Shown here: piece after piece, positions 1-64,000 of the stretch
How positions within the stretch are numbered: the first letter of the stretch is position 1
Layout: each line of letters begins with the position of its first letter
Assembly: GCF_025457605.1 (NCBI RefSeq)
Contig: NZ_JAMZFY010000001.1
Span: 1 to 64,000 of the forward strand
Length of the DNA stretch: 64,000 bases
Source: Haloarcula laminariae
Lineage (GTDB): Archaea; Halobacteriota; Halobacteria; Halobacteriales; Haloarculaceae
Direction of reading: 5' to 3'
Notes under the pieces: model-generated
Told to the model about the DNA's origin: nothing
Seen by the model: only the letters and a program-made list of their open reading frames with translations
The model's database searches: none
Position numbers and translations under genes: made by a program

Positions 1-80
1 CTCACCAGCGTTCCGGCGAGTACTGGAGTGGGCGACCCTCTGGGAAATCCGGTTCGCCGCCACCATTCATACTCATTTCA

Positions 81-114
81 GCCTACCGAGGAGAGTCATC
101 TCTCTTCGGTGGGC
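81..114 (+). terminator. Hairpin, possible terminator
   Basis: Two 14-base arms (81-94 and 101-114) pair around a 6-base loop, with two G-U pairs, and a T-rich stretch follows. It lies ahead of the small gene at 168 and could end transcription entering from the left or be a leader structure. The structure is seen; the function is inferred. The rest of positions 1-167 holds nothing I can support as a gene. Confidence 0.35.
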
Positions 115-167
115 TTTCCGTATTTATTGAGGCTGTAACTACGACAGTCCGGCGGAGAGGCATCACT

Positions 168-425
168 ATGTCCCGCGAGGTCAAACTGAACGAGCTCACA
201 GAACTACTCGAATCCGCCACGTATCCGCTATCGGTAGCAGCGGCGGAACGGGAATTCGACGACGTGCGGCTCGTCTATGCCGACGGGTCCGAACCGCTCG
301 ATGAGGTGTTCGCTCGCCTCGAAGACGAGGAGTTCACCTCGGCTGAAGAGGCACAGTCCTCGATTTTCAACACCGTCCCCGTCGAGGGGGTGGGTGAACC
401 GGGCCAGTCCGAGGGAGAGGGCTAG
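168..425 (+). CDS. Small haloarchaeal DUF5789-like protein
   Basis: An 85-residue acidic protein with no membrane segment, metal-binding cysteines or signal peptide. The N-terminus (MSREVKLNEL) and the C-terminus (VGEPGQSEGEG) match what I remember of the small haloarchaeal DUF5789 family, whose function is unknown. It sits directly upstream of tRNA-Cys on the same strand and probably belongs to the conserved chromosomal side of the junction rather than to the accessory island. The start at 168 is the only in-frame ATG that keeps the conserved N-terminus. Confidence is good that it is a gene and moderate for the family name. Confidence 0.75.
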   Translation: MSREVKLNELTELLESATYPLSVAAAEREFDDVRLVYADGSEPLDEVFARLEDEEFTSAEEAQSSIFNTVPVEGVGEPGQSEGEG

Positions 426-471
426 CGGAATTCGCTACCCTTAAGCGAGCCACTCATTTACTGTGAAACGC

Positions 472-547
472 GCCAAGGTGGCAGAGTCCGGCCTAACGCA
501 GCGGCCTGCAGAGCCGCCCATCGCCGGTTCAAATCCGGCCCTTGGCT
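472..547 (+). tRNA. tRNA-Cys (anticodon GCA)
   Basis: The acceptor arms GCCAAGG (472-478) and CCTTGGC (540-546) pair perfectly and are followed by the discriminator T at 547, as expected for tRNA-Cys. The anticodon stem GCGGC/GCCGC encloses the loop CTGCAGA, giving anticodon GCA. The T arm GCCGG-TTCAAAT-CCGGC is canonical. No CCA is encoded and no intron is seen. The accessory region starts just downstream, so the 3' half of this gene is a natural candidate attachment site, but I found no second copy of it in the window. Confidence 0.97.
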
Positions 548-923
548 CTCACACTATACCCTAAAGCCCAAGACGACTTTGTGTTGGGTTGTTCCCCTTC
601 CCCATAGTCACGACTCCAGAATCTGATAGAAGCGCCTGGAGTGTGAAGTTCATCCCGAGAATGATGGACAGCAGATCACTGAATCGACTCCACCATCCTC
701 GGGATGTATACTTACTCAATAAAGTCCTAATCCCTGATCGTCCAGACTGGTGGTCAGTCTCTTTGCCAAGTACCGAACTCACGTAAGCGAGACCGCGTCC
801 CGGCGTGGATGCGTGTTCGCATTTACCTCCCGCTCCGGTCAAATGCGAGGACGTACATCACGCCAACTTCCTGAATCGCATCCGCATTCTTAACGTTTCT
901 ATTTCTCTAATACGGAATCTGAC
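548..923. other. Gene-free stretch after tRNA-Cys
   Basis: These 376 bases hold only short overlapping reading frames on both strands, without haloarchaeal amino-acid bias or recognisable motifs. I see no att repeat, IS end or strong hairpin. It is probably intergenic DNA or decayed sequence at the island boundary. Confidence 0.5.
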
Positions 924-1589
924 TTAGTGGTCGTGTAGCTGATCATTCGGCTTTCTACCACTCAGGAAAACCCGTCCGCTACCTGTCTGTTCTACAGTCT
1001 TCGTTCGCCCCTCCTTAGCGGTTCGAATAAATCCCTCTGACTCGAGACTATCAACATGGCGTGCAATGGTGCTTTTCGACTTCTCGAGCTCCGTAGCAAT
1101 ATTGCTGATAGACAACGGTGTGTCTAAGTCTGTTAGGTTCGCGAGCAACGTTGCTTCAGCGTCGGAGATATTACTTCGAAGATTCAAGAATGGAAGCCGA
1201 CGTACGCTACTGTCAATATCACCAACTTGAAGAACTGTATTAATATGGTTCTCGTTTGAGAACGTAGCAACCGTTAGCGGAAGAAGAATCTCTCGCGCCC
1301 CGCCACCGAGGATGACTATCGTTTCACCTTCTGCTGCTTGCATGAGGTCTGCGCAGAGAAGCGTCGTTTCGACAAAATCGGTATATGGGAGTCGCTCTGA
1401 CTCCAACTTGAGGTCCGGGACGACCTGCGTCAGAACGTCTTTCACCTCGTCAAAAGCTTCTTCACTCTGATCAGAACTATTCGCAGGTTGAAGGAGGATA
1501 ACGCGATCCGATTCATCTAATCCTTCGCTCAAGACCGGTTTTACAACACGCCTGCTGTCGAACCCGAGCGGTGCGAGGTACGTTCTCAT
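924..1589 (-). CDS. Csa3-like CARF-wHTH transcriptional regulator
   Basis: A 221-residue protein. The N-terminal half (about 1-125) opens with MRTYLAPLGFD, the typical first strand of Csa3-type CARF domains, and contains a glycine-rich turn (ILGGGAREI) expected of that ligand-binding Rossmann-like fold. The C-terminal half is a winged helix-turn-helix (about 140-205) with a clear recognition region (SISNIATELEKSKSTIARHVDSLESEG). I chose the ATG at 1587-1589 over the upstream ATG at 1649 because Csa3 proteins begin at this motif. CARF domains sense cyclic oligonucleotides in CRISPR systems, but no CRISPR array or cas gene is present here. The gene is divergent from the Dpd-like operon, with a perfect palindrome between them, which suggests it regulates that operon. 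Confidence 0.8.
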   Translation of the reverse strand: MRTYLAPLGFDSRRVVKPVLSEGLDESDRVILLQPANSSDQSEEAFDEVKDVLTQVVPDLKLESERLPYTDFVETTLLCADLMQAAEGETIVILGGGAREILLPLTVATFSNENHINTVLQVGDIDSSVRRLPFLNLRSNISDAEATLLANLTDLDTPLSISNIATELEKSKSTIARHVDSLESEGFIRTAKEGRTKTVEQTGSGRVFLSGRKPNDQLHDH

Positions 1590-1804
1590 GTATACAATTC
1601 CAATCCAGACTCTCGTTATTGTTCCGGAATTGCACAACAGTCGTCGCAACAGTGGGATGGAATACGCGGTTCAGAAGGATCTAATCAAGCATTTCCATAG
1701 ATGAACCATCTGAACTGTCCCAGATTAGTGCAAACGATGCGGAAATGTTTCACCGACGATAATTATTTGACTGCTGGCTAAAAATCGATGGGTGTTCGCC
1801 CATC

Positions 1805-1834
1805 TCGTACTAGTGGTGGCTACCACTAGTACGA
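1805..1834. promoter_or_regulatory. 13-bp perfect inverted repeat, candidate operator
   Basis: The arms TCGTACTAGTGGT and ACCACTAGTACGA are exact complements separated by four bases. The site lies between the divergent CARF regulator (start 1589) and the large plus-strand operon (start 1966). A second short palindrome, CCGTAGCTACGG, is at 1941-1952, just before the first operon start codon. A dimeric winged-helix protein such as the adjacent Csa3-like regulator would bind a site of this shape. That pairing is inference; a transcribed hairpin is the alternative. I see no gene elsewhere in 1590-1965. Confidence 0.5.
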
Positions 1835-1965
1835 AGAGACACGTCTCCATAATTATAATCTACCCGACAATTTTATGGTCTCGGGGATACGGATTCTTCA
1901 TAGAAGCACCACTGTGAGCAGGCTAGAGATGGCCTGTATCCCGTAGCTACGGCTATGGGAAATTG

Positions 1966-2898
1966 ATGCGAACGCAAGGCGTCACCCCATCCCACACAGA
2001 CGCCGCAAACAACCCAAGCACCCCCCAGGTGAATATGGACCCACCCGACTCAGAAACGCCAGCACTTGCGGACTTCATCGGAACACGAGATTCATTTCTC
2101 GTCATCCGAGACCCGCAACTCGCAAAGACTGGTTCCCAGGCCCGCGCACAACTCAGGTCACTGCCATTCCTCGCGCAGTTCGGCCTCCGCCACGTCGCCC
2201 ACCCCGGCATCTACGACAACGGGCTGCGACTGGTCGAATACGACCTCGTAGTAAACGAAACGCTACGAGAGAATGGAGTCGAGAATGTCGAATTCCCACT
2301 GGTTCACTACGTGAGCCAGGAAATGCTGACTGGTGAACTACAGGACGAAGACCGCAACTTCGATGAACAGGACGTCGTTCGGCGACTGCTCCGAGCGCGT
2401 CCAACTAACGCGACGTACGTACTCGTCACCGATACGAGTACTCCGAAGATGCCGCGGCTCACGAAGAAGCCCGGTAAGTCGTTCATCGACGAGTTTGAGT
2501 GCTCGGTCGCGGACTACAAGGGACTGCTGAAACGGTATCTCCAGTACAATCTCGACTCCGCGCTTCCACTGTCGACGACACAGAACCTGTACTTCCACCA
2601 GATCTCGGCGCACCACAACCGCGCTGGTGTAGAGGCTGGCTCCATCCCGGACCTGTTCGATTACACGCGTATTCCTGCGGACAGTCCTGCGTGGGACCCC
2701 CTCTACTACCTCATTCGCGAGGACGTCGACCAAGTGCTCGAGGATTACTCGGAACGCATCCGCGAAGCGCTTCGTTCGTGGACCGAACGCGGGCCGACCC
2801 AGAAAGTCGCCAACAGCATGCTGGACATGCTCGAGCGGGTGGACTTCGAGGAGGATCGACTCGACGACTATCGTTACCGTCACCAGAAGGACGCATGA
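1966..2898 (+). CDS. Uncharacterised first gene of Dpd-like operon
   Basis: A 310-residue soluble protein that I do not recognise. It has no zinc-binding cysteines, Walker motifs, membrane segments or obvious nuclease motif. The first 25 residues are low-complexity and rich in Thr, Pro and Asn, so translation could instead begin at the ATG at 2035. The next gene starts in an ATGA overlap (2895-2898), so the two are translationally coupled. It heads a seven-gene operon otherwise resembling the restriction part of bacterial dpd islands, so a role in that system is likely. Equivalence to a particular Dpd protein cannot be assigned from sequence reading alone. Confidence 0.7.
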   Translation: MRTQGVTPSHTDAANNPSTPQVNMDPPDSETPALADFIGTRDSFLVIRDPQLAKTGSQARAQLRSLPFLAQFGLRHVAHPGIYDNGLRLVEYDLVVNETLRENGVENVEFPLVHYVSQEMLTGELQDEDRNFDEQDVVRRLLRARPTNATYVLVTDTSTPKMPRLTKKPGKSFIDEFECSVADYKGLLKRYLQYNLDSALPLSTTQNLYFHQISAHHNRAGVEAGSIPDLFDYTRIPADSPAWDPLYYLIREDVDQVLEDYSERIREALRSWTERGPTQKVANSMLDMLERVDFEEDRLDDYRYRHQKDA

Positions 2899-3821
2899 GC
2901 ACGACGTACACACCGGCGAGTCACAAGCCGGACAAACTACTCACCGGGTTCATCTCGGTGCGAGCACCGGAACTCAAACACATCTACGCTTCGCTTCAAG
3001 CGGCGACGAGCGCGTCAGAGGTTACGCGCAAGTTCGGTCGGCCATCCGGCGGCGGCCTCCAAACGAACCACGTTGAGGATTCACTGCGCTTCCTGAACGC
3101 CGTCGACCTTGTCGAGAGTCCGACGCGTGATGTCATCGACACAGTTGAGCGAATCAACGACCGTCACTTCGAAGGGCTGGCCTTCGAGGCGCGCTTGCTG
3201 TACCACTGCAACCAGCAAGACGGTCGTCAAAGGCACTTTGCAGACGTCCATCGCGCGCTCCTGAGCGAGGGCAGTCGGACGGTGGATGCCGGTCGTGACA
3301 ACCTCCGAACGATCCTGAAACGAGAGACTGACTACGACTTCTCCTGGACCGACGAGAAAATCGATATGTGGGTCACGTTGGGCGAGCAGGTGGGGCTCAT
3401 CACCGAGACTGAGGACGGACTCGTCTTGAGTCCCTGCCGTGCGTTGCTGTACGACGCGCTCGCGCTCGCTCCAACCGATTCGAGTGCTGATCCCGACTAC
3501 GACGACCTCCCCGTGGATGACGGCGAGGTTCAGGAGATGTTCAACTGGATCAACGACAACCTGTTCACGGTCTACGAGGCCAGAACGGGCACCCCCAAGC
3601 TCCACCCCGCCATCACCGACGTACTTCGGAATATGGCAGAAGACGGCGTCGTCGACCTTTCAGCACCTGGAGATTCACAGAACGAAGTGAAGCTTCCTCC
3701 TGAAAACCTCAAGAAGGACAACCGCGGCAATCGGCAGGACGTGACGTACGTCTCGGTTCACTCCAAACCGAGCGAGACAGCTTACGAGTATCCCCTCGAC
3801 CAGCTCCTTACCCAACAATGA
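2895..3821 (+). CDS. DpdG-like protein of Dpd system
   Basis: A 308-residue protein with ATGA overlaps on both sides (2895-2898 and 3818-3821), so it is tightly coupled to its neighbours. Residues about 10-80 read as a helical, HTH-like region. The rest is acidic and mixed, without catalytic motifs I can name. It lies immediately before the DpdH-like ATPase, the position and approximate size of DpdG in bacterial dpd clusters, where dpdG-H-I-J-K are consecutive. The assignment rests on synteny and size, not on a recognised signature. I infer an accessory role in recognising or processing unmodified DNA. Confidence 0.55.
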   Translation: MSTTYTPASHKPDKLLTGFISVRAPELKHIYASLQAATSASEVTRKFGRPSGGGLQTNHVEDSLRFLNAVDLVESPTRDVIDTVERINDRHFEGLAFEARLLYHCNQQDGRQRHFADVHRALLSEGSRTVDAGRDNLRTILKRETDYDFSWTDEKIDMWVTLGEQVGLITETEDGLVLSPCRALLYDALALAPTDSSADPDYDDLPVDDGEVQEMFNWINDNLFTVYEARTGTPKLHPAITDVLRNMAEDGVVDLSAPGDSQNEVKLPPENLKKDNRGNRQDVTYVSVHSKPSETAYEYPLDQLLTQQ

Positions 3822-6800
3822 GCCAACACACTCCGAAATCGACCGCAGGCAACGAGATGCCTACCTATTGGGATGACCAGCAAGTCGATCACTTCATCAC
3901 GTCCGAAGCACACACAAAAAAGAAGACGCCAGAACAGTTCAAGGAGACCCACGTCGACATCGACCGGATTTACGCTGATAACCTGACTCCGCTCGGCGTA
4001 TCTGGCAAGTTCGTTACCCAGGAAGACGTCCTTAATGCGATCACGGCATCGAGCCTCGACGACCCGAACCGCATCTTCATCCTGCGTGGCGAACCGGGAT
4101 CTGGCAAGTCCCAACTCTGTGAGTGGACCAAGTATCAAATCAACGGCTACGGCGAGGACGACGAGGGGATTGAAGACCGGGTGGCGCTTCATGTGTCCCG
4201 CAGCCAGACCCGCATGGACCAGATTCTCGACATCCTGACCGAACCACTGGATGTCAACACTGATGTCCGCAACATTGACGACCTCGACCCCGACGACGCG
4301 GCCGCTGCAATCGTCGAGTACCTTCGCGGTATCTGGTCGACAGAACACCTTAGCGACGAAGAGATTCAAGAGCTTACGGAGGCTCGAGGAGATAAGAGCG
4401 ACCTTCGCAAAATCTTCGGGAAAAACATTCAGGAGTATCAAGAGGCCATTGAATCCCGTGATGGAAACCCAGAATTTAACCTCCTGACTCGGGCTGACTA
4501 CCGCGATCTTCGGTTACAGTTGACCTTCGGTAATAAGCTCACTGAGAATAAGGACGTGCTTTACTCGGTCCTCAAAAACGAAGCCCACGAGTACCTCTCT
4601 CGGAACCTCGTCGGCGATTTCAAAGAGTTACTCCAAGAATACTCGCAGCGGTATCAAGATCAGGGAATTCGACCAACTCTCATTTGCGAGGACCTCACAA
4701 CCTTCAGCGTCCTGAAGGAGCAACTCCTGGACCACATCTTCGAGCTCAGCAGTAGCAGCTACGACATCATTCTCGGGTGGACGATTGGCTGGGAGCAGGA
4801 TAATATTAATGACGCACTCACCCGGCAAAACGCTGCAGAGTACATGGAGGGGCGCTCACAGGGGAAGCTTACGATGAGCGATGAAGATACACATGAAGCG
4901 TACTTCCTCGATGACGACGCATCTGTTGCGCTCGCCCGATCGTACCTTGATGCAATCAAGCAAAATTCTGGTGCTGAGAGCGCTCCCGGAGATGTTGAGG
5001 AAGCGTTCGACGAACTCTACCCATTCAATGAGCGCTTCATTCACGTCGCATACAGGCAGCTGAATGATGGGGGAAGCAATCGGAAGACGCCGAGGCTATT
5101 ACTTCTGCGTGTAGTCAAACACTGTCTAAAATCAAGTTTACCGCCCTACGAGGCGATGAAGTCGAACTCGTTTGTCGATACCCCGACGTTCGAGATCGAC
5201 ATGAAGTACGACCAAATTTATCAGGACGTCAGCCGGTGGTACGGCGTCCCAGTTGATGATGGAATCGGAGTCCGGGTCCGTATCCTCGAAACCTTCGACA
5301 TTGATCTTCCCGACAGTGACAAAGCACCGGTCAAGGGCGACTACGTGGTCTTCGAGCGCGGGAGGGGGAGCGCTGTCATCGAGAAGATCAAGAACCCGCC
5401 GACGCCGGAACATGACGTCGATGAAGACGAGGAAACCGAAGAAGACGAGACCGAGAACACAGAAGCGGACGAAACTGAGGAAGACGAGGACGACGAAGTC
5501 GAAATCGTTGACGAACCTGAACTCACGGACGAACAGCGTGAGAGCCAGCAGAAGTTCCAGGAGTTCCAGAACTGGGTGACGAACGGGGAAGAATACCCAA
5601 GTTCGGACACGCTTCACGACGGGGCTGTCGCCACTCTGGAACGCTGGCACGAGCCCACGCGTCTCAGCAATCCCCACGCATCGACGCGTTCTGCGGGAAG
5701 TATTTACTACGCTCGCGGTGACAGCATCCCCGTCTCGATTCAGGGCGACCAACAGCGCCAGGCCAGCATCGACATCGAACTCGAATGTGAGTCGGATTAT
5801 GCTGACCTCTACACCAGTATGCTTGAGTACGGGCTCTTTGACGTGTTCGACCCCCAAACGACGGACTTCGACCAGCTTCGTGCGTGGGCGGATACGAACG
5901 TCGCTCAGTTCAAACGCGAGATGCGTGAGGAGGTTGAGGACTGTCTTCCGTCAGAGCTGAATATCGAGAAGACTCTGGTACTTGCTCAGTTCTTCCTGAT
6001 CAACGCGGCTCGCGGTGCCGAAATCGATGACGACGGGATTCCTGCAGACCTCGTTCTTGAGGAGTACGACAGTAATCAACCGTACGGTAAGCCGGTTTCC
6101 GAGCACTTCGATAGAGGTAGTGCGTTTGGACAGGCGTTCAGCGACCTGACGATGTCGTCCAGCGACATCAGCGACCTGATTGAGGGATTCTTCCTCCTCA
6201 AGTCGAACGTCGTGGACTACGAGCGTCTCTCGGAAGCACGGCGCGAGGTCGCGGACGACCTGCAAGCACACGTCGACGCGGCACTGATGATTGACACTGC
6301 CGACCTCGCGGACGCATACAGAGTTGGCACAACACGCAACAACGCGAATACCAAGCTATCCAGCCTGCTCGACCGAATTTCCGACTACGCCGCTGAACTC
6401 GACCGCCTTACCGCCGAGGAGAACGCCGCCCACATTCAGGAAGCACTCGAGCCGGTAGAACGCTGGTACGACAGCAGCCATACCGTTAACGACCTCGCCG
6501 AGTGGTTCGAGACGCTTGAAAACTGTCGAGGAACCTTTGATGGGAAAGATAAGAAAATTTATGAGAAGGCTCGTAACCTCCTCCATATCGAATCTGACGA
6601 ATCTCCGGAGAATATCAACCTTACCTCGTTTAGAGACGATGTTCAGAGGTTCCAGAACATGGAGGACACGACGGGAGTGACGCTCGTCGCCCGACTTCAC
6701 GACTTCGCGCGAAGTCAGCACGAGCAGGACGCCTGGGAGATTTACGAGGCGTTTGACTCACTCATCGACAATCTCCAAGAGGAAGAGCACGCGACCGGTG

Positions 6801-6892
6801 CAAACCTCGAACACCGCGTCAAGCAACTCAGCGAGTACAGCGACTACGAACAGAAACGCCAGAAGATTCTCTCCGTGACGGAGGGCCTGTAA
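3818..6892 (+). CDS. DpdH-like P-loop ATPase
   Basis: A 1024-residue protein. A clear Walker A motif GEPGSGKS lies at residues 91-98, and a Walker B-like strand (TLICEDLT) follows near residue 290. Residues about 530-575 form a very acidic Glu/Asp-rich linker separating the ATPase half from an all-helical C-terminal half. There is no helicase motif VI. Size, P-loop position and location between the DpdG-like and coiled-coil genes fit DpdH, an ATPase component of the 7-deazaguanine restriction module. The gene overlaps the previous stop by four bases and ends one base before the next ATG. ATP binding is well supported; the DpdH name is inferred from synteny. Confidence 0.7.
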   Translation: MSQHTPKSTAGNEMPTYWDDQQVDHFITSEAHTKKKTPEQFKETHVDIDRIYADNLTPLGVSGKFVTQEDVLNAITASSLDDPNRIFILRGEPGSGKSQLCEWTKYQINGYGEDDEGIEDRVALHVSRSQTRMDQILDILTEPLDVNTDVRNIDDLDPDDAAAAIVEYLRGIWSTEHLSDEEIQELTEARGDKSDLRKIFGKNIQEYQEAIESRDGNPEFNLLTRADYRDLRLQLTFGNKLTENKDVLYSVLKNEAHEYLSRNLVGDFKELLQEYSQRYQDQGIRPTLICEDLTTFSVLKEQLLDHIFELSSSSYDIILGWTIGWEQDNINDALTRQNAAEYMEGRSQGKLTMSDEDTHEAYFLDDDASVALARSYLDAIKQNSGAESAPGDVEEAFDELYPFNERFIHVAYRQLNDGGSNRKTPRLLLLRVVKHCLKSSLPPYEAMKSNSFVDTPTFEIDMKYDQIYQDVSRWYGVPVDDGIGVRVRILETFDIDLPDSDKAPVKGDYVVFERGRGSAVIEKIKNPPTPEHDVDEDEETEEDETENTEADETEEDEDDEVEIVDEPELTDEQRESQQKFQEFQNWVTNGEEYPSSDTLHDGAVATLERWHEPTRLSNPHASTRSAGSIYYARGDSIPVSIQGDQQRQASIDIELECESDYADLYTSMLEYGLFDVFDPQTTDFDQLRAWADTNVAQFKREMREEVEDCLPSELNIEKTLVLAQFFLINAARGAEIDDDGIPADLVLEEYDSNQPYGKPVSEHFDRGSAFGQAFSDLTMSSSDISDLIEGFFLLKSNVVDYERLSEARREVADDLQAHVDAALMIDTADLADAYRVGTTRNNANTKLSSLLDRISDYAAELDRLTAEENAAHIQEALEPVERWYDSSHTVNDLAEWFETLENCRGTFDGKDKKIYEKARNLLHIESDESPENINLTSFRDDVQRFQNMEDTTGVTLVARLHDFARSQHEQDAWEIYEAFDSLIDNLQEEEHATGANLEHRVKQLSEYSDYEQKRQKILSVTEGL

Positions 6893-6893
6893 G

Positions 6894-7718
6894 ATGTCTG
6901 GAACCCAATCTCTACCTGCGGCCGTTGACGCGCTCAAAGACAAGGCATTAGAACACAAACGAGGAGAGAACGCCAAATACACCATATCTGTCGCGCAGTA
7001 CAATATCAACGAAATCAACAGCGAACTCGATGACCTTGAAGAAGCGCTTCGAGACCTGCGGTACTACAAGACGGTTCTCGAGGAGGCATTCGATGGGTCG
7101 GCACCGACGATGCTTGGCAGTGCCGTTCAAACGGCCGAGAACGCGGTTGACGTCACGCAGGACGAGTTGCTGGGGAACGTCCAGAGGAGTGAAATGGCGG
7201 ACGAAGAGGTTTCTCTCGACCAGGATGACACTGAACCAGAAGTCGAGCTCACTCCCGAAGTCGAAACCCAGATCAGGCAGATTCGATCCGCAAAGCAGCA
7301 GGTTGAGAACGTCAGTGAGACTATTCAGGGGAAACTGGAGAGCAATAGAGACACCTGGAGTACGCGGGTCAGCGCCGCCGAGGAACTACAGAAAATTCTT
7401 GGCGGGCAGAACTCGGACTTCTCGCGCACGCTCAACCACATGCACCGACTTCTCACCCGGGACTTGATGGATTCCAGCGGGAGTGCCTCCAAGTTCGTGT
7501 CCGAGTGGGAGAACGCTACGGACAGTTGGGAGAAACACCAATCGCTCCAGAGCTTCGACGACTTCAAAGAGAAACACGATCTGTCGGATTCGACCATCGA
7601 GGACGTGAAGACGCTCAGCAAGTCCCAGCAGCTCACGCTAGCCGACGTTTCCACGGACACCCTTGAGGAGATGAAGCGCGTCGACGAACTAGAGTCGGCC
7701 GTAGAACTTAGCCTCTGA
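6894..7718 (+). CDS. Coiled-coil protein in DpdI position
   Basis: A 274-residue, highly acidic and mostly helical protein. Heptad-like stretches at about residues 35-75 and 120-165 suggest coiled coils. There are no cysteine clusters, catalytic motifs or membrane segments. It begins one base after the DpdH-like gene stops and ends two bases before the first helicase gene, so it is an integral operon member. In bacterial dpd clusters a small uncharacterised gene, dpdI, occupies this slot between dpdH and dpdJ. I infer a bridging subunit between ATPase and helicase; nothing in the sequence shows an enzymatic activity. Confidence 0.6.
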   Translation: MSGTQSLPAAVDALKDKALEHKRGENAKYTISVAQYNINEINSELDDLEEALRDLRYYKTVLEEAFDGSAPTMLGSAVQTAENAVDVTQDELLGNVQRSEMADEEVSLDQDDTEPEVELTPEVETQIRQIRSAKQQVENVSETIQGKLESNRDTWSTRVSAAEELQKILGGQNSDFSRTLNHMHRLLTRDLMDSSGSASKFVSEWENATDSWEKHQSLQSFDDFKEKHDLSDSTIEDVKTLSKSQQLTLADVSTDTLEEMKRVDELESAVELSL

Positions 7719-7720
7719 CA

Positions 7721-10700
7721 ATGAAGGACCCCGCCGCCCGCGCGGAACAGATGCAAGCGGCCTACCGCGACTATTTCATCGGTCGCGGGGGGCGCGCCGC
7801 TCGCAGCGTAGCGCACCGGTTAGCCGACGGTGAGAGCGATGTCACAGGAATGCGTGGGCCGTTCCTGCAAGCGCTTGATATCCCGAACTGGAGTGACCGT
7901 TCGTGGGATACCTTCGCCAGGTCGGCGCATCTGGAACCCCACATCCGACGAGCGTTCTCGGAGATCGGGTTCGAGAGGCTTTACGACTTCCAGGAGCGGA
8001 GTATCGAGTCGATACTCGACGGTGACGACACGGTAATCACTGCCGCGACGGGGCGGGGGAAGACTGAGGCGTGGCTCATTCCGATTCTCAACCGGATCCT
8101 CGAAGCGAAGCGTCAGGAAGAGGATGAGGGAGACGACACGAGCGTCAAGGCAACGCTCATCTACCCGACGAAGGCCCTGGCGCAAGACCAGTTGAAGCGC
8201 CTCCTTCAGTACCTCTACCTCATCAATAAGCAGCTGAAGTCGTCGCAACGCATCTCAGTTGGTATCTACGACGGGGACACGCCCCGCGACGTGAGCGAGT
8301 CCGGTGCGGAGGGCTACCTCAATTCCACGTTCAAGCACTTCGAATGTCCGGGGTACAATCCCGAACTCGACAAGTGCCAGGACTGCGGTGGTGGTGTTCG
8401 CGTCAGAAACACCGGCTCCCGATTCAAACTTATCCCGGAGAAAGCCCACTGTGAAGAAGACGAGCCGAACGATGTGCCGTTGGACTTCCTTCGGCTGACT
8501 AGGTACGACATCCTCGAAAACGGCGTTGACATCGTCCTCACGAACCCCGACACGATCAACTACCGACTCATCAACACCAACGCTGAGGACGAACACCAGC
8601 GGTTCATCTACGAACCCGAGTTCCTCGTGTTCGACGAGGTTCACACGTACGACGGCTTGTTCGGGAGTTACACATCGACGTTGATGAAGCGCGTACAGGC
8701 GCTGCGAGAGAACCGGGGCGTCGACGACCTGCAACTCATCGCGAGCAGCGCAACCGTCGAGAACGACGTCGAGCTCTTCCAGAAAGTCAGCGGCGCCGTT
8801 GACGTCACACAAGTAAGCGAGTCGCCTCGCGAACTCGACGCCACGGTGCCATTATCTGTCCCAGAAGAGTTTACGTCACACCGTCTGTCCGTCGACCGCA
8901 TTCTGCGTGCGACGGGAACGCCCGACGACACTGTTCCGGGGTTAGACGCATTCGATTACACGCTTGAGGAGGCATCGAGTTACGACCGCGATCGCCGGGA
9001 GACACTGGTCGCCGATGCCCTCTTCGACCATCTGACTGGAACTCACGACGACCCCGGCGTGCAGGTGGTACAGTACGTCCACCAATTGCTCTACGACGAC
9101 CCGCTGACCCGCTCGGAACTGCACGAGCAGTTGGCCGAGACCTTCGCCCTCGATGAGTCCGGTGTCGAGACGCTGGTGGAGAACGTCCGCACGCTCGGTG
9201 AGTTCTCTGGAATTCTGGAGAACCGCAGTCACATGTTCTCCTGGCCGATCGACGGGTTCTACGCGTGTGCAGCGTGCGAAACCGTCTATCGCTCACCGCA
9301 GGATTCCTGCCGGGAGTGCGGATTCGAGTTCGTCACTCGCTCCACGTACTGTCGCTATTGCAGCGACGAACACCTCGTCACCTGGTACTGCCCCGAGTGC
9401 GACCAACTGGAGTCGTACACGCCCACCGAACACGGATCGGTCGGACAAGACGAGGACCACGTTTGTACTCGGTGTGAGAGGGTTCGCGACGATGCGGTAC
9501 AGATGGTTCGTGTCACGTTCCAGCCTTTCCTGGAGTGCCAGGAATGCAACCATCGGGTGGAACGGACCACCATCGCTGAGTGTTCCGACTGCGGGTCCCG
9601 TACTGTCAGGACCGATTCCGAGACGACCACCTGTATCAATCCACAGTGTGGGAGTACCCAAACAGTCGAACAGGCCTGTGATCGGTGTGAGGGCTCTGTG
9701 TTCGAGGTTTCCAGCGTCGAAGGACGATTCGATTGCCCCGAATGTGGCACTACGTACGACCGGCCCGAAGATGCTCCCGAGCGTTGTCGCGAGTGTGACT
9801 CACCACTCGAGTCGACACGATACCTACCGTGGGTGTGTGCGAGCGACAACTGCGACCGAATCCACTTCCAAGACGCTCCCGACCAGTGTCAGTGTGGATC
9901 GTCGTCGTTCGTGAAACGGGGGCTGTTCGAGATCCAGCACGACCAGCACTGCCGGTCGTGTGACACCGCATTCGTTGAGGAAGACGGATGCGGCTGCGAC
10001 AACCCGGACGTCCACCAGAGAACGGGGTCTCATCGAGCGTACAAAACGCTCGACACACACGGGAGAATCCATTCGATGAGCTCTCAAGGATCGGCAGTTC
10101 CGTGCCCACACCCGTACGCTCGCTACGAAATTGGAAGTCGGTTCGACGAGATGATGCGCAGCCCGAACAACCTGGCGGCGACGACATCACAGTACCTGAT
10201 GCGTGCGGTCGCTGACGACGAGGGACAACAAGCTGCTAAACTCCTCTCGTTCGCGGACTCCCACCGCGACATGAAGGAACTCAGTAGGGACTTCTCCGAG
10301 CCCGAGACCGAGACGCTACTGGACCAACTGCTCGTCCGTGGTGCAGCGAACGACGGTTCGTCCTCGTGGGTATCATTCGACGATGTCCTCGAGTACGCCG
10401 ACGAATCCATTGATAGCCTCAACGAGTCGCTTGAACCGCCACGAGTGGCTAGGAACGTCGAATTCGATCTGAAATCGCGTCTCAAGGACCAACCTCGTAA
10501 GCGGTGGGACGACGATGATGCGCTGCACGGCCGGCTCACACGGCGTGCACTATCGCACACTTACAGTCAGCGTCTCGGGGAACGTGACGACCCCCTCTCG
10601 GAAGTCGGTCTACTCGACGTACGGTTCGCTCCCGGGCTGGATGCCCTTTCTGGTGACGAACGGGCAATTGTCCGCGAACTCGTCGACGAGGGGAACGATT

Positions 10701-13249
10701 ACCGTGTGGCGAACTTCGAAAGTCCCAGCCCGAGTAGAGAGGTCACTGAGGTGGTTGCCGATCTCGTCGAACGGGGTATTCTCACGTACGGCCACTCCGA
10801 CAAGTACGTCTCGTTCGACCCGTCTGCGATCGAAGTCACCGTTGCTGGTGAGGGGGACAGCATCGCTTTCGATCCCGAAACAGAGCGGTACTACACGACA
10901 CTCGAGCACCAATTCGGCCTCGATAGTCAATCGGCAGTTCCGTCGAACGCGACCCTGGCGGAGCTCGCTTCCGTGTCGCATCCGCGCTTCACACAGCGTG
11001 CCCACCGGGTAGAATACTCACAGACCCGCATCTTGGTTTCCGAGGAGTATCTCGGGACGACAGAGAAGCGAAAGCGCCGCGAACTCGAGTTCCTCTTCCG
11101 CGAAGAGAACTATCCACACCACCTCTCGTCCGGGCCGACGATGGAACTCGGCGTCGACATCGGCTCGCTCGACGCGCTGTTGCTGTACGGGACGCCACCC
11201 AACATGAACGCGTACCTCCAGCGTGTCGGGCGTGCTGGGCGTAGCTCTCACTCGTCGCTGGTTCATTCTGTGAGCCAGCGCAATCCGATTGACTACTACT
11301 ACTACGACCATCCAGAGGATCTCATCTCGGCCGAACCGACGCCGGTGCCACTCAACGAGCACAACGAAGAGGTCCTACGCGTCTCGCTTTCGTGGGCCGT
11401 CTTCGACTTTGTGGCAGCCAACTTCTCGATCCCGTGGGACGTCAGCCGCCACGGTCGTTCCCGCTCGATCGACGGTGGCGACACCTACCACCAGCGAAGC
11501 ACACTCGAGGAGAGTGAACGAGAGGACGCGAGCAAGCTGACTCACGTTATGTCACTCGCCGCTGACACGCTATCACTCGGGAGCGATGATTCACAACTCG
11601 CGGTACTGAGCGAAGTGGTGTCCGACCACGAGCCAGAGATCAGGGACTACCTCGAGTCGCTGCTAGAGTACCAGTATTGCGAGGACTGTGAGCGCCGGTA
11701 CGCGGCCGACGACGAACGAACCACCTGCGAGCGAGCGGACTGCGACGGCCACATCCGACACGCGAGAGCGCAGTTCGGGCACCTCGTCGAGGACGCAATC
11801 TCGAACTTCGACGACCGATACATCACGCACTATCAGGAGTATCAGGAGTCGCTGGAGACTGAGCGCGTATCGCTCTCCGAACGAGACCGCGACCTACGGC
11901 GCGACCAGCAGCGTGCGAGTGCGGACGAGCGCGGTCGCATTATGCGTGAGCGCCGCGGGCTCCAGGAACGCATGGAAGTCCTCAAAGAGCACCTCTCCGA
12001 CTTGGGCGAAGAGAGTTACTTCGATTTCCTCCGGGAGTCCCGCGAGAGCAAGTACGATTTCTCGATGCGAAGTGTCGCCACCACTGCTGGTCTAACGCTG
12101 GTCGATGAGGGGTACGACCGACGCAACATCGGAGACCAATCGAGCGGTAGGGCGATGCGGATGGCGCTATCTGAGCTTCACCCAGGTGCGGCGTACCTCG
12201 ACAACGGTGAGACCTACACTGTCGCCCGGGTTCGTTTCGACGAAAAGGCGGGTTCTGACTTACGAGAATCCGTCACCGATGCGAACATCGACGACCACCT
12301 CGCGGATGAACTTGTCTGCCCGGCGTGCCATTCAACTCACGATCTTGATGCGACCGACTGTGACTGTGAGAACGATGTACCGTTGAAACGACGCCAACTC
12401 GCCGTTCTCGATTCTGCCGACGCGTATCACGACAATCTCCAACTGACTTCTGAGGGCGATGAGGCGCGTTACCTGCACAACGAACCCAATCAGGCAGTGC
12501 AGAACACCTACGCCGAACGCGAGACCTCGATCCTCTCGTTCGATACCAGACAGACGTACGAGCTACGAACAGACAAAGGAGACGTACTTGGAACGCTCGA
12601 ATACGGTGATTACTCAGTCCTCTTGTACACAGATGGATATCGTACGAAGTACAAATCGGGCGAGGTCGACGCACAAGAGTCACATTTCGAAGTCTGCGGC
12701 GAGGAGAACTGTCACGGCGTAATCTACGAGGACGACGATGAGACACGTCGGTGTAGTGCAGACCCCGATCATTTCCCCGAAGGGAGAGGAGCAGACTCGC
12801 AATTCGTCAGACTTGGCTACCAATACGAGACGCAGGGTGTACGCGTCGAACTGGAGGACCGCGAACTATCCCACACACTGGCGCACGGCCTCCGGGTCGC
12901 TCTCCAGTACCTCGGCGGCGTCAACATCCGTGAGCTCTCCGAGTACGTCGGAGAAGATCACGTCGATGTCTTCGAGTCGCAAGAGGGTGGATCGGACGTC
13001 GCACGACTGCTCTTCGAGCAGTCCGACGGCGACTTCCGCGCCTTCGCCCGAGCAGTCGGTCTTATGGATGACCAGTTCGACTGCGACTGTGACAATGGCT
13101 GTCCGTCCTGTCTGTACCAGTACGGGTGCGATGTCCGGAACGACCAGCGGTCCTTCGACCGCGACCGCCTCCAGGCCAAGTTGGACGGACAGGAGTTGTC
13201 GATTCATCCAGTCGACAACCGAGGCGTGAACGAACAGTTGACTGACTAA
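7721..13249 (+). CDS. DpdJ-like giant helicase, copy 1 (DEVH box, DUF1998-type C-terminus)
   Basis: A 1842-residue superfamily 2 helicase. Residues 111-116 are GRGKTE (Walker A) and 305-308 are DEVH (Walker B, motif II). SSATV (motif III) follows, and motif VI QRVGRAGR starts at 1167. Between the two RecA cores (about 510-780) lie many CxxC pairs, consistent with several zinc ribbons. The C-terminus has a DUF1998-type domain ending in a four-cysteine cluster (CDCDNGC...CLYQYGC, about 1787-1802), as in MrfA-like and DrmB-related proteins. Its place before a paralogous helicase and a PLD gene fits DpdJ. It probably translocates on or unwinds DNA during restriction. Helicase identity is certain; the DpdJ role is inferred from neighbours. 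Confidence 0.85.
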   Translation: MKDPAARAEQMQAAYRDYFIGRGGRAARSVAHRLADGESDVTGMRGPFLQALDIPNWSDRSWDTFARSAHLEPHIRRAFSEIGFERLYDFQERSIESILDGDDTVITAATGRGKTEAWLIPILNRILEAKRQEEDEGDDTSVKATLIYPTKALAQDQLKRLLQYLYLINKQLKSSQRISVGIYDGDTPRDVSESGAEGYLNSTFKHFECPGYNPELDKCQDCGGGVRVRNTGSRFKLIPEKAHCEEDEPNDVPLDFLRLTRYDILENGVDIVLTNPDTINYRLINTNAEDEHQRFIYEPEFLVFDEVHTYDGLFGSYTSTLMKRVQALRENRGVDDLQLIASSATVENDVELFQKVSGAVDVTQVSESPRELDATVPLSVPEEFTSHRLSVDRILRATGTPDDTVPGLDAFDYTLEEASSYDRDRRETLVADALFDHLTGTHDDPGVQVVQYVHQLLYDDPLTRSELHEQLAETFALDESGVETLVENVRTLGEFSGILENRSHMFSWPIDGFYACAACETVYRSPQDSCRECGFEFVTRSTYCRYCSDEHLVTWYCPECDQLESYTPTEHGSVGQDEDHVCTRCERVRDDAVQMVRVTFQPFLECQECNHRVERTTIAECSDCGSRTVRTDSETTTCINPQCGSTQTVEQACDRCEGSVFEVSSVEGRFDCPECGTTYDRPEDAPERCRECDSPLESTRYLPWVCASDNCDRIHFQDAPDQCQCGSSSFVKRGLFEIQHDQHCRSCDTAFVEEDGCGCDNPDVHQRTGSHRAYKTLDTHGRIHSMSSQGSAVPCPHPYARYEIGSRFDEMMRSPNNLAATTSQYLMRAVADDEGQQAAKLLSFADSHRDMKELSRDFSEPETETLLDQLLVRGAANDGSSSWVSFDDVLEYADESIDSLNESLEPPRVARNVEFDLKSRLKDQPRKRWDDDDALHGRLTRRALSHTYSQRLGERDDPLSEVGLLDVRFAPGLDALSGDERAIVRELVDEGNDYRVANFESPSPSREVTEVVADLVERGILTYGHSDKYVSFDPSAIEVTVAGEGDSIAFDPETERYYTTLEHQFGLDSQSAVPSNATLAELASVSHPRFTQRAHRVEYSQTRILVSEEYLGTTEKRKRRELEFLFREENYPHHLSSGPTMELGVDIGSLDALLLYGTPPNMNAYLQRVGRAGRSSHSSLVHSVSQRNPIDYYYYDHPEDLISAEPTPVPLNEHNEEVLRVSLSWAVFDFVAANFSIPWDVSRHGRSRSIDGGDTYHQRSTLEESEREDASKLTHVMSLAADTLSLGSDDSQLAVLSEVVSDHEPEIRDYLESLLEYQYCEDCERRYAADDERTTCERADCDGHIRHARAQFGHLVEDAISNFDDRYITHYQEYQESLETERVSLSERDRDLRRDQQRASADERGRIMRERRGLQERMEVLKEHLSDLGEESYFDFLRESRESKYDFSMRSVATTAGLTLVDEGYDRRNIGDQSSGRAMRMALSELHPGAAYLDNGETYTVARVRFDEKAGSDLRESVTDANIDDHLADELVCPACHSTHDLDATDCDCENDVPLKRRQLAVLDSADAYHDNLQLTSEGDEARYLHNEPNQAVQNTYAERETSILSFDTRQTYELRTDKGDVLGTLEYGDYSVLLYTDGYRTKYKSGEVDAQESHFEVCGEENCHGVIYEDDDETRRCSADPDHFPEGRGADSQFVRLGYQYETQGVRVELEDRELSHTLAHGLRVALQYLGGVNIRELSEYVGEDHVDVFESQEGGSDVARLLFEQSDGDFRAFARAVGLMDDQFDCDCDNGCPSCLYQYGCDVRNDQRSFDRDRLQAKLDGQELSIHPVDNRGVNEQLTD

Positions 13250-13273
13250 CTACATCCCACAGGAAACCCACCG

Positions 13274-16200
13274 ATGGAATTCGACCCCATAGAACTCGCC
13301 GACACGATGCGTGAATCGTACGCCGAACACTACGCCGGTTCGCAACCCTCGCCGGCGGTCAAGAGCCTCGTCTCCCGCTACCACGGTGGGGCCGGAGAGT
13401 CTCTGGAGAATGACCTTCCCGAGTTCATCCGAACGAAGGGACCCTACCTTCAGGTGCTCGACCTCCCCCGAATGAGTGACACGTCGTGGGAGACCTTCGC
13501 TGACAACCATGACCTGCATTCGGACGTCACGGAAACGTTTAGTGAGGCAGGATTCCGAAACCTCTTCGAATTTCAGGAGGACTCCATCGAGGCGGTTCGC
13601 GAAGACCATCATACGCTGTTAACCGCAGCGACCGGGAGGGGGAAGACAGAGGGTTGGCTAATTCCGATTCTCCAGTTCATCTGTGAGGCGAAAGCAGGCC
13701 AGCACGACGCGCATCCGCCGGATAGCGTCAAATGCGTTCTCACGTACCCAACGAAAGCTCTGGCACAAGACCAGCTGAAGCGCCTCATCGACTACCTGTT
13801 CACGCTCAATCGAGACCGATCAGCGGACGACCAGATTACGGTGGGGATCTACGACGGGGACACGAAACGCCGCGATCCCGACGAACTAGCGTACCTCCAG
13901 ACGACGTTCCAGTATTTCGACTGTCCGTGTGGAGAGTGTGACTCTTCGTTGACTGTTCGGCGTCGCTCGGACGACTCGTTCGTCGTCGAACCGATGGCAG
14001 AACACGATGAGGATCTCACGTTCGACTTTATCAAAGTCACTAGGGATGCCATCGTCGAGAGTCCAGCTGACATCCTGCTGACGAACCCGGATACGATCAA
14101 CTACCGGCTGTTCAACGTTAATGCGGACGAAGCGCAGCAACGGTTCGTCGCCGAGCCGAAATACTTCGTCTTCGACGAGATTCACGAGTATTCCGAGCTT
14201 TTCGGTTCGTTCACTTCGGCGTTGATGCGGCGGTACATCCGGGAACGACAGGAACTCAACGACTACGACAGCGAGGGTGACGACGATCTCACCATCGTTG
14301 GTGCGAGTGCCACCGTCGAGAACAAGCTCTCCGTCTTCCAGCGCATTAACCCGTTCGTCGACCCCGACATCGAGGTGGTTGAGGAAGAAGGACGCACAAT
14401 CGACGCTCCCTTCCCCAGCTACGTCCCTGACGAATTCACTACCACTGAACTGGCAAGCGACGAGTTGCGTGCCGGAGAGACTGAGACTGCGAAACTCGTT
14501 CTAAAAGCAGCGGGTATCCACGACTCCAGCGGAGGGGTGGACGTAGAGAGCGACCTCTACGAACACCTCGTAGAAGGCGACAGCGAAGTGCTGGAGTTCG
14601 TTCGCGGCATCTACTCAGCTCTTCGAGAGAAACCGCTTCGGCCTGACGGCCTACGCGATCAACTCGTCGAATCAGCCAATCTAACCGAGGAACAGGCGGA
14701 CACGGTGGTGTCGAATTTCATGACGATTGGTGACGTGTCCGGAATTCTGGAGCGCCGTGCCCATCTGTTCAGTTGGCCCCTCGACGGCTACTACTCCTGT
14801 ATCAACTGTGGGACGGTCTACGATACCCCGCAGTCGGCTTGTGCCGAATGCGGACACCACTACGTGACGAAACTCTCACTGTGTAACCAGTGCGGTGAGG
14901 AGTCACTCGAGTCGTGGTTCTGTCCGAACTGCGAACGGCTCGAGCCACATACTGTGACCTCAGAAGAGGGACGGTTCGATTACTTCTCGCGACGCGAGTG
15001 CCAGTGCGAAACGCCCGACGGCGAAACGCCCGAGATGATCCGCGTCTACTGGCGGCCGTTCTACGAATGTTCCGAATGTGGTGAGCGCCAGAAGATCGAC
15101 CACCAGCAGGACTGTTCGACGTGTGGTTCCTCGATGGTACTCGACGACTCGATGGAAACTCACATCTGCTCGAACCCAGACTGTGGCGAGGAAGTCACAG
15201 TTGAGGAGGCACGGGAGCCGACCTGCCATTCTTGTGACACTGAGGCGTTGGAACCCCTGACAGACGACAGCGTCCAGTACTGTACTGAGTGTGGGGAGAT
15301 ATACGAAGACCCCGACGTACAGGAGTGTACGGCCGAAGACTGTGATGGCAATCTCACACCGAAGCGTTTGCTTGGATGGACTTGCGGCGACCCGGATTGT
15401 GACGAAGTGTACTTTGGCCGATCCCCGAACACCTGCACCTGCGGAAATCGACGGTTCGTCCGGACCGCGTTGTTCGACATCCAGATGGTCGACGAGTGCA
15501 CGTCCTGCGAGCACGAGTTCCTCCCTGGTGGTCGACAGGACTGCAGTTGTGACGATCCAGAAATCGTGACACGGGCAAAAGGATACAGCAACTTCCGGAT
15601 GGTCGATGACGACGGTCGGATTCGGGAGTCGAGCCAGTTCCCCGGTGGTCTCCCCTGTTACCATCAGGACCAACGGGAAACCTACTCTAAGAACGGCAGA
15701 TACGACGCGATGTTGCGGGGCCCGGCTAACGCAGCGGTGACGACAGGACGGTACCTGCTGCGGTCGCTCGCTGACCGAGACAACCCGGAGTCCTTCACCG
15801 AATCCAAGATGCTCTCGTTCGCGGATAGCCAGTCCGACATGAAAGAACTGGAGCGCAACTTTCGTGAACCCGAAGAGGCGTTCTTCTTTGACCAGTTATT
15901 CGTCAGCAGCGTCAGGAATGAGGCCGACGCTTCAGGATGGGGGACTCTCGCGGACATCGTCGACTGTGGCGTAGCTGAGGCAAAGCAGTACGAGGAGGAC
16001 CTCGAAGGGGAAACCAATAACCCACCGAATGCGTTCGAATTCCTCACTAACTACGACCAGTCAGTCGACGAGTATCTGACGGAAGAACTGTTGTCCAGAA
16101 TCTTCGCTGGACAGTACAGCGAACGCTACCGGAGTAAGCAACTCACTGACGAGGGGATCGTCGACGTCCGTCTAAATGCCGACACCGACGATCTCGAACC

Positions 16201-18727
16201 GGGAGAACTGGAGCTTCTCGCTGAGTGTATTGCACAGAACCATCGGTACGAACCTCACCTCATCGACGATGTTGAGGACGGTCATAGCCACCTCGATTTA
16301 CTGATCAACCGGGGCCTGGTACGTCGGGTCGAAGAAGACGGTAGCCGGTACGTGATGGTCGAGGAGGACACAATTGAATGTGCAGTCGTCGATGAAGCGA
16401 CGCCAACGTACTATAGTCCAAGTCAAGAGGACTTCGTCACGAGCCTCGAGTCAACGCTGGCCGACGTTCCTGACGACATCGTCGAATTCGACTCGAAGCC
16501 AGAGGACCGTTCGACGTTCTCGCATCCTCACTTCTCTCTGACGGCACAGCAGATAACTACGTCCGATCCTATGATGCTCCTCGCGAGGGCGTACTATGGT
16601 GAGACGGACCGAGACGAACGGCGAGAGTTGGAATACCAGTTCAGGCAGGGGCGGTTCCCTCACTTCCTGTCCTCGGGACCGGCGATGGAACTCGGCGTCG
16701 ACATCGGCGACCTCAACACGTTGCTCCTCTACGGTACGCCCCCGAATGCGAACTCCTACCTCCAGCGCATCGGACGTGCCGGGCGGGAGTCTGGGAGTTC
16801 ACTCGTGCACTCCGTCAGTCAGCGAAACCCGATCGATTACTACTATCACGAGCATCCCGAGGAACTCATCGCGTCCGACCCACAGCAAGTCCCACTCAAC
16901 GAAGTGAACCGTGAGGTCCTCCACCAGTCCCTCACATGGGGGATTCTCGACTGGGTAGCGACGACACAGTGGGTTCCCTGGCGACGAGACCAGAGTGGGC
17001 TCGACGAATTTGTTGTCTGTAAAGACGCTCCGTCTCCACGGTCCGAATCCAAGCCCAACGATCTACTGCGATTTACTAGCGTTCTGTCGTCGTCGAACTT
17101 CCAAGTACAGAATCAGAGCGACGACGCCCCACTGGAAGTGCTGCGTTCGGTCATCAACGAGAATCAAGACGAGATTGAACAGTGGCTGCAGAATCTGGTT
17201 TCTTTCGGTGTTTGCTCAAGCTGTGGCCGTAAACACGAAGACGGATACAAAGGTGAATGTCAGAGGGACAGCTGTAGCGGTTCAGTTGAATCGGTCTTAG
17301 ACGAGTACGACGCCGTCGAAGGAGCACTACGGGGAACTGACGATCATCGTGGCATCGAAGCGTCGATTATCGACCTCTACAACGCTCAACGAGACGCGAT
17401 TGACGCTGATCTGGAGGAACTTGACGAAGAGATCGCTGATGTCCGGAGCAAAGAACGACGCACTCGAGACCGCGAAGAAAAACGCACACTCCGCGAACAG
17501 AAGCAGCAACTTCGTCGGCGCGCTGATCAGTTAGACGACTATCTGCGAAGACTTGAGGACATGGACTTCGGCCAGTACCTCAACCGCGAGAGTCCGACGG
17601 CGTTCGGTTTGCGGTCTGTGGGTGATTCGGTCGATTATCAACTTGTCGGCGAGGAGTTCGAAAACGTCAGTGACGGTTCTCGGGACCGTCGTATCGCACT
17701 CTCCGAGCTTCACCCAGGGGCAGCGTACCTCCACAGCGGTGAGACGTACGTCGTGACGCGCACGGAGTGGGAGCCACTAGAAACCGCTCGTATCAGCGAA
17801 CAATTCCAGGACGCGGCTATCTGCCCGACATGTGCTGCGGAGTACGACACTGATACGTCTCACTGCGAGTCGTGCGGTTCACGGCTAAAGCGACTAGTGA
17901 CGAAAGTGCCTGAACGCGTGACTGCGTTCCAGCACGATTTGCCGTTGGGAATAACGCCCAACGCTCGTGAGCTTGAGCCGTCGAGTGTGTATCAAGCTGA
18001 CGAGGAAGTGCAGAGCACGTATGCGCCGGTCGAAACCGATGCAGGTGACTCGTTCGAACCTACGATATCATACGACATCGTCGACGAAAGCGGGAACGTA
18101 CACGGTCAGTTCGAGTACGGTAACGTGACGATCGCCGCCTCGACGAGCAAATACTGGGCGACGTACAAGAACGGTGGTTCAGACCCTTTACCGAACGTAT
18201 TCGAGGTCTGTGGTATTGAAGGATGCAACGGCATGATTGCCAACGTGGGGGAGTCCGCAGTCTGTACGAACAACGTGGAACATCCCGTGGACGAAAGTAT
18301 CGCAGTGCGTCCCGCCACCAAGTTCGACACCAAGGCCGCTCGTGTTCGGTTCGACAGCGAGGAACTTGAGCACGGGTTCGCTCACGGACTGCGAGTGGCA
18401 CTCCAATACATCGGCGGGGTAAGCGTTCGCCAAGTTCCTGAATCGATCGAAGAGGAAGGCACCTTAGTGTACGACTCGGACGAGGGGGGAAGTGGAATCA
18501 CCGTACTCCTCACACAGGATGACGGTCAGAAGTTCGAGAGAGCGGTCGAGATAATGCACGATGCGTTCTCTCCCGAGGAGTCGGAGTGTAACTGTGAGGA
18601 CGGGTGCCCGTTCTGTCTCTATCAGTACGGCTGTTCCGAGCAGAATGACCCTGACTCGTTCGACAAGGACGAGCTACTCGAACTGCTTTCGCACGATCTC
18701 CATCTGGAAGCGAGGAACGATGACTGA
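13274..18727 (+). CDS. DpdJ-like giant helicase, copy 2 (DEIH box, DUF1998-type C-terminus)
   Basis: A 1817-residue paralogue of the preceding helicase with the same layout. The N-terminal segment is followed by a Walker A GRGKTE near residues 121-126 and DEIH at 301-304. A cysteine-rich zinc-ribbon region follows (about 505-770), then QRIGRAGR from about 1164, a Glu/Arg-rich coiled-coil insertion (about 1370-1440), and a DUF1998-type C-terminus with the final cluster CNCEDGC...CLYQYGC. Both ATPase cores look intact, so neither copy is an obvious pseudogene. The gene starts 24 bases after copy 1 and its stop overlaps the next start. The pair may act as a heterodimer or handle opposite strands; this is inference. 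Confidence 0.85.
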   Translation: MEFDPIELADTMRESYAEHYAGSQPSPAVKSLVSRYHGGAGESLENDLPEFIRTKGPYLQVLDLPRMSDTSWETFADNHDLHSDVTETFSEAGFRNLFEFQEDSIEAVREDHHTLLTAATGRGKTEGWLIPILQFICEAKAGQHDAHPPDSVKCVLTYPTKALAQDQLKRLIDYLFTLNRDRSADDQITVGIYDGDTKRRDPDELAYLQTTFQYFDCPCGECDSSLTVRRRSDDSFVVEPMAEHDEDLTFDFIKVTRDAIVESPADILLTNPDTINYRLFNVNADEAQQRFVAEPKYFVFDEIHEYSELFGSFTSALMRRYIRERQELNDYDSEGDDDLTIVGASATVENKLSVFQRINPFVDPDIEVVEEEGRTIDAPFPSYVPDEFTTTELASDELRAGETETAKLVLKAAGIHDSSGGVDVESDLYEHLVEGDSEVLEFVRGIYSALREKPLRPDGLRDQLVESANLTEEQADTVVSNFMTIGDVSGILERRAHLFSWPLDGYYSCINCGTVYDTPQSACAECGHHYVTKLSLCNQCGEESLESWFCPNCERLEPHTVTSEEGRFDYFSRRECQCETPDGETPEMIRVYWRPFYECSECGERQKIDHQQDCSTCGSSMVLDDSMETHICSNPDCGEEVTVEEAREPTCHSCDTEALEPLTDDSVQYCTECGEIYEDPDVQECTAEDCDGNLTPKRLLGWTCGDPDCDEVYFGRSPNTCTCGNRRFVRTALFDIQMVDECTSCEHEFLPGGRQDCSCDDPEIVTRAKGYSNFRMVDDDGRIRESSQFPGGLPCYHQDQRETYSKNGRYDAMLRGPANAAVTTGRYLLRSLADRDNPESFTESKMLSFADSQSDMKELERNFREPEEAFFFDQLFVSSVRNEADASGWGTLADIVDCGVAEAKQYEEDLEGETNNPPNAFEFLTNYDQSVDEYLTEELLSRIFAGQYSERYRSKQLTDEGIVDVRLNADTDDLEPGELELLAECIAQNHRYEPHLIDDVEDGHSHLDLLINRGLVRRVEEDGSRYVMVEEDTIECAVVDEATPTYYSPSQEDFVTSLESTLADVPDDIVEFDSKPEDRSTFSHPHFSLTAQQITTSDPMMLLARAYYGETDRDERRELEYQFRQGRFPHFLSSGPAMELGVDIGDLNTLLLYGTPPNANSYLQRIGRAGRESGSSLVHSVSQRNPIDYYYHEHPEELIASDPQQVPLNEVNREVLHQSLTWGILDWVATTQWVPWRRDQSGLDEFVVCKDAPSPRSESKPNDLLRFTSVLSSSNFQVQNQSDDAPLEVLRSVINENQDEIEQWLQNLVSFGVCSSCGRKHEDGYKGECQRDSCSGSVESVLDEYDAVEGALRGTDDHRGIEASIIDLYNAQRDAIDADLEELDEEIADVRSKERRTRDREEKRTLREQKQQLRRRADQLDDYLRRLEDMDFGQYLNRESPTAFGLRSVGDSVDYQLVGEEFENVSDGSRDRRIALSELHPGAAYLHSGETYVVTRTEWEPLETARISEQFQDAAICPTCAAEYDTDTSHCESCGSRLKRLVTKVPERVTAFQHDLPLGITPNARELEPSSVYQADEEVQSTYAPVETDAGDSFEPTISYDIVDESGNVHGQFEYGNVTIAASTSKYWATYKNGGSDPLPNVFEVCGIEGCNGMIANVGESAVCTNNVEHPVDESIAVRPATKFDTKAARVRFDSEELEHGFAHGLRVALQYIGGVSVRQVPESIEEEGTLVYDSDEGGSGITVLLTQDDGQKFERAVEIMHDAFSPEESECNCEDGCPFCLYQYGCSEQNDPDSFDKDELLELLSHDLHLEARNDD

Positions 18728-20699
18728 AAATAACATAATCGATACGGCACGAGCTCTTCGAACTCGCTCCCCGGAACGACTCTGGGGTGTCTCACCGGAG
18801 AGTATCTACGCGGCACTATCGGCGAGTGTAACCAAGGACGGTCTCGAGGAACGTCTGTCGCCACATATTCGCGCGGAAACGCTGCGGACGAATGATGAAC
18901 GAGAACCGAAGCAGGTTACAGAGATACACAACTGGATACTCGACGAACTGGACCTTATTGAGGGAGGCCGTCCGACTCTGGCTGGTGCCTTAGTCCTTTC
19001 AGTAGACGAACCACGCCCGCTCATTCAGGCAATTATCGTCGCAAGCTCTCGAACAGCCGAGAGAGTCCTACGATCGAGTCTCGGAATTGAAGATGAAGTT
19101 CTACCTCGCCGAGAGTTCGACAGTCTGCTAGCGGGTGATTGGGAGGAAACAATCCTCGGGCCGCTTCTCGGGTCTGCCGGCTTCGTGACGATCTACCCAG
19201 ATAGTGTAGAACCGAACTTCGAGCGCATCGAACCAGTGCTTGAAGCACAGAGAGAAGTACCGACCGAAGCTGCCATCGCTGAGAGCTATTTACACGTTCT
19301 CCCACAGCTTTCAGGTATCGAAGATGGTGACTGTCTTAAGGCCATCACGGAGCGATTGGTTGGAGAACTATCGAACGATTCATTCTCATTGGAATCAGTC
19401 GCTGCCTCGCTCGCAGATAACGCTGTACTCCTTCACGACACCAGTGAGGTTGAAGACGCAATCGAGGAGCAACACGACGAGTACGAACGTCAATTTGAGA
19501 CAGTGCATTCCCTACTGGCCGCACCCGTAGAAACCGAACTGTCACAGGTCGACGTTGGAAGGCGGGTCAGCGTTTCTGATGTTCGTGGTGACACTGAGAT
19601 CAGCGAAGCTGGTCGAGACGTTCTCACCAACATCATCGCCACTATCTCTGCCCACTTGAGGTTCTCGACCTTCGATTTGGGCTTCGTGACCGATCGGCTT
19701 GATGCGACACCTTATGAACTCTATCAGGTCTTGTCCGAAGTTCCCGGCGTCGATTGCGAAATCAGTGGCAACGAGGTCATCGAATTTGCTACTGTTCCTG
19801 CCCAGGTTGACGGCAGCAGTCTCCAAGAGGAGTACACCACACATCTCATCGATCGGTGCGCAGCAGTCAAGCGGCGAATCAAGGTTCTGTCCCGAGCGTC
19901 AGTGACGACATTGTCACCAATTGCTACTGACGCCATTATTGCTCAAGATTACGACTCTCTTTCCGACGGTGACGTTGCGCCAGCGTACTTCACATTTACC
20001 CTCGTTGATCCCGACGCTCTCGGCGAGAAGAAGATGGATGACTACGTGGAGGATTCTCGTGGTCTTGGACGGGAACGAGCGAGGTTACGGCGCTGGCACG
20101 AAAATCGGCCTGCTGGGATGCGGTCGTACACGGCGATGACCGACCGCCTGTTCAGTCTCGGGCTCGAACGCGATCTCGACGACAAGGTCCTCCGGATTAT
20201 GACTCCGTTTGACGACGACACGTTCAACGAATACGTCTCCCAGATACGGCGCCTCCTGCAACAGGGATTCGAATTACGATTGCTGACCCGCCACACGAAA
20301 GAACCCTGGGAGTGGCGGCGTCTACAGCAGAACCTGCTCAGCGAAATTAAGCAACATCGCGAGCAGGTCACGATACGTAGCTATTCGCGCTTCAAACAGC
20401 ACCAGAGGGTAACTCCAGACATGGATTTCCGTGACCTCGGTGAATTCGGCATCCACGGAAAGGTTCAGACCATCGGGAGACCAGAAGAAGGCGCAGCATT
20501 ACTCGGTTCGGCGAACTTCATGGAGAACAGCTACGATTGGAATCCTGAGTGCGGAGTTTATACAGAGCGAATACAGTTCGTTGATGCTGCCGTCGAGTTC
20601 TTCGACATTGTGTGGGATCTCGCTGAATCCGACGAACTATCCACTGAACGCTTACAAGAGGTACCGAATCATCAACTTGTACCAACCTACTACAGTTGA
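18720..20699 (+). CDS. DpdK-like phospholipase D-family protein
   Basis: A 659-residue protein. The start is the ATG at 18720, overlapping the helicase stop by 8 bases; the open frame extends further upstream but only inside the helicase gene. An N-terminal HTH-like region precedes a C-terminal PLD-type domain with one HxK motif (HGK, residues 579-581) followed by a GSANF element (about 594-600), a variant of the HKD active site. With one HKD half, the enzyme would have to dimerise to form a full site. PLD proteins end both the DISARM (DrmC) and Dpd (DpdK) operons and are presumed nucleases. It is the last gene of the operon. Confidence 0.8.
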   Translation: MTENNIIDTARALRTRSPERLWGVSPESIYAALSASVTKDGLEERLSPHIRAETLRTNDEREPKQVTEIHNWILDELDLIEGGRPTLAGALVLSVDEPRPLIQAIIVASSRTAERVLRSSLGIEDEVLPRREFDSLLAGDWEETILGPLLGSAGFVTIYPDSVEPNFERIEPVLEAQREVPTEAAIAESYLHVLPQLSGIEDGDCLKAITERLVGELSNDSFSLESVAASLADNAVLLHDTSEVEDAIEEQHDEYERQFETVHSLLAAPVETELSQVDVGRRVSVSDVRGDTEISEAGRDVLTNIIATISAHLRFSTFDLGFVTDRLDATPYELYQVLSEVPGVDCEISGNEVIEFATVPAQVDGSSLQEEYTTHLIDRCAAVKRRIKVLSRASVTTLSPIATDAIIAQDYDSLSDGDVAPAYFTFTLVDPDALGEKKMDDYVEDSRGLGRERARLRRWHENRPAGMRSYTAMTDRLFSLGLERDLDDKVLRIMTPFDDDTFNEYVSQIRRLLQQGFELRLLTRHTKEPWEWRRLQQNLLSEIKQHREQVTIRSYSRFKQHQRVTPDMDFRDLGEFGIHGKVQTIGRPEEGAALLGSANFMENSYDWNPECGVYTERIQFVDAAVEFFDIVWDLAESDELSTERLQEVPNHQLVPTYYS

Positions 20700-20710
20700 G
20701 GATTCACCGT

Positions 20711-20986
20711 CTACTCACACCAACAGTGAATTGGCCCGGTGTTCTTCTCTTCGCCCTGTGATTCGATTTCGCAAACGAAGAATTCCCCTTCTGGATACAT
20801 AATGTACCGATCTTCGTCGATATTCTGAACGGAAGCCACATCCTCAACCTCCCAATCAGCGTCTTCATTGCCGTCCCATGTGTAGTAGTCGTCCTCCCCA
20901 TCTACTGCGAAGTCGAGCAACCCCGTCCCGCTACCGATGATGTGCTGAACCCGACTTAGTCGAGTCGATTGTGTGATTCTGGTCAT
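20711..20986 (-). CDS. Small acidic hypothetical protein
   Basis: A 91-residue very acidic protein on the opposite strand, converging on the PLD gene with an 11-base gap. It has three cysteines, two of them in the C-terminal CWCE, and an Asp/Glu/Trp/Tyr-rich middle. The composition is haloarchaeal, which argues for a real gene, but I recognise no family. No clear regulatory site is visible at its start. It separates the restriction operon from the que operon. Confidence 0.5.
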   Translation of the reverse strand: MTRITQSTRLSRVQHIIGSGTGLLDFAVDGEDDYYTWDGNEDADWEVEDVASVQNIDEDRYIMYPEGEFFVCEIESQGEEKNTGPIHCWCE

Positions 20987-21219
20987 GAGTCAACCTCATT
21001 CGGCTACGATAATCAATGTCCGCCACTTCAGTGAAGGGAGTAGTGCCACCGATGGAACTGGCAACTCCCAAGCTTCCCAGGTGGGACGACGGGCATTTTT
21101 CACCGCCACGCATCCCACTACGCGGCGCTTCGTCGTCCGATTCGATGAATGGGTGAAACCACCATAGATATTCACTAACTAGAACAGTTGTATAATTGCC
21201 AAATCTCTTTCTGCATCAG

Positions 21220-21275
21220 GCATCTTGGGCTCGGTGTCTCCAGCACCGGTCCTACTCTTCGTGAGCCACCCTCTG
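21220..21275 (-). ncRNA. Second copy of a structured leader-like motif
   Basis: On the minus strand this segment shares an exact 17-mer, CGGTGCTGGAGACACCG (21232-21248), and flanking matches with the leader at 32225-32289. The 17-mer folds as CGGTG/CACCG with a 7-base loop. No small ORF follows here, so this may be a relic copy. It lies in the 165-base gap between queC and the small gene at 20711. Confidence 0.3.
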
Positions 21276-21332
21276 TCGAGAAGAATAAGAGCCAGATCCG
21301 TCTTAATCGTCGGTAAATCGGTTCAGCGGCGA

Positions 21333-22028
21333 CTATGATTCGGTATAATCGGGGCGCTCGGCGTATTCAATTGGATCGCGCTCGCCGAGATTTTGGAACG
21401 CCTGGAGACGGAACGCACACGCGTCACACGTGCCACACGCTGGTACTTCTTCCCGGTAGCAGCTCCAGGTGTGTTCATAGGGGACGTCGAGTTCGAGACC
21501 CCGTTCGGCGATGTCTGTCTTCGACAACTCGACAAACGGCGCTTCGACGCTGATCTCCGTCTCCGGTTTCGTGCCGACGTCGACGACCTGCTGGAACGCC
21601 TCGAAGAACTCCGGTCGGCAGTCCGGATACCCCGAGAAGTCCTCGCTGTGCGCACCGATAAACACGGCCTCACAATCGTTGGCTTCTGCATACGACGTCG
21701 CCATCGACAGCAGGTTCGCGTTCCGGAACGGTACGTAGGAGCTCGGAATCTCGTCACTCTCCAAGTTTGCCTCCTCGACGTCCATCTCGTCGTCAGTGAG
21801 ACTCGACGCACCGATCTTCGAGAGGTGGTCCGTCGTCAGGTGGAGGAAGTCTGCGGCGTCGAAGGCCTCGGCTTGGGCCTGCGCACATTCGTACTCCTTA
21901 CTCTCGGTCTGCTGGCCGTAGGACGTGTGCAGCATGTACAACTCGTAGCCAGCATCCTGCGCGACAGCCGCGGCGGTCGCACTATCCATTCCCCCAGACG
22001 CCAGGATTACCGCTCGTTGCTCGCTCAT
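21333..22028 (-). CDS. queC: QueC, 7-cyano-7-deazaguanine (preQ0) synthase
   Basis: A 231-residue enzyme converting 7-carboxy-7-deazaguanine to preQ0 with ATP and ammonia. The PP-loop SGGMDS is at residues 11-16, and the zinc-binding cysteines C190, C198, C201 and C204 form the typical C-x7-C-x2-C-x2-C end of the family. It is the last gene of the queD-queE-folE-queC operon, and its ATG overlaps the folE stop in ATGA (22025-22028). Archaea normally keep preQ0 enzymes for tRNA archaeosine. Here the operon sits between two blocks of a DNA-modification island, so its product is most likely meant for the DpdA proteins. Confidence 0.93.
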   Translation of the reverse strand: MSEQRAVILASGGMDSATAAAVAQDAGYELYMLHTSYGQQTESKEYECAQAQAEAFDAADFLHLTTDHLSKIGASSLTDDEMDVEEANLESDEIPSSYVPFRNANLLSMATSYAEANDCEAVFIGAHSEDFSGYPDCRPEFFEAFQQVVDVGTKPETEISVEAPFVELSKTDIAERGLELDVPYEHTWSCYREEVPACGTCDACAFRLQAFQNLGERDPIEYAERPDYTES

Positions 22029-22633
22029 CCCTGACCCTCCGTACGGTTGACCGCTGCTTGGAACCGCTCACGTTCTGCCTCAGTCGGTTCTCCGGCAGTT
22101 GCCCTGGTGGTGGTCGTGCTTCTCGTCTCGACGCCGCGCATCGCCTCACAGAGGTGCGTTGCGTTCATTTCGACAAAGACGGTAGCTGCGTCTAGTTCCT
22201 CTTTGAGTCCGGACGCGATGTCGTTCGTCAGCTGTTCCTGCATCGTGAGTTTTCGTGACTGCCAGCGGACGTACCGAGTCAGCTTCGAGAGCCCTACCAC
22301 CTCGTCTGTCGGCCGATACGCCAAATGAACTGTTCCAAAGAACGGCAACAAGTGGTGCTCACACAGCGAATACACGGGAATTGCGGTTTTGACAACGAGA
22401 CCGGTCGTCTCGGCGTCGAAGGTCCGCATCGTCGGCTTCGCGGCCTCCCGTTGGCCTTCGGTGAGTGTCGCGAAGGCATCCGGGACGCGGCGCTGCCAGG
22501 TCTCAGTCAGCGCGTTACTGTCCGGGTCCTCGCTGACGGCCTCTAACAGGAGGCGAACGCCCCGCTGTGCCTTCTCGTAGTCGATGTCTGATTCTACCTC
22601 GCCAGTCGCGAATTGAGAGTGCGTACTCGTCAT
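22025..22633 (-). CDS. folE: FolE, GTP cyclohydrolase I (type IA)
   Basis: A 202-residue enzyme forming 7,8-dihydroneopterin triphosphate from GTP, the first step toward preQ0. The zinc/active-site signature CEHHLLPFFG and the downstream THLCEAMRGVE, which supplies the second conserved cysteine, are both present. Most archaea use the unrelated MptA/FolE2-type cyclohydrolase, so a bacterial-type FolE points to horizontal transfer of the whole cassette. It lies one base after queE and overlaps queC by four bases. The final 30 residues are Thr/Glu-rich and may be variable. Confidence 0.93.
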   Translation of the reverse strand: MTSTHSQFATGEVESDIDYEKAQRGVRLLLEAVSEDPDSNALTETWQRRVPDAFATLTEGQREAAKPTMRTFDAETTGLVVKTAIPVYSLCEHHLLPFFGTVHLAYRPTDEVVGLSKLTRYVRWQSRKLTMQEQLTNDIASGLKEELDAATVFVEMNATHLCEAMRGVETRSTTTTRATAGEPTEAERERFQAAVNRTEGQG

Positions 22634-22634
22634 G

Positions 22635-23408
22635 TTACGTTTCGGGGGCGTCGTTCCAGAGGTCTACGTGCAAGCGGGGCGTGTACCGGTAGCCGTACTC
22701 CATCGCGAGTTCAGCGACCTCATTCCGGCGGGCATCGAGTTCGTCTCGAGTCGTCCCCTCGGGCATCAGCAGCACGTCCGAATCCGGGATGCGACTCGCT
22801 GCCGTCGATCGGACGTCAGCGAGGAGGGATTCGATCTCGGGCAGGTCATCGGGGCCAGTGACGACAAACTTGAGTTGTGCGTTGTAGTCGTCGACGAGTG
22901 CGCCGAGTGCATCGAGGTCGATGCGCCGTTCTTCATGACGGTCTGCCCACTCGCCATCGCCCTTGGGGTCTTTCTCAGGGGTGGGTGTGCTGGAGGCGAG
23001 TTTCGGGCTGATGCTTGCCAGATCGATGGGGGCGTCACGGTGGATGGTACCGTTGGTTTCAACGGTAGTGTGGTAGCCGAGATCGTCGAGCTGCTCGAGG
23101 AGCGTGACCGCGTCATCGTGGATAAGCGGTTCACCACCAGTTAGGACGACGTGGTCGGCATCGTCGTGTGACTGGACTTCCTCGACGATGTCGTCGACGC
23201 TCATTGTGGCGTGGGTGGGCTCCCAGGAGGTGTGGTAGGAGTCACAGAACCAACACCGGAGATTACATCCGCTGGTGCGGACGAACACCGATGGCGTCCC
23301 GGTGAGCTTCCCTTCGCCCTGAAGCGAGTAGAAGAGCTCGTTGACCGGCAGTGCTGCGCCATCGACATCGTCTGCTGGCTGCTCATCAGCTGTTGAACTG
23401 ACTGGCAT
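22635..23408 (-). CDS. queE: QueE, 7-carboxy-7-deazaguanine synthase (radical SAM)
   Basis: A 257-residue radical SAM enzyme converting 6-carboxytetrahydropterin to 7-carboxy-7-deazaguanine. The cluster-binding cysteines C48, C52 and C55 lie in SGCNLRCWFCDS (C-x3-C-x2-C). The GEG motif at about residues 31-33 and the GGEP motif (VLTGGEPLI) are typical of the family. Its start overlaps the queD stop (ATGA at 23405-23408) and it ends one base before folE, so the four genes are translationally coupled. Confidence 0.93.
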   Translation of the reverse strand: MPVSSTADEQPADDVDGAALPVNELFYSLQGEGKLTGTPSVFVRTSGCNLRCWFCDSYHTSWEPTHATMSVDDIVEEVQSHDDADHVVLTGGEPLIHDDAVTLLEQLDDLGYHTTVETNGTIHRDAPIDLASISPKLASSTPTPEKDPKGDGEWADRHEERRIDLDALGALVDDYNAQLKFVVTGPDDLPEIESLLADVRSTAASRIPDSDVLLMPEGTTRDELDARRNEVAELAMEYGYRYTPRLHVDLWNDAPET

Positions 23409-23863
23409 CAGTGTGTCGCCCCCGCACAGAGCTCCGATGTCTCCCGCACCGCCACTGAGATGTCTGAGACTGACTCTGGAAGTGTCTCGAGGAGTTTTCG
23501 TTCCAAGACGAGTCCCATCACTTCCGCGGTCGGTGGGTGTTCGAGAACGACAAGTGAATCACCGTCGCCGCTCTGCTCGAAGGCGTCGATGAGCGGGTCG
23601 TCCTTCTCAAGGAGGAAACGGTGGTCCCAGTCATCTATTACTGAGGTAATATCTCCTTTGTCTACGACCCAGCCATCCTGAGTGAGAGAACCAGTGACCT
23701 CCACCGAGATTTCGTAGTTGTGTCCATGTGGACGACTACATTTCCCATCGTGGTGGAGGAGGCGGTGCCCGGTGCTGATTCGGATCGGGTTGTCCTTTCC
23801 TACGAATAGTGTCCTCTCACCAGACTCAGTAAGATCGGAGACCGGTTCTTGTTCAAGATGCAC
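23408..23863 (-). CDS. queD: QueD, 6-carboxy-5,6,7,8-tetrahydropterin synthase
   Basis: A 151-residue enzyme of the 6-pyruvoyl-tetrahydropterin synthase fold. Zinc ligands are visible in STGHRL and PHGHNY, and the catalytic cysteine is in KCSRPHGHNY. A C-terminal VAVRETSELCAGA segment fits the family substrate-binding glutamate. It is the first gene of the minus-strand preQ0 operon, and the promoter must lie in the 108-base gap (23864-23971) shared with the divergent broken gene at 23972. Confidence 0.93.
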   Translation of the reverse strand: MHLEQEPVSDLTESGERTLFVGKDNPIRISTGHRLLHHDGKCSRPHGHNYEISVEVTGSLTQDGWVVDKGDITSVIDDWDHRFLLEKDDPLIDAFEQSGDGDSLVVLEHPPTAEVMGLVLERKLLETLPESVSDISVAVRETSELCAGATH

Positions 23864-23971
23864 ATCAAGAGGCTCTCCCAGTATTCACTAAGTATTATCG
23901 GTAGCATGCTCACTATGTCCCTAATCACGTGAGGAAATTATATTGCGGTTGGCAAATTAGAGCCAATAGTC

Positions 23972-24315
23972 GTGGAAACGTCGTCAGTCAGGCACCTAGA
24001 GACGGTTCAGCCGGATTGGGACGACCTTCCGCTAGCTTGCGAGTTGCTTGAGTTACGACGGCGTGAGCCGAATGCCGATCTGCGGACATTAGCTTTCAAC
24101 AGAGGTGTCGTGGGGTCAAGAAAAGTTCAGCACGTGACTCGACTCTTGGAACTGCTTGACCTTCTGGATGAGGGCGAACTAACTGAAAGAGGGCAGTGGC
24201 TGACCGAAGCGTATGAACCTGCACTGCAACAGAGTCATTCAGGAGCAAAGTTAGGCATCGGAGTGAAAGATTCGCTATCGTGTACCGAACAGGCCTTCTC
24301 TGGATGATTATTTTT
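23972..24315 (+). pseudogene. 5' part of a gene broken by frameshift and IS1595-family insertion
   Basis: The frame from 23972 reads 111 residues with a winged-helix-like segment (LLELLDLLDEGELTERGQWL) and stops at 24305-24307. Beyond about 24235 the more plausible coding frame is shifted. That alternative frame runs to 24315 and, with the IS and one target duplication removed, continues without interruption into the reading frame at 25321-25655. The gene therefore seems to carry two lesions: a one-frame shift near 24235 and the IS. It is divergent from the que operon and upstream of the DpdA genes. I cannot name the family; a regulator is possible. Confidence 0.6.
24308..24315. repeat. Left target-site duplication TTATTTTT
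   Basis: This 8-bp sequence is repeated exactly at 25321-25328, directly outside the two inverted ends of the IS. Eight base pairs is the usual duplication for IS1595-family elements. Confidence 0.9.
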
Positions 24316-25320
24316 CGCTCTTGGGTAGAGGATTGTTGGTCAGTTCGCAGCAGTAGCTGGAAGTCACAGCGGGCAAGGGTGGCGCGAACGCGCCACCCGA
24401 CGAAGCATGATTCCACTCAAGACGTTCGTCTCGGAGCGTCGTGCCGCGAATCTGCTGGCACAGATTCGCTGGCGTGACGGCGTCTATTGCCCGCGCTGCC
24501 GTGCCGAATCTGTGATTCGGTACGGCAGCTATCGGGTGTTTCAACGGTATCGCTGTAAGAATTGCGACCGCACGTTCAACGATAAGACAGGTACGGTCTT
24601 CGAGCATTCTTCGATCGCGCTCAGGAAGTGGTTTCTCGCTGTCTACGCCTACATCCGGTTCAACACCAGTCTTCGGCAACTGGACGTGGAGATCGATGTC
24701 TCCTACAAAACAGTGTACCGGCGCGTCCAGCGCTTCCTGCGAGCGCTGGACGCGCCTCGGCCACAGTTAGAAGGGCCGGTCGAACTCGACGAACTGTACG
24801 TCAAAGCCGGACTCAAGGGCCGCGAGCGCGACCAGGAGTCGCGCTCGCGTGGCCTGTCCACGCGCGGACGTGGAAAATATAGCGAGGACAAACCGCCTGT
24901 GTTCGTGCTGGTTGATCGGGGAACGAACGACTGCTACGTGCTGCCAGCGAAATCCGCCGAGGAATCGACCGTTCGACTCCTCCTTGCCGACCACGATGAG
25001 GAGTCGCTGACCGTCTATACGGATGGATTTCGGGCCTACGACCCGCTAGAGGACGACGAAGAGTTCGACCGCGAATACGTCGTGCACGGCGATGGTGAAT
25101 ACGTTGATGGAGATGTTCACGTGAATACCTGCGAGAGCCACGCGTCGCTGGCGCGACGGTGGCTCTCGCCGCATCGAGGCGTCTCCAAAGACAGGCTCAC
25201 GCCCTACTTCAGAGCGTTTCAACTTCGCCAACGCGTCCGCCGGAAACCCGGCGAAGAAGCACTCAAAACTATCCTCAAAACTGCGCTATGATGCCACCAA
25301 CAATCGCTTACCCATGAGCG
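24316..25320 (+). mobile_element. IS1595-family insertion sequence, 1005 bp
   Basis: The left end CGCTCTTGGGTAGAGGATTG and the reverse complement of the right end (CGCTCATGGGTAAGCGATTG) match over about 25 bases with few differences, and both are followed by TTGGT. Exact 8-bp duplications TTATTTTT flank the element at 24308-24315 and 25321-25328. It carries one intact transposase. The exact duplications suggest a fairly recent insertion, which removed any remaining function of the host gene. Confidence 0.9.
24407..25291 (+). CDS. IS1595-family transposase
   Basis: A 294-residue transposase. An N-terminal zinc ribbon (CPRC at about 26-29 and CKNC at about 49-52) is followed by a helix-turn-helix region and a DDE-type core. 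Candidate acidic residues lie in ELDELYVKA and TVYTDGFRAY, followed by the NTCESHASL segment typical of this family. It is intact, fills most of the 1005-bp element and is preceded by an untranslated stretch containing the short palindrome TGGCGCGAACGCGCCA. Confidence 0.9.
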   Translation: MIPLKTFVSERRAANLLAQIRWRDGVYCPRCRAESVIRYGSYRVFQRYRCKNCDRTFNDKTGTVFEHSSIALRKWFLAVYAYIRFNTSLRQLDVEIDVSYKTVYRRVQRFLRALDAPRPQLEGPVELDELYVKAGLKGRERDQESRSRGLSTRGRGKYSEDKPPVFVLVDRGTNDCYVLPAKSAEESTVRLLLADHDEESLTVYTDGFRAYDPLEDDEEFDREYVVHGDGEYVDGDVHVNTCESHASLARRWLSPHRGVSKDRLTPYFRAFQLRQRVRRKPGEEALKTILKTAL

Positions 25321-25655
25321 TTATTTTTTATGAGCACCGTTTGCCAATGCTGGCAGTTCTCCATCAACTCACAGTTGAAACCGTTCCGACAACTCAAGAC
25401 ACACCAGCGGCACAGAGGTTCGGTGAGCGAATCAACCATCTCTACCCCGATGTCGATAGTGACAGCTCGTGGGTGCCACGCGCTAAAGTACACTACAAGT
25501 GGTTAGTCCTCCTGGAACTCGCGAAGATTCGGTCGAACAGTTACGTTTTGACCGAAATCGGCGACGGTGTTTTTGAGCAAGTTGAGGGAGAGTGTCCTGA
25601 CCAGTGGGATTCGATACAGATCCATACTGGCCCTACACTATCTGACTTCGATTAG
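25321..25655 (+). pseudogene. 3' part of the IS-interrupted gene
   Basis: This frame begins in the duplicated target site and runs about 110 residues to a TAG at 25653-25655. It has no start of its own outside the IS: the ATG at 25314 lies within the right inverted end. Removing the IS and one 8-bp duplicate joins it in frame to the shifted frame ending at 24315. Its C-terminus (SNSYVLTEIGDGVFE) resembles a wing of a winged-helix domain. The next gene starts 80 bases downstream. Confidence 0.55.
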
Positions 25656-25735
25656 TTAGTGCCAGTTACAGAGTGAGGTGCTTCGAACGGATTTATAGGA
25701 TGCCCTCCCATCGCTACTACTGGTGACTATCTAAC

Positions 25736-28636
25736 GTGCGGTTCTACGTACCTGAGTGGGACGACGCAGTCGACTCCCACTACGATTTCAAACACGACGA
25801 ACTCTCTACCTTGAACCGTCAAGAGCGCGATCTGGACTATATCTGGGACATTTTCGAGCCCGAAACAACACCAGTAGACGGGGTTCTCATATCTCGCGAA
25901 CAGGTCGAAGAGACAAACCGCAAAGCCGAGCGACTAGCCCAGTACGGTGTCTACGATGACCCCGTACTTTCTATCCCGAATTGGTTACCGACGATTAGTG
26001 ACTGCGGGGCTTGGGGGTACAAGTCGCTCCCTTTCCCACCGTACGGGAACGAGGATATGCTCGACTTCTACGAGACGCTGGACGTTACTGTCGGCGTCAC
26101 TATCGACCACCTCGTTCTAGGGTCGGGAAAGGACAAGGGACGGCTCTATCTTGACGAACGCGCGTTCGACGGAGAACTCAACAAAGGCGACATCCCCGAC
26201 CCCATCACCGACGTCGTTGACGTCATGATTGAGGAATGGCCAGAGGAATGGCCCTCATATGTCGACGAGTACGAGCCGACGATTCGTACTGATCATACAG
26301 AAGTTGAACCGTTCATCGCTGAGGACTTTCGGGGAGACATTGATACCATTCTGTCCCGTCTCGAACAAGATTCACGTGCGGTCTATCGCGAACACGACGC
26401 CGAGTTCCGCTACGACTTGACGCTGCGGAACGCCCGAGAGATGTATGACCTCTACCAGCGTGGTGATTACCCGTTCCGACTGATGGTCGCCATCCAAGGA
26501 TGGAACCCTGAAACATACAGCAAGGCCGCTGAGGAAGTGCTTGGTATGGGTTACGACTACCTCGGCATCGGAGGAGTTGCAGGTAGCCCAGTTCACGACG
26601 TTCGTGGAATCGTCAAGAGCGTCGGGAAGACTATCAAACAGTTCGAACGAGAGCACGACAGCCGTATCGACTCCCACGTCTTCGGCTTCGCGAAGACTGA
26701 AGCATTCGAGACGATCGGCCGTTCAGGGATGACCAGCTTCGACAGCGCAAGTATGCTTCGCTCGGCGTGGACAGGTGGTCAGAATTATCGTCTTGACAAC
26801 GGCGAGCGCTATGATGCAATACGGATTCGCTACCCGTCGAGCCGAGACAACCTCAGCGAAGCTGTGGAGCAGTCCTTACGCGGTCGTGAAACACTGGTGG
26901 TGCTCCGAGCATACGATGCAGATGGTTCAATTTGTGATGCTCTTGAGAGCTGGTACGAGAGGGCTGAGAAGGTGCTGCCAGCGGCGAGAGAATACCTGCT
27001 GGTACACCGCCACGATGATCAGTATGACGAGTCACTCTTACAGGACATAGAAAGGGCGTTTCGAGAGGATTTCCAGTATGGACGCGAGCTTCAAGCGAGT
27101 TTCAGCGACAACCTCCGTAGTAAGTTGGTCAAACTTCTACGGAAAGACACCCCGGATGACCCAGTACCGTTCACGGAGTATGATGAACTGCTGACCAAGG
27201 CGATGAACGTGTTCGAGGCGTTCCCACACGCGAAGACCGTCTTGGACGAGTCCAATGTTGTCAGTGACTACGATCGTGTCTGGGAGGTTGTCAGAGATTA
27301 CGCTACTTGGATTGGTGATGACAATCTCCTCCAAGAGTACCAAGAGACCCTTCGAAACCGCCCTTGGGAGAAATGTGACTGTCCAATCTGTAGTGAGCAC
27401 GGTGTCGAGGTTTGTATCTTCCGCGGAAACGACCGGAATCGTCGGCGTGGTTTCCACAACACACGACGCTTCTACGACGAATTCAAGCGAGACCTTCCGA
27501 AAATTCTCGTCGCGACCCAGGGTGATGCTAGTTTCGGTGGCTACGAAACCGTAGAAGACTACCTGCGTGACAAACACTCCTCGTTCTGGACTCAGACACA
27601 TGACCTTCCGGTCGCAGAGATTGGTGTATTAGATGCGAACGGCGTGAGTGAGTGGTGGGAAGAAACCCCGTCGCTCGTCTCGTTCGCCCCAGATCGTATG
27701 GCAGCAAACATCGGCGAACAAGCAGCGAGGTACCAGCACCTCTTCGTACACACATTGGGTGGTGAACTTGACGAAGAAACCGTAGCGGCTGCTCGGGAAA
27801 ACGGTTGCGAGGTACACACCAATAGCAACCCTCGAGACTTGCGAGATGAAATACTCGAGGTCTGCGGGCAGAACTATGCAGCCAGTGACGACTTCGTGCC
27901 TCATCCACCTGAGATTGATACCGAGAACGGATTGGACATCCTTGTCATCGATCAGTGTTCAGGATCGAAGGAGATACCAGATGACGCGCCCATTTTCGGT
28001 GAAGAGGAAACTCTCCAGTTCTCTCGTGAAGACCTCCTCGCTCGTGATAATGTGCCAGGTATTGCGGCACGCGACCTGTACACGGGACGTCAGCAAAGCC
28101 ACGTCAAGAGTGCAGTTAGATGGCTTCTGCGGCAAGGTCACGACGTCGACCGTTACTTCGTGAGTGCAGGATTTGGCCTTGTCGCAGAAGACGAGTATCT
28201 TCCACCCTACGAGGTAACGTTCAGCTCAATGAACGTTAGCGACATAAGAGAGCGGTCTGCGAAACTCGACATCCAAAAAGACCTACGACACCTCCTTCAA
28301 GAGGCCGATTACGATGTCGTCTTCTTTACCCTTGGAAAGGACTATTACACCAGTATCGACATCGACGAGATGGTTCAGGAGGTACGTACCGACCGAATTG
28401 GTGTGGTCTTCAACCGCGAACTTGTCGAAGATCAATTTGACAATATCGAATCTATCCCCGCGCGGACAGAGGACGCAAAAGAACATGGCACGATCGTTGT
28501 TGGACTCAAGGGACACTATATGAAGAACTTCGCTCGATACATCGATACTGTCGATATTCTTCGCCCGGAAACTATCGAAGAACTATGTCGGCGAGTAGAG
28601 GAAGTACCACCACAAACGGAATTCGAGTCTGAGTGA
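25736..28636 (+). CDS. dpdA: DpdA-type DNA-guanine transglycosylase with C-terminal extension
   Basis: A 966-residue protein of the tRNA-guanine transglycosylase superfamily in its DpdA form. The N-terminus MRFYVPEWDD, the DCGAWGY motif (general acid/base D89, replacing DSGGF) and GVTIDHLVL are typical of DpdA. TSFDSASMLRSAW carries the likely nucleophile D336. The zinc site is C547, C549, C552 and H574. DpdA exchanges guanine in DNA for preQ0. The last 240 residues form an extra domain with a C-x3-K start (C741, K745), an ARDLYTG motif and SAGFGLVAEDEYLPPY, resembling the DUF6884/YaaA-like group. The start is the GTG at 25736; an AT-rich TTTATA box is about 45 bases upstream. Confidence 0.88.
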   Translation: MRFYVPEWDDAVDSHYDFKHDELSTLNRQERDLDYIWDIFEPETTPVDGVLISREQVEETNRKAERLAQYGVYDDPVLSIPNWLPTISDCGAWGYKSLPFPPYGNEDMLDFYETLDVTVGVTIDHLVLGSGKDKGRLYLDERAFDGELNKGDIPDPITDVVDVMIEEWPEEWPSYVDEYEPTIRTDHTEVEPFIAEDFRGDIDTILSRLEQDSRAVYREHDAEFRYDLTLRNAREMYDLYQRGDYPFRLMVAIQGWNPETYSKAAEEVLGMGYDYLGIGGVAGSPVHDVRGIVKSVGKTIKQFEREHDSRIDSHVFGFAKTEAFETIGRSGMTSFDSASMLRSAWTGGQNYRLDNGERYDAIRIRYPSSRDNLSEAVEQSLRGRETLVVLRAYDADGSICDALESWYERAEKVLPAAREYLLVHRHDDQYDESLLQDIERAFREDFQYGRELQASFSDNLRSKLVKLLRKDTPDDPVPFTEYDELLTKAMNVFEAFPHAKTVLDESNVVSDYDRVWEVVRDYATWIGDDNLLQEYQETLRNRPWEKCDCPICSEHGVEVCIFRGNDRNRRRGFHNTRRFYDEFKRDLPKILVATQGDASFGGYETVEDYLRDKHSSFWTQTHDLPVAEIGVLDANGVSEWWEETPSLVSFAPDRMAANIGEQAARYQHLFVHTLGGELDEETVAAARENGCEVHTNSNPRDLRDEILEVCGQNYAASDDFVPHPPEIDTENGLDILVIDQCSGSKEIPDDAPIFGEEETLQFSREDLLARDNVPGIAARDLYTGRQQSHVKSAVRWLLRQGHDVDRYFVSAGFGLVAEDEYLPPYEVTFSSMNVSDIRERSAKLDIQKDLRHLLQEADYDVVFFTLGKDYYTSIDIDEMVQEVRTDRIGVVFNRELVEDQFDNIESIPARTEDAKEHGTIVVGLKGHYMKNFARYIDTVDILRPETIEELCRRVEEVPPQTEFESE

Positions 28637-28776
28637 TCCTCCACTACTAGATGGCATCGTACGTGTTCTTTCGCCCCTAACGATTGTGATCCTATCCTAT
28701 AATAAATTACATATATGTGGATTGTTCATATCGCCCCATTCACTAAATAAGAGGACAGCCTATCCGAGCGGGAGGC

Positions 28777-29811
28777 ATGTTGTATCGACGCAGGAAACTC
28801 GACCTCCCCCGAGGGGAATTAGACACCCCTGTTCTTTTCCCCGTTAGAAACATCGGGAAGCGGTCGAGTGACAATACACCGACGTACGTCGGCACGATCC
28901 CAGAGTTCTCGGCAGCGATGATCAACGCGAGATCAATTCGTAACCGAGACCCAATGTGGCAGAGAATATCGAATGGTGTAACATTACGAGAGGAAATGGA
29001 CGTCCCGGAGGACACCATCGTTTTCGCGGACAGTGGTGGGTTCGATTTCGCCAACGAAGAAGTGGACACTACCCCAGCAAAAACGCTTGATACCCAGAGA
29101 CAATTGGACGCGGACATCCTCGGCACAGTCGACATTCCTCTCTCAAGGGAGAATCGGGCAGCAGAAAATCAACGGCGAATCGACCAAAGCATCGAGTACG
29201 CACTCAAAGCGAGCGACCATCACGATGGGAAGGGCCTTCTCTTCGCGAGTGTCCATGGTTACGATCCAGAGACGATCCGGAATAACATACAATACCTGGA
29301 GAAGAACGGTGAATTCGATGGGTTTGCTCTCGGAAGTATGGTTCCAATACGAACCGATTATAAAAAAGTAACAAAACTGATACTATCTGCACGAAACGCG
29401 ACAGACAAGCACCTGCACGTGTATGGTCTCGGAGGTCTCGTCTATCAACCACTGCTGCTCTACTTGGGGGTCGACAGTTTCGACTCTTCGGCCTTCATTC
29501 GTAGTGCAGGCAACCGGAACTACTTGATTCCGGGATTCGGAGGGGAAGAACTACGGAATATCGAGGAATTAGACAGGCTCCCCTGTCCCTGCCCGGTGTG
29601 TGGACAAAAAGAGCTCGACGAGATTCGCGAAGATCGAACTGCCCTGACCCAGCATAATCTCTGGGCACTTGCGACCGAGCTGCGACGCTTCCGTTATGTC
29701 GCCGAATCTGATCGAGATGTTGAGGAGTACCTCGACTTGCGCTTCAGCGGGAACAAGGTCACTAAGCGGGCATACGAAACCGCGAAGCAACAGATGAGGA
29801 GGCTCACATGA
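28777..29811 (+). CDS. Second, short TGT/DpdA-like transglycosylase
   Basis: A 344-residue transglycosylase closer to classical TGT motifs. ADSGGF carries D85, GVDSFDSSAF carries the nucleophile candidate D236, and the zinc site is C270, C272, C275 and H293. It lacks the N-terminal DpdA signature and any PUA domain, the usual tRNA-binding part of archaeal TGT, so DNA is a likelier substrate than tRNA. GGAGG lies only one base before the ATG, too close to be a normal ribosome site. It overlaps the next gene by four bases. Two transglycosylases in one island suggest either a heteromeric enzyme or two specificities. Confidence 0.82.
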   Translation: MLYRRRKLDLPRGELDTPVLFPVRNIGKRSSDNTPTYVGTIPEFSAAMINARSIRNRDPMWQRISNGVTLREEMDVPEDTIVFADSGGFDFANEEVDTTPAKTLDTQRQLDADILGTVDIPLSRENRAAENQRRIDQSIEYALKASDHHDGKGLLFASVHGYDPETIRNNIQYLEKNGEFDGFALGSMVPIRTDYKKVTKLILSARNATDKHLHVYGLGGLVYQPLLLYLGVDSFDSSAFIRSAGNRNYLIPGFGGEELRNIEELDRLPCPCPVCGQKELDEIREDRTALTQHNLWALATELRRFRYVAESDRDVEEYLDLRFSGNKVTKRAYETAKQQMRRLT

Positions 29812-30704
29812 GTAATGAGAGACCAACTGTAAGGCCAATCACTCTCAGCCGGATGGCTGAACTGACTCATGCCTGTGAAGCAGTTAGCAAGTCAACTGAA
29901 GATCTTGAGGATGAATTGGAGGTAAGTCACCGCCGTGCGCGTGAAACAATTCTCGAAGCAAAGCGCATCTCCTTGCTCGAAGAAGATGACTCTGACGAGG
30001 CACCAGTCTACACGACGACTGATGTCGGTTTGTCGTTCCTTAATGCAATTCGCGACGAGGACTGGAGTCAAGTGAGCACAATCCTAGAGACACGTAGTCC
30101 CCACTACGGGACCTTCATTGAGGTTCTTGGAGAGGTCGAAAACGCTGGTTTAGACACACTTCTGGCCCAATTGGAAGAGGCACAGGAATTCAGCCCCTAT
30201 TCGTATAACCAAACGAGTGTGGAGGTGCTGGGTGACTGGGCTGAGCGGCTGGGTCGGGTTCAACGAAACGCGTTCACGGGAGACTACTACTTGACAGATC
30301 AGGCGGCAATACCCGCTAACTTCCACTACCTGCTTTTGGACGTGTACGACGACCTCGAAGATAGAGCGGGTATCGATCTGCGCCAGCGCTACTTGTCGAT
30401 TCCACGTCTTCGTGAGGAGACCTGTGAACGACTCGGCTGCACTCGTGATGATTTCAACGATGCGCTGCTCGGGCTTTGCCAGCAGAACGTCGGTAAACTT
30501 GAGCTGTCGGGCGCACCGATGGATACGGCTGCAAAGGATGCTGCACTCGGCATCAAGCGCATTGTGCTTTCCGAAGAGGGTGGTTTAGTTAGCACGTCTC
30601 AGTCCACTCAACAGGTCATGGCGGGTGTCGAACAGTTTGGTAAGAAATACTACTACCTCGCGGTACACGACCGCGATATCGAATACACACAGGAGGCTAC
30701 ATAA
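29808..30704 (+). CDS. Uncharacterised HTH-containing protein coupled to transglycosylase
   Basis: A 298-residue acidic protein I cannot assign. Residues about 15-75 look like a winged helix (HACEAVSKSTEDLEDELEVSHRRARETILEAKR), and the rest is helical without catalytic motifs. It begins in the ATGA overlap with the transglycosylase stop and its TAA shares a base with the next ATG (30704), so three genes form one translational unit. A DNA-binding adaptor for the transglycosylase and ATPase is a reasonable guess. Confidence 0.65.
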   Translation: MSNERPTVRPITLSRMAELTHACEAVSKSTEDLEDELEVSHRRARETILEAKRISLLEEDDSDEAPVYTTTDVGLSFLNAIRDEDWSQVSTILETRSPHYGTFIEVLGEVENAGLDTLLAQLEEAQEFSPYSYNQTSVEVLGDWAERLGRVQRNAFTGDYYLTDQAAIPANFHYLLLDVYDDLEDRAGIDLRQRYLSIPRLREETCERLGCTRDDFNDALLGLCQQNVGKLELSGAPMDTAAKDAALGIKRIVLSEEGGLVSTSQSTQQVMAGVEQFGKKYYYLAVHDRDIEYTQEAT

Positions 30705-31861
30705 TGTCCGACGCATTCACGATCACCGACGAGCAGCAAGACTACTCACAGTACGACTTGGACGCGAATCCCTTCCCGTACAGTCCGGTACCCACTGAAG
30801 ATCCCGGGATATACTGTGGCCAGCAGCACGTCTCGGACAAGATCAGCTCGACGGTTTCGTCGATGTTGTCTACTGGGAAGTCGAAGCATCTGGTGGTCAC
30901 CGGAAAGTATGGGAATGGGAAGTCTCACACGCTCAAATACACGCGCTCGCTCCTCCGCGACCGCGATGATGTCATCGTAGGATACGTTGCCCAGCCTGGT
31001 GACGGATTCCTCGACATCTACCACGAGTTCGTCTACGATCTGGGCTTCAACCGACTCCAAGAGTTCGCGTACGAGTTCCTTGCATCTGTGGCGAGAGATG
31101 TCACCGACACAAACCCGATCGGTGCCAGTGGGATGGAATCACTGATTGACGAAGGCGATGTGCTGCTCTCGGAAATTGTCCCCGAGGCGATTCGCCGCCT
31201 CAGCGATGTGACGAAGTTCGCCGACTTTGCACGTGCCATTATCCACATGGTGTACGAGGACACGAATCTCTATGCGTGGCAGTGGCTCACCGCAGAGGGA
31301 ATTCGATACGAGCAGCGCAAGGAGATGGAAATTCACAGCGCACTCGACGATGATACGATGGGTGTTCGGGCCTTCACCGCACTCAAAAATATGCTCCTCG
31401 AACTCGGCTATACCGGTATTTTCGTCTTCGTCGACGAGTTCGAGAGCATCGCACGCCTCTCACCCAAGGACGAACAGGCAACACTCAACAGCATTCGGCA
31501 CCTGATGGATCAGAACAGTTCGGGACTATGCATGCTGTTTGGTTGCGCTCCCGAGGTCTGGCAAGACGTGATGAGTGAATACCATGCGTTTAGCGAGCGG
31601 ATCGGGGAAGAAGTTGCTCTGAAACCGCTCACTAGTGAGAACCTCTATGAGTTGGTGCGTGATTATTTAGATCAAGAGAGGCTGTCTTCTGCTGAAAATG
31701 AGGGGATAGATCCCTTTTCTGAGGAGGCGTTGGATTTGATTCTCCAAACATCACAGGGCAATATCCGGCAGGTCCTATCTATGTGTAGCCGCATCCTCGA
31801 TGATGCTGCAGAATCCCAGGAAAATAAAATTACAGCTGCTTGGGTCGAGGACAATATCTGA
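30704..31861 (+). CDS. AAA/ORC-like P-loop ATPase coupled to DpdA genes
   Basis: A 385-residue ATPase. Walker A GKYGNGKS is at about residues 67-74, and Walker B IFVFVDEFES is near 240-247. A sensor-like CMLFGCAPEVW segment and a C-terminal winged-helix-like lid follow. The layout resembles the BrxC/D and ORC/Cdc6-like ATPases found in defence systems. In Salmonella the transglycosylase DpdA works with DpdB, which has an ATPase domain, so this protein may be a functional counterpart. That is inference; no DpdB-type DGQHR region is visible. Confidence 0.75.
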   Translation: MSDAFTITDEQQDYSQYDLDANPFPYSPVPTEDPGIYCGQQHVSDKISSTVSSMLSTGKSKHLVVTGKYGNGKSHTLKYTRSLLRDRDDVIVGYVAQPGDGFLDIYHEFVYDLGFNRLQEFAYEFLASVARDVTDTNPIGASGMESLIDEGDVLLSEIVPEAIRRLSDVTKFADFARAIIHMVYEDTNLYAWQWLTAEGIRYEQRKEMEIHSALDDDTMGVRAFTALKNMLLELGYTGIFVFVDEFESIARLSPKDEQATLNSIRHLMDQNSSGLCMLFGCAPEVWQDVMSEYHAFSERIGEEVALKPLTSENLYELVRDYLDQERLSSAENEGIDPFSEEALDLILQTSQGNIRQVLSMCSRILDDAAESQENKITAAWVEDNI

Positions 31862-31872
31862 TAATAAACGAC

Positions 31873-32115
31873 TCAGACGTTATCATTTCGAGGATCATCA
31901 ACGAATTCATACAGCCCCTCCGTAACCTTGGTTACCCATCCAGCAGCGATGAGTTGCCTTAGTGCATAATTGACCTGCTGTTTGTTTAGTCCCGTTTGTT
32001 CCCGCAGGAATAATGGGTTCGCTCGCCCCCAGGGTTGCGATGAGTTTCGCCCTTCTTTCAAGACATCCAGAATTTCCTCCTCGTTTTCAGCGGGAGTATA
32101 TTCCTCATTAGTCAT
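31873..32115 (-). CDS. Small winged-helix regulator
   Basis: An 80-residue protein beginning at the ATG complementary to 32113-32115; longer in-frame starts exist at 32160 and beyond. The segment NPLFLREQTGLNKQQVNYALRQLIAAGWVTKV is a clear winged helix-turn-helix. It converges on the ATPase gene with an 11-base gap. It probably regulates a nearby promoter, perhaps its own. The amino-acid bias is haloarchaeal. Confidence 0.7.
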   Translation of the reverse strand: MTNEEYTPAENEEEILDVLKEGRNSSQPWGRANPLFLREQTGLNKQQVNYALRQLIAAGWVTKVTEGLYEFVDDPRNDNV

Positions 32116-32224
32116 GTGTGACGAATACGCACCAGTTCGTATAGTCGTATCCTTCCGCATCTGTATAACAGAGTAAAATACTACGTTAGAATTAAGGGTT
32201 TGTATGAGAATGGATGGTATGAAG

Positions 32225-32289
32225 CGCGGTCCCTCAGAAACGAGGGCGGTGCTGGAGACACCGCACCCGCGCTGCCTGAGACAGACAGC
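32225..32289 (+). ncRNA. Structured leader next to a tiny ORF
   Basis: Two hairpins are visible. CGGTG/CACCG (32247-32263) encloses a 7-base loop, and GCTGCCTG/CAGACAGC (32271-32289) ends directly at the ATG of a 28-codon ORF. The first hairpin and its flanks recur on the other strand at 21220-21275. Conservation in two unrelated contexts suggests an RNA or DNA element under selection, or a small mobile repeat. Its function is unknown. Confidence 0.4.
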
Positions 32290-32376
32290 ATGTACGTTCA
32301 AACCGACAAAGAGCAAAAACCCGACGGTCAGAACCGAGAAAACCCGCCAACCGGGATTCGAGGAGATGTTGAATGA
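32290..32376 (+). CDS. 28-residue ORF coupled to DUF7344-like gene
   Basis: The ATG at 32290 opens a 28-codon frame (MYVQTDKEQKPDGQNREN...) whose TGA (32374-32376) overlaps the next ATG (32373) in the usual ATGA arrangement. A hairpin sits immediately before the start. The composition is polar and the product could be a real micro-protein or a leader peptide controlling the next gene. No family is recognised. Confidence 0.45.
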   Translation: MYVQTDKEQKPDGQNRENPPTGIRGDVE

Positions 32377-32729
32377 CGTCCACTATCCATAACCCGGGTA
32401 GCGTGTCGAATGTTCTTGGAATCCTTGGAAATGAACGGCGAGTTCTTCTATTAAATTACTTATTCCTGTTTGGTTACGAACAGGATATCGAAGCCCGACA
32501 CTTAGCGACGGTAATTGGAAGCGTCGAGAATGGAATCCCGCCGCGAGAAGTCACAACTGAAGACTATGAATCAGTATATAATGGACTAATTCAGAACCAC
32601 CTGCCAAAGCTGGCCAAATACGATATTATTGATTATGATGACCGCGCGAAAGTCGTAACAGTCACTCCTCGTATTGAGGAGTATGCAATCTTGATTGCGG
32701 TTGCTCAAAGCATCTTCTCAAATAATTAA
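32373..32729 (+). CDS. DUF7344-like winged-helix protein
   Basis: A 118-residue protein. The opening NVLGILGNERRVLLLNYLF is the ArsR-like helix-turn-helix start seen in haloarchaeal DUF7344-type regulators, followed by NHLPKLAKYDIIDYDD and a wing. It overlaps the 28-residue ORF by four bases and abuts the next gene at 32730. This arrangement is frequent in haloarchaeal accessory DNA. It is probably a transcriptional regulator; its target is unknown. Confidence 0.75.
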   Translation: MTSTIHNPGSVSNVLGILGNERRVLLLNYLFLFGYEQDIEARHLATVIGSVENGIPPREVTTEDYESVYNGLIQNHLPKLAKYDIIDYDDRAKVVTVTPRIEEYAILIAVAQSIFSNN

Positions 32730-33386
32730 ATGAGTGTGAATGCACGTCTCACCCGCTGTACCAGTATTCTTCGGTCAGTGGACTGTGTTGCGTCTGCAGT
32801 TGTTCAGTCGAACCGCCGGGATATTGAGGGTCAGTACGCTGAAATACGGATCGAGCCGGCGTCCAATCGTACAACCGTACCGCCGGAGATTACCTCCATC
32901 ATCGCCCGTCTTGGGTTGGCAGTGAGAGAGGTCGCTCCCCGACCGCAGAATTACCTCCGGTGTACAGTTGTCCCCTGTGATGCTCCTCGAAAGCCAACGC
33001 CGATGCCAGAGGAAGCAGCGAGTAACCACCCAGATGGTACGCCAGAACACATTACGCATCCAGAGCTCTTGTGTACGCCGGCGACGACCGTTACCCCGAC
33101 ATCCGGTGAAACAACTGGATCACTCGAGGTAGCCCGTGATTCAACGGGCCGACCGACGATCAACTGTCACATCAAAACGAGCGAAGTTACTGCAACCGCA
33201 GACTTGCGACCCGCAGAATCGTGGAAGGTAGCTAACGCTCTCACAACGGCAGCACTCCGCGTCACGACATCCAACACTCGCCCTATCGGCAATTCTACAG
33301 ACACCAACGCAGAACCGTCAGAGACCCCGAACTCCAACCAGAGCCCTACGAACCGGGATTCTACTGGAGATGATCACAATGCGTGA
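32730..33386 (+). CDS. Hypothetical protein with HalOD1-like N-terminus
   Basis: A 218-residue protein starting directly after the DUF7344-like stop. The first 80 residues (RSVDCVASAVVQS..., VPPEITSIIARLGLAVREV) have alternating strands and helices resembling haloarchaeal HalOD-type output domains, though I am not sure. The remaining residues are Thr/Pro/Ser/Asn-rich and low in acidic residues, a composition unlike neighbours. The next gene overlaps its last eight bases. Confidence 0.5.
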   Translation: MSVNARLTRCTSILRSVDCVASAVVQSNRRDIEGQYAEIRIEPASNRTTVPPEITSIIARLGLAVREVAPRPQNYLRCTVVPCDAPRKPTPMPEEAASNHPDGTPEHITHPELLCTPATTVTPTSGETTGSLEVARDSTGRPTINCHIKTSEVTATADLRPAESWKVANALTTAALRVTTSNTRPIGNSTDTNAEPSETPNSNQSPTNRDSTGDDHNA

Positions 33387-34050
33387 CGACGAACTAGACC
33401 CTGACCGAGACACAACCCCTGGGCGTGGTCAAGGCCACGGTGAATGGCTCGAAATACGTCTCCAGCAAGCACTTGAAGAATGGGGGTACGGCACCGCCCG
33501 TCGAAAATCAATCATCGTGATGACGGCCGATGTCATCGCCCGCCGTAAGGGATCCAACGATGATCCGGCCGATTTCATCATCGCTGAGTGTAAAGACTGG
33601 CAGGACCGGCCAATTGACGACTCAGTCATCATTCGACTGTGCCTACTCGCGTTCATGGGTCGTGCGATGCCCGTGCTTTGTCACACGTCACGGTTGACTG
33701 ATCGTGCATGGGAACTCGCACAGGCCTACGATGTCCGCCTGCTCACACTCGAAGACCTTGAGAAGGATCAGCTCCCCGCCTTGACCAAGCAACGCCCGCC
33801 ACGCAATGCGGACGTCCACCGGTCGTCGACTAGCCCGAGAGCGCTTCGGACGACCCCGCCAACGATCCTTCAGCGACTCCAAGATGACCCTCCGGACGTC
33901 GACGTTGAAGCCCCGGTTTACGACGGGACTGTAACTGCACCATGTTATGTGCCTGATCGAACAGGCCATGGCCGATACGAAGACACAAACCTCGACCGGT
34001 ACCTTCGAAGAGAGCACTTGAAACGGGATACCCAGCCTGACGACGAGTAG
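33379..34050 (+). CDS. Restriction-endonuclease-like protein
   Basis: A 223-residue protein. GEWLEIRLQQALEEWGY, then TADVIARRK and DFIIAECKDW, form the alpha-beta core of the Mrr/PD-(D/E)XK fold. The candidate residues are E in the first helix, D in TADV, and E and K in ECK. The second half is a Pro/Arg-rich tail without motifs. I chose the ATG at 33379, which overlaps the previous stop by 8 bases; 33370 is an alternative. It is likely a nuclease in defence or element maintenance, with substrate unknown. Confidence 0.6.
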   Translation: MRDDELDPDRDTTPGRGQGHGEWLEIRLQQALEEWGYGTARRKSIIVMTADVIARRKGSNDDPADFIIAECKDWQDRPIDDSVIIRLCLLAFMGRAMPVLCHTSRLTDRAWELAQAYDVRLLTLEDLEKDQLPALTKQRPPRNADVHRSSTSPRALRTTPPTILQRLQDDPPDVDVEAPVYDGTVTAPCYVPDRTGHGRYEDTNLDRYLRREHLKRDTQPDDE

Positions 34051-34203
34051 GTCCATCCCCCAATACAGGTTCTCGACAGAGCACGCGTTCGATTTACTTT
34101 CACTCTGGTTTACCGAGGTATATGGGGATTCGTGCATTTAGTAAACTCAAAGGGTATCGTACCCTCCGTCACACAGTCATCCCAGTCTCCGTTCCCCATC
34201 AAA

Positions 34204-34341
34204 ATGAGTTCGCAGAATCCCTGTCTTGGTAACTGCCCGTATTGTGGGTTTGAGCTTCGGTCCCAGCATACGCTCATCGAGTATGAAAACGGTATCTGGG
34301 CTGAATGCCCGGAGTGCCGAGATGTCGTCGATCCCCAGTGA
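34204..34341 (+). CDS. 45-residue zinc-ribbon protein (DUF7837-like)
   Basis: Two CxxC pairs, CPYC and CPEC, frame the segment LIEYENGIWAEC, closely matching the protein at 50036-50185. The start is ATG 34204; a longer in-frame upstream reading is unlikely to be used because the family begins here. Such tiny haloarchaeal zinc ribbons may mediate protein contacts or regulation. It is followed six bases later by another zinc-ribbon ORF. Confidence 0.7.
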   Translation: MSSQNPCLGNCPYCGFELRSQHTLIEYENGIWAECPECRDVVDPQ

Positions 34342-34347
34342 TTCCCT

Positions 34348-34494
34348 ATGTTGAAGGCACTAACTCGTCTCTCTCCATTTTCAGCGAATTCCGAGGAGTT
34401 GCTTGAGTGTCGGCACTGCGGAGCCAGTTTAGATGAAAATTATGCCTCATGCCCTGACTGCGGCTGTCGTGATATTGCCCGGTACGAGCTATAG
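34348..34494 (+). CDS. 48-residue zinc-ribbon protein
   Basis: A short frame from ATG 34348 to TAG 34492-34494 encoding CRHC and CPDCGC pairs spaced for one zinc ion, with a basic/hydrophobic N-terminal arm. It lies six bases after the previous zinc-ribbon gene, so the two are likely co-transcribed. The function is unknown. Confidence 0.55.
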   Translation: MLKALTRLSPFSANSEELLECRHCGASLDENYASCPDCGCRDIARYEL

Positions 34495-34547
34495 GGACAT
34501 CTCCTGCTAACGTCAGAAGGCGGATTCTCGACTGAGTCTATTGAGCC

Positions 34548-34625
34548 AACCAGCTTTGTTAAAACCCTATTAGTTCGGTACTCCAGAAGCGGGAACAGCC
34601 GCTAAGTAGGTTTGTGAATTGACCG
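34548..34625 (+). repeat. Dispersed IS-end-like repeat, copy 1
   Basis: This segment aligns with 43211-43283 over about 75 bases. It starts with GCTTTGTTAAAACCCTAT and ends with GGAACAGCCGCTAAGTAGGT. The core is also found at 37373-37400 and, inverted, at 40921-40946. It probably represents a solo end of a transposable element. Positions 34495-34734 contain no gene. Confidence 0.5.
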
Positions 34626-34734
34626 CCGAAGTTATGTCAGCCTGAAGAGAAGTTCCGATAGCCGTGCGAGATATCCCGCACGTATCGGGTACACGTATTC
34701 GGATAGCTGAAGGGCACAAATTGTGCTGAGGCCG

Positions 34735-36063
34735 CTAATTCTTCTCGGATATCTCTTCGAACCAATCGATCAATCGTAACTCACGGTTTCGGTCTTCACG
34801 TAGATTCTCAATCTGTGCTTCATCTATCGTGAACTGTTCCAGAGCGAATTTCATCTCTTCATAGCCCCAATCTCCTCGTTTGTCTATGTAGAGGTCTATG
34901 AGGGACTCATGGAGACTCTTGACGAGATTCCGATCAGCGGTAGTTAACCGCAAGCCTGCACCTTCATGGACGTACGAATTCCGCTTGTTCTGTGCCCGGT
35001 TTCGTCTAATCCGGCCGATTTCCGAGTCTTCCCACCCTAACATTACCGCTGCTCTATCAACTACCTCAGACATCCTTTCACCTTCCTCTACGAGTGTGAG
35101 GATTTCGATTCCTCGCCAGAACTCAAAGAAAGACTCACGTTCTGAGGGCTCAGTTATTGCTGCTTGAAACGCCCTAATGGAGTTCAATAGTCGACCATCC
35201 AGCGGATGCTCCTCCTCAAATGTAGGCATCCACTCAAGTAGTGTCTCGAACAGTTCTTCCTGTAGACTATGTGGGCTATCTACCTCTCGCAGAGTCGGGT
35301 CTTCACTATAATAATGCCCCACGAACTCGTCCTCTTCGTGCAACAGATAGATGAATGGTTCTCGGAGTTCCCCCCATCGGTCGGGCCACGGCCCCGAATT
35401 GTGTGAGAGCATCTGTATCCGATTAAACGTTGCAGAGTAGTTCATCATTCCCAGAAGAATCTCCAACTGCTCGACCACATGGTTAACAGCGTACTTCTCA
35501 TCTCTTGCCCTGTACGAGGTAAACCAGTAGGTGAACCACGGATTATCTAGCTCATTCGGGCTCTTATCCACGAAGTCCATCAACTTCCGCTGTCGTCGAT
35601 ATTTATCGTGGTCTTCATCATAGTCGGGAATAAACTGTTCTTCCCAGTCGCTACGCGAGAGGCGTTCGAAAACGACATCGCCGACCTGTGGTGACTCGGG
35701 TAACAGTTCAGACGATCGGCGGTCGAAATTGAGCGGGAATGCTACCACGTATTCGTTTAATTCCCGTTCATACAGTCGTTCCTTGAACTCTGGTAGCTTT
35801 TCTTCTATTTGCTGTGCAGGGTCGCCCGCTCCCTTTACTTCCAACAAGAGATTATTCAGTTCACTTTCAAGCACTTCATACGAAATCCGTAGCGAGTCAG
35901 GGTCAAGATTGAGGTTCTCAACGACAATCGGTGGGAGCCGGTCGTGCTTTCTCGCGGCCTCTGATCCAGAGTAACTCCATCCACCGTCATCATTTCCCTC
36001 TACTGTGTCCACAAGTACCTCGATACAATATGCAGTATCGTCATCCATAGTGACTTCTTGCAA
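34735..36063 (-). CDS. HEPN-domain protein (Apea-like), putative RNase
   Basis: A 442-residue acidic protein. The C-terminal third contains FFEFWRGIEIL and KRNSYVHEG, with the HEPN R-x4-H signature (RNSYVH), the catalytic pair of HEPN ribonucleases. The N-terminal two thirds lack recognisable motifs and may be a sensor. HEPN nucleases of this Apea type often act as abortive-infection effectors or toxins. No separate antitoxin gene is adjacent. Codon use is more AT-rich than in the Dpd genes. Alternative start: ATG 36048. Confidence 0.65.
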   Translation of the reverse strand: MQEVTMDDDTAYCIEVLVDTVEGNDDGGWSYSGSEAARKHDRLPPIVVENLNLDPDSLRISYEVLESELNNLLLEVKGAGDPAQQIEEKLPEFKERLYERELNEYVVAFPLNFDRRSSELLPESPQVGDVVFERLSRSDWEEQFIPDYDEDHDKYRRQRKLMDFVDKSPNELDNPWFTYWFTSYRARDEKYAVNHVVEQLEILLGMMNYSATFNRIQMLSHNSGPWPDRWGELREPFIYLLHEEDEFVGHYYSEDPTLREVDSPHSLQEELFETLLEWMPTFEEEHPLDGRLLNSIRAFQAAITEPSERESFFEFWRGIEILTLVEEGERMSEVVDRAAVMLGWEDSEIGRIRRNRAQNKRNSYVHEGAGLRLTTADRNLVKSLHESLIDLYIDKRGDWGYEEMKFALEQFTIDEAQIENLREDRNRELRLIDWFEEISEKN

Positions 36064-36170
36064 TCCAGATAGATAGACCTAATTGCAAAATTTACACTTT
36101 GTACTTAGCGGCCTATACTCGAATCGATTAGCTGTTGAGGGCCTCACCAGCGCCACACATTTCCACCCGC

Positions 36171-36177
36171 TATTTAA
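36171..36177 (+). promoter_or_regulatory. TATA box of TBP gene
   Basis: The sequence TATTTAA lies about 28 bases before the ATG at 36203, placing the transcription start at or next to the start codon. That would give a leaderless mRNA, which is usual in haloarchaea. Confidence 0.55.
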
Positions 36178-36202
36178 GTGATTTGTCCGACGAATATCCC
36201 GT

Positions 36203-36763
36203 ATGAGCACTCTGGCGGACACGATTCATATCGAGAACGTCGTTGCATCCAGCGATATCGGCCAAGAACTCGCCCTCGACCAGCTCGCAACGGATCTCGA
36301 TGGCGCGGAGTACAATCCAGAGGACTTTCCTGGGATTGTCTACCGCCTTCAGGAGCCGAAGTCAGCCACACTGATTTTCCGATCGGGGAAAGTCGTCTGC
36401 ACCGGCGCGAAAAGCGTCGACGATGTTCACGAAGCTCTCAGCATCGTCTTCGATGACCTCCGTGAGTTAGGGATCGACGTTGCGAGTAACCCGCCGATCG
36501 AGGTGCAGAATATCGTCTCCAGTGCCAACCTCAAGCAGTCCTTGAATTTGAACGCAATCGCAATCGGGCTGGGCTTAGAGCAAATCGAGTACGAACCCGA
36601 ACAGTTCCCCGGCCTCGTCTATCGTCTCGACGATCCCGACGTCGTCGTTCTCCTCTTCGGCAGTGGGAAACTCGTGATTACCGGCGCAAATGAACCCGAG
36701 GACGCCCAGCACGCGCTGGGACACGTCGAAGACCGCCTCACTGAACTCGGCCTGCTTGAGTGA
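36203..36763 (+). CDS. tbp: TATA-box-binding protein paralogue
   Basis: A 186-residue protein of two imperfect repeats (about 5-90 and 95-182). Each has the TBP pattern IENVVAS / VQNIVSS, then PEDFPGIVYRL / PEQFPGLVYRL, and TLIFRSGKVVCTGAKS / VLLFGSGKLVITGANE. The length matches archaeal TBP. Haloarchaea carry several TBPs, some on plasmids, thought to direct alternative promoter choice with TFB partners. No TFB gene is nearby. A plasmid-type TBP fits the accessory nature of this region. Confidence 0.95.
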   Translation: MSTLADTIHIENVVASSDIGQELALDQLATDLDGAEYNPEDFPGIVYRLQEPKSATLIFRSGKVVCTGAKSVDDVHEALSIVFDDLRELGIDVASNPPIEVQNIVSSANLKQSLNLNAIAIGLGLEQIEYEPEQFPGLVYRLDDPDVVVLLFGSGKLVITGANEPEDAQHALGHVEDRLTELGLLE

Positions 36764-36852
36764 GTCCACGGAGCCATCGAGCGACTACTACGCGAAGGGG
36801 GCAGTGTTGCTGGAGTGAGTGACACCCATCCCCGAACGCTGGAAACGGGATG

Positions 36853-37134
36853 TTACTCGCTGAAGTCGACGTACTGGGTTTCCCAGTCGCGACGAGCAGT
36901 AATCTCGCGGCGGCCACGCCCGGTGAGCGTATAGGAGTTTGTGCGCTTGTCGAGCTGTCCTTTCTCTACGAGGCCTTTGTCGACGAGGTCGTCGAGATTC
37001 GGATAGAGTCGGCCGTGATTGATTTCTTGTTCGTAGTAGTCCTCGAGTTCGTCCTTGACTGCGAGCCCATGCGGTTGCTCAAGCCCAGCAATTACATACA
37101 AGATGTCCCGCTGGAATCCAGTTAAATCGTGCAT
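36853..37134 (-). CDS. PadR-family winged-helix regulator
   Basis: A 93-residue protein. LTGFQRDILYVIAGLEQPHGLAVKDELEDYY followed by NHGRLYPNLDDLVDKGLVEKG and RTNSYTLTGRGRREI is the PadR fold with its RLYPNL-type helix and wing. It converges on the TBP gene. It is probably a repressor of itself or of a nearby gene. Confidence 0.85.
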   Translation of the reverse strand: MHDLTGFQRDILYVIAGLEQPHGLAVKDELEDYYEQEINHGRLYPNLDDLVDKGLVEKGQLDKRTNSYTLTGRGRREITARRDWETQYVDFSE

Positions 37135-37372
37135 CCGTCTATATCCCCTTCAACTGGGTTGAATAAGTCCCCTCTGATATCCTAGTAGGTGTTGCAGTCC
37201 CAGGGTCGAAATCCCAGAGCGACTCCAAGATGGGAACGATGAGGTCATCGGAATCAAGTGATCGGCGCGGCAGTCAGAAAATCGCCCGAAGTTAACCAAC
37301 ATTCCACTGGAAGGCCTATTCTGTTGGTTAACAGTCGTCGTCAATACGGTTTCTTTATTTAGAATGAGAGCT

Positions 37373-37400
37373 GAAACAGCCGCTCAGTAGGTGTGTGAAC
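37373..37400 (+). repeat. Dispersed IS-end-like repeat, copy 2
   Basis: The core GAAACAGCCGCTCAGTAGGT continues with GTGTGAACGTACC and aligns with copies at 34592-34620, 43248-43281 and the inverted copy at 40921-40946. The sequence after the core also resembles that after the inverted copy, so more than the core is shared. Confidence 0.5.
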
Positions 37401-37564
37401 GTACCACCAAATCTTCTGCTAAGTTTCGTTGATTCTCTGCATCCTGATGAATACAGGGCGCATATCAGTCACGGCCTCAATAGTCGGGTTCCGCGAAAAC
37501 TACTTTGTAACACGAAAGAACAGTCGAATATGGTTCATGCGAAGACGGCGGTGAGTCTCTGATA

Positions 37565-37770
37565 AGTTTGCTAATCGCGTACATCGGGCTACTCATACGT
37601 GTCGCGCTCTACCTGCTCATCTTCTGGCCCACCATTGGTACTACGTCTACTCAGACGCAGAGAAACGAGGACTCAGGAATCTGCGACTACGCGGTATTGT
37701 GCCTGGGGGTTCTTAGGCATATTGGGACTGCTCATCCACTTGGGAATGGTTCAGCACAGGACTGACCAGT
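37565..37770 (+). pseudogene. Frameshifted remnant of a small membrane protein
   Basis: The first frame reads LLIAYIGLLIRVALYLLIFWP, a strong membrane segment, and becomes non-hydrophobic after about 37705. In the next frame the DNA then reads GFLGILGLLIHLGMVQHRTDQ and a TAA near 37770, a second membrane segment. A single frameshift therefore separates two halves of a two-helix membrane protein. No ATG is evident at the start. The rest of 37135-37858 holds the repeat and no other gene. Confidence 0.45.
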
Positions 37771-37858
37771 AAGTCGCCCGCTGAACTCAGCCTCTATCTC
37801 TCTCAAGCCGATCTCAGCAAGCCAGAATTCGGTTACGTTGGAAAGTATGAGGGTTCTG

Positions 37859-38500
37859 CTAATCCCTATCAGTTTCCCCATCCGTAGCTAAAATCGCCAC
37901 ACGCTCAATATCTTCTTCCATCAAAACGACTGAGTCAGTAACTCCGTCAGAAAACACTTCGTCAGAATCCTCATCGACCCAGTAGACATCATCCAACCAT
38001 AGCTCATGCGGCTTCTCAGCCCGGCTGTACTCTTTGACACCGCCAATAACCCGTGCATCACTCGACGTCTTCACACGTACAACCGCAGCGTTGTCCATCG
38101 CTCCCTCCCAGGGCTGACGTCGATGCCTACGGTACTCCCGACCACTCCACAGCCTGTGCTGAATCTTGCTACGCATGTCAAAAATCAATTCTAATGAATA
38201 GAGACCTCCCAACGCAACAGCGATGGACAAGTAGATCGCAACTAGGTCAAGCCTGAACCATGGAGTGAAGAACATCGTCTCAACTTCGGAGAGACTGTTC
38301 ACCGGTTCGTAGAGGATCTGGTATACTCCTAAAAAGGCTGCGTCAATAAGTAAGCTGGAGATCAGGCTTGCAACGAGAAGTTTGAATCGAGAAGGCTCCC
38401 GCTCAATAACACCGATATTCGATGCAATTAGAACAGCAATGAACCCCGGAGCGACGAGTATCGCTAATCCGATGATGGTTATCGTCGATATCGAAGGCAT
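37859..38500 (-). CDS. DUF6338-like membrane protein
   Basis: A 213-residue protein with three predicted membrane segments (about 5-28, 42-62 and 88-108) and a cytoplasmic C-terminal domain. That domain carries PWEGAM, then VVRVKTSSDARVIGGVKEYS and a tail of short strands, the pattern of DUF6338. The family is of unknown role and is common in mobile DNA and phage-related islands. It is followed 10 bases later on its own strand side by a Ser-rich gene at 38511, which lies upstream of it, so the two probably form an operon. Confidence 0.6.
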   Translation of the reverse strand: MPSISTITIIGLAILVAPGFIAVLIASNIGVIEREPSRFKLLVASLISSLLIDAAFLGVYQILYEPVNSLSEVETMFFTPWFRLDLVAIYLSIAVALGGLYSLELIFDMRSKIQHRLWSGREYRRHRRQPWEGAMDNAAVVRVKTSSDARVIGGVKEYSRAEKPHELWLDDVYWVDEDSDEVFSDGVTDSVVLMEEDIERVAILATDGETDRD

Positions 38501-38510
38501 TCGTTACCAG

Positions 38511-38807
38511 CTAATTATCTGAAGACTCTTGACTCGAAGATCCACCGCTTGAAGACTCCGAAGTGTCTGAAGACGTGTCTCGTCCAGAACCTCCTTCTTC
38601 AGTGGGGATATATCCGGCACCATCGCTCGGGGACCAGCCATCCGTATCTGCTGTCTTCCCCTTTGAGTTTGTCCGTGGCTGTTTCGAACCGGATAATGCT
38701 TCCGTGCCGCTGTCTTTGTTTTTGCTCTTCGAAAGGTCCGCCTTCTCACTCGAAGAACTGTTGTTAGAAGAAGCACTGCTTGAGTCTTCAGCTGTGTCTT
38801 CGCCCAT
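38511..38807 (-). CDS. Ser-rich low-complexity protein
   Basis: A 98-residue protein that is over one third Ser with many Glu, Asp, Lys and Gly residues, and a less biased centre (TDGWSPSDGAGYIPTEEGG). It lacks a signal peptide or membrane segment. It lies just upstream of the DUF6338-like gene with a 10-base gap, an arrangement I associate with that family. It is probably intrinsically disordered. Confidence 0.55.
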   Translation of the reverse strand: MGEDTAEDSSSASSNNSSSSEKADLSKSKNKDSGTEALSGSKQPRTNSKGKTADTDGWSPSDGAGYIPTEEGGSGRDTSSDTSESSSGGSSSQESSDN

Positions 38808-38986
38808 AGAACGAGTACAGTTTGCTTTGTCAAAAGGATTCCCTCGCTAATAGAGAGATTGAATTCATTCAAGATAGGACCGGTTGCATGGTCGCTGAAG
38901 CCATCCATTTCAGCACTTCTCTGCTCTGGGACACTCTTGGATGCGGCAGAACAATCATCAACCCGGGAACATACCTCGTGAGCATC

Positions 38987-40591
38987 ATGGACTCTGATGC
39001 CGATATCTACGAGGTGTTCCGAAGCGACGAAAGCTGCAAAGAGAAGCTACAGCAACTGAGGAATATTGTCGACAAGGGGACGATCGATCGCCACTTCTAC
39101 ACCAAGATTATCGAGGGGTGCGGAGAAGAGGAACCTCGGCTGGCATTCGAACGATTGGATGACTTGATCCGGAACCGGGAAATTCTGGTGAGTGATCTAG
39201 ACTCTGCTCTACGAGCTGCCGGAAAACCAGACCGTGACCTTGCACAACGGTATATGAACAAGTGGCTTGACGAGGAGGAATACTCGACTGGCTACGTTTC
39301 TAGCTACATTCCTCACGTCTACTGGAATCACACAGATCTGCTTCAACAAGAACTGCAGAAGTGGTACAGTAATTCGCCGCTGGTCTTTGAGAAAGCTGTA
39401 GAACGAACTCTTGAAGCATACTACCAGTCAAGGAAAGCAGGTGAAGACCTGGACGGCCGGGGCAGCGAACTTCTATCAGCCCTGAAGGATATCGCAGCGA
39501 GCGAAGACATTAACCCAGATCAGGCACTGAAATCCGTTTCTAAGGACAACGACTTACTGCGAGCTGATAACATTCTCAAGGATCTTCAGAACCTGCCCTC
39601 CAACCTCGATTCATACGGTCTTGGAATTGATTACGACCAAGTTCGGAGTAACGCCGATGATTATCCCTTCCTGATCGATATCTTGGGCGAGGACTGGATT
39701 GATGATCTTCAGTCACAGGGAACTCACAGTCTTGCCCGCTTCCTCTCACACGATATCCCCCGGGAAGATGTGTACTGGTTTTCGAGAGCGGGCCACGATA
39801 TCGATATTAAGACACGGAACGATCTGGAATCGATCCACTTCTTATCGTACCTGGATCACTGCTGTGAGTCACTCTACGACAACCACGACCCGACAGAATC
39901 TCTTGGAGACGATCTTATCAATCGGCAGCAGTACGAGGATACGGTCACTGAGATACAGACGACAAACGCACTTCGACGAGAGTTCGTCGACGGTGACGTG
40001 GTTATTGAGGAATCAGTTGCTGGAAGAAAGCCGGATCTGAAAGTCGATCTCGACGATGACACTATTTGGGTGGAGGTCACTCATACCCGGCGAACCACAG
40101 AAGCACGGCTTAACAGCGTCTTCTCAGCCACCGGCGGAATAGCAAGCGATGTCCGAACGAAGGTAACTGAGAAAACCAGAGGCCAGATAACAGATATCAA
40201 AGACGAAGAACCGGACGACTTGACGATGCTCGTGTTGAAGAACGAGTTTTCAGCTATCGACAATCGCCATGTCCGGGAGTATGCTGAAGGCGGTCATATC
40301 ATGGTTCTCGAGGAAGGAGAGAACAATCCGGCTTTGGTGCGTGGTAAACCGGTCGCTGTCCAGGATACGGAACCGTTTAGCGGCAACAACATCGAGAATC
40401 TCGATCTCTTGATCAATTTCGAGCTTTCAGGAGGTCTGAACTCTCCGTATATTGAGGGACAGGTGTTCTGCTTCAACCCTGATATAGACGAGAGCCTGTT
40501 GAAACGTCTTGGTGAGGCATTCAATGCTGGAGACAGGGTATTTACTTCCGAGCTTACTACCGGCAACGAAGAATTAGACGACGGAGAGTAA
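38987..40591 (+). CDS. Large hypothetical protein with nuclease-like C-terminus
   Basis: A 534-residue protein starting at ATG 38987; upstream in-frame ATGs give an implausible N-terminus. Residues 1-340 are helical and repetitive, possibly a scaffold. In the C-terminal part, VIEESVAGRKPDLKVDLDDDTIWVEVTHT has the E...PD...ExT pattern of PD-(D/E)XK nucleases, with Thr in place of Lys. I cannot name a family. As a single gene between mobile-element remnants it may be a standalone defence protein. Confidence 0.55.
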   Translation: MDSDADIYEVFRSDESCKEKLQQLRNIVDKGTIDRHFYTKIIEGCGEEEPRLAFERLDDLIRNREILVSDLDSALRAAGKPDRDLAQRYMNKWLDEEEYSTGYVSSYIPHVYWNHTDLLQQELQKWYSNSPLVFEKAVERTLEAYYQSRKAGEDLDGRGSELLSALKDIAASEDINPDQALKSVSKDNDLLRADNILKDLQNLPSNLDSYGLGIDYDQVRSNADDYPFLIDILGEDWIDDLQSQGTHSLARFLSHDIPREDVYWFSRAGHDIDIKTRNDLESIHFLSYLDHCCESLYDNHDPTESLGDDLINRQQYEDTVTEIQTTNALRREFVDGDVVIEESVAGRKPDLKVDLDDDTIWVEVTHTRRTTEARLNSVFSATGGIASDVRTKVTEKTRGQITDIKDEEPDDLTMLVLKNEFSAIDNRHVREYAEGGHIMVLEEGENNPALVRGKPVAVQDTEPFSGNNIENLDLLINFELSGGLNSPYIEGQVFCFNPDIDESLLKRLGEAFNAGDRVFTSELTTGNEELDDGE

Positions 40592-41305
40592 CTGGGACGC
40601 CGCTCAACTACATCTTCTGCAACCATTACGACGTTGCTTTCCTGTTGAGTGTACTCGCTTGCTTCGGCGAAATCCGCATCTATGGGCAGGGATTTGGTGA
40701 TGTTTGACCGTATACTCTCTTGATTTCCGTATCGGTGGTTATCGGAACCGTTGGGTTCTATCTATCCCTCAAAGAGACTTTGACTGGTGAACCGTCTACA
40801 CATCGACTGTACGTACTTCGACTGGCTGGAATAGCTTGTCCCACTTGCTGACTACATCCTCTGCATTTAGCAAGATATCGAGAACATCAACGGAATCTGG
40901 GAGACAATTCGGCGGTACGTTCTAACACCTACTTACCGGCTGTTTCACCGTAGGTAGTATCTGACCGATGGGATTTCAACAGGGCCGAATATGTGGATAG
41001 AGTAGTCCGTTATCGTATCGATCGTTAGACTATGACGGTCATCGGATAGTAGAACACCATAATATAAAAAATATGATAGCATTTCTTCTTGTAGCTGTTG
41101 TCGGTTATAATTGGACACTGATCGATAACTCAGTATACCACCGCTACGTATTGCGGTTTTCAGAAATTTGTTGTAACTGAATGGAACGTGATTGTTACAA
41201 GATTGCTTCAACAAACAGAGGAATCCCGGAAAAAGGAGCTCTCTGTCGGGTTATCTTCGTCGACAAAGACCGTAAATAGCCACAAGTTGCAATAGTTGTT
41301 AGCCG
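40592..41305. other. Gene-poor gap with decayed sequence and a repeat
   Basis: About 700 bases without a convincing gene. A plus-strand frame around 40710-40850 (LLISVSVVIGTVGFYLSL...) looks like a membrane-protein fragment without a start. An inverted copy of the dispersed repeat core lies at 40921-40946. The sequence is AT-rich. Confidence 0.45.
40921..40946 (-). repeat. Dispersed IS-end-like repeat, inverted copy 3
   Basis: The minus strand reads GAAACAGCCGGTAAGTAGGT followed by GTTAGA. After it the minus strand continues ACGTACCGCCGAAT, similar to ACGTACCACCAAAT after the copy at 37373. The shared flank shows this is the end of a longer element. Confidence 0.5.
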
Positions 41306-42169
41306 ATGAGCTCCCGCAAATCTCAAAAATTCGGGAATTATTCGCCGCCCAAAGAAGATAGCCGTCGTCCACTAACCCGACAAGACACAATTAAGCTCTA
41401 TCAGACCGCCCGTGAGTGGCCGGACATCGAAACTGAGCTTGCTATACGAGTACTCTTAGACTACGGTCTCCGAATTGGTGAACTTGTTCACCTCCGAAGC
41501 GACTGGGTACGAAAAGAGTATCATAATGGGAAGGATGAGGAGTTTTGGTTGATTCAGATTCCGAAGTTCGAGCGTTGCTATGGTGGAAAAGGAGAGAAGG
41601 CTACTCAACAAGGTAATCAAGACGGTCTGGATCTTCATCGCACCTCAAGACCGTGTACAAGGTGCAAGGATCGGAGTTATAAACGGAAAGTAGCGCCAAA
41701 AATCAACGGTGAGCGACGGCCAGACCATGGATGGTTAACCGAGGAACAAGCAAAAGAGTATGATTTTCACCCAAAGTCCGCTCGTAGCGCGGATAAAGTC
41801 TGGCAATTGGGTGAGCTACCGGAAACAGCGGAAACAGCCCGTAAACTCAAAAAATTCGTCTCGGGACAGAAATATGAGCAATGGCCTCATCAGTCTAATT
41901 CTGCTCGGACTCGTCTCAATAAAGTCGTTGAGGAAGCAGATTTAACTCTTCCCGAGCGTCCGTCAGATACCGGAGTTGTCCCACATGCATTACGGCATAC
42001 CTATGGGTGCCGCCTTGTCGAGGCACGCGTCGGGGAAGGCATAGGGATGAAGCAAATGCGTCATCAGAACGCGGATGTTTTCGAGTGGTACGCACAGGTC
42101 AGAGGCGTACGGACATTTAATGCACTGAGTAACGCTGTTGATAGTTCTGCTAGTCTTCTACATGAATAA
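41306..42169 (+). CDS. Tyrosine recombinase / integrase
   Basis: A 287-residue site-specific recombinase of the phage-integrase family. The catalytic set is visible: R56 in LDYGLRIGEL, H227-x2-R230 in HALRHTYG, H253 in MRHQNA and Y262 in EWYAQV. The central part contains Cys/His residues (HRTSRPCTRCKD) that may bind zinc, as in other haloarchaeal integrases. It lacks a typical N-terminal core-binding SAM-like domain of full length. Its last eight bases overlap the next gene, so the two are coupled. Confidence 0.85.
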   Translation: MSSRKSQKFGNYSPPKEDSRRPLTRQDTIKLYQTAREWPDIETELAIRVLLDYGLRIGELVHLRSDWVRKEYHNGKDEEFWLIQIPKFERCYGGKGEKATQQGNQDGLDLHRTSRPCTRCKDRSYKRKVAPKINGERRPDHGWLTEEQAKEYDFHPKSARSADKVWQLGELPETAETARKLKKFVSGQKYEQWPHQSNSARTRLNKVVEEADLTLPERPSDTGVVPHALRHTYGCRLVEARVGEGIGMKQMRHQNADVFEWYAQVRGVRTFNALSNAVDSSASLLHE

Positions 42170-43124
42170 CCGTCGAAGCCGACCGCTAACGATTCCGCAA
42201 TGGAAGTCGCTTAGAGAAACAGCACAGGAATCTGGCGGATTTGTGCAACGACTCGTTGCAGATGTTGTTCCATTTACAGCACTAAAACGAAATCAGCTTG
42301 CACATCTCAGAGATAATTGGATACAGTGGCAGGCAGATGGTTTGAAGATAACTATCCCAGGCACTGCAGACTGTAACACCTGGAGATCAGAAGGGGGAGA
42401 TGGATTGGGACCGCTTACTCGTAGAGAACGCCCTTGCCAATCCTGCCGCATTTATGGACGAACCAATAGGTTCGAATCAACCTTCCCGGGCAAGGATCAC
42501 CAAGGTCCATTCCCACGAAGTATTATTCTGCAAAATGAGTTAGCAGAGCCTGCTATAGAACAATTACGGCAGATATTCAGAGTCCGTGATCGACCGGAGG
42601 TTGCAATCTCTCCTGGAACAGTTTCTATGGCGATCCACCGATTGAATGAGTCGGCCCCCTTCGAGAGACGATTTACAAATCGGTCACTGATGCAGACACA
42701 GGTAGTTATCCATGCAGAGTATGATCTTGATTTTGACGCGCTCTGTGATCTTTCGCCGTATACCGAGATCGGAATTAGAAAAATCCTCAGTAAGGCCCCG
42801 GGTGTCACTCATGACATTATGCGTTTTGATGTATCATCACTAGACTTTCTCGAGATTGTAGATAACCAAGCTCCAGTTTCGGCTGCTGAGCTTAGTTCTA
42901 TACTTGACGCGGACCAAGAGAATACCAAGGGACGACTACAGAATATGGCAGAAAGGGATCGCGTTGAGGTTGTTGGAAGAGAAGGACCCCATCTATCAGA
43001 CCAACTTTGGGATGTTACTTCTCCACCTCGAGAGAACTTCTATTGCCGGCAAGAGGATTGCGAATACCAGACACACTCACTAAATGGTATTCGACAGCAT
43101 GAAAGTATGACACATAATATTTGA
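42162..43124 (+). CDS. Integrase-associated protein with C2H2 finger
   Basis: A 320-residue protein starting at ATG 42162 inside the end of the integrase gene. The first 200 residues mirror the integrase layout, including a Cys pair in RRERPCQSCRIYG, but the catalytic R, HxxR and Tyr are not evident, so it looks like a degenerate paralogue. A winged-helix-like segment (about 235-285) and a C-terminal C2H2 finger (FYCRQEDCEYQTHSLNGIRQH...H) follow. It probably binds DNA and assists or regulates recombination. Confidence 0.65.
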   Translation: MNNRRSRPLTIPQWKSLRETAQESGGFVQRLVADVVPFTALKRNQLAHLRDNWIQWQADGLKITIPGTADCNTWRSEGGDGLGPLTRRERPCQSCRIYGRTNRFESTFPGKDHQGPFPRSIILQNELAEPAIEQLRQIFRVRDRPEVAISPGTVSMAIHRLNESAPFERRFTNRSLMQTQVVIHAEYDLDFDALCDLSPYTEIGIRKILSKAPGVTHDIMRFDVSSLDFLEIVDNQAPVSAAELSSILDADQENTKGRLQNMAERDRVEVVGREGPHLSDQLWDVTSPPRENFYCRQEDCEYQTHSLNGIRQHESMTHNI

Positions 43125-43210
43125 ATTTTCGCCGGCGGGTTTTTCGATCGGACTTCGTTACGCTCGCGATCTAAGACTCGGATTCTCGTGACTCACGATT
43201 ACTCTCCGTC

Positions 43211-43719
43211 TGGCTCTGTTGAAATCCTATCGTTCCAACATTTGTCTCGCTGGAATATCCGTTAGGTAGGTGTGCGAATTAGTTAGTTGTCGGGTCAGCA
43301 GTAGCGTCCTCGTGGAAGACGCGTGCAAGTCCTTTTGAGAACCCTGAGAACGCAATAATGGTGCCGAGAAGGAAGATGATTGCATTCACCAGCATAAATC
43401 CGGGCGACGTGGAGATTGCCCCGACGTCCGGATTTGCCTGCATGTATCCGTACCAAAAGTAGGTCTGGGTCGCGTACCCCATCATGAGGAGTCCGAGACC
43501 ACCACCGAGGGCGTACGTAGTGACCGAGAAATCGGAATCCATCGTGTTACCGGAATTTCTAATCTTGCAGACAAATACCTTGTGCCGTCGTTCTCCCCTG
43601 TAACCGGTACGAGGGTCTTCTGTACTTAGCGATTTGACTCCGATTCATTGATCGACAGACGCTCCGTATTTAGTCGGCTCTTGAAAAACTATCAGCGGAT
43701 TAGGATTTCAACAGAGCCA
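43211..43719. mobile_element. MITE-like element with 19-bp perfect inverted ends
   Basis: TGGCTCTGTTGAAATCCTA (43211-43229) and its exact complement (43701-43719) bound 509 bases. No transposase is inside, but a small membrane-protein gene (43279-43542) is. The left end matches the dispersed repeat seen at 34548, 37373 and 40921. It is either a non-autonomous transposon carrying a passenger gene or two solo ends flanking it. Another similar end, TTGGCTCTATTGAAC, starts at 43729. Confidence 0.55.
43279..43542 (-). CDS. Small two-helix membrane protein
   Basis: An 87-residue protein with membrane helices at about residues 9-31 and 48-70 and a short polar C-terminal tail. It resembles small haloarchaeal membrane proteins of unknown function. 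It lies inside 19-bp inverted repeats and reads opposite to the recombinase pair. Confidence 0.65.
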   Translation of the reverse strand: MDSDFSVTTYALGGGLGLLMMGYATQTYFWYGYMQANPDVGAISTSPGFMLVNAIIFLLGTIIAFSGFSKGLARVFHEDATADPTTN

Positions 43720-43751
43720 TCCGTCTTATTGGCTCTATTGAACTAATTCTA

Positions 43752-44111
43752 TTAGAGGTCTAAGATATCTTTGAGGTCTTTATCAGTTAAGCCAGCTTCA
43801 ACAACAGCTGGATAGTAATCTCGGTTCTTCTCTAAACCCTCCCCATACTGTCGTTTGTGCTGTGCATTGAGCTCGTCAAAACGGATATCGAGTTCTTGTC
43901 GTATCTCTTCAGGAAGATACATCAGAACACTGGGTCGGTCTTTGACCGCCCCCTCTGAACGTCCCGACATGGGATCACCGGAATCCTCAGTCACATCTGT
44001 CTTAGATGGAGTAGACCGGCTCTTGTCTGGCGTCTCGTCCTCTGCTGGGCCGTCCTCAAACCGTTCTCTGAGACGATCGGCTCGTTCCTCTCGTTCGTCT
44101 TGGTTTGTCAT
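43752..44111 (-). CDS. ParA-coupled small protein, putative ParB-like partner
   Basis: A 119-residue protein. The first 65 residues are charged and disordered, and the C-terminal half (VLMYLPEEIRQELDIRFDELNAQHKRQYGEGLEKNRDYYPAVVEAGL) resembles a ribbon-helix-helix or compact helical DNA-binding region. Its ATG overlaps the ParA stop (44108-44111). A small gene in this position next to ParA commonly encodes the centromere-binding partner, and I infer that role here. Confidence 0.6.
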   Translation of the reverse strand: MTNQDEREERADRLRERFEDGPAEDETPDKSRSTPSKTDVTEDSGDPMSGRSEGAVKDRPSVLMYLPEEIRQELDIRFDELNAQHKRQYGEGLEKNRDYYPAVVEAGLTDKDLKDILDL

Positions 44112-44875
44112 GCTATCTCCTCCAGATGCGTAGCAATCTCAGCGAATTCTGCTTCCATGTCGGAGTCCTCTTCGTGTGCAAAGATGGAGACACCGTTGTT
44201 CCATGCTCGTTTGAGAGCAACACGCTTTCGAACCTCCCAAACGGGGAGTTGGCCACCAAATGTGTCGTCGAACCAGTCCATCATCTCCGTGGCTTCTCCA
44301 TCGTGTTCTACGCGATTTGCGACAATCCCCAGTTCGTTGATCTGGGTATCGTATCCTTGCTCGATCGATTCGATTTGGTCATACAGAATCTCCAAAGCAC
44401 GAATGGAAGTTCCTTCTGCGAGAGCAGGAATCAGCACATTTTGGCAGGCTAAGAGAGCGTTATCAGTAAGATGGCCCAGCGATGGTGGACAGTCCACGAT
44501 AATGAAGTCATAGCCGTAATCGAGATTATCAAAGAGTAGTTGAAGCCGTTCCCGAGACCGCATGGCTCCGGTTAGATCTGTTTCGAGAGTAAACATATCC
44601 ACATTTGCTGGGACAACATCGAATTCATCTTGAGAGTACACGATGTCGGATATGGCTGGAACTTCATCTATTGTTGCGAGAGCACTACCGAGGTGTGGTT
44701 CTGAGGACTCGTATACGTCTGCTAGTCCGAGTCCTTCTGTTGCATGTCCCTGCGGATCTAAATCGACAAGCAGGACATCTTGACCTCGATTTGCAAGGGC
44801 ACCAGCGACGTTTATCGCAGTCGTTGTTTTTCCTACACCGCCCTTTTGATTGCTCACTGCTATCTTAGACGACAT
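44108..44875 (-). CDS. ParA-family partition ATPase
   Basis: A 255-residue deviant Walker ATPase. KGGVGKTT (about residues 9-16), the DLDPQGHAT motif and VDCPPSLG are the standard ParA/Soj signatures. The ATG at 44873-44875 is preferred over an upstream start because it places the P-loop at the usual distance. It segregates plasmids or chromosomes with a partner, likely the overlapping 119-residue gene. Three 18-bp iterons overlap its start and upstream region and probably bind the partner or give autoregulation. Confidence 0.93.
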   Translation of the reverse strand: MSSKIAVSNQKGGVGKTTTAINVAGALANRGQDVLLVDLDPQGHATEGLGLADVYESSEPHLGSALATIDEVPAISDIVYSQDEFDVVPANVDMFTLETDLTGAMRSRERLQLLFDNLDYGYDFIIVDCPPSLGHLTDNALLACQNVLIPALAEGTSIRALEILYDQIESIEQGYDTQINELGIVANRVEHDGEATEMMDWFDDTFGGQLPVWEVRKRVALKRAWNNGVSIFAHEEDSDMEAEFAEIATHLEEIA

Positions 44876-44916
44876 TATTGTCTTAGATAGATATTCTGTC
44901 TTAGACAACTTAATTC
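44863..44916. repeat. Three 18-bp iterons at parA start
   Basis: TCTTAGA recurs at 44863, 44881 and 44899, exactly 18 bases apart, each followed by a partly conserved 11-base tail. The first unit is inside the parA coding start and the others are upstream. Such iterons are typical of partition operators or centromeres. Confidence 0.65.
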
Positions 44917-45177
44917 TTTAGCTGGTACCCCCCTTCGTTTCATCTGGTTCAAGTGGAGTCAGAGCTACACCTGTCTTCGAATCCGGTCCCGCCTTGGCAC
45001 ACGTCCTATGGTGATTTTCCCAGTTGCTGCAAAATGTTCTCCTCAGAAGCAAAGATTAGTCGCACAGATTATCGACTAGAGGTCCCGCGGAGCCATGGCT
45101 GTGATAACTGAAGGGAATTATACTGCTAAAATAGCCGGGAGAGAAGGTCGCTGGATAGTGTTGCCACTCAGCCGTCG

Positions 45178-46472
45178 TTAGCCAAGTGTTAGCGTAGTGT
45201 CACCAAGGACGGAGATTGAAGTCCCCTGTGGGATGAAACATCGCCGCTGGAGTTTATTGCCATCCTGATCTCGATACCGGATAGTCGCTCTCATCAACTT
45301 GTGAGCTGTCCGCGAACCCATTCGACGTGCGGCTTTGTATCCACTCCGGAGAATTTTCTGCAGCTCATATTTTGAGTATTTCCCCGCTTGGAATTCAATC
45401 TCAATCGAGTCCTCCTTCTCGAGAACTGAGACACCATACCGACGCGCCCAACTAGCAAACGCAGTGTTTTCACCGATGAGCCTTTCTGAGTCCTGGATAT
45501 GATTGATGCCTTGTTCGACCCACTCTAATGCGTCTTCGAGGTGCTCGAATAGCTCTTGAAACTTGTCTCTGAGTACGTCATCAGCGAACTCAAAAACCCC
45601 GTTGGTCTTTTTGATAATATTAGAGAACGTGTCGACTGCCCGGTAGACTGTTGAGGTTGACGTCTCACTTTCAGCAGCTAGGTTTTGATAATGACTTTTG
45701 CCTGTTTCAGCGAGGGCACGAAGAACAGCACGCTCGCCACGACTCATATCCTTATCAAGCAAGTGATGAACTGCTAATCCTTCCTCCACTTCCTTGACCT
45801 CCTCCAGCGGATCTGGATACACCGTGATGTTTCGATCCGTATCTTCTGGCTCCCAATAGGCATCTGGAACAACCCAATCGGCCTCAGCAGTTGTTGCTAG
45901 TCCTGCCCAATCCAACTGACAGAGGAGGTATTCATCGAGTTCTTCCTTGAGATCTGCTATATCGTAATCAGAGCCCTGCCACGGAATAGCCGCGCCATCG
46001 CTATACTCGGTCGAGAATTGAACTTCGAGCTTTGGATGAGATGTCGGATCTGTTGTCGCGTTCGCTGAGGGTTGTTTTAGATGATAGAGTTTTAGCACTT
46101 TCCCGACGTGCTGGTCGGGAAGAAGATTCTGAAGTGCAGTCTGGTTTAGTCCGACTGTATTGTAGTGGGCCGTTATCTCTTCGTTGTCCCATTCGTAGTG
46201 TCCTTCTCCCCGTCGACGGCTGGAGAAGACGGCGAGTCGCTCTAGTAGTCCACCCGATCCGGCAAGGCGCTGTTCTGATACCGACCGGCGAACACGTACA
46301 TAGAGGGCATAATTGTAGACGCGGCTCCATTCGTGAAGACGCTCCCGTCCAAAGTACTCGGGTCGAACGTCGAGGACAGCCGCTACGGACTGAAGTATCT
46401 CGAGGATTTCATCCTGGTTGACGTTCACAGAGTCCACCTGAATGCGGACACCTTCGGGTAGAGTTGATGGTA
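45178..46472 (-). pseudogene. 5'-truncated haloarchaeal plasmid gene (DUF7845-like)
   Basis: The reading frame stays open from the stop at 45178-45180 up to the ISH8-type element at 46473, reading ...VPSTLPEGVRIQVDSVNVNQDEIL, with no proper start codon before the IS. It encodes at least 430 residues with a winged helix near the middle (GERAVLRALAETG...STVYRAVD). The N-terminal part, probably about 100-150 residues by comparison with my memory of DUF7845 proteins, is missing. The GTG at 46437 could give an internal start but is probably not the original one. Confidence 0.6.
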
Positions 46473-47875
46473 CATCCGTCTTTAGCTAAGCCAGAAACCG
46501 CGTGACAGCAGCGGCTTATCGAGGCTACTTTTTGAGAGGAATGAGGAGGCGACGAGTGTGCACAACGAAGCCTCCTCATCGAGAATTATGCGTCGGCTCA
46601 CTACTCTCTTTCCCTCTGAGTTCCTCGAAGAGCACGCCGAGGAACTCGGCGTGGTCGAGCGAGACGGCAAACTTCAGATTCCAGTCCTCGTGTGGGCGCT
46701 CGTGTTCGGCTTCGCCGCAGGCGAAAGCCGAACACTCGCCGGGTTCAGACGCAGCTACAACTCCACAGCCGATGAGACGATCTCTCCCGGTGGCTTCTAT
46801 CAGCGGTTGACGCCGACGCTGGCGGAGTATCTCCGCGACCTCGTCGAGCGCGGCCTCGACGAGGTCGCTGTTCCCGACGCTGTTGACGCTGATATCGACC
46901 GATTCAGGGACGTGATGATCGCTGATGGAACGGTGTTGCGGTTGCACGAGTTCCTCTCTGATGAGTTCCAAGCCCGTCACGAGGAGCAGGCTGGAGCGAA
47001 GCTCCACCTGCTCCACAACGCCACCGAGCAGACGATCGAACGACTCGACGTGACCGACGAGAAAACACACGACAGCACGCTGTTCAACACGGGGTCGTGG
47101 CTGCACGGCCGACTGGTTTTGTTCGATCTGGCGTACTTCAAGTACCGCCGGTTCGCGTTGATCGACGAGAACGACGGCTACTTTGTGAGCCGGCTGAAGG
47201 ACAACGCGAATCCGGTGATAACAGAGGAGTTACGGGAATGGCGCGGGCGCGCCATTCCCTTGGAAGGCGAGCAGATCCAGGATGTCGTCGATGACCTCTC
47301 ACGACAGTACATTGACGTGGAGGTCGAAGCCCAGTTCAAGCGAGGCCAGTACGAGGGAACGCGTTCGTTGGATACGAAGCGGTTCCGCGTCGTCGGCGTC
47401 CGCGATTCGGACGCCGACGACTACCATCTGTACATCACGAATTTGCCGAGAGAAGAGTTTCTCCCGGCGGATCTAGGGACGCTGTATCGGTGTCGCTGGG
47501 AAGTAGAGACGTTGTTCCGTGAGCTAAAAACACAGTACGAACTGGACGAGTTCGACACAAGCAACCGTGATGTCGTGGAGATTTTGCTGTACGCGGCGTT
47601 GTTGTCACTGCTGGTGAGTCGTGAGTTGTTGGATCTGGTGACCGAGCAGACTGACGATGAGATCGTGTTTCCGCCGGAGCGCTGGGCGGCGACCTTCCGG
47701 TCGCACGCCCAGCTCATCCTCCACAAACTCGGTGAGTATCTCGGTTACTCGCCACCGCCGTTGCTGGAGCGGCTGATCGAAGATGCGCAGAAGATTCACC
47801 AGCAACGACCAGTCTTACAGGAGACGCTCGCTACCGCTACGCAACCGAGGTGTGAGTCTTAGCTAAAGACGAATG
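46473..47875 (+). mobile_element. ISH8-type (IS4-family) insertion sequence, 1403 bp
   Basis: The left end CATCCGTCTTTAGCTAAG and the reverse complement of the right end, CATTCGTCTTTAGCTAAG, differ in one base. The element holds a single intact transposase and its length is that of ISH8. The flanking bases (GATGGTA on the left, GTACAGA on the right) do not form a target duplication, and the genes on both sides are truncated. This implies recombination or deletion after insertion. Confidence 0.9.
46558..47862 (+). CDS. ISH8-type IS4-family transposase
   Basis: A 434-residue DDE transposase. The IADGTVLRLHEF segment holds the first Asp, FDLAYFKYRRFALI the second, and YRCRWEVETLFRELK carries the Y-(2)-R-(3)-E-(6)-K signature of IS4 family. 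It is intact, without frameshift. The C-terminus ends in the right inverted repeat. Confidence 0.92.
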   Translation: MHNEASSSRIMRRLTTLFPSEFLEEHAEELGVVERDGKLQIPVLVWALVFGFAAGESRTLAGFRRSYNSTADETISPGGFYQRLTPTLAEYLRDLVERGLDEVAVPDAVDADIDRFRDVMIADGTVLRLHEFLSDEFQARHEEQAGAKLHLLHNATEQTIERLDVTDEKTHDSTLFNTGSWLHGRLVLFDLAYFKYRRFALIDENDGYFVSRLKDNANPVITEELREWRGRAIPLEGEQIQDVVDDLSRQYIDVEVEAQFKRGQYEGTRSLDTKRFRVVGVRDSDADDYHLYITNLPREEFLPADLGTLYRCRWEVETLFRELKTQYELDEFDTSNRDVVEILLYAALLSLLVSRELLDLVTEQTDDEIVFPPERWAATFRSHAQLILHKLGEYLGYSPPPLLERLIEDAQKIHQQRPVLQETLATATQPRCES

Positions 47876-48011
47876 GTACAGACTCAAAGACGAGATTGAT
47901 GCCCTACTCCAGTACCTCGAGACACACGGCGAGACTGAGGACAGCCGTCTCCCCGCGTGGTCCGAGTTCCAGAAGCTGGCAGCTGATTACGAGGTGGACC
48001 TTCCCCAATGA
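47876..48011 (+). pseudogene. 3' remnant of a gene cut by the ISH8-type element
   Basis: Directly at the IS border an open frame reads YRLKDEIDALLQYLETHG...EVDLPQ and ends at TGA 48009-48011. The acidic, helical composition is that of a real protein, but its start is gone. It overlaps a following 27-codon ORF by an ATGA. Confidence 0.5.
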
Positions 48012-48091
48012 GGCCAACATTTGGACGCGAGTACATCGAGGACGAGTTCCAGCGAATCGCAGAGGGACTGATCGATCCGTTCACGTCTTGA
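48008..48091 (+). CDS. 27-residue ORF coupled to the truncated gene
   Basis: ATG 48008 to TGA 48089-48091 encodes MRPTFGREYIEDEFQRIAEG..., an acidic amphipathic peptide that starts in the stop of the previous remnant. It may be a genuine small protein or the shortened end of one. Positions 48092-48286 hold no gene. Confidence 0.35.
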   Translation: MRPTFGREYIEDEFQRIAEGLIDPFTS

Positions 48092-48286
48092 ACGTGGGGC
48101 GCTCCGCCAGTCGCTCGCAGTTCCTCAAAGTCAGAATATCAGTTGTAAATCAGTGGGTTCATAGATTCTATCGGTATCGTATTTCAACGTCTGGACGCCC
48201 TTGCTCGCGACAGCTTCTTGATTATGCGAGAGGGTACAAACATATTTGAGGGCACAGCGTCAACACTGTTGCAAGAGGTGTCAAGC

Positions 48287-48838
48287 ATGTCCGAATCCTC
48301 GCGAGATGGGGTCCAGTCGTGGACCGAGTCGATGAGCGCCCGCGACCGTATTCGAGCGGTCGCCGAGACGCTCCGCGAACCGCGATCGGTCAACTGGATC
48401 AGCGAACAGGCCGACGCTGCTTGGAGCACGACCAACGAGGAACTCCAGGCGCTCGTCGAGCAAGGTCAGCTGCGCCGCGTTGAGGCCGGCGAGACCACAC
48501 GCTATCAGCCGGACTACACGCGACTGCTCTTCGAAGAAATTCGGACGCTCATTGCGGAGAACGCGCGCGAGGAGCTTCGCAACGAATTGGCTGCGATCAC
48601 CGAGGAGATTGAGGAGTGGCAGGCGACCTACGATGTCGAGACGTGGGAGGAGCTTGAACAGTCGCTTGCCGACGGCGACCTCGCAAGTGATGAACTCCGG
48701 GAACGCCGCGACGTTATCGCGTTCTGGCGCGAGAACGAGGAGGATCGTGGCCTCATCAAGCACGCACTGGAACTCTACTCCGACGTCGAAGCCGCTCGCG
48801 AACAGATGACCGACGTGGCCGACCACGCCACGAGCTAA
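48287..48838 (+). CDS. DUF7342-like HTH protein, putative antitoxin
   Basis: A 183-residue protein. SWTESMSARDRIRAVAETLREPRSVNWISEQADAAWSTTNEELQALVEQG is a winged helix typical of haloarchaeal DUF7342 regulators, followed by a long helical region with the EELRNELA and WEELEQSLADGDL elements. ATG 48287 is preferred over the one at 48218 because the family begins here. The next gene starts 17 bases after its stop and looks TumE-like, so this is probably the antitoxin or regulator of that pair. Confidence 0.7.
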   Translation: MSESSRDGVQSWTESMSARDRIRAVAETLREPRSVNWISEQADAAWSTTNEELQALVEQGQLRRVEAGETTRYQPDYTRLLFEEIRTLIAENAREELRNELAAITEEIEEWQATYDVETWEELEQSLADGDLASDELRERRDVIAFWRENEEDRGLIKHALELYSDVEAAREQMTDVADHATS

Positions 48839-48855
48839 TCCTTCCCTCTCACAGC

Positions 48856-49344
48856 ATGATCTTTCTCGCTGGTCGAGACCGCTATACGCAGCGGACCCTT
48901 CTCCGTGACGTTCATGACCGATTGACGAACCAAGCGGGTTGTGAAGATGTACGCTATCGCCCGTCTCGACGCCGACCCCGGTACGTCATCGCGGATGTCG
49001 ATCCGACAACGTTCCTGGATAACTCCTACGACGCGGAGATTGCACGACTGGAGATTCGCTTCTGGTACCCCGCCGGCGTCGATCACGAATACTACCGCAT
49101 CAACTGGATCGAACCGACTAGGAACTTGATGCTCGGCTTCCACCAGGACGCTGACCATCCGGATCTTGGGCCCTGCCATATCCAGCTCAATTACGAAGAT
49201 ACGCAGGTCGACCGGCATAGAGCGACGTTTCTTGATGCCCATCCACTCGCCGTCCTCGATGACCGACTACAGGAGTTCACAGCTGCGGTAGAGGCAATTC
49301 GTTGGGAGAATGAGACACCCTCGCTTCCTACTTGGTCGATGTAA
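48856..49344 (+). CDS. TumE-like (DUF6516-type) putative toxin
   Basis: A 162-residue protein rich in beta strands. YRINWIEPTRNLMLGFHQDADHPDLGPCHIQLNYED resembles the core of the TumE/DUF6516 family, in which a short Tyr/His-containing strand set precedes a His-containing loop. A final helical PLAVLDDRLQEFTAAVEAI closes the fold. Pairing with an upstream HTH gene fits a toxin-antitoxin unit. The match is by pattern only. Confidence 0.5.
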   Translation: MIFLAGRDRYTQRTLLRDVHDRLTNQAGCEDVRYRPSRRRPRYVIADVDPTTFLDNSYDAEIARLEIRFWYPAGVDHEYYRINWIEPTRNLMLGFHQDADHPDLGPCHIQLNYEDTQVDRHRATFLDAHPLAVLDDRLQEFTAAVEAIRWENETPSLPTWSM

Positions 49345-49360
49345 ACTACCTTACTCACTC

Positions 49361-49375
49361 GCCGCCTTCGGCGGC
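49361..49375. terminator. GC-rich hairpin after TA pair
   Basis: GCCGCC and GGCGGC pair around TTC, 17 bases after the stop of the TumE-like gene. It could act as a terminator or be part of a small repeat. The gap 49345-49577 contains no gene. Confidence 0.35.
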
Positions 49376-49577
49376 TCCTCGAGGTCGCGCGTCCCGTACG
49401 TCGCGAGCCCGCCCGGGCTTCATCGCTCGCACGGTTACAACGGCCCTTCAGATGGCTGAGTTCGATGCGGAAGGACGTGAGCGCTGTGAGCCCATCTAGA
49501 ACGAGGCCGTAGCCGTCGCAGGCAGCGAACTGATCCGATAAAATATACAGCCTCGAGACACAAAGCCTGCGTCACTG

Positions 49578-49940
49578 ATGGGATTAGATTCTACGCAGTT
49601 GGATCTTGAGCTCATTGCCAAGCACGTACGAACAAATCTTGAGATAACTGATTGGAGTGGAGTCGATAGTGTGTGGCTCACAGGTAGTTTTGCTAATCCG
49701 GACAAGCCGATAGACAGGCCAGAGAGTCAGAGTGACATCGATATCATCCTGGTGCAAGAGGACTACGATTCACTCGAAAATCAGGAACCAATCTATGATG
49801 GTGCAAATCCCGAAACAGTGCCTGTTCGCACGATTGATGGAACTGATTACGGCGACCGGACAATGGATCTGATGTCCGGATATATCGACGCTCCGGACCC
49901 ATCTGACGGATCATACATTCGTCTCCCTGTGTTCGAGTAA
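49578..49940 (+). CDS. Minimal nucleotidyltransferase (MNT)-like protein
   Basis: A 120-residue protein. VWLTGSFANPDKP followed by QSDIDIILV is the GSx(n)DxD signature of polymerase-beta-type nucleotidyltransferases, here with a Phe after GS. The C-terminal half (GDRTMDLMSGY) supplies a possible third acidic residue. MNT proteins commonly act as antitoxins that modify a HEPN toxin, but no HEPN gene is adjacent; the nearest is at 34735. Confidence 0.65.
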   Translation: MGLDSTQLDLELIAKHVRTNLEITDWSGVDSVWLTGSFANPDKPIDRPESQSDIDIILVQEDYDSLENQEPIYDGANPETVPVRTIDGTDYGDRTMDLMSGYIDAPDPSDGSYIRLPVFE

Positions 49941-50035
49941 CACGATAACAGGTGTTCCCGGACAAGGCTTACACTATCAGGGGACACAATATCACATGGA
50001 CAGACCATGTCACACGCTCCGTCCATTCCCTTTGC

Positions 50036-50185
50036 ATGACACCTGACGACGCGCTCGGTCAGTGTCCGGACTGTGGAACCACGATTACGGAGGCTGGGGT
50101 GCTCATCGAGTACGAGGATACTGAGGGCCAAATGGGGATGTGGGCCGAGTGTCCCGACTGTAACGATGTTGTCGAACCGGAGTGA
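50036..50185 (+). CDS. 49-residue zinc-ribbon protein (DUF7837-like)
   Basis: CPDC and CPDC pairs frame VLIEYEDTEGQMGMWAEC, closely matching the protein at 34204-34341. Start ATG 50036. It is one of several small zinc-ribbon proteins in the window and its function is unknown. Confidence 0.75.
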   Translation: MTPDDALGQCPDCGTTITEAGVLIEYEDTEGQMGMWAECPDCNDVVEPE

Positions 50186-50209
50186 ACTGGTTTAGTACGC
50201 CCGCGATAT

Positions 50210-50380
50210 TTACCCTGATTTCGGATACTCGCGCTCGCCGCCTTGAATTTCTTCGAGCACCTCGGTTCGACTGGCCTCGCTCATCGATTGCCACGAGGTA
50301 ATCTCGTTCAGCGTCCGCCCACAACCGACACACATGCCGTCGGCGACCGCACACGCGTTCACACAGGGACTGTCGACCAT
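50210..50380 (-). CDS. DUF1289-like small cysteine-rich protein
   Basis: A 56-residue protein with SPCVNAC, then MCVGCGRTLNEITSWQSMS, the four-cysteine and EIxxW signature of DUF1289. The start at ATG 50378-50380 matches the family N-terminus; an upstream start at 50425 is possible. Such proteins are thought to bind metal. It converges on the zinc-ribbon gene. Confidence 0.75.
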   Translation of the reverse strand: MVDSPCVNACAVADGMCVGCGRTLNEITSWQSMSEASRTEVLEEIQGGEREYPKSG

Positions 50381-50610
50381 CACCGGAGTGTTCGGTGCGA
50401 GCCTACTGAACCCTTTGCTACACATCTTAACTGCCTTGAGTCCGCTACGCGGTGGCAGAAACAGACATGTAAGTGTGAATTACTGGTCAATATGCGGAAC
50501 CTATCCCACTTGTAGAATATATAATAAAATAGAGCGAGCACCCTAGATTACCCCATGCTGTTTTCATCCGTCTATCGAACAAGATATCGCGTAGACTGGT
50601 GGGGTCACAA

Positions 50611-50886
50611 ATGACCGACGAATGGGATGAGGTGAGTTACGTCATTAGCTCTCGGTATCGAGTCGCCACACTCGGGCGGTTGCAGACCGGCCCGGCGACA
50701 CCATCGCTCATCGCAACTGACACTGACCTGAGTATCGCACACGTCTCACGAGCACTTCAAGAACTTCAGGAAGAGGGGCTCGTCACGCTGTTGGTTTCGG
50801 AGGACCGTCGCAAAGGTCGTGTCTACGGTATCACCGATCAAGGCCAGACCGTCATTGGGACGATCGAAGCCGAAGGCATGGTGTAG
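50611..50886 (+). CDS. ArsR/MarR-like winged-helix regulator
   Basis: A 91-residue protein. VSYVISSRYRVATLGRLQTGPATPSLIATDTDLSIAHVSRALQELQEEGLVTLL and a GRVYGITDQG wing form a complete winged helix of the kind widespread in haloarchaea. ATG 50611 is chosen because the fold begins immediately. No partner gene is coupled. The segment 50426-50610 shows no gene. Confidence 0.75.
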   Translation: MTDEWDEVSYVISSRYRVATLGRLQTGPATPSLIATDTDLSIAHVSRALQELQEEGLVTLLVSEDRRKGRVYGITDQGQTVIGTIEAEGMV

Positions 50887-51012
50887 CCGAAGCAATCTTG
50901 ACATCCTCATGATGAACTCCGGACCGGTGGACAGCTAACCAGTACCAATCGTCGCCCAACTCGCGTTCCACGGTGATTTTCTGCACCCCGTGCGGGTGCG
51001 AACTCTTATTTT

Positions 51013-51199
51013 ATGTCTTCCAATCCACAAGCAACTGCCGAGCAGTACGGCTCTGTATTGCTCGCTGACCAGTCCGATATCGAGGCCGAATACCGGCGAA
51101 TGCAGGAAATCGGCGAGAACTTGGAGTACCGTTGAGATGGCGCGACCCCGAAGTAGAAGCTTCCAGAACGCTCTTATGCAGAATTGTGGAAAGGCCTGA
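51013..51199 (+). CDS. Two tiny ORFs, possibly remnants of one operon
   Basis: ATG 51013 to TGA 51133-51135 encodes 40 residues (MSSNPQATAEQYGSVLLADQ...), and ATG 51137 to TGA 51197-51199 encodes 20 basic residues (MARPRSRSFQ...). The first is acidic and plausibly real; the second may be a truncated gene. Neither family is recognised. Confidence 0.3.
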
Positions 51200-51254
51200 T
51201 ATCGAGATAATCAATGAGTGAATCGGTGTATTCACCAGCTAGATTGGGTGAAGT

Positions 51255-52070
51255 TCACTGTTCCTCACTCGCTTCCCACTCCGGACGTGGTGTCGGCGAC
51301 GGGAGTTCGTCAACCGTAGTTCGAAGTTCTTCCTCTGTCGTCCACGGGAAGCACTGATCGTGGAGTTCGAATTTGCGGAACTTGTTGAGATGGACCCAAC
51401 TGTACGCTGCTGGGCTCTCTCCTTCATCCACCCGGTCATCGATAACTTCCACAATCTCCTGTTTGTTGATGTCGAGGTCGCTATCTTGTGCGTTAGCAAC
51501 GAGCGATTCGATCTTCGATTGGGCTGCTTCCTCTGACAGATCGTCTGCGAACGCAATTTCGAGGGCGGCCTGAATGACGTGCTGTTTCGATTCAAGATTG
51601 GCGTCAGTCACCCATGTGTAATCACGTGGGAATACGTACGACTTGCCGAAATACGGTGGGTCATCGATCTCGCCTAATTCTGGTGCTTCACCACCGCTTT
51701 CCTTTTCGAAGACACCGATGATGTAGTCGCTGTATGTCGCGAGCAACGAAAACATGATGTCGAAGGTATTGAGTCGGTCAGTCGGGAGTTCGAGGAGATC
51801 ACCCATGATGAACGGATAGGCACCGAGCTGCTTCGTGAGTTCGTTCTGGACGGCGCGAAGCCGACGGATATAGGGGTCGCGATAGCTCCCGAGGATGAAA
51901 TATGATGTCCGCTGACTCCAGAGATATGGTAATTCACGCTGGGTGAACCGCCAGATTTCTCGTTTCTCCGCTGGCTCAAGTTCAATTCCCCCGATAGCCT
52001 TGTGGACCACCGTCATAATGTCCGTAGCGTCAGGTGGGGGGCTCGGATCAGTCATTAGCTGCTGGTTCAA
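51255..52070 (-). CDS. Haloarchaeal hypothetical protein
   Basis: A 271-residue acidic protein with no membrane segment or catalytic motif. The N-terminal half (FTQRELPYLWSQRTSYFILGSYRDPYIRRLRAVQNELTKQLGAYPFIMGDL) reads like a nucleotide-binding or TIR-like alpha/beta fold (ILGSYRDP... resembles a substrate loop), but I cannot confirm this. The rest is helical. It is divergent from the HTH gene at 52171. An alternative start is ATG 52055. Confidence 0.6.
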   Translation of the reverse strand: MNQQLMTDPSPPPDATDIMTVVHKAIGGIELEPAEKREIWRFTQRELPYLWSQRTSYFILGSYRDPYIRRLRAVQNELTKQLGAYPFIMGDLLELPTDRLNTFDIMFSLLATYSDYIIGVFEKESGGEAPELGEIDDPPYFGKSYVFPRDYTWVTDANLESKQHVIQAALEIAFADDLSEEAAQSKIESLVANAQDSDLDINKQEIVEVIDDRVDEGESPAAYSWVHLNKFRKFELHDQCFPWTTEEELRTTVDELPSPTPRPEWEASEEQ

Positions 52071-52170
52071 ACCACTCCACCTTATCTCTTCTGAACCACT
52101 GTGGTATTTTCTTGAATAACCAACTTGGACAGACCTAACTGTTATAGTATCGCTTCACGTAACCCCAGGT

Positions 52171-52656
52171 ATGAGTGAAACCAACACTGGTGCGGCCAAT
52201 GCGGGGCCGTTCGCGGAGCAACAGCGGCTGTTCAAGCTGCTATCCCAGGATACGCGCCATCTCATCATCCAAGAGCTTCTGGGTCACCCAGCTCATCTTA
52301 TGTCGCTTGCCGAACTCGAGTACATGACCGGGAAGAGTCAGGCGGCAATCAAAGACCAGCTGGAGACGCTGATTGACGCCGGGCTCCTCGCACGCTACAC
52401 GCACGAACCGAGCGAAGAGAAACGAGATCTCCCCTCTCAGTTCTACGGGTTCACTGAGCGGGGCGTTGAGGTTCTTCACGACTACAAGTATCTCCGTGGC
52501 CTCCCAGTCGCTCGTGCTCTCTATGAAAACACGCGCAAGACCGAAAAAATCGAGCGCCACGAATCGGCCCCGCGACCGGAGCTTCCCGAAGCTGTTGGGG
52601 CGGCACTTGAGTTCGACGAGCCCGATCTCGACGCCGTCGATGTCGGCACAAACTGA
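52171..52656 (+). CDS. ArsR-like winged-helix regulator
   Basis: A 161-residue protein with FKLLSQDTRHLIIQELLGHPAHLMSLAELEYMTGKSQAAIKDQLETLIDAGLL, then FYGFTERGVEVLHDY, a typical ArsR-like winged helix. A positively charged helix and an acidic tail follow. It is divergent from 51255-52070 and probably regulates that gene or itself. Confidence 0.75.
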   Translation: MSETNTGAANAGPFAEQQRLFKLLSQDTRHLIIQELLGHPAHLMSLAELEYMTGKSQAAIKDQLETLIDAGLLARYTHEPSEEKRDLPSQFYGFTERGVEVLHDYKYLRGLPVARALYENTRKTEKIERHESAPRPELPEAVGAALEFDEPDLDAVDVGTN

Positions 52657-52761
52657 TAGTTTTGGTCAAATAGTACAGCTTTCACCGTCGAAAACTGCAG
52701 GTAGCCGACTTCGTACCTTGTCAGGACTCTATTGGTCTAGCGTGGTTGGCTTGAGTCCCAA

Positions 52762-52989
52762 TTAGCCTATGCGCCACACAAGAGAACGTCCAACATCTTT
52801 GCTCGTTACTTTCCCTCTTTCCTCAAGTTCATTAAGCCGATTGAGCGCCTGCCGATGACTACACCCTACCGCCGTTGCAATTTCACCAGTGCCGGCAAGT
52901 CCCCCTTCGTCTTTTATTGCTTCAACAAATTCTTTGTCAGTATACGCGTCTGTATATTTCCCACTCTCTTCATCTCGCTCTCGGCCCAT
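52762..52989 (-). CDS. Small winged-helix regulator
   Basis: A 75-residue protein. EFVEAIKDEGGLAGTGEIATAVGCSHRQALNRLNELEERGKVTSKDVGRSLVWRI is a full winged helix. Two inverted repeats with a shared half-site lie upstream at 53037-53092, in the gap shared with the ParB-like operon, and look like its operators. Confidence 0.75.
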   Translation of the reverse strand: MGRERDEESGKYTDAYTDKEFVEAIKDEGGLAGTGEIATAVGCSHRQALNRLNELEERGKVTSKDVGRSLVWRIG

Positions 52990-53036
52990 TAATAGATAAA
53001 TCCATCTCGCATCCTAAGTAGATAGTGCAACCTATA

Positions 53037-53092
53037 CCATTTCGTATTACCGAAATGGGAAACGCTTATACCATTTCGTGATTAAGAAATGG
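53037..53092. promoter_or_regulatory. Tandem inverted repeats, candidate operator
   Basis: CCATTTCG/CGAAATGG (53037-53058, 6-base spacer) and CCATTTC/GAAATGG (53071-53092, 8-base spacer) repeat the same half-site 34 bases apart. Both are preceded by TATA. They lie between the divergent 75-residue regulator and the operon starting at 53267. The regulator is the natural candidate to bind them. Confidence 0.6.
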
Positions 53093-53131
53093 ATAGCTCA
53101 GTCCAATTGGGCGTATTTCAGTGAGAAGTGC

Positions 53132-53151
53132 CCAGGTGGTGTGACACCTGG
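53132..53151. promoter_or_regulatory. Inverted repeat in operon leader
   Basis: CCAGGTG and CACCTGG are perfect complements with a 6-base loop. The repeat lies 116 bases before the first gene of the ParB-like operon and could be a second operator or an RNA hairpin. Confidence 0.35.
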
Positions 53152-53266
53152 ACTGGGCTCTGCGGATACAGAAACCCATGCAGGTAAAACCACTCACCGG
53201 TATTGAATACACCGGACCGAGCAACGCAGAGGATTATAACCATACTCGAGAGGAGGCAGCCGAACG

Positions 53267-54073
53267 ATGAGTGAGAGTAGCTCCGAGACTAGCGGCGAGA
53301 TCCATCGGATTGCCCAGATTCCCTCACTACTGACGAGTTCGCTCCGCGAGCTCTTAGAGACGTTCGGTGAGGATATCATCCGCCTCCAAGCGCACGGCAG
53401 CGTCGAGACGACGAACCGCACCGCGGTTGATGACCTCCGGCAGTACGGTGTCACCCGCGAGCAACAGACCAACCAGCGACTCGCCATCGAGTACGAGCAA
53501 CTCCACGGTGAGAGTGGGCCGGTCAATCCACTCACGAGTGAGGCCTGCGAACGTATCCTCTCGGAACTGGATGCAGTGCTGGATACAGACCGCAGCAGTG
53601 TCGATCCGGATCTCACGGTCACCTCGATGTTGATCCGCATTACCGACGAGCGCTTACAGGAGGTTACGCCGGCCCAGTCGGCCGAGTTTGACCTGCTGTT
53701 CGTCGCGGACCCTGCTGAGCCACCGTTGCGGGAACCGACCAAGCGACTCAACGCTCGGCGGGGACTCTACAGTGAGCTCGGGTTCAATATCACGAACCTC
53801 AACCTACGGTCGGTAATCGAGACTGAAGCAAAGTACCACCAGCAGTCCGACGGCCAGTATCTGTCGTGGGGCGGCCCGGACGATATTCGGCCCCGGACGC
53901 CGGACCGACTGTCAATCCGGATCAACGACCACGTGCTTCCGGATACCTACGGGATGCTCAAACCGTACCGGGTCACTGACGACAGCGTCCTCGAAGTCGC
54001 TGAGAGCAATCTCGACGACCTTGCCGACCGCACAGTCGCGACCGGCGATATCGCCTCGCGGGGTGAGGAGTAA
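53267..54073 (+). CDS. Uncharacterised first gene of ParB-like operon
   Basis: A 268-residue acidic protein without recognisable motifs. Its central part (QAHGSVETTNRTAVDDLRQYGVTREQQTNQRLAIEYEQLHG) is helical. The stop shares its last base with the next start (54073), and the following genes also overlap, so it belongs to a four-gene unit with two ParB-like proteins. A role in replication, partition or maintenance of the element is likely. Confidence 0.65.
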   Translation: MSESSSETSGEIHRIAQIPSLLTSSLRELLETFGEDIIRLQAHGSVETTNRTAVDDLRQYGVTREQQTNQRLAIEYEQLHGESGPVNPLTSEACERILSELDAVLDTDRSSVDPDLTVTSMLIRITDERLQEVTPAQSAEFDLLFVADPAEPPLREPTKRLNARRGLYSELGFNITNLNLRSVIETEAKYHQQSDGQYLSWGGPDDIRPRTPDRLSIRINDHVLPDTYGMLKPYRVTDDSVLEVAESNLDDLADRTVATGDIASRGEE

Positions 54074-54336
54074 TGCCGGGCACGCAGTTTACCGTCGACG
54101 CCACTGGTGGCGACGGGTTCTATGTCACCGTTGCAGAGGAGGTGACGGTCTACGAGTCATATAGCGACGCTGTCGCAGAGATTCAAAAGAAGGTCTCGGG
54201 CGAGACTGAGAGTTTCCTCGCCGAAGTTGCCATCGAGGCCAACGGCGGCGACGATGTCGCACTGACGCTGGAGCAGGTCGGCTGGCAGCAAGTCATCCAA
54301 GACATGGCCGACACCACTGGAGGCGAGGACGCATGA
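54073..54336 (+). CDS. Small hypothetical protein in ParB-like operon
   Basis: An 87-residue acidic protein with an N-terminal beta-rich part (TQFTVDATGGDGFYVTVAEEVTVYES) and a helical C-terminus. It overlaps its neighbours on both sides (one base upstream, ATGA downstream at 54333-54336). The family is unknown; coupling implies that it works with the ParB-like proteins. Confidence 0.65.
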   Translation: MPGTQFTVDATGGDGFYVTVAEEVTVYESYSDAVAEIQKKVSGETESFLAEVAIEANGGDDVALTLEQVGWQQVIQDMADTTGGEDA

Positions 54337-55562
54337 TCGAGCGACGGGACCTACCTGTCGACTCGCTGGTCCTCGATGCGGTCCAGTCTCGCGACGAAGC
54401 GTGGACCGGCGACGAGGACGACCGCAAGCTCGCTGATTCCATCGCCGCAGATGGTGTCCTGCAGGATATCATCGTTCGGCCGTTGGAGGCAGTTGAGCTT
54501 GCTGACGAGCAGGGTAGTGATACTGACGAGGCGACGTATGCGATCGTTGCCGGGTCGCGACGGTATCACGCAGCGATGGAAGCCGGCTACGAGACGGTGC
54601 CGTGCAAAGTCGTCAATGCCGACGATCTGGATGCAGCGTGGACGTCGCTTGTCGAAAACACCGACCGGAAAGAGCTGTCCGAACAGGAAATCGCCAATCA
54701 GCTCAAACTGATCTACGAGTTGGTCCGGCCCCGAGAGGAACCCGAGTCGTGTCCGGCCTGTGGCGTCGACATGGCTGGGGAGTCGGAGCTGTTGGCCCAC
54801 TGTGCGGCGACCGCATGTACGCTCCCCGGGAGTCCAAGTGATGGGCCGCCTGTGCGGAGCTCATCGGATGGAACACAGGTGCGGCGGTTCTGCACCGACC
54901 AGCAAGCCCTGAAGTACGTTTCTCAACGGTTCCTCGGCCGGGACGATGATAGTGCCGTGTCGATCGTTGAAGGCCACCTCCGGACCGCAGAGCTACCGCC
55001 AGTTTTGCAGTCGCTGTTCAAAGTGCCTGAGGACCGCACGGAACAAGAGCGGATGGCGCTGGAGAACTACGGTGTCGATGTCCAGACGACTCTCGGCAGT
55101 GGGGAAGGCAAGTCAGGCACCTCCAGAGAAATCGTCGCCCTGTACGAGGCCGTCGACGAAGAAGCCGAGACGGCAGCTATTGACCCGACCGACGCAGTCC
55201 TCGAGACCGTCGGCTCACTCCGGTTCGATGAGATGTCCGAGCAAGAGCTGCGGCGGACGCTTCGTGATTTCCGGCACAGCGTTACCGCTCAGTTAGAGGA
55301 CGATGTGTCGCCGGACGATCAGCGCGAAGCGTTCAGGGAGACACTGCAGAACTGTGCTGCGGCGCTCAGAGAGACGTACGAGGAAGTCGAACCGACGCGG
55401 CCGTTCAAAAAAGTCGATGTGCTGGGGCCGGATACCCAGCAACACAGTCGATGGCACGCTCGCGTGATGCAACAACGAGACGTGAACGGACATGGGGAAT
55501 TAGTCCGGGAGCTATATCAAGAGCGGCTGGAAACACTGGCGGAGACTGAGGGGTGGGAGTAG
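54333..55562 (+). CDS. ParB/Spo0J-like protein with zinc-finger insert
   Basis: A 409-residue protein. The ParB N-terminal domain is visible in SIAADGVLQDIIVRPL, then YAIVAGSRRYHAAMEAGYETVPCKVV, which contains the GxRR box, and in LVENTDRKELSEQEIANQL. An insert carries CPACGVDMAGESELLAHCAATAC, a likely zinc finger. Helical DNA-binding and dimerisation parts follow. It probably binds a centromere or origin. The ten-copy repeat array at 57875 is the obvious candidate target. Confidence 0.85.
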   Translation: MIERRDLPVDSLVLDAVQSRDEAWTGDEDDRKLADSIAADGVLQDIIVRPLEAVELADEQGSDTDEATYAIVAGSRRYHAAMEAGYETVPCKVVNADDLDAAWTSLVENTDRKELSEQEIANQLKLIYELVRPREEPESCPACGVDMAGESELLAHCAATACTLPGSPSDGPPVRSSSDGTQVRRFCTDQQALKYVSQRFLGRDDDSAVSIVEGHLRTAELPPVLQSLFKVPEDRTEQERMALENYGVDVQTTLGSGEGKSGTSREIVALYEAVDEEAETAAIDPTDAVLETVGSLRFDEMSEQELRRTLRDFRHSVTAQLEDDVSPDDQREAFRETLQNCAAALRETYEEVEPTRPFKKVDVLGPDTQQHSRWHARVMQQRDVNGHGELVRELYQERLETLAETEGWE

Positions 55563-55564
55563 CG

Positions 55565-56497
55565 ATGGCGTCGGACGCTGACCGTGAGTCGATTCCCGAA
55601 GCGAAGCTCCCGTCGGAGTACGACGCCCTCGTGGGTGTTGATTCGCTGGTTCATGGAACACACAACCCTCGGCGGGTGACGCCTTCTGAGGAGCTTCGAG
55701 AGTCGATAGCTGAGGTGGGGATGAGTAAACCCCTGATTGTGCGGCCAGATGGGACAGAGGACGTCTATCACATCACGGATGGCTGGCAGCGATACCAGGC
55801 CGCCACGGAGTGCGGCTGGGAACAGCTGCCGGTCCGGATCTATAAGACCGCATTAGATGCGTTGGCGGCGACGGAGACGGCAAGTATCGTCCGGGAGTGG
55901 TCGACCTATGAGTGGGCCCAGTACTGCCAATCCGTTGCGGCTGAACTAGAGGCAGCATCAACCCAGGAACTGGCCGAGATGGTGGCTGATCGGACGGTGA
56001 AGTCACCGCGAACGGTGCGGCGGTATTTCGACGTGTTATCGCTGCCAGAGGACATTCACCCGCTGCTGGTTGATGGGCCGGCCGGCACGAGTCAACAGTG
56101 GACGGCACTCAAGCACCACAATAGCGAGGTCCGGCGCTACGATGGGTTGAGCTGGACCGTGGCTGGGTATCTGGCACGGCGACAGGCCTCACTCAGTCAG
56201 GACCGAGTGACCGGGATTGCTGCGATGGCGGTGGAGTTCGACCACAGTGACGATGCTATGGAGTTTGTCGACCGGGCTGTCGAAGCAGTGGAGACACCGT
56301 TAGAGACGGTGCGAAAGGAAATCCTGTTTGGCCAGCAGCATCCGCGCTATTTGGAAATCCCACGGGTTGCTGTAGCACTTGATCGGGACGAGAAGCAGGC
56401 TGTGATGGAGTACTGCTATCAGCACCGACGCTCATTGACTGATGTCGTGACCGAGACAATACGGTCGTTAGCGACGGACGTGTCTGAGGAGTCATAG
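55565..56497 (+). CDS. Second ParB-like protein
   Basis: A 310-residue protein beginning at ATG 55565, two bases after the first ParB-like gene. VDSLVHGTHNPRRVTPSEELRESIAEVGMSKPLIVRP and YHITDGWQRYQAATECGWEQLPVRIY match the ParB N-terminal domain with GWQR in place of the usual GxRR. A helix-turn-helix follows (STQELAEMVADRTVKSPRTVRRYFDVLSLP). Two different ParB-like proteins in tandem suggest recognition of two sites, or a heteromeric complex. Confidence 0.85.
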   Translation: MASDADRESIPEAKLPSEYDALVGVDSLVHGTHNPRRVTPSEELRESIAEVGMSKPLIVRPDGTEDVYHITDGWQRYQAATECGWEQLPVRIYKTALDALAATETASIVREWSTYEWAQYCQSVAAELEAASTQELAEMVADRTVKSPRTVRRYFDVLSLPEDIHPLLVDGPAGTSQQWTALKHHNSEVRRYDGLSWTVAGYLARRQASLSQDRVTGIAAMAVEFDHSDDAMEFVDRAVEAVETPLETVRKEILFGQQHPRYLEIPRVAVALDRDEKQAVMEYCYQHRRSLTDVVTETIRSLATDVSEES

Positions 56498-56991
56498 TGT
56501 CTCTGGGTATTTTGACGATGTGGAAATCAAGCAGCTTCGTCACGATTCAAGCTGTCTTCGATTCACACCGCCGACTGGACCGTACATCTGTGCTTGTGTG
56601 GCCTCTCCTCCCCGCCTCGCGACTGGTCTACCTCTCCACCCCGTTTCGGTGCCGGCCTCCTCCTCGCCCCGTCAGTGCGTAGTCGTCCGTCCCCGTTCGT
56701 AGGTGGTCCCCTCACTTGCCCGGCCGTCGACCCATCCACCTGCCGTCGCCGCCGCGCGCGACCGCCGCTGCCCCGCTGCCCTGACTGCGTTCGTGTCCCC
56801 CACTGCCGTGTCGCTCGCTAAAGTTGTCTGGCCTGTTGGGTGTCGGTCGTCGTCGACGCTGTCGTTGGTACCGGTCGTCGCCGTCCCTGCAGTGTCCGGC
56901 CTGTTCCTACTGGCGCTGTTCTCACCCGTCGCCGTCGCTGCCCTCTCGGGTGTCCGGTGGTGTCGTCGCCGTCGCGGTGCTGGTCGCTTGC
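56498..56991. other. Pyrimidine-rich gap without a gene
   Basis: The plus strand of about 56560-56990 is strongly C/T-rich, broken only by short purine patches. The open frame 56703-57017 encodes a hydrophobic, Arg- and Ser-rich product with composition unlike any neighbour, so I do not call it. The region may be transcribed from the minus strand or belong to an origin. Confidence 0.45.
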
Positions 56992-57393
56992 TTAGGTGCC
57001 TGGTTCCCGAACGGTAACTGTCTCGAGTTCCTTGGGGTCCCGGAGCTGTTCGATTTCTACCTCGCCGTTTGCTGGGGCGATGTGTTGGTACGCATCCGGG
57101 ATGTGTCGCGTGCCGGTGTATCCGACGGACCGAATCAGCAGTACTTCGCCGTCGGCCAGATACGCCGCCAGCGTCTCGAGGAACTGTTCGGTGACTTGTT
57201 CATCATTCGGGGTCCAGGCGTCGAACGTCGTTGCGGTACTGAACAGCGCTAGTTCTGTGCCATCCAGTTCGTACTGGCCGTCGAATCGGTAGCCAGTCTC
57301 TGGTGGGTCGCCGCCGAGTAACTCCTCGACCTCGTCGACGTGTTCGTCAGCGATCGCTACGATGTTCGAGCGGTACATAGCAGTGTAGTTCAT
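56992..57393 (-). CDS. Hypothetical acidic protein
   Basis: A 133-residue protein starting at ATG 57391-57393 (MNYTAMYRSNIVAIADEH...). It is acidic and globular, with alternating strands and helices and the segment FDAWTPNDEQVTEQFLETLAAYL. The open frame extends upstream to 57636, adding a Thr/Glu/Gly-rich disordered 81 residues; I consider the shorter form likelier. It is convergent with the ParB-like operon. No family is recognised. Confidence 0.6.
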   Translation of the reverse strand: MNYTAMYRSNIVAIADEHVDEVEELLGGDPPETGYRFDGQYELDGTELALFSTATTFDAWTPNDEQVTEQFLETLAAYLADGEVLLIRSVGYTGTRHIPDAYQHIAPANGEVEIEQLRDPKELETVTVREPGT

Positions 57394-57734
57394 CTGTCGC
57401 TCACTCCTCCGGCGCCATAGAAACCAGTCTCCCCTGCCCCCACCCTCGTTGCTGTGCGAACCGTCCGGTTGGTGCGTCGTCTTTGCGTCAGTGTCAGCTG
57501 CGTTGTTTTCTCGGTCGGTCGGTTGTGTTGTCCGCTCGTCAGTGTTGGGTGTCTCCTCCGGAGTTGTCCGTCCTGCGAGTCCACCTGTATTCTCACTCGT
57601 GTTTCTCCTCTCTAGGGTCCCCTTCTGTTGTATCAAGTTTCTGGTAGTCCCCTGTTTCCTGCCCCTGCCCTCTTCTCTTCGTTTCCCCCAGTTCTCTTTG
57701 GCTCCGCCTGTTCTGTTCGCTACGCGACTACCCC

Positions 57735-57853
57735 CGTGTGTAGGCTCCCCCCTTGGACCCTATTTATGTGAATTCGCGAGCCTACACACGACGGGATGAG
57801 TGTATAATTAGCGGCCCGCTAAAGACTTCTAAGGCCGTGAGAGCCTACACACG
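57735..57853. repeat. Three copies of a 13-mer GAGCCTACACACG
   Basis: The 13-mer occurs inverted at 57735-57747 and direct at 57778-57790 and 57841-57853. The first two form an inverted pair enclosing TATTTATG, a TATA-like box. They lie just left of the 42-bp repeat array and may be operator or origin elements. Confidence 0.55.
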
Positions 57854-57874
57854 AGAATTATCGGGGAGGGGTAT

Positions 57875-58487
57875 TTCATGAAGAACCCAGCAAATTCGAC
57901 TGCAGTCTTGTCATTAATAGAAATGACTGGTAGACAATATTATTCATGAAAGAGATACCGTATTCCGCTGCCGTCTTGTCATTATCACTGTCGAATCGGG
58001 CAAAATGGTGTTCATGAACCACCCCCCGAATCCGCTTGCCGTCTTGTCATTACGAATTTCATGAAAACTAGCCGCAAATGCGCCCCCGTGTTGTCATTAC
58101 GGGTTGAATCACACTGCCGATTAGTGCTCGTTTCCGAGTTCCAGCTGTCATGAAGACTCCCGACAAATCGGACGCCATCTTGTCATTACGAGTTTCATGA
58201 AAACTCTGGCCTAATCGACTGCATTACTGTCATTACGGAATATGAGGTTTCCTCACCTGCTGTCTGTTTTGGGCTCAATACTGTCATGAAGAGACCCCGA
58301 AAATCCGCTGTTGTAGTGTCATTACAGGTTTCATGAAACAGGGTCTGGATTCGGCTGCCGTCTTGTGATGAACGTATTCGGGGCAACGAATCACTGTTTC
58401 ATGAACTACACCGGCTATTTGACTGCCGTCGTGTCATTACAGATTTCACGAAAGATACCGACCATTGCTCTGCAGTCCTGTCATTAA
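57875..58487. repeat. Array of ten fixed-length 42-bp units, candidate centromere or origin
   Basis: Each unit starts with TTCATGAA (or one-base variants) and ends with GTCATTA exactly 35 bases later, usually preceded by CTGCCGTCTT. Unit starts are 57875, 57943, 58011, 58058, 58147, 58194, 58283, 58330, 58398 and 58445. All successive spacings are 47, 68 or 89, differing by 21. Between the outer motifs the units are only partly conserved. No ORF crosses the array. It lies between the ParB-like operon and the HerA/VirD4-like gene, so it may be a ParB-binding centromere or a replication origin. Confidence 0.85.
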
Positions 58488-58701
58488 TCGGCCCGAAAAC
58501 CAGTTTTGTATCGAGATTCTGAGACAAACGCTGGGAGTAGACTGAGATACGATTGAGAGTGGCCTTTGGTCACGCAAGGAGGCGAGGGGGTGAGACGCTA
58601 GTCTTCGGGGACCTAACGACTGGTATGGGAGCCACTGGCCAGTGCTGGTGTGACGCCAATGAGCCGAGTGCGTAGAAAATGGAGCCTCGCCGTCTGACTG
58701 C
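58488..58701. other. Gap between repeat array and ATPase gene
   Basis: About 210 bases without a gene. I see no further repeat units and no hairpin strong enough to call. Confidence 0.5.
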
Positions 58702-61700
58702 TTAGACGTCGTCCCGGAGGTTGTTGATGCTCAGGAGTTCGCTGGCTCCTGGCTCATCCAGTGCCTCACTCATGGTTTCGAAGTTTCCAGACCGCCTTGA
58801 CATATCTACTGACGTGTATCCACTGAGTGAGTTGAGGAGTTTTTCGGCGCCGTCGAGGTTTTCAACGACCCATACAGCGTCCCCTGTCGCGGTTGCGAGC
58901 GTTTCGTAGTCGTCTTCGACGTGGCTGCGTTTCTCGGGTGAGGTCTCGACTTCGACGAATTTGTCTATGTTATCGGGTGAATCAGGAGTTGCCTTGGCAT
59001 AGACGTCGTGAAGCGCATTCCAGTTCTCAGGGTTGTAGTACATCTCGACATCGTAGCCCTGTTGTTCATAGTAGGTAGCCACCAGTCGCACGCCGATCCG
59101 ATGGGTCAGGCTCTCGCCACCTTTCTCGCCGCCGCCAGCTGGTGAGAGGTCTCGGTCGACGAGTGTTTCTGCTTTTGTCGTGGGCTTGTAGTAGAGTTCG
59201 TTGTTCCCGAGTTTTGTCTTCTCGAGGAACCCTTCGTCCACGAGGAACGCGGCGGTGTCGCTGAAGGGAAGATCAGACATCGGACTGCCGAGCGTGTACC
59301 CATCGACCCCGTCAGTGAGTGCGTCGAAGACCAGATCCAGGAACGCTTTGTGTTCGTGCGTGATGCCGTCTGGACTGTTATCGTCGTCGAGGTCGTGGTC
59401 GGATGCAGAGTCGGACTCGTCGGTGTTGGATTGCCGTTCGTGGCTGGTCATCGTATCGACGGCGTCACTGTCACGGCCGACACACATCCGTGCGCGACTG
59501 CGGTCACGTACACTGTCGGCTCGGGCCGTAACGTTGAATGGGCCTTCGGAGTGGCCGGGTGGGATTGGGAGTGGCTTGAGAGTGAGGATTTCTGGCTTCT
59601 GTTTGTCGAACTCATAGGATGGGAGTTGCACCACCCATTCACCACGTTTGAGCCCTGCGATGCGGTCTTTGATTTCGTCACCGTCTAGGTCTTCGTGGAA
59701 GAGTGACTCTGCGAGGAGGTCGTCTGTTGCCACGTTCCCGATGATTTTCGTGTTGACGTTGTTCAGGATCTCTTTGTAGGCGCGGCGGTTCTGTCGTGGG
59801 TTCTCGCCCAGCACCTGCTCGGGATACTGCATGATGAGCCCCAGCGAGAGGTTGAACTCACGTCCTTTGGGGAGTAGTTCTTGATAGACGATTTCGTTGC
59901 GAGCGATGTTGGCTGACTCCTCGATGATCACGTTCGCGATGTAGTCGTCCCTGTCTGGCGTCCAGATGGACTGCACTGAGGTCCACAGATGAGACAGGAA
60001 CAGGACGGTGAATATCTCGCTGCTTTCGCCCCGGAGATTGCCCGTGTCGATCAGCAGGACCTTGTTGGAGTTCAGGATACTCTTGAGGTCCAGCATGGGG
60101 ATGTCTGCTTTGTCGTACCAGCCCGTGGAGTCGTCCCAGTGTTCCTCACCGACCTCGTAGGAGAGCATGTCCCAGATGAAGTCCCGCTCTTTCAGCTTTC
60201 GGATTCGGTTGAGGACGGCGTCGGTGGTGTTGGTGAACTGCCGTTCGTCTTTTTGCAGGTGGGAGATGAGGATGTCTCGGACCTGCGGGTCACTGGTTTT
60301 CGGGACAGCGTTGTCGATGATGTGGGACTGGTCGACGTCTGGGTCTTCTTCCTTGTTGGGGTCGTACTTCTTGCCCCACTTCTGGTACTCCTGAGCGGTC
60401 TGCATCAGTTTCCCGATCGAGAAGTAGTCCGAGCCGTACTCCTCGTCGAAGTTGGCTTTGATGAGATTCGTCAGCACTTCGTTGGCGACGAAGGCCTGAT
60501 CGACTGTTTCTCGCCCGAGGACAAACCTGAGGAGCTGGAAGTAGTGGTCGATGAGATCCTGTTTGGCGGTGGCACGTTCACGCCCGGCGCCCCTAACGAG
60601 TGGCCGGAGATCGAAGAAGGGGATACCTGGGACTTGCCCATCTTCTTCGGGGATTTTGATGTACTCGACGTCGTCGAGGTCACCGAAGAGTGTGCGGTGA
60701 CAGCGCAGATAGTTCTTGCACATTTCACCACCTTTGGGGTCGACGAGAACGGTGGGCCCATCGAGGAAGTGGTGGGTGGTGAGCATGTCGTTGATGGTGG
60801 CGACGGTCTTGCCGCTCCCGGTAGTCGCCCCTCTGATGTAGTGGTGAGTGAGGTCGTTGGCTGCCAGAGAGATAGCATCGCGCTGGTCGAGTTGTTGCCA
60901 CCAGTCGTTTTTGCTTTCGATAGCGCTGATGTTGTTTTGCCCCTGTCCTTGGTCACGGAGAGCGGTGACCGCTCGCCCGATGGTCATCCCCTTTGAGAAT
61001 TCGCGGAAGACCTGTTCGTTCGGGGAAGTCAGGGGTGATTGGGCAGCTGGTCGACCGCCAGACCCACCACGGCTGGCCTTGGGTAGTGAGTCGATCGAGG
61101 GGACAGTGATGAAGTTAGCGAGCTCTTTGGCGTTGGTGACGAGTATGGGCTTGCGCCGAGTGACAGATTCCCAGCCGTTGGGATAGGTCAGCCCGTGGTT
61201 GAGCATCCGCTTGAATTCGTACTCGTTTTGGCCGAGGTGTTTGCCCTCGATGGAGTAGAATTGGCCACTGAGGTGATTGAGTGCATCTTGGAGATTTGTC
61301 GCGGTTGCTTCGTCACTAGCGGCAACTCTGATACTTGTATTGTACGTGTGAGAGGGGTTTTTCAGGTCGATCTGGCCCATGCGTCCGGTGCCCGAACGCT
61401 GGCCGCCGACCTGTGAGTCATGAATCGTGCCACCGATTTCGTGTGGGGTATCGCCCCGGTGACGCTGTTGTCGTTCTTCATCAGATGCCCCACCGAGTAA
61501 AGCGTCGATGATGGTCCGAATGAAGAGCCCGCCTTGTGAGTGGACGCCCTGTTTGAGGAGTCCTTTCTGGCGTTGGGCTTTTGCAGACCAATCCGATCGT
61601 GGTTCGAAGATGACCTGGAAGAGGACGGCACCATCGGACTGGATTGCGGTCTCGAGGAGGTTCGAGAGCGGTGAGCGTTCGATGTGTTCGGTGTCGAAGC

Positions 61701-62175
61701 GCGTCAGTGTCGTCATCCAGTCTTTCCGGCGTTCTTCACGCCCTTCGTACCGGACCATGTGGGGGACATCGTCGAACACTGAGGTGATATCGAACTCGGT
61801 CCGCTCGAAGTCGTAGTCTTCTGGATACTGTGAGCGCGTGGCACTTTCGAGTCGGTCACAGGTGATATCGCCCCGTTCACCGGGCCCGAAGAAGAACTTG
61901 AATTGTGCCCCACCTTCGGGTTTGTAGATGATGAATTCGAAGTTGGAGACTTCCTCTATCGCGTCGATATGGAGTTCAATATCGAGAGGGAGTTTGCGAC
62001 CTGAGCCGTATTGATGGAGTCCGTAGAGTTCGCGGGTGATGGTTTTGGAGTTGACTCCCCCTCGGACGGGCTTGACTCGGATGTACTCCTGTGAAGCATC
62101 GATTTCCTTGCCGTATTCTTCACCGGTTTGGTCGTCAGTGCCGGTTTCCCAATTTGATGATTCGTCACTTGCCAT
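58702..62175 (-). CDS. HerA/VirD4-like ATPase with nuclease-like C-terminus
   Basis: An 1157-residue protein beginning at ATG 62173-62175. The N-terminal 400 residues are of unknown fold. The ATPase core has Walker A RGATTGSGKT (about residue 450), TVLVDPKGGEMC and the Walker B-like strand ANVIIEESANIARNE, as in TraG/VirD4/HerA coupling ATPases. The C-terminal part holds a winged helix (about 960-1030) and a region with HDVYAKAT and DKFVEVETS, the D...ExE layout of PD-(D/E)XK-like nucleases. It probably moves DNA during conjugation or processes it. No membrane segment is evident. Confidence 0.8.
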   Translation of the reverse strand: MASDESSNWETGTDDQTGEEYGKEIDASQEYIRVKPVRGGVNSKTITRELYGLHQYGSGRKLPLDIELHIDAIEEVSNFEFIIYKPEGGAQFKFFFGPGERGDITCDRLESATRSQYPEDYDFERTEFDITSVFDDVPHMVRYEGREERRKDWMTTLTRFDTEHIERSPLSNLLETAIQSDGAVLFQVIFEPRSDWSAKAQRQKGLLKQGVHSQGGLFIRTIIDALLGGASDEERQQRHRGDTPHEIGGTIHDSQVGGQRSGTGRMGQIDLKNPSHTYNTSIRVAASDEATATNLQDALNHLSGQFYSIEGKHLGQNEYEFKRMLNHGLTYPNGWESVTRRKPILVTNAKELANFITVPSIDSLPKASRGGSGGRPAAQSPLTSPNEQVFREFSKGMTIGRAVTALRDQGQGQNNISAIESKNDWWQQLDQRDAISLAANDLTHHYIRGATTGSGKTVATINDMLTTHHFLDGPTVLVDPKGGEMCKNYLRCHRTLFGDLDDVEYIKIPEEDGQVPGIPFFDLRPLVRGAGRERATAKQDLIDHYFQLLRFVLGRETVDQAFVANEVLTNLIKANFDEEYGSDYFSIGKLMQTAQEYQKWGKKYDPNKEEDPDVDQSHIIDNAVPKTSDPQVRDILISHLQKDERQFTNTTDAVLNRIRKLKERDFIWDMLSYEVGEEHWDDSTGWYDKADIPMLDLKSILNSNKVLLIDTGNLRGESSEIFTVLFLSHLWTSVQSIWTPDRDDYIANVIIEESANIARNEIVYQELLPKGREFNLSLGLIMQYPEQVLGENPRQNRRAYKEILNNVNTKIIGNVATDDLLAESLFHEDLDGDEIKDRIAGLKRGEWVVQLPSYEFDKQKPEILTLKPLPIPPGHSEGPFNVTARADSVRDRSRARMCVGRDSDAVDTMTSHERQSNTDESDSASDHDLDDDNSPDGITHEHKAFLDLVFDALTDGVDGYTLGSPMSDLPFSDTAAFLVDEGFLEKTKLGNNELYYKPTTKAETLVDRDLSPAGGGEKGGESLTHRIGVRLVATYYEQQGYDVEMYYNPENWNALHDVYAKATPDSPDNIDKFVEVETSPEKRSHVEDDYETLATATGDAVWVVENLDGAEKLLNSLSGYTSVDMSRRSGNFETMSEALDEPGASELLSINNLRDDV

Positions 62176-62340
62176 ATGTATCGAATACCATATGCTATCG
62201 TTGTACAATAGCAGGGGTGTTGAGGAAACGATCGTATTGTGCATTTCGAGTTAGGCATACGGGTGTATTGATTACTAGAAGTTATAATCAGTGAGGTATT
62301 GCAAAATTTAATAAATTACTACCACCCATATAGTTTCACT

Positions 62341-63033
62341 ATGGTAGATCCCGATTCGACTATCCCTGAAGAAATTCGCGAGATTCTTGAGGAAGAGGGG
62401 TTTGATAAAAAACGCAAACACTCTCGGTGGAACTATACTCATGCGTTCGCCCACAAGAACGCTGATACCCCCCGTAACTCACTCACCCGTAATGATGTTG
62501 AGCAGGTACTCGAGCGACATTTTGACGACCTGAAATTTGAAAACACAAGATCGACGAGTAACAATGCACTAGATGATCTCGTCGAAGCTGACATCTTAGA
62601 GGTCGAAAAAATGAATTCAGGACACCTCTATTGGTTAGCGCACTCGTTGAACACCGCAGATAGCCAGACATCTGAACCGACAAATGATCTCTCTGCTGGT
62701 GCGGTACAACCAACTGAACATGATTCATCAGCTCCATCTACAACATCTACTAGTTCAGCGGAACCGACTGCAGCACACTCGGGCGACAACGTCGCTCGGA
62801 GTTCTTCTTTACAACTCCGTGGAATGGTATCGTTACTTACGCTGACAGCCGGCATGTCCCTGACGATTGTGACCCTTGTGTTACTTCGTCTTCCAGTTGT
62901 AACAGCTCCATGGCTCGAGAGTGCTGTCCTAGCGTGGATACTCATTTCGCTCGGTGTCGCTGCTGGTACCGTTACTGTCGCTCAGTGGGTCCGTAGGGAT
63001 CTCGGAGCCTCCTTTGATATTAGTAGTTGGTAG
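62341..63033 (+). CDS. HTH protein with two C-terminal membrane helices
   Basis: A 230-residue protein. The first 100 residues contain a winged-helix-like region (TRNDVEQVLERHFDDLKFENTRSTSNNALDDLVEADIL). A Ser/Thr-rich linker follows, and two membrane helices lie near residues 160-180 and 190-212. ATG 62341 is chosen because it is followed by a typical acidic start. It is divergent from the ATPase gene and could be a membrane-tethered regulator. Confidence 0.65.
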   Translation: MVDPDSTIPEEIREILEEEGFDKKRKHSRWNYTHAFAHKNADTPRNSLTRNDVEQVLERHFDDLKFENTRSTSNNALDDLVEADILEVEKMNSGHLYWLAHSLNTADSQTSEPTNDLSAGAVQPTEHDSSAPSTTSTSSAEPTAAHSGDNVARSSSLQLRGMVSLLTLTAGMSLTIVTLVLLRLPVVTAPWLESAVLAWILISLGVAAGTVTVAQWVRRDLGASFDISSW

Positions 63034-63140
63034 CGCGGTTTCTTGATTCAGTTTTGGGAGTGGGAGAAATAGAACCGCTGAGCGGCATTTGAAAAGAGTA
63101 TTACAAAGATTGATGTATTACTAATATCTACCCATTACGT

Positions 63141-63440
63141 ATGAGCGATGCAGAAGACGGAACCACCGTCACCGTTACGAGTAAGGGGCAGGCAACGATT
63201 CCCAAAGAATTTCGGGACAAGCTCCACATCGACACGCCGGGGAGAGTGCGATTCGTTGAGAACGAAGAAGGAGAAATCGTGATACGGCCAGTAAAACGTC
63301 CGTCTGAGATTCGAGGGGCCCTCGGCACGCCCGAGGCCGAGGGAGGTGACCAGACGGCTACTGAGATGCTCAGAGAGGAGCGGGAGCGGGATAAGAAGAC
63401 ACTGGACCAAAAGCACGAGCAGTCAGAAACTGACGAATGA
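63141..63440 (+). CDS. vapB: VapB-like AbrB-fold antitoxin
   Basis: A 99-residue protein. TVTVTSKGQATIPKEFRDKLHIDTPGRVRFVENEEGEIVIRPV is the swapped-hairpin AbrB/SpoVT DNA-binding domain of VapB antitoxins, and the charged C-terminal helix would bind the toxin. Its stop overlaps the start of the PIN-domain gene (63437-63440), the classical arrangement. Confidence 0.9.
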   Translation: MSDAEDGTTVTVTSKGQATIPKEFRDKLHIDTPGRVRFVENEEGEIVIRPVKRPSEIRGALGTPEAEGGDQTATEMLREERERDKKTLDQKHEQSETDE

Positions 63441-63874
63441 AGGTCGTATTCGATGCCGAGCCGCTCATCGCTTTTGCGTTCGATGAGCCCGGAGCAGGAT
63501 ATGTTGAGGAATTCCTTGACGATGTGTACGACGGTGACATTGACGGGTACGTCACGACGATCAATCTCGCAGAATTTCGGTACATAGCGGCCCGTTTGAG
63601 TTCGCCAGAGCGGGCAGATGCCCATATCGAAGACCTCAAGCAGATGGGTGTAACCGAATACAAGATTGACAACTTGTGGGAACTCGCCTCAGACTTGAAA
63701 GCAACGTACAGTCTGTCACTCGGAGATGCGTACGCTGTCGCCGCCACCAAGGGGGAAGACAATAACGGGAACAACGTGACACTCCTTGTCGGCGCTGACG
63801 ATGATTATGATGACTTCGAAGAGGAGGAGGGGTTCAAGCACTTGATTGAACGGTTTCGAGACGAACCCGCCTAA
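63437..63874 (+). CDS. vapC: VapC-like PIN-domain toxin
   Basis: A 145-residue PIN-domain ribonuclease. Acidic catalytic residues are visible in VVFDAEPL (D6), in the NLAEFRY segment (E) and in SLGDAYAVAAT (D). A further Asp cluster lies near the C-terminus. VapC toxins cleave RNA, often tRNA, and are held by VapB. The pair probably stabilises this element. Confidence 0.9.
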   Translation: MKVVFDAEPLIAFAFDEPGAGYVEEFLDDVYDGDIDGYVTTINLAEFRYIAARLSSPERADAHIEDLKQMGVTEYKIDNLWELASDLKATYSLSLGDAYAVAATKGEDNNGNNVTLLVGADDDYDDFEEEEGFKHLIERFRDEPA

Positions 63875-64000
63875 CACAAGCGTGAGTGAGACGATTTCCT
63901 TTGATACTAAACTAACTCTGAATAAAGAAACTGTATTACCTGCTCTGTTGAATAGCGGTGGTTGTGTAGTCCGGCTAACTCTGAGCCACCTTGTGAGCGG
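63875..64000. other. Window end, possible IS end
   Basis: No complete gene. The string GCTCTGTTGAA near 63950 matches the outer end of the dispersed repeats at 34548 and 43211, so another element may begin here and continue outside the window. Confidence 0.35.

Follow-up and report, generated by a model that had tools for sequence, protein, structure and literature searches.

In 2025 a preprint named BRIGADE Type II as a haloarchaeal Dpd-like class (PMC12458937). As far as its accessible text goes, Type II loci occur in halophilic archaea and combine a 7-deazaguanine synthesis cluster and a TGT with two ARMADA/Druantia-like YprA helicases, a pair termed 'nearly identical', and a PLD or PD-(D/E)XK nuclease nearby; BRIGADE helicases form their own clade in the YprA tree and carry a BrxA-like inserted domain, and Type I loci hold one ARMADA-like and one Dpd-branch YprA helicase. 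The DNA of halovirus HVTV-1 contains much dPreQ1 and a small amount of dADG; the virus encodes no DpdA itself, and a DpdA homologue is found in its Haloarcula host, according to the accessible part of PMC6884629. Our literature search turned up no archaeal host with a characterised deazaguanine system for DNA.

We analysed a 64,000-nucleotide stretch of Haloarcula laminariae DNA, here called the window, whose island at 924-31861 probably belongs to BRIGADE Type II and would act like a restriction-modification system, marking self DNA with 7-deazaguanine and attacking unmarked DNA. A haloarchaeal host, a predicted 7-deazaguanine synthesis cluster with a TGT, two ARMADA/Druantia-like YprA helicases (judged by profile scores only, DruE above DpdJ) and a PLD nuclease nearby are common to the island and to Type II as described in the accessible text of PMC12458937. 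The two helicases are 37% identical over their whole length, whereas 'nearly identical' in the preprint may refer to sequence or to architecture. A reading of the sequence alone had described this island, and it is real: at the coordinates given there are a second operon for preQ0, a pair of TGT-family genes and an operon with helicases and a PLD protein. The novelty then suggested for it is lost, since the class already has its name in that preprint. The Dpd-like character is borne out, DpdA being genuine, preQ0 synthesis dedicated and a DpdH homologue present; the order dpdG-H-I-J-K stands only in part.

The restriction operon

The restriction operon (1969-20699), its regulator and its downstream boundary are laid out as follows.

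924-1649, minus strand: Csa3/CARF-HTH regulator, divergent from the restriction operon (Pfam Csa3_N, E 1.2e-14)
1969-2898, plus strand: o311, first gene of the operon and marker of the restriction module
2895-3821, plus strand: oG, 308 aa, in the DpdG position
3818-6892, plus strand: DpdH-like P-loop ATPase, 1024 aa (PADLOC DpdH, E 7.5e-6, a weak score of 22.5 bits)
6894-7718, plus strand: o274, 274 aa, in the DpdI position
7721-13249, plus strand: helicase 1, YprA-family SF2, ARMADA/Druantia-like, 1842 aa (ATGRGKT, DEVH and QRVGRAGR present)
13274-18727, plus strand: helicase 2, YprA-family SF2 with an MrfA Zn-binding (DUF1998) domain, 1817 aa
18720-20699, plus strand: PLD-family nuclease, 659 aa (PLDc_2, E 7.4e-6, just below cut-off)
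20712: module boundary, 13 bp after the PLD stop, where homology with five relatives carrying another module begins

By profile comparison, the operon ATPase is a DpdH homologue: hhalign aligned it with Enterobacter DpdH (E 2.7e-6, probability 88.5) and with a Paenibacillus ATPase (E 3.4e-18, probability 99). The gene order dpdG-H-I-J-K proposed by the sequence-only reading is thus supported in part, at this position. In weak tests, each against a single bacterial sequence, no homology was found between oG and DpdG (hhalign probability 1.8) or between o274 and DpdI; oG did align with the Paenibacillus gene upstream of that DpdH-like ATPase (probability 57, E 1e-4). As for J and K, both helicases score higher with DruE than with DpdJ models of PADLOC (DruE1 143.5 versus 119.6 bits for helicase 1; DruE3 121.3 versus 97.2 for helicase 2), and both fall below the cut-off of 800 of the NCBIfam DpdJ equivalog NF041067 (109.3 and 75.7 bits). 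The PLD protein, whose residues H579, K581, G596 and S597 are invariant in 20/20 homologues, matches DrmC models, with no DpdK model among the matches listed. Both helicases are large SF2 proteins; the DUF1998 type ascribed to the pair is seen by Pfam in the second only, where MZB/DUF1998 scores 23.6 bits (E 8.8e-5), just below the cut-off of 24.2. Two gene starts were also corrected, for oG to near 2895 (not 2499) and for the PLD gene to near 18720 (not 18561).

The first gene, o311, has no Pfam, PADLOC or NCBIfam match. Together with oG, the DpdH-like ATPase, o274, the two YprA-family helicases and the PLD nuclease, its product would attack unmarked DNA. The divergent CARF/Csa3 regulator would probably control this operon; a divergent CARF gene adjoins o311 in 15 of the 22 haloarchaeal loci with enough upstream DNA, the window counted.

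The writer and its predicted base

Downstream of the boundary lie the preQ0 operon, an insertion element and the writer.

21333-22028, minus strand: QueC, preQ0 synthase, island copy (Pfam E 7.7e-76; NCBIfam 189.3 bits, cut-off 150.3)
22025-22633, minus strand: FolE, GTP cyclohydrolase I (Pfam E 4e-51; NCBIfam subfamily model 162.7, cut-off 162)
22635-23408, minus strand: QueE-like radical SAM protein (Pfam radical SAM, E 2.8e-17)
23408-23863, minus strand: QueD-like 6-carboxytetrahydropterin synthase (Pfam PTPS, E 1.2e-19)
24316-25319, plus strand: IS1595-family element between queD and dpdA (DDE_Tnp_IS1595, E 4.4e-21; homology gap 24316-25319)
25736-27907, plus strand: DpdA transglycosylase part, residues 1-724 (D89, D336; zinc ligands C547/C549/C552/H574)
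27908-28636, plus strand: DpdC domain at the DpdA C-terminus, residues about 733-966 (C741, K745)
28777-29811, plus strand: TGT2, second TGT (Pfam TGT, E 2.5e-26)
29808-30704, plus strand: o298, conserved writer protein and writer marker
30704-31861, plus strand: BrxD-like AAA ATPase of the writer (Pfam BrxC_BrxD, E 4.5e-16; Walker A at 67, Walker B at 241)

Pfam confirms the full queD, queE, folE, queC operon that had been read here, all four genes being on the minus strand. QueE and QueD are the best NCBIfam matches of their proteins but stay below cut-off (97.1 versus 300 and 70.1 versus 89.25 bits). QueD, QueE and QueC with FolE would supply preQ0. This operon is a second copy: queD-queE-queC also lies on contig C2 of the same genome (queC at 430319), 67-79% identical to the island's genes. 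Outside the island, this genome further encodes a full-length TgtA (614.5 bits, cut-off 350) and ArcS (808.2 bits, cut-off 440). The IS1595 element, whose transposase is at 24407-25291, is missing in seven of eight relatives, and the remaining one, G332, has no alignment across the site; lying upstream of dpdA, the element might change expression.

The DpdA protein (25736-28636) exceeds the NCBIfam DpdA cut-off (279.5 versus 200 bits), and a ten-sequence DpdA profile had 7ui4 as its best PDB match (E 4.6e-182). The earlier view of two DpdA/TGT-like genes with intact catalytic and zinc residues is borne out: neither the catalytic Asp pair nor the CxCxxC/H zinc ligands vary in any of the 54 haloarchaeal DpdA or the 49 haloarchaeal TGT2.

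What base does this writer make? DpdC is present as a domain fused to DpdA, on four lines of evidence: (i) a profile search (PADLOC DpdC, E 1.9e-7); (ii) hhalign against Enterobacter DpdC (E 1.4e-5, probability 80); (iii) invariant residues that the domain in the window has in common with 43 N-terminal domains of bacteria, with a CxxxK motif found also in three PADLOC-confirmed canonical DpdC; and (iv) its fold, the AF2 model (pLDDT 88) matching best E. coli YaaA/DUF328 5caj (Foldseek E 4.4e-5, Z 10.0). A sequence search of the PDB gave chance-level rows only and no solved relative of the domain. DUF328 (YaaA) is the family given for DpdC. The fusion end differs from that in bacteria, DpdC being C-terminal of DpdA in the window and N-terminal in the bacterial fusions. 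Thus, because a DpdC domain is present, the predicted final base is ordinary dADG, not a new one. DpdA would replace selected DNA guanines by preQ0, assisted in the insertion by TGT2, o298 and the BrxD-like ATPase, and the DpdC domain would hydrate the nitrile via its conserved Cys and Lys to give dADG.

This prediction goes against the different final base and distinct subtype that had been suggested together with an absence of DpdB, DpdC, DpdE and DpdF. DpdC is there; no DpdB was among the matches listed for the island proteins scanned, and DpdE and DpdF appear through shared helicase similarity only (helicase 2 versus DpdF, 22 bits, among the matches listed). A distinct chemical subtype, with the writer making dPreQ0 or archaeosine-type dG+ instead of dADG, seems to us quite improbable. 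ArcS is encoded elsewhere in the host genome, the second TGT is of the archaeal TgtA type, and a small amount of dG+ occurs in the DNA of HVTV-1, a virus of a Haloarcula host (accessible part of PMC6884629). Against this, DpdA has a DpdC domain, fused to it or beside it, with every motif residue present, Pfam shows no amidotransferase domain in QueC, and no island protein exceeds the cut-offs of ArcS (TGT2, 46.6 versus 440 bits) or QueF (FolE, 23.3 versus 27.3 and 23.5 versus 86.9 bits). We keep dADG as the predicted mark.

Of 54 haloarchaeal dpdA neighbourhoods, 49 contain the whole cassette dpdA(::C)-tgt2-o298-BrxD-like ATPase, and five do not have all of it nearby. o298 has a match in 57 other class genomes, at 53-92% identity in 55 (that in G034 being a fragment) and at 40-41% in two. 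Its sequence search of the PDB returned chance-level rows only, and its single-sequence AF2 model was unusable (pLDDT 39). We guess that its N-terminus is HTH-like. o298 was also considered as a DpdG, with no homology detected.

We asked whether TGT2 and DGQHR (DpdB/DndB-like) genes exclude each other. The set compared was 90 DpdA loci, mostly from bacteria: 80 from genome contigs (the best 80 among 499 relatives) and 10 from plasmid records; several are incomplete, and DpdA is identical in L086, L110 and L111. Of these loci, 31 have a TGT2-like gene and 22 a DGQHR gene, none has both, and 37 have neither. The simple probability of this lack of overlap is 1.7e-5; a sign test that takes the tree into account showed no significance (median p 1), with a tree that leaves out L114, L118 and L123, 3 of the 22 DGQHR loci. 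Two haloarchaeal writer cassettes (G274, G162) also hold a DpdB-like gene, and the Scytonema DGQHR gene matches DndB, not DpdB. Mutual exclusion is therefore not absolute, and we treat it as a lead only.

These loci also bear on the idea that TGT2 acts on tRNA and is a passenger in the island, outside DNA modification. Its closest solved structure is indeed the archaeosine tRNA TGT 1iq8 (profile E 4.5e-26), but TGT2 aligns only to residues 23-339 of the 582 of TgtA, the C-terminal part of the archaeal enzyme being missing, and scores 132.7 bits with NCBIfam TgtA, below the cut-off of 350. The genome's own full TgtA, the company of DpdA in 49 of 54 haloarchaeal loci and the TGT2-like genes of the 31 bacterial-set loci likewise speak against the idea, which we consider unlikely; a part in DNA modification is the reading we retain for TGT2.

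Exchange of restriction modules

Five relatives (G110, G342, G171, G285 and G357) have the preQ0/dpdA block in common with the window (82-96% DNA identity, blastn of the window) and, in place of its restriction module, a DpdJ-like helicase/PD-(D/E)XK module. The helicase of that module scores 188.6 bits with DpdJ and 49.8 with DruE, the reverse of the window helicases. Junction sequences were read in three of the five, and no repeats of 14 bp or more that could account for the swap were found inside window positions 20500-21300. The restriction module is swappable and the writer largely fixed, serving at least two alternative modules in relatives.

Across 391 class genomes, the writer marker (o298) occurs in 58, the o311 marker in 39 and the PD-(D/E)XK marker in 17; the E limit of the search differed among the three (1e-10, 1e-6 and 1e-20). 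The writer marker accompanies o311 in 39/39 and PD-(D/E)XK in 17/17 genomes, with probabilities of 1e-39 and 9e-16 when kinship is ignored. Eight genomes hold both restriction markers, G258 and seven others (the second marker a fragment in G040), and the G258 locus has both helicase kinds, ARMADA-like and Dpd-branch. Ten of the 58 writer genomes hold neither, two of them (G026 and G278) having other YprA-type helicases.

Are writer and operon simply unrelated neighbours, the second being an independent Druantia/ARMADA-like nuclease system blind to the mark? Druantia is not known to need DNA modification, the helicases resemble DruE, and the restriction operon is swappable and sometimes tens of kb from the writer (some o311 copies lie 28-139 kb away). 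Yet neither restriction marker was found in a genome without the writer marker, a count uncorrected for kinship, and the operon ATPase is a DpdH homologue; we regard independence as quite unlikely and continue with a writer and operon that work together.

It is quite possible, if short of probable, that such loci form a plug-in immunity, in which the mark of a near-constant two-TGT writer is read by several modules exchanged at a fixed boundary, TGT2 replaces DpdB, and preQ0-making haloviruses that lack DpdA use the host writer. The modules, distantly related or unrelated, would be ARMADA-like helicases with PLD, a split DpdJ-like helicase with PD-(D/E)XK, and probably others, as in G026; TGT2 would take DpdB's base-insertion role, and the virus would gain hypermodified DNA of its own. 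The island also offers a candidate answer to the HVTV-1 puzzle raised in the accessible part of PMC6884629.

That the island is instead a viral counter-defence module and not host immunity strikes us as very improbable. Haloviruses do hold preQ0 pathways, HRTV-29 has a DpdA homologue, and 7-deazaguanines shield phage DNA (accessible parts of PMC6884629 and PMC8651126). But the island contains a helicase/nuclease operon, a viral contig collection held no relative of TGT2 or o298, and 50,697 phage records held no TGT2 and a single distant DpdA match. Host immunity is the preferred reading, and the island and its relatives offer a natural experiment, the writer being largely fixed and the restriction modules combined with it being exchanged.

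Comparison with known systems

In profile searches against the Dpd, DISARM and TGT families, proposed from the sequence alone, the matches listed include DpdA, DpdC, TGT and a weak DpdH, and for DISARM weak DrmA and DrmC. DISARM membership was rejected, the island having no methyltransferase and unsplit helicases (no separate DrmA and DrmB). BREX was rejected as well: the writer ATPase scores 43.9 bits against a BrxD cut-off of 350, and PglZ, BrxL and methyltransferase are not among the matches listed for the island proteins scanned. The helicases match BrxHI at 98.6 and 82.4 bits, with DruE higher for both. BREX-related capture (BRC) with TGT, in the accessible text of PMC12839542, shares a TGT family and a BREX-like ATPase with the island, which differs in having DpdC; PglZ, DUF6079 and HerA/FtsK are absent from the island proteins scanned with Pfam, and BRC membership was rejected.

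Canonical bacterial Dpd (Salmonella type; Enterobacter plasmid pPOL9A, L081) has in common with the island DpdA, DpdC (here a fused domain), DpdH (by homology), preQ0 dependence, a YprA-family helicase and a PLD protein. The island differs in its fused DpdC, second TGT, BrxD-like ATPase, DruE-like helicases and long PLD protein; DpdB (DGQHR) and DpdD had no PADLOC match among those listed for the island proteins scanned, and a haloarchaeal DpdB-like query had no match in the window genome. Paenibacillus/cyanobacterial Dpd loci (L080, L079, L085) share with the island a DpdC fused to DpdA and a TGT2-like second TGT, but their DpdC is N-terminal where the island's is C-terminal, and L080 has a DpdJ helicase (1644.7 bits) where the island has DruE-like ones.

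BRIGADE Type I has the same writer and adds one Dpd-branch YprA helicase to the ARMADA-like one (accessible text of PMC12458937); the window locus has no Dpd-branch helicase, and the PD-(D/E)XK marker has no match in the window genome. With regard to Type II, the accessible text of the preprint does not mention the DpdA::DpdC fusion, TGT2, o298, the BrxD-like ATPase, the CARF regulator or the module swap. To that text we add the fixed two-TGT writer, the swappable restriction modules, the co-occurrence of their markers and the bacterial DpdC fusion at the opposite end of DpdA, and the island itself provides a near-complete parts list with a concrete base prediction, dADG.

Island layout and the DpdA-DpdC protein

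Gene and profile scans of the window, whose host is a haloarchaeon, found the genes reported by the sequence-only reading to be real and located at the island, arranged as follows:

924-1649, minus strand: CARF/Csa3-HTH regulator
1969-20699, plus strand: restriction operon with o311, oG, a DpdH-like ATPase, o274, two YprA-family helicases and a PLD protein
21333-23863, minus strand: preQ0 operon queD-queE-folE-queC
24316-25319: IS1595-family element between the divergent queD and dpdA
25736-31861, plus strand: writer operon dpdA, tgt2, o298 and a BrxD-like ATPase

The IS1595 insertion is absent in seven of eight relatives compared (the eighth has no alignment across the site) and may alter expression of dpdA or the preQ0 genes. 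A tRNA-Cys gene (472-548) lies directly outside the left island edge and an integrase-family gene is found at 41306-42169, which suggests an integration hotspot. Just downstream of the writer, a small Mrr-like restriction endonuclease is encoded at 33370-34050 (Pfam E 3.1e-4); two neighbouring ParB N-terminal-domain proteins are encoded outside the island (54333-56497).

NCBIfam identifies the 966-aa protein as DpdA (279.5 bits, cut-off 200), and a ten-protein DpdA profile that includes it has as its top PDB match 7ui4, a "DNA-guanine transglycosylase" (E 4.6e-182). DpdC had been read as missing from the island, but PADLOC, profile, motif and fold comparisons place a predicted DpdC domain in the final ~234 residues of DpdA. 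This domain matches PADLOC DpdC with E 1.9e-7, and its haloarchaeal profile matches (E 1.4e-5) an Enterobacter protein that PADLOC scores as DpdC with 470 bits. The domain has its CxxxK, LYxG and SAGLG motifs, identified by eye, in common with the three canonical DpdC proteins compared (PADLOC 470, 352 and 232 bits). Cys741 and Lys745 are invariant in 30 fused haloarchaeal proteins and also across the window domain and 43 bacterial N-terminal domains; we infer that the cysteine acts as nucleophile. The top fold match of the domain's AlphaFold model (pLDDT 88, from 44 sequences) is E. coli YaaA (DUF328), the sole Foldseek match at E <= 0.001 (E 4.4e-5). YaaA aligns with Z 10.0 (183 residues at 4.9 Å), a score that is not decisive alone because unrelated structures follow at Z 9.4 and 8.7. 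DpdC is placed in DUF328, with the reaction dPreQ0 -> dADG, in PMC12839542. With a DpdC domain predicted on DpdA, the suggestion of a different final base is not supported.

In haloarchaea the DpdC domain is either C-terminal on DpdA or, in the split type, a separate gene adjoining dpdA; in Paenibacillus, cyanobacteria and others it is N-terminal. Because the same pair is fused in two opposite orders, joint action of DpdA and DpdC is argued for. In three further archaeal loci (L156, L158 and L159, from Lokiarchaeota, Thorarchaeota and another archaeon), a DpdC-like gene lies close to dpdA on the opposite strand.

Composition and distribution of the writer

What accompanies DpdA? Its profile shows that TGT2 corresponds to residues 23-339 of the archaeosine TGT 1iq8 (582 residues) and has both aspartates as well as the zinc ligands, all invariant in 49 of 49 homologues. 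No known family was found for o298 in protein-family profile and PDB profile searches. The writer ATPase is BrxC/BrxD-like by Pfam and scores only 43.9 bits against the BrxD equivalog, far under the cut-off of 350. Two cyanobacterial plasmids (L079, L085) encode TGT2-like proteins between two DEAD helicases; these proteins keep both aspartate motifs and lack the CxCxxC zinc motif. Two genomes from a single genus, G274 and G162, have DpdB-like DGQHR genes within or next to the writer cassette (L072:2771-4225 and L180:13732-15117). A DGQHR query from one of them matched these two alone among the 391 class genomes.

When 391 Halobacteria genomes, drawn evenly, were searched with the fused DpdA::DpdC query, 73 gave matches, many confined to the DpdC-like part. 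We compared 54 dpdA neighbourhoods: 51 loci from 50 of the 391 genomes, two plasmid records and the window. Four genomes with dpdA near a contig end (G196, G302, G111, G104) were omitted, as were the divergent G131 and an incomplete second copy from G264. Plasmid pBNX82-4 of Haloferax alexandrinus BNX82 encodes both the cassette and, within the DNA retrieved, the helicase operon. Of the 54 neighbourhoods, 30 have DpdA fused to DpdC and 24 have it split, and TGT2, o298 and the ATPase are complete in 49; the full cassette is lacking in G087 and G332 (fragmented query matches), G337b, G166 (contig end) and G061. Thirteen haloarchaeal DpdA placed in a tree form one clade (SH-aLRT 100).

A second QueC is encoded on contig C2 of the same genome next to queD and queE, with 67-79% identity to the island copies across this set. 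C2 also carries full TgtA (614.5 bits, cut-off 350) and ArcS (808.2 bits, cut-off 440), and thus the island preQ0 genes are distinct from the housekeeping archaeosine set.

Exchange of restriction modules and their co-occurrence with the writer

Homology to five relatives (G110, G342, G171, G285, G357) begins at 20712 and spans the preQ0 operon and dpdA, with DNA identities of 91-96% in four and 82-88% in G357. It extends through the ATPase gene in all except G285, whose tgt2-o298-ATPase part aligns solely with a divergent copy (69%). Left of 20712, 13 bp past the PLD stop, homology stops and all five carry another restriction module: a split DpdJ-like helicase (PADLOC DpdJ, 188.6 bits for the G258 copy and 186.7 for that of G110), an MZB protein and a PD-(D/E)XK protein (families from the G258 copies). 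G110 belongs to the window's family and G342 to the window's genus; G051, also of that genus, retains the window type. A third arrangement, in G026, includes a DruE-like helicase of 1282 aa. In G285 (L173-L174), a second, more divergent tgt2-o298-ATPase set with queD/E/C adjoins a window-type dpdA/preQ0 operon, a layout resembling recombination between two writers at a single site. Among the new elements, the pairing of a largely constant writer with exchanged restriction modules is the most interesting.

The writer marker o298 occurs in 58 of 391 genomes (a fragment only in G034), and all 39 genomes with o311, marker of the window-type module, and all 17 with the PD-(D/E)XK marker (a fragment with a stop in G040) fall within these 58. 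Hypergeometric p values, which ignore kinship, are 1e-39 and 9e-16, respectively. The distance between o311 and the writer reaches tens of kb in some genomes (G040, G305, G003). Such writer-only occurrence is the pattern expected of a restriction module that would require the mark. Eight writer genomes have both restriction markers and ten have neither. Other YprA-type helicases are present in two of these ten, G026 and G278. Of the rest, setting aside G034, G104, G131 and G366, none showed a module in the DNA stretch inspected other than a helicase-nuclease of UvrD type in G337 and G377.

Among 22 loci having sufficient upstream sequence, 15 have a divergent CARF gene next to o311, and G223, G258, G274, G010, G225, G038 and G234 lack it. 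A cyclic-oligonucleotide signal may control the restriction operon.

Relation to known systems

The GATOR-GC survey of bacterial dpd islands made dpdAB obligatory (PMC11888242) and would thus overlook systems without DpdB. A DpdA homologue has been reported in Haloarcula vallismortis, and the virus HVTV-1, itself without DpdA, contains dPreQ1 plus a little dADG (PMC6884629); DpdC fused to DpdA would offer one explanation of this dADG. Among the titles and abstract openings searched, we found no paper on the DpdA-DpdC fusion, TGT2 or the module swap.

PMC12458937 describes BRIGADE as Dpd-like systems that have deazaguanine clusters and usually a pair of YprA helicases, together with PLD or PD-(D/E)XK nucleases. 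Seen in halophilic archaea alone, they still await detailed characterisation; Type II has two ARMADA-like helicases. Judged by these markers, nine of the 58 writer genomes, with the PD-(D/E)XK marker and without o311, would fit neither BRIGADE type as described. The window island fits Type II, except that its helicase pair is just 37% identical, and is a well-supported member of this recently named kind.

Follow-up and report, generated by a model that had tools for sequence, protein, structure and literature searches.

The CARF-wHTH protein encoded at the beginning of the window, by which we mean the whole 64-kb stretch of Haloarcula laminariae DNA that was analysed, is likely to be a local, ligand-sensing regulator that governs its own gene as well as the restriction arm of a BRIGADE-like island and that is kin to the regulators of type I-D CRISPR systems. 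In the model that we propose, the protein would be a dedicated transcription regulator of the helicase/PLD restriction arm of a BRIGADE-type, Dpd-like island, and its sister lineage, related to it by descent, would regulate type I-D CRISPR-cas in other haloarchaea. A dimer of the regulator would bind one candidate operator, O1, near its own promoter and another, O2, about 16 bp upstream of a P1-like box before the helicase operon, and this placement would bring the regulator gene and the restriction genes, not the modification genes, under control. The protein is presumed to repress its own gene from O1 and to activate the operon from O2. The binding of a ligand would switch the regulator, and in its own genome this ligand would come from a source other than a type III CRISPR system.

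The regulator and the island

The regulator gene (924–1589, minus strand; 221 aa) is identified by profiles, by the alignment of its relatives and by a structure model. Its start is ATG 1589 and not TTG 1649 of the longer ORF; the alignment of the full-length relatives begins at Met 1589. The original prediction that the protein is Csa3-like is borne out by Pfam (Csa3_N, 55.2 bits with a cut-off of 27), by NCBIfam (TIGR01884, 'CARF protein Csa3', 84.5 bits with a cut-off of 60.2), by PADLOC (CARF3--CARF, 290.6 bits) and by an AlphaFold2 model with a mean pLDDT of 90.0. The top matches of the model in the PDB are the Csa3 structures 2wte, 6wxq and 6w11 (Z of 17.6–18.6 over 197–208 residues), the superposition on 2wte having a Z of 18.6 over 208 residues, with an rmsd of 3.7 and 18% identity. 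As had also been claimed, the gene diverges from the helicase operon with a palindrome in between (arms 1805–1817 and 1822–1834), no CRISPR array is found in the 64-kb window by a simple scan, and no cas gene is found among the subset of the window's ORFs that was scanned.

The divergent operon consists of seven genes on the plus strand (about 2035–20699). The first one, of an unknown family (2035–2898), probably starts at ATG 2035 and not at TTG 1963: an ATG is present at this position in all 11 relatives of alignment A4, the Salinigranum orthologue is annotated with the corresponding start, and the frame-breaking indels among relatives upstream of it imply that the region 1966–2034 is not coding. 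Genes 2–4 (2895–7718), identified as ORFs and by profiles, encode proteins of 308 aa, 1024 aa and 274 aa, the 1024-aa AAA-type protein having a weak match to DpdH (7.5e-6) in its N-terminal part only. They are followed by the genes of two large DEAD-box helicases of 1842 and 1817 aa (7721–18727), which are related to DruE, DpdJ and DrmA and which both have DruE as the best match in PADLOC, and by that of a PLD-type nuclease of 712 aa (18561–20699), which is DrmC-like and is matched by PLDc_2 with an E-value of 7.4e-6 and 26.3 bits, just below the cut-off of 27. The 7-deazaguanine arm lies at 25736–29811 on the plus strand and comprises a DpdA-like transglycosylase fused to a DpdC/DUF6884-like part (252 bits with the DpdA profile) and a second TGT-like protein (93 bits with the TGT profile). 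A gene for an IS1595-type transposase (24407–25291) separates the dpdA-like gene from the helicase operon.

This predicted gene layout fits BRIGADE type II, a label given by resemblance. According to the available text of the preprint of Bell et al. (PMC12458937), that type occurs in haloarchaea and combines a pair of YprA helicases of the ARMADA/Druantia kind with a PLD or PD-D/E-xK nuclease nearby and with genes for 7-deazaguanine modification. Genes of the last kind are present here, and the helicases and the nuclease of the window resemble the other components; the helicases are described in the preprint as nearly identical, whereas the two in the window are 37% identical to each other. 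The main text of the preprint contains 'CARF' twice, one of the two in the reference list, and 'Csa3' nowhere; no CARF regulator is named in the portion consulted.

Two genomic contexts of one regulator family

Relatives of the regulator were collected by protein search of 146 genomes of the family, of plasmids and of named genomes, and their surroundings were classed by tblastn. After twelve loci that repeat the same places had been removed, 47 distinct full-length relatives were counted with the window included, 18 of them divergent from the helicase operon and 29 beside type I-D cas6. The arrangement being kept in 18 distinct loci, the proposal that a non-CRISPR defence island has a CARF-wHTH regulator of its own is supported. 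In the regulator tree the two contexts lie on the two sides of one branch, which amounts to a single change of context, the support of that branch being only 75/61.

Loci without a match to the start of the protein (L033, L051, L053, L054, L055 and L094) were left out of these counts. Among them, L094 adjoins cas6 and L033 is a fragment on a plasmid of Haloferax mediterranei. L051, L054 and L055 are partial CARF3-like genes, matching without the N-terminus, that have housekeeping-type neighbours, with no match to cas6 or to the helicase operon and no defence system recognised nearby; thus degraded or short copies of the regulator are also met in a third context. Two further observations concern the CRISPR side of the family. 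In the type I-D locus of Halorubrum lacusprofundi pHLAC01 (L063, 8001–8374) the regulator matches over its first 119–121 residues only and adjoins an annotated ISH6-like transposase. A CARF/cas6 locus of haloarchaeal type was met on a 5.4-kb contig labelled as a Spirochaetaceae MAG (L077), which is probably misbinned.

The second TGT of the island is present in 20/20 genomes or records with the regulator-helicase arrangement. At E <= 1e-100 it is found in 17 of the 146 family genomes, in seven of which (G000, G037, G039, G040, G053, G114 and G131, where G039 and G040 show the same contig) an intact regulator stands beside the helicase operon. In three genomes (G088, G002 and G020) the helicase operon is present but the regulator is missing, and in G142 (locus L053, 9200–12600) an insertion that carries IS66 and DDE transposase genes interrupts the CARF gene after about codon 62. 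These three operons and the one interrupted copy show that the regulator is dispensable, which counts against the model proposed above. In G075 and G017, where DpdA and the TGT are 94–98% identical to those of the window, the helicase operon was not found in the stretches covered, except for a partial match of 28–29%. The pattern suggests that the regulator and the helicase operon form a cassette that can be exchanged while the modification arm stays in place. It is noted that in G020 an archaeal TFB-like gene (L114, 12353–13438), so read by eye from a zinc ribbon and a cyclin-like part, replaces the CARF gene before the helicase operon.

Candidate operators O1 and O2

An unbiased search for palindromic motifs in the first 130 bp upstream of the regulator, made over 41 non-redundant relatives from which six more over-similar loci had been left out for this search only, gives a ACTGTTGCAC-n4-GTGCAACAGT-like dyad with a width of 24 and an LLR of 301.6, compared with 44.3, 48.2 and 48.8 in three shuffles. 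In the window the dyad is represented by O1 (1618–1641, ATTGTTCCGGAATTGCACAACAGT), which starts 29 bp upstream of the CARF start codon, and by O2 (1714–1737, ACTGTCCCAGATTAGTGCAAACGA), a conserved block that is the second site in relatives. Both dyads stand out as conserved when 11 close intergenic regions are aligned. They are also the two top-scoring sites of the whole window, O1 ranking first and O2 second, and the corresponding two sites rank at the top in a Salinigranum stretch of 40.6 kb, which implies that the modification genes have no comparable site there.

The motif was trained separately on the 25 CRISPR loci and on the 16 helicase loci. The CRISPR loci alone give AcggTTgCA-n6-TGcAAccgT and the helicase loci alone give ACTGTTgCacaattgtGcAACAGT, with the same core. 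With the CRISPR-trained model the best site falls at O1 or O2 in 16/16 helicase loci, and in 14/16 of these the score of that site is reached by no more than 5 of 200 shuffles; the sites are not significant in L093 (87/200 shuffles as high) and in L056 (36/200). The helicase-trained model is weaker on the CRISPR loci, with low scores in several of them, e.g. L081, L083, L049 and L052. A second site at +123 to +134 occurs in 9/9 close helicase relatives tested (Fisher p 4e-13), and the CRISPR loci, taken together, have a second site as well (Fisher p 1e-16). In seven more distant helicase loci it is absent (Fisher p 0.07), so that operon control via O2 may be a feature of the close group alone. 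The helicase operons without a CARF gene (G088, G002 and G020) have no operator site in the 450 bp upstream, with maxima of 1.0, 3.2 and −0.3 bits versus 20.0–26.4 bits in 14/16 operons with a CARF gene, a comparison that uses a model partly trained on the same sequences, only the cross-scoring between contexts being independent. Judged from this conservation, it is the O1/O2-type dyad, not the 13-bp palindrome, that the regulator probably binds.

The placement of the sites can also be read in another way. The regulator could work without a ligand, as a timer comparable to the controller (C) proteins of restriction-modification systems, with the CARF fold serving only for dimerisation: the CARF protein would build up after the arrival of the island, and restriction would be switched on once modification protects the host DNA. 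This reading, which we regard as unlikely, explains the site placement equally well as a ligand-switched regulator does, since the candidate operators are found only at the regulator and the restriction operon and not at the modification genes. The C boxes are the point of comparison here, and the O1/O2 pair with its self-regulation resembles them. It is at odds, by contrast, with the sister group, which regulates CRISPR systems that have no modification arm.

The 13-bp palindrome

The perfect inverted repeat between the two divergent units (1805–1834) has two arms of 13 bp separated by 4 nt; a search of the window for exact or near-exact copies of the motif gives this one occurrence only. Four perfect inverted repeats with arms of at least 13 and loops of at most 10 exist in the 64 kb, versus none in each of 40 dinucleotide shuffles. 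The palindrome is not unusual for the window, because the other three (24720–24756, 46835–46868 and 47389–47421) have longer arms of 14–15 bp.

The palindrome had been suggested as the binding site of the regulator, and this suggestion is not supported. Its segment is among the least conserved ones in the alignment of the 11 close intergenic regions, and its sequence is not kept in the relatives, where O1 and O2 are conserved in both place and sequence. One might still suppose that it is an operator which in each lineage changes rapidly in step with the protein. Its perfect arms above chance would agree with such a supposition, as would the fact that close relatives have an inverted repeat or a hairpin in the corresponding position, but even in the Haloarcula vallismortis copy (L065), where the protein is 84% identical to that of the window and O1 and O2 are kept, the palindromes share little sequence, and in L068/L069 the element has shrunk to a segment of 17 nt with a 5-bp stem. 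We therefore give the supposition hardly any credence, the least of all the readings considered here.

What the close relatives have at this position are inverted repeats of different sequence. The folding of the segment relative to dinucleotide shuffles has z values from −5.3 to −0.2, combining to −8.4 over nine sequences and to a Stouffer z of −7.0 without the window, where the borders of the segment were set after the palindrome had been seen; one of the eight relatives used, L071, has no excess stability. Elsewhere the z of sliding windows ranges from −3.5 to +2.6, except for two windows over the leader RNA described below (−8.2 and −5.2). That a hairpin persists while its sequence changes suggests a role as a structure, formed by RNA or by extruded DNA, and speaks less for a sequence that a protein binds. 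With the promoters placed as follows, the hairpin would lie between P1 and P2 and hence near the 5' end of the P1 transcript.

Putative promoters and leader RNA of the helicase operon

Two putative promoters of the helicase operon are located on the plus strand. The distal one, P1, is a CGATAATTAT block (1754–1767) that is conserved in 11 relatives, is about 16 bp downstream of O2 and resembles the sequence upstream of cas6 in L035; its direction and its activity are predicted ones. The proximal one, P2, is the block ACCCGACAATTTTAT (1862–1876), whose TTTA columns are invariant in 11 relatives and which would act as a promoter on that ground.

Downstream of P2, a structured leader RNA (about 1900–2035, plus strand) is indicated by covariation in the 11 close relatives. 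It consists of hairpins at 1919–1936, 1940–1959 and 1978–2004, the last one with the invariant loop ATCCCAC, and RNAalifold gives a possible extra stem that encloses the first two. Changes on both sides occur in 7/19 pairs, and the pairing or the covariation is matched by 0/500 shuffles. Relative to shuffles, the folding has a z of −4.26 on the plus strand and of 0.19 on the minus strand. Rfam contains no family that matches the intergenic region at E <= 1. When the leader model, R1, was run over 42 sources, the 11 strong matches were exactly the 11 sequences from which it had been built, with one further match at chance level (13.9 bits); over 20 genomes it gives one strong match in each of the 9 that hold the close group and two other weak ones of 20.0 and 18.0 bits. 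The confinement of the matches to the close group indicates that the leader is a cis element of the helicase operon and not a widespread family.

The putative ligand pocket and the source of a signal

CARF proteins are usually regarded as receptors of the messengers of type III CRISPR systems. On the basis of such a role, it had been proposed that the island is induced by cyclic oligoadenylate that a type III CRISPR system makes elsewhere in the cell, acting through the 13-bp palindrome. The regulator is a true relative of Csa3, and Csa3 of S. solfataricus binds cA4, as stated in the part of PMC8844856 available to us; these facts are in line with the proposal. Motif 2 (small-small-G-hydrophobic-R), the cA4-binding pattern as defined for Csa3 in the same part of that paper, is present as GGGAR at residues 95–99. 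In motif 1, L8, G9, F10 and D11 agree with Csa3, but position 14 is Arg and not the Phe of the cA4-binding Csa3. As the Phe is a property proposed for cA4 binding and is not used by the family profiles, the Arg lowers the claim of cA4 binding and leaves the profile-based membership of the family unaffected.

The source of such a signal was looked for in the genome of the window (G000), which is 99.5% complete in 9 contigs. The Cas10 palm domain PF22335 has no match there, Cas10d is not found by protein search, Cas1 is not found either, and the Csm1 profile TIGR02578 gave only a match of 19.4 bits, which is far from the cut-off of 170 and covers only positions 4–88 of 753. The Cas10d search covered 14 genomes and had no positive control within the run, the same query finding Cas10d in type I-D loci by local tblastn. 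Over 37 genomes, PF22335 matches in 1/14 of the helicase context and 3/23 of the type I-D context, 33/37 thus having no Cas10. Three of the four Cas10-positive genomes are Halocatena by name and the fourth belongs to the same genus group; GGDD is present in two of the four matched loci and lacking in the other two. G151 (Halocatena marina), which has the helicase arrangement and a Cas10 with GGDD, speaks for the proposal. Cas10d of the type I-D loci is without GGDD in 7/7. As far as the searches reach, a source of cyclic oligoadenylate appears to be missing in most of the genomes that carry the regulator. A type III CRISPR signal for this regulator is unlikely, and the whole proposal, which would moreover require a palindrome whose sequence is not conserved, is in our view highly improbable.

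The residues G9, G96, G97, R99 and D124 are unchanged in 26/26 regulator sequences that span both contexts, which argues for a bound ligand. The pocket thus keeps a phosphate-binding motif and, as far as can be judged from residues, the regulator is probably switched by a small nucleotide-like ligand; the candidates are c-di-AMP, an infection-borne nucleotide or none. The last case corresponds to the controller-like timing device, in favour of which it can be said that no cyclase was found and that cA4 was without effect on the DNA binding of S. solfataricus Csa3 in both of two published studies, as seen in the available parts of PMC8844856 and PMC8699464, the binding itself being specific in one of them and non-specific in the other; these results also count against the model proposed above. 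The invariance of G96, G97, R99 and D124 in both contexts speaks against it. A CD-NTase (SMODS) was considered as the missing cyclase and rejected, there being none in the genome of the window and matches above the cut-off in 2/14 genomes. The c-di-AMP synthase family is present in 14/14 genomes of the helicase context.

On our preferred reading of a local, ligand-switched regulator, one may speculate further, although with considerable doubt, that the ligand is a non-CRISPR second messenger, such as c-di-AMP or an infection-borne nucleotide, that would link a shared alarm signal to the two unrelated systems type I-D CRISPR and BRIGADE via one operator, with the leader RNA adding a second control at the RNA level.

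Relation to known regulators

The closest structural counterpart is Csa3a of Saccharolobus solfataricus (2WTE, 6WXQ and 6W11). The two proteins share the CARF domain and the C-terminal wHTH over the full length, and the Gly and Arg of motif 2 as well as Gly9, Phe10 and Asp11 of motif 1 are kept. A palindromic candidate operator upstream of a promoter is also comparable with CAPPa of Sulfolobales, which, in the text of PMC8699464 at hand, is an 18-bp palindrome 12 bp upstream of BRE/TATA. Unlike Csa3a, the regulator here has Arg for Phe at position 14 of motif 1, its neighbours are not CRISPR genes, and its genome has no type I or type III CRISPR match in the searches made.

The Csa3-type regulators of type I-D systems, e.g. 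those of Natribaculum luteum (L035) and Halorussus pelagicus (L060), have 33–41% identity to the present one, the divergent layout and the same operator motif, in many of them at about +34 from the regulator start. They differ in that they drive cas6-cas10d and not the helicase operon, and in that the second site, where found, lies 30–50 bp from the first, versus about 96 bp here. MM_0565 of Methanosarcina mazei is likewise a CARF-wHTH protein with targets outside its own CRISPR locus, acting on the casposon cas1; it is, however, encoded beside a type I-B CRISPR locus, and a distinct binding motif was not found by its authors, as far as the consulted portion of PMC7465815 reports.

Csa3 regulators and their binding of cA4 were already known (PMC8844856 and PMC8699464), and the control of other defence systems by CARF proteins had been predicted earlier (PMC4012209), to go by the accessible sections of these papers. 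Within the literature searched, supplements aside and some sources being available in part, neither a CARF or Csa3 regulator of a Dpd/BRIGADE island nor the O1/O2 operator was found. The present analysis ties one Csa3-type lineage to two defence systems by a common operator, most of the genomes being without Cas10, and it makes testable what Csa3-type regulators sense where the Cas10 cyclase is missing. For a class of haloarchaeal defence islands whose control was not found described in the same literature, within its limits, it also offers a regulator together with a candidate operator.

Finally, we note that the window contains two similar palindromes 34 bp apart, ACCATTTCG...CGAAATGG at 53036–53059 and ACCATTTCG...AGAAATGG at 53070–53093, which may be operator sites for a different regulator close to the ORF at 53267.

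Follow-up and report, generated by a model that had tools for sequence, protein, structure and literature searches.

The window analysed here comprises the first 64,000 nucleotides of contig NZ_JAMZFY010000001.1 of Haloarcula laminariae. An array of ten 43-bp units was found on its forward strand at 57874-58486 (unit ends at 57916, 57984, 58052, 58099, 58188, 58235, 58324, 58371, 58439, and 58486), where it was recovered by a repeat finder without prior knowledge of the site and checked by its box pairs. The array DNA is non-coding. Each unit runs from a left box (TTCATGAA) through a conserved middle (C-rich, AAT-C, GCCGTCT) to a right box (TGTCATTA). The distance from box to box is 35 bp in all ten units; the left box carries one change in three of them, and the right box is changed in one. 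Successive units are spaced 68, 68, 47, 89, 47, 89, 47, 68, and 47 bp apart, each value being 26 plus a multiple of 21. An initial annotation of this DNA had proposed the ten units, the 35-base motif distance and the 26 + n x 21 rule; the array was found independently at the same place, and the distance and the rule hold for all ten units and all nine spacings, respectively. Sites with up to two mismatches numbered 10 in the real sequence, whereas 100 shuffled sequences contained 0.01 on average and never more than 1. In its exact form, the box pair matches only 57874-58486 across the 3.69-Mb genome.

The array lies 215 bp past the stop codon of a reverse-strand gene (58702-62244) that encodes a HerA/TraD-like ATPase of 1180 aa, which is the relevant neighbour of the window array. 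The family assignment is based on weak TraD similarity; no Pfam match was obtained. Two forward-strand genes (54333-55562 and 55553-56497) encode ParB_N-domain proteins, the second with a C-terminus that looks RHH-like by eye. The initial annotation had drawn attention to these two ParB-like neighbours; the domains were confirmed, but a conserved partnership with the array was absent. No ParB-like genes were seen in related array loci, the second protein had no match in the plasmid collection, and both were rejected as partners since they are not conserved with the array. A gene for a ParA-family ATPase is located about 13 kb from the array (44108-44908, reverse strand). Upstream of it, a tyrosine-recombinase family gene (PF00589) and a possible relative adjoining it (41306-43124) are consistent with an integrated element. 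Its att sites were not found, and integration at tRNA-Cys was rejected, as no second copy of the 3' end of this gene was found within the window or the neighbouring 20-kb stretches examined. The contig carries ribosomal S11, which places the window copy of the array on the chromosome. The window also contains an island resembling a 7-deazaguanine DNA-modification (Dpd) system (3818-31861), with QueC/FolE/QueE-like genes recognized by eye (21333-23408), DpdA (25736-28636; E 2e-75), a TGT homolog (28777-29811), a BrxD-like ATPase (30704-31861), and two giant DruE/DpdJ-like helicases (7721-18727).

Related arrays share a strongly conserved left flank of about 165 bp, which contains CCACGCGACTAC, CCCTAATTGTGTGAATTCG, a pair of direct repeats, and a palindrome between the repeats. 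In the window it occupies about 57718-57857, beyond the coordinates of the initial annotation. The block CGCTACGCGACTACC (57718-57732, forward strand) is present in nearly all left flanks compared, and comparison of the flanks identified a second block, CCCTATTTATGTGAATTCG (57758-57776, forward strand), for which the family form is CCCTAATTGTGTGAATTCG. The direct repeat GAGCCTACACACGA (57778-57791, forward strand) varies in sequence between elements; its second copy (57841-57854, forward strand) follows 63 bp, or six helical turns, after the first, a distance of 62-63 bp being kept by all elements that have the anchor. The palindrome TTAGCGGCCCGCTAA lies at 57808-57822 and reads TTAGAGnnnCTCTAA in several relatives.

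The family comprises about 33 distinct arrays, which were read from plasmids and integrated elements of Halobacteria and usually have eight units. They follow one ruler of 68, 68-70, 47, X, 47, X, and 47 bp, where X is 79/80 in most arrays, 89/90 in the class of the window, and 68 in one genome; two loci (L097 and L061) depart slightly from it. A pattern search found arrays in 14 of 392 genomes, several of them lying apart from any HerA/TraD-like ATPase of the window type. The reversed control pattern had no match in the same genomes, which together with the shuffles excludes chance as the source of the array. A search with the conserved flank retrieved eight plasmid records (Halorubrum, Halobacterium, Haloarcula, Halopiger), all typed as non-mobilizable in PLSDB, a typing that may miss archaeal families. 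Array replicons are large and also carry ParA and Orc1/Cdc6, and pristine arrays are present in chromosomal elements as well. The left box and the right box are related to each other and lie in direct orientation; they vary between elements and are uniform within one (TCATGAA/TCATTA, TAAACAC/TAATTAC, GTATAC/GTATAC, and TATATAC/TATTTAC are examples), whereas the C-rich stretch, AAT(T/C)C, and GCCGTCT between them are common to the whole family. Contrary to the initial annotation, the interior is thus not simply degenerate. At L039, a degenerate array is directly followed by tandem repeats (L039:9693-9852; GGAATGGTCTATGGAACAGGGTCA) that are nearly perfect and about 24 bp long. No description of the array element was found in the open-access literature searched.

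At 10.5 bp per turn, the window array has 4.48, 6.48, or 8.48 turns from one unit to the next and 10.95 or 12.95 turns from a unit to the next but one. Half-integral spacings place neighbouring units on opposite sides of the helix and every second unit on the same side; the earlier suggestion that all sites face one side is therefore wrong. Across all arrays, adjacent spacings fall at half a turn, and the distinct next-but-one spacings are best fitted by 10.46 bp per turn with a phase near zero. With the four length classes alone, p = 0.007 was obtained for a common phase under a simple random model. The 21-bp step does not hold for the family, since an interval of 79/80 bp is common among relatives; the arrays are stepped by a single helical turn of about 10.5 bp. 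From element to element, the homologous interval X changes by one or two whole turns. This favours selection on helical phase over recent duplication, a conclusion that is supported, not proven. Lack of phasing in related elements, one half of what the initial annotation had named as speaking against its proposal, is contradicted by the conservation of phasing in about 33 arrays.

Orthologs of the window ATPase (66-69% identical) are encoded on other haloarchaeal replicons, and their 3' flanks carry arrays of the same architecture with different box sequences. Placement of the array directly after the ATPase gene is widespread, recurring in many elements that belong to several families; more distant ATPases (about 40% identical) had no comparable array. 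The C-terminus was modelled (pLDDT 85), and a fold search with the model pointed to a MarR-like winged helix (about aa 960-1032) and then a restriction-endonuclease-like domain; with Z values of 6-9, these assignments are at the fold level only. Divergence of the winged helix was correlated with divergence of the boxes after control for the ATPase core (r 0.40, p 0.0002, n 14; post hoc, the segment having been picked after a scan), while the similarly variable nuclease-like last segment gave r 0.01 under the same control. In the full set, only the winged helix and the preceding linker tracked the boxes after core control. The winged helix is a putative box reader, which the comparison supports without proving; as evidence that the translocase recognizes the repeats, the covariation is suggestive only.

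These observations bear on a possible role of the array in transfer, in which it would serve to load and orient the adjacent ATPase. In Streptomyces, clt repeats adjoin the translocase gene and are bound by the translocase (PMC3583192), and clt abuts traA in pWTY27 (PMC3583192). The cluster directly 3' of a translocase gene, in the window and in many relatives, and the modelled winged-helix end resemble clt/TRS with TraB/TraA (PMC3583192, PMC4170104). However, the units of the haloarchaeal array are much larger (43 bp) and phased, the array also exists without the ATPase, and TraB/TraA is FtsK-like while the ATPase here is HerA/TraD-like by weak similarity, with putative box recognition. The winged helix would read the boxes, a hexamer would assemble, and the plasmid would pass into another cell as double-stranded DNA, with mobilization in trans for array plasmids that lack the ATPase. 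The window genome, with the ATPase and a near-perfect array and neither of the other partner genes described below, fits such a role, as do the pristine arrays of chromosomal elements, the window copy included, and the post hoc tracking of the boxes by the winged helix and not by the nuclease-like segment. On the other hand, three array plasmids (54, 57, and 117 kb) lack the ATPase, p117 and CP089470 among them. The array is thus independent of the ATPase in cis, and the ATPase was rejected as sole, obligatory partner. Where co-resident arrays were compared, their box type often differed from that of the array beside the ATPase, and the Mantel signals are based on few, related sequences. We know of no report of transfer by array elements, which also counts against this role. 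We regard it as rather unlikely, though a close second among the readings considered. Less probable still is the specific version in which a HerA/TraD-like translocase reads the helically ruled array through its winged helix, loads, and moves whole double-stranded plasmids, the array "dialects" keeping element identities apart.

Besides the ATPase, two other genes are array-specific, one for an RHH-like protein and one for an adjacent protein without family assignment (AAP); none of the three is universal. The RHH-like protein (130-190 aa) has a ribbon-helix-helix-like N-terminus and is encoded to the left of the array. The assignment comes from a reading of its sequence, and no supporting Pfam or PDB match was found. 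Its gene was detected in 10 of 392 genomes, all 10 with an array; in three of them (G223, G302, and G334) the DNA pattern had missed the array, which was found only because the RHH-like protein predicted it. The AAP gene lies to the right of the array. All six records with AAP in the plasmid collection contain arrays, as do all 11 genomes with strong matches, and none of 13 weak matches had an array near it. The partners differ between plasmids: p117 carries only the RHH-like gene, CP089470 only AAP, and CP034942 both. Neither protein has a homolog in the window genome, where the ATPase is the sole array-specific partner. An ORF of 214 aa occupies the position of the RHH-like gene of relatives (56992-57636, reverse strand); no homolog was found, and it may not be real.

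The distances between AAP sequences are correlated with those between boxes (r 0.69, p 0.0002). The RHH-like protein (0.61) and the ATPase (0.74) also track the boxes when the comparison is confined to the 79/80 class, so that common descent may explain the correlation. A double dissociation, in which AAP went with the boxes and the RHH-like protein and ATPase with the flank repeats, vanished once each of the two array classes was analysed on its own. The structure model of AAP was unusable (pLDDT 42). At three loci (L095, L100, and L104), in-frame stops interrupt AAP next to arrays that are otherwise well kept, and at two others (L068 and L071) it appears frame-shifted. The pattern looks like frequent loss of the gene once an array is in place. 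One protein (L099:10476-11492, array orientation) combines two winged-helix-like segments with the C-terminal tail of AAP (PEWDDDIGGDHVGGGFRIDLDQDGEV); the tail may thus be a constant part on which the DNA-reading module can be exchanged.

The initial annotation had proposed an undescribed archaeal centromere or an iteron origin. In an origin or iteron-like copy-control region, an initiator would bind the phased units and open nearby DNA. The array is non-coding, has about 8 phased sites, is somewhat AT-richer than its surroundings, and occurs on replicons with Orc1/Cdc6, some within 3-9 kb of it. Characterized haloarchaeal origins, known from the same hosts and replicons, have inverted ORBs with G-strings directly beside orc1/cdc6 (PMC3528665); the sites of the array are direct, and this arrangement is not matched here. 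No Cdc6 family match was obtained in the window, the nearest on the contig being at 158 kb, and no Rep gene is associated with the array. GC skew marks arrays inconsistently and was discarded as an indicator of an origin. With direct sites and no orc1/cdc6 gene in the window, an Orc1/Cdc6 origin is unsupported, and we consider an origin of any kind improbable. Viral provenance was rejected (no ATPase relative in viral contigs and no flank match in phage records), as was a structured RNA (no Rfam match up to E 1). The three different partner genes flanking arrays and the integrase genes on some elements could also indicate a regulatory or recombination platform untied to partition or transfer: a large regulator might use the units as its operators, or an integrase as its accessory sites. 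Promoters, integrases, and att sites did not recur consistently around the arrays, and the ruler extends further than in the accessory sites known to us. This is the least likely of the readings considered.

The centromere half of the initial proposal still leads: tentatively, we read the region at about 57718-58490 as a centromere-like docking site for partition of a plasmid or integrated element. Partition is favoured because of the arrays on complete plasmids that lack the ATPase, the RHH-like gene beside many arrays, and the precedent of ParR/parC, where binding specificity sets plasmid incompatibility and diversifies between related plasmids (PMC9426499). A single ruler in about 33 divergent arrays, with lengths shifting by helical turns, speaks for it, as do boxes that are element-specific yet internally uniform, in analogy to ParR/parC, and replicons with ParA and Orc1/Cdc6, the RHH-like and AAP genes being array-linked. 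Against it, there is no universal partner gene, and ParA genes, common on these plasmids, do not adjoin the array. The window copy lies in the chromosome, a setting that does not require partition. Co-resident replicons can share a box type (3 of 9 pairs were among the closest 6% of distances), which weighs against strict centromere incompatibility.

Among known systems, type II ParR-parC sites (R1, pB171, pSK41, and C. perfringens pCW3) are similar in their direct-repeat arrays, linked RHH protein, and diversifying specificity (PMC9426499). They differ in having repeats of 10-20 bp, in contrast to 43-bp two-box units with a conserved middle, half-turn alternation, and an extra conserved flank. 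An RHH-like gene accompanies many related arrays but is absent from the window genome. Of the ParABS features, ParA is present on the replicon (44108-44908), and a cognate ParB travelling with the site was not seen. The archaeal AspA-ParBA system of Sulfolobus pNOB8 likewise pairs a DNA-binding protein with ParA; AspA can coat DNA as a left-handed helix, with ParB as adaptor to ParA (PMC5120986). Its site is a single 23-bp palindrome with spreading rather than a phased array, and the ParB genes of the window are not array-conserved.

In the partition mechanism we propose, each 43-bp unit would be bound at both boxes by a sequence-specific protein. Bound units alternating between two helix faces at fixed turns would form one ordered nucleoprotein coil, with the conserved left flank as a second binding module. 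The complex would mark the replicon as self and hand it to a motor, which may be ParA and/or the neighbouring HerA/TraD-like ATPase where present. The features of the array fit a self-recognition site of a mobile replicon.

To our knowledge, partition and transfer of haloarchaeal low-copy plasmids and megaplasmids are largely unknown. The array is probably an undescribed docking site for inheriting or transferring such plasmids. It offers a precise cis element with conserved geometry, interchangeable specificities, and three candidate partners, which makes binding, stability, incompatibility, and transfer directly testable. The whole-turn changes in length are a natural experiment on DNA phasing in an archaeon. 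If a translocase does read the array, this would be a previously unknown archaeal system.
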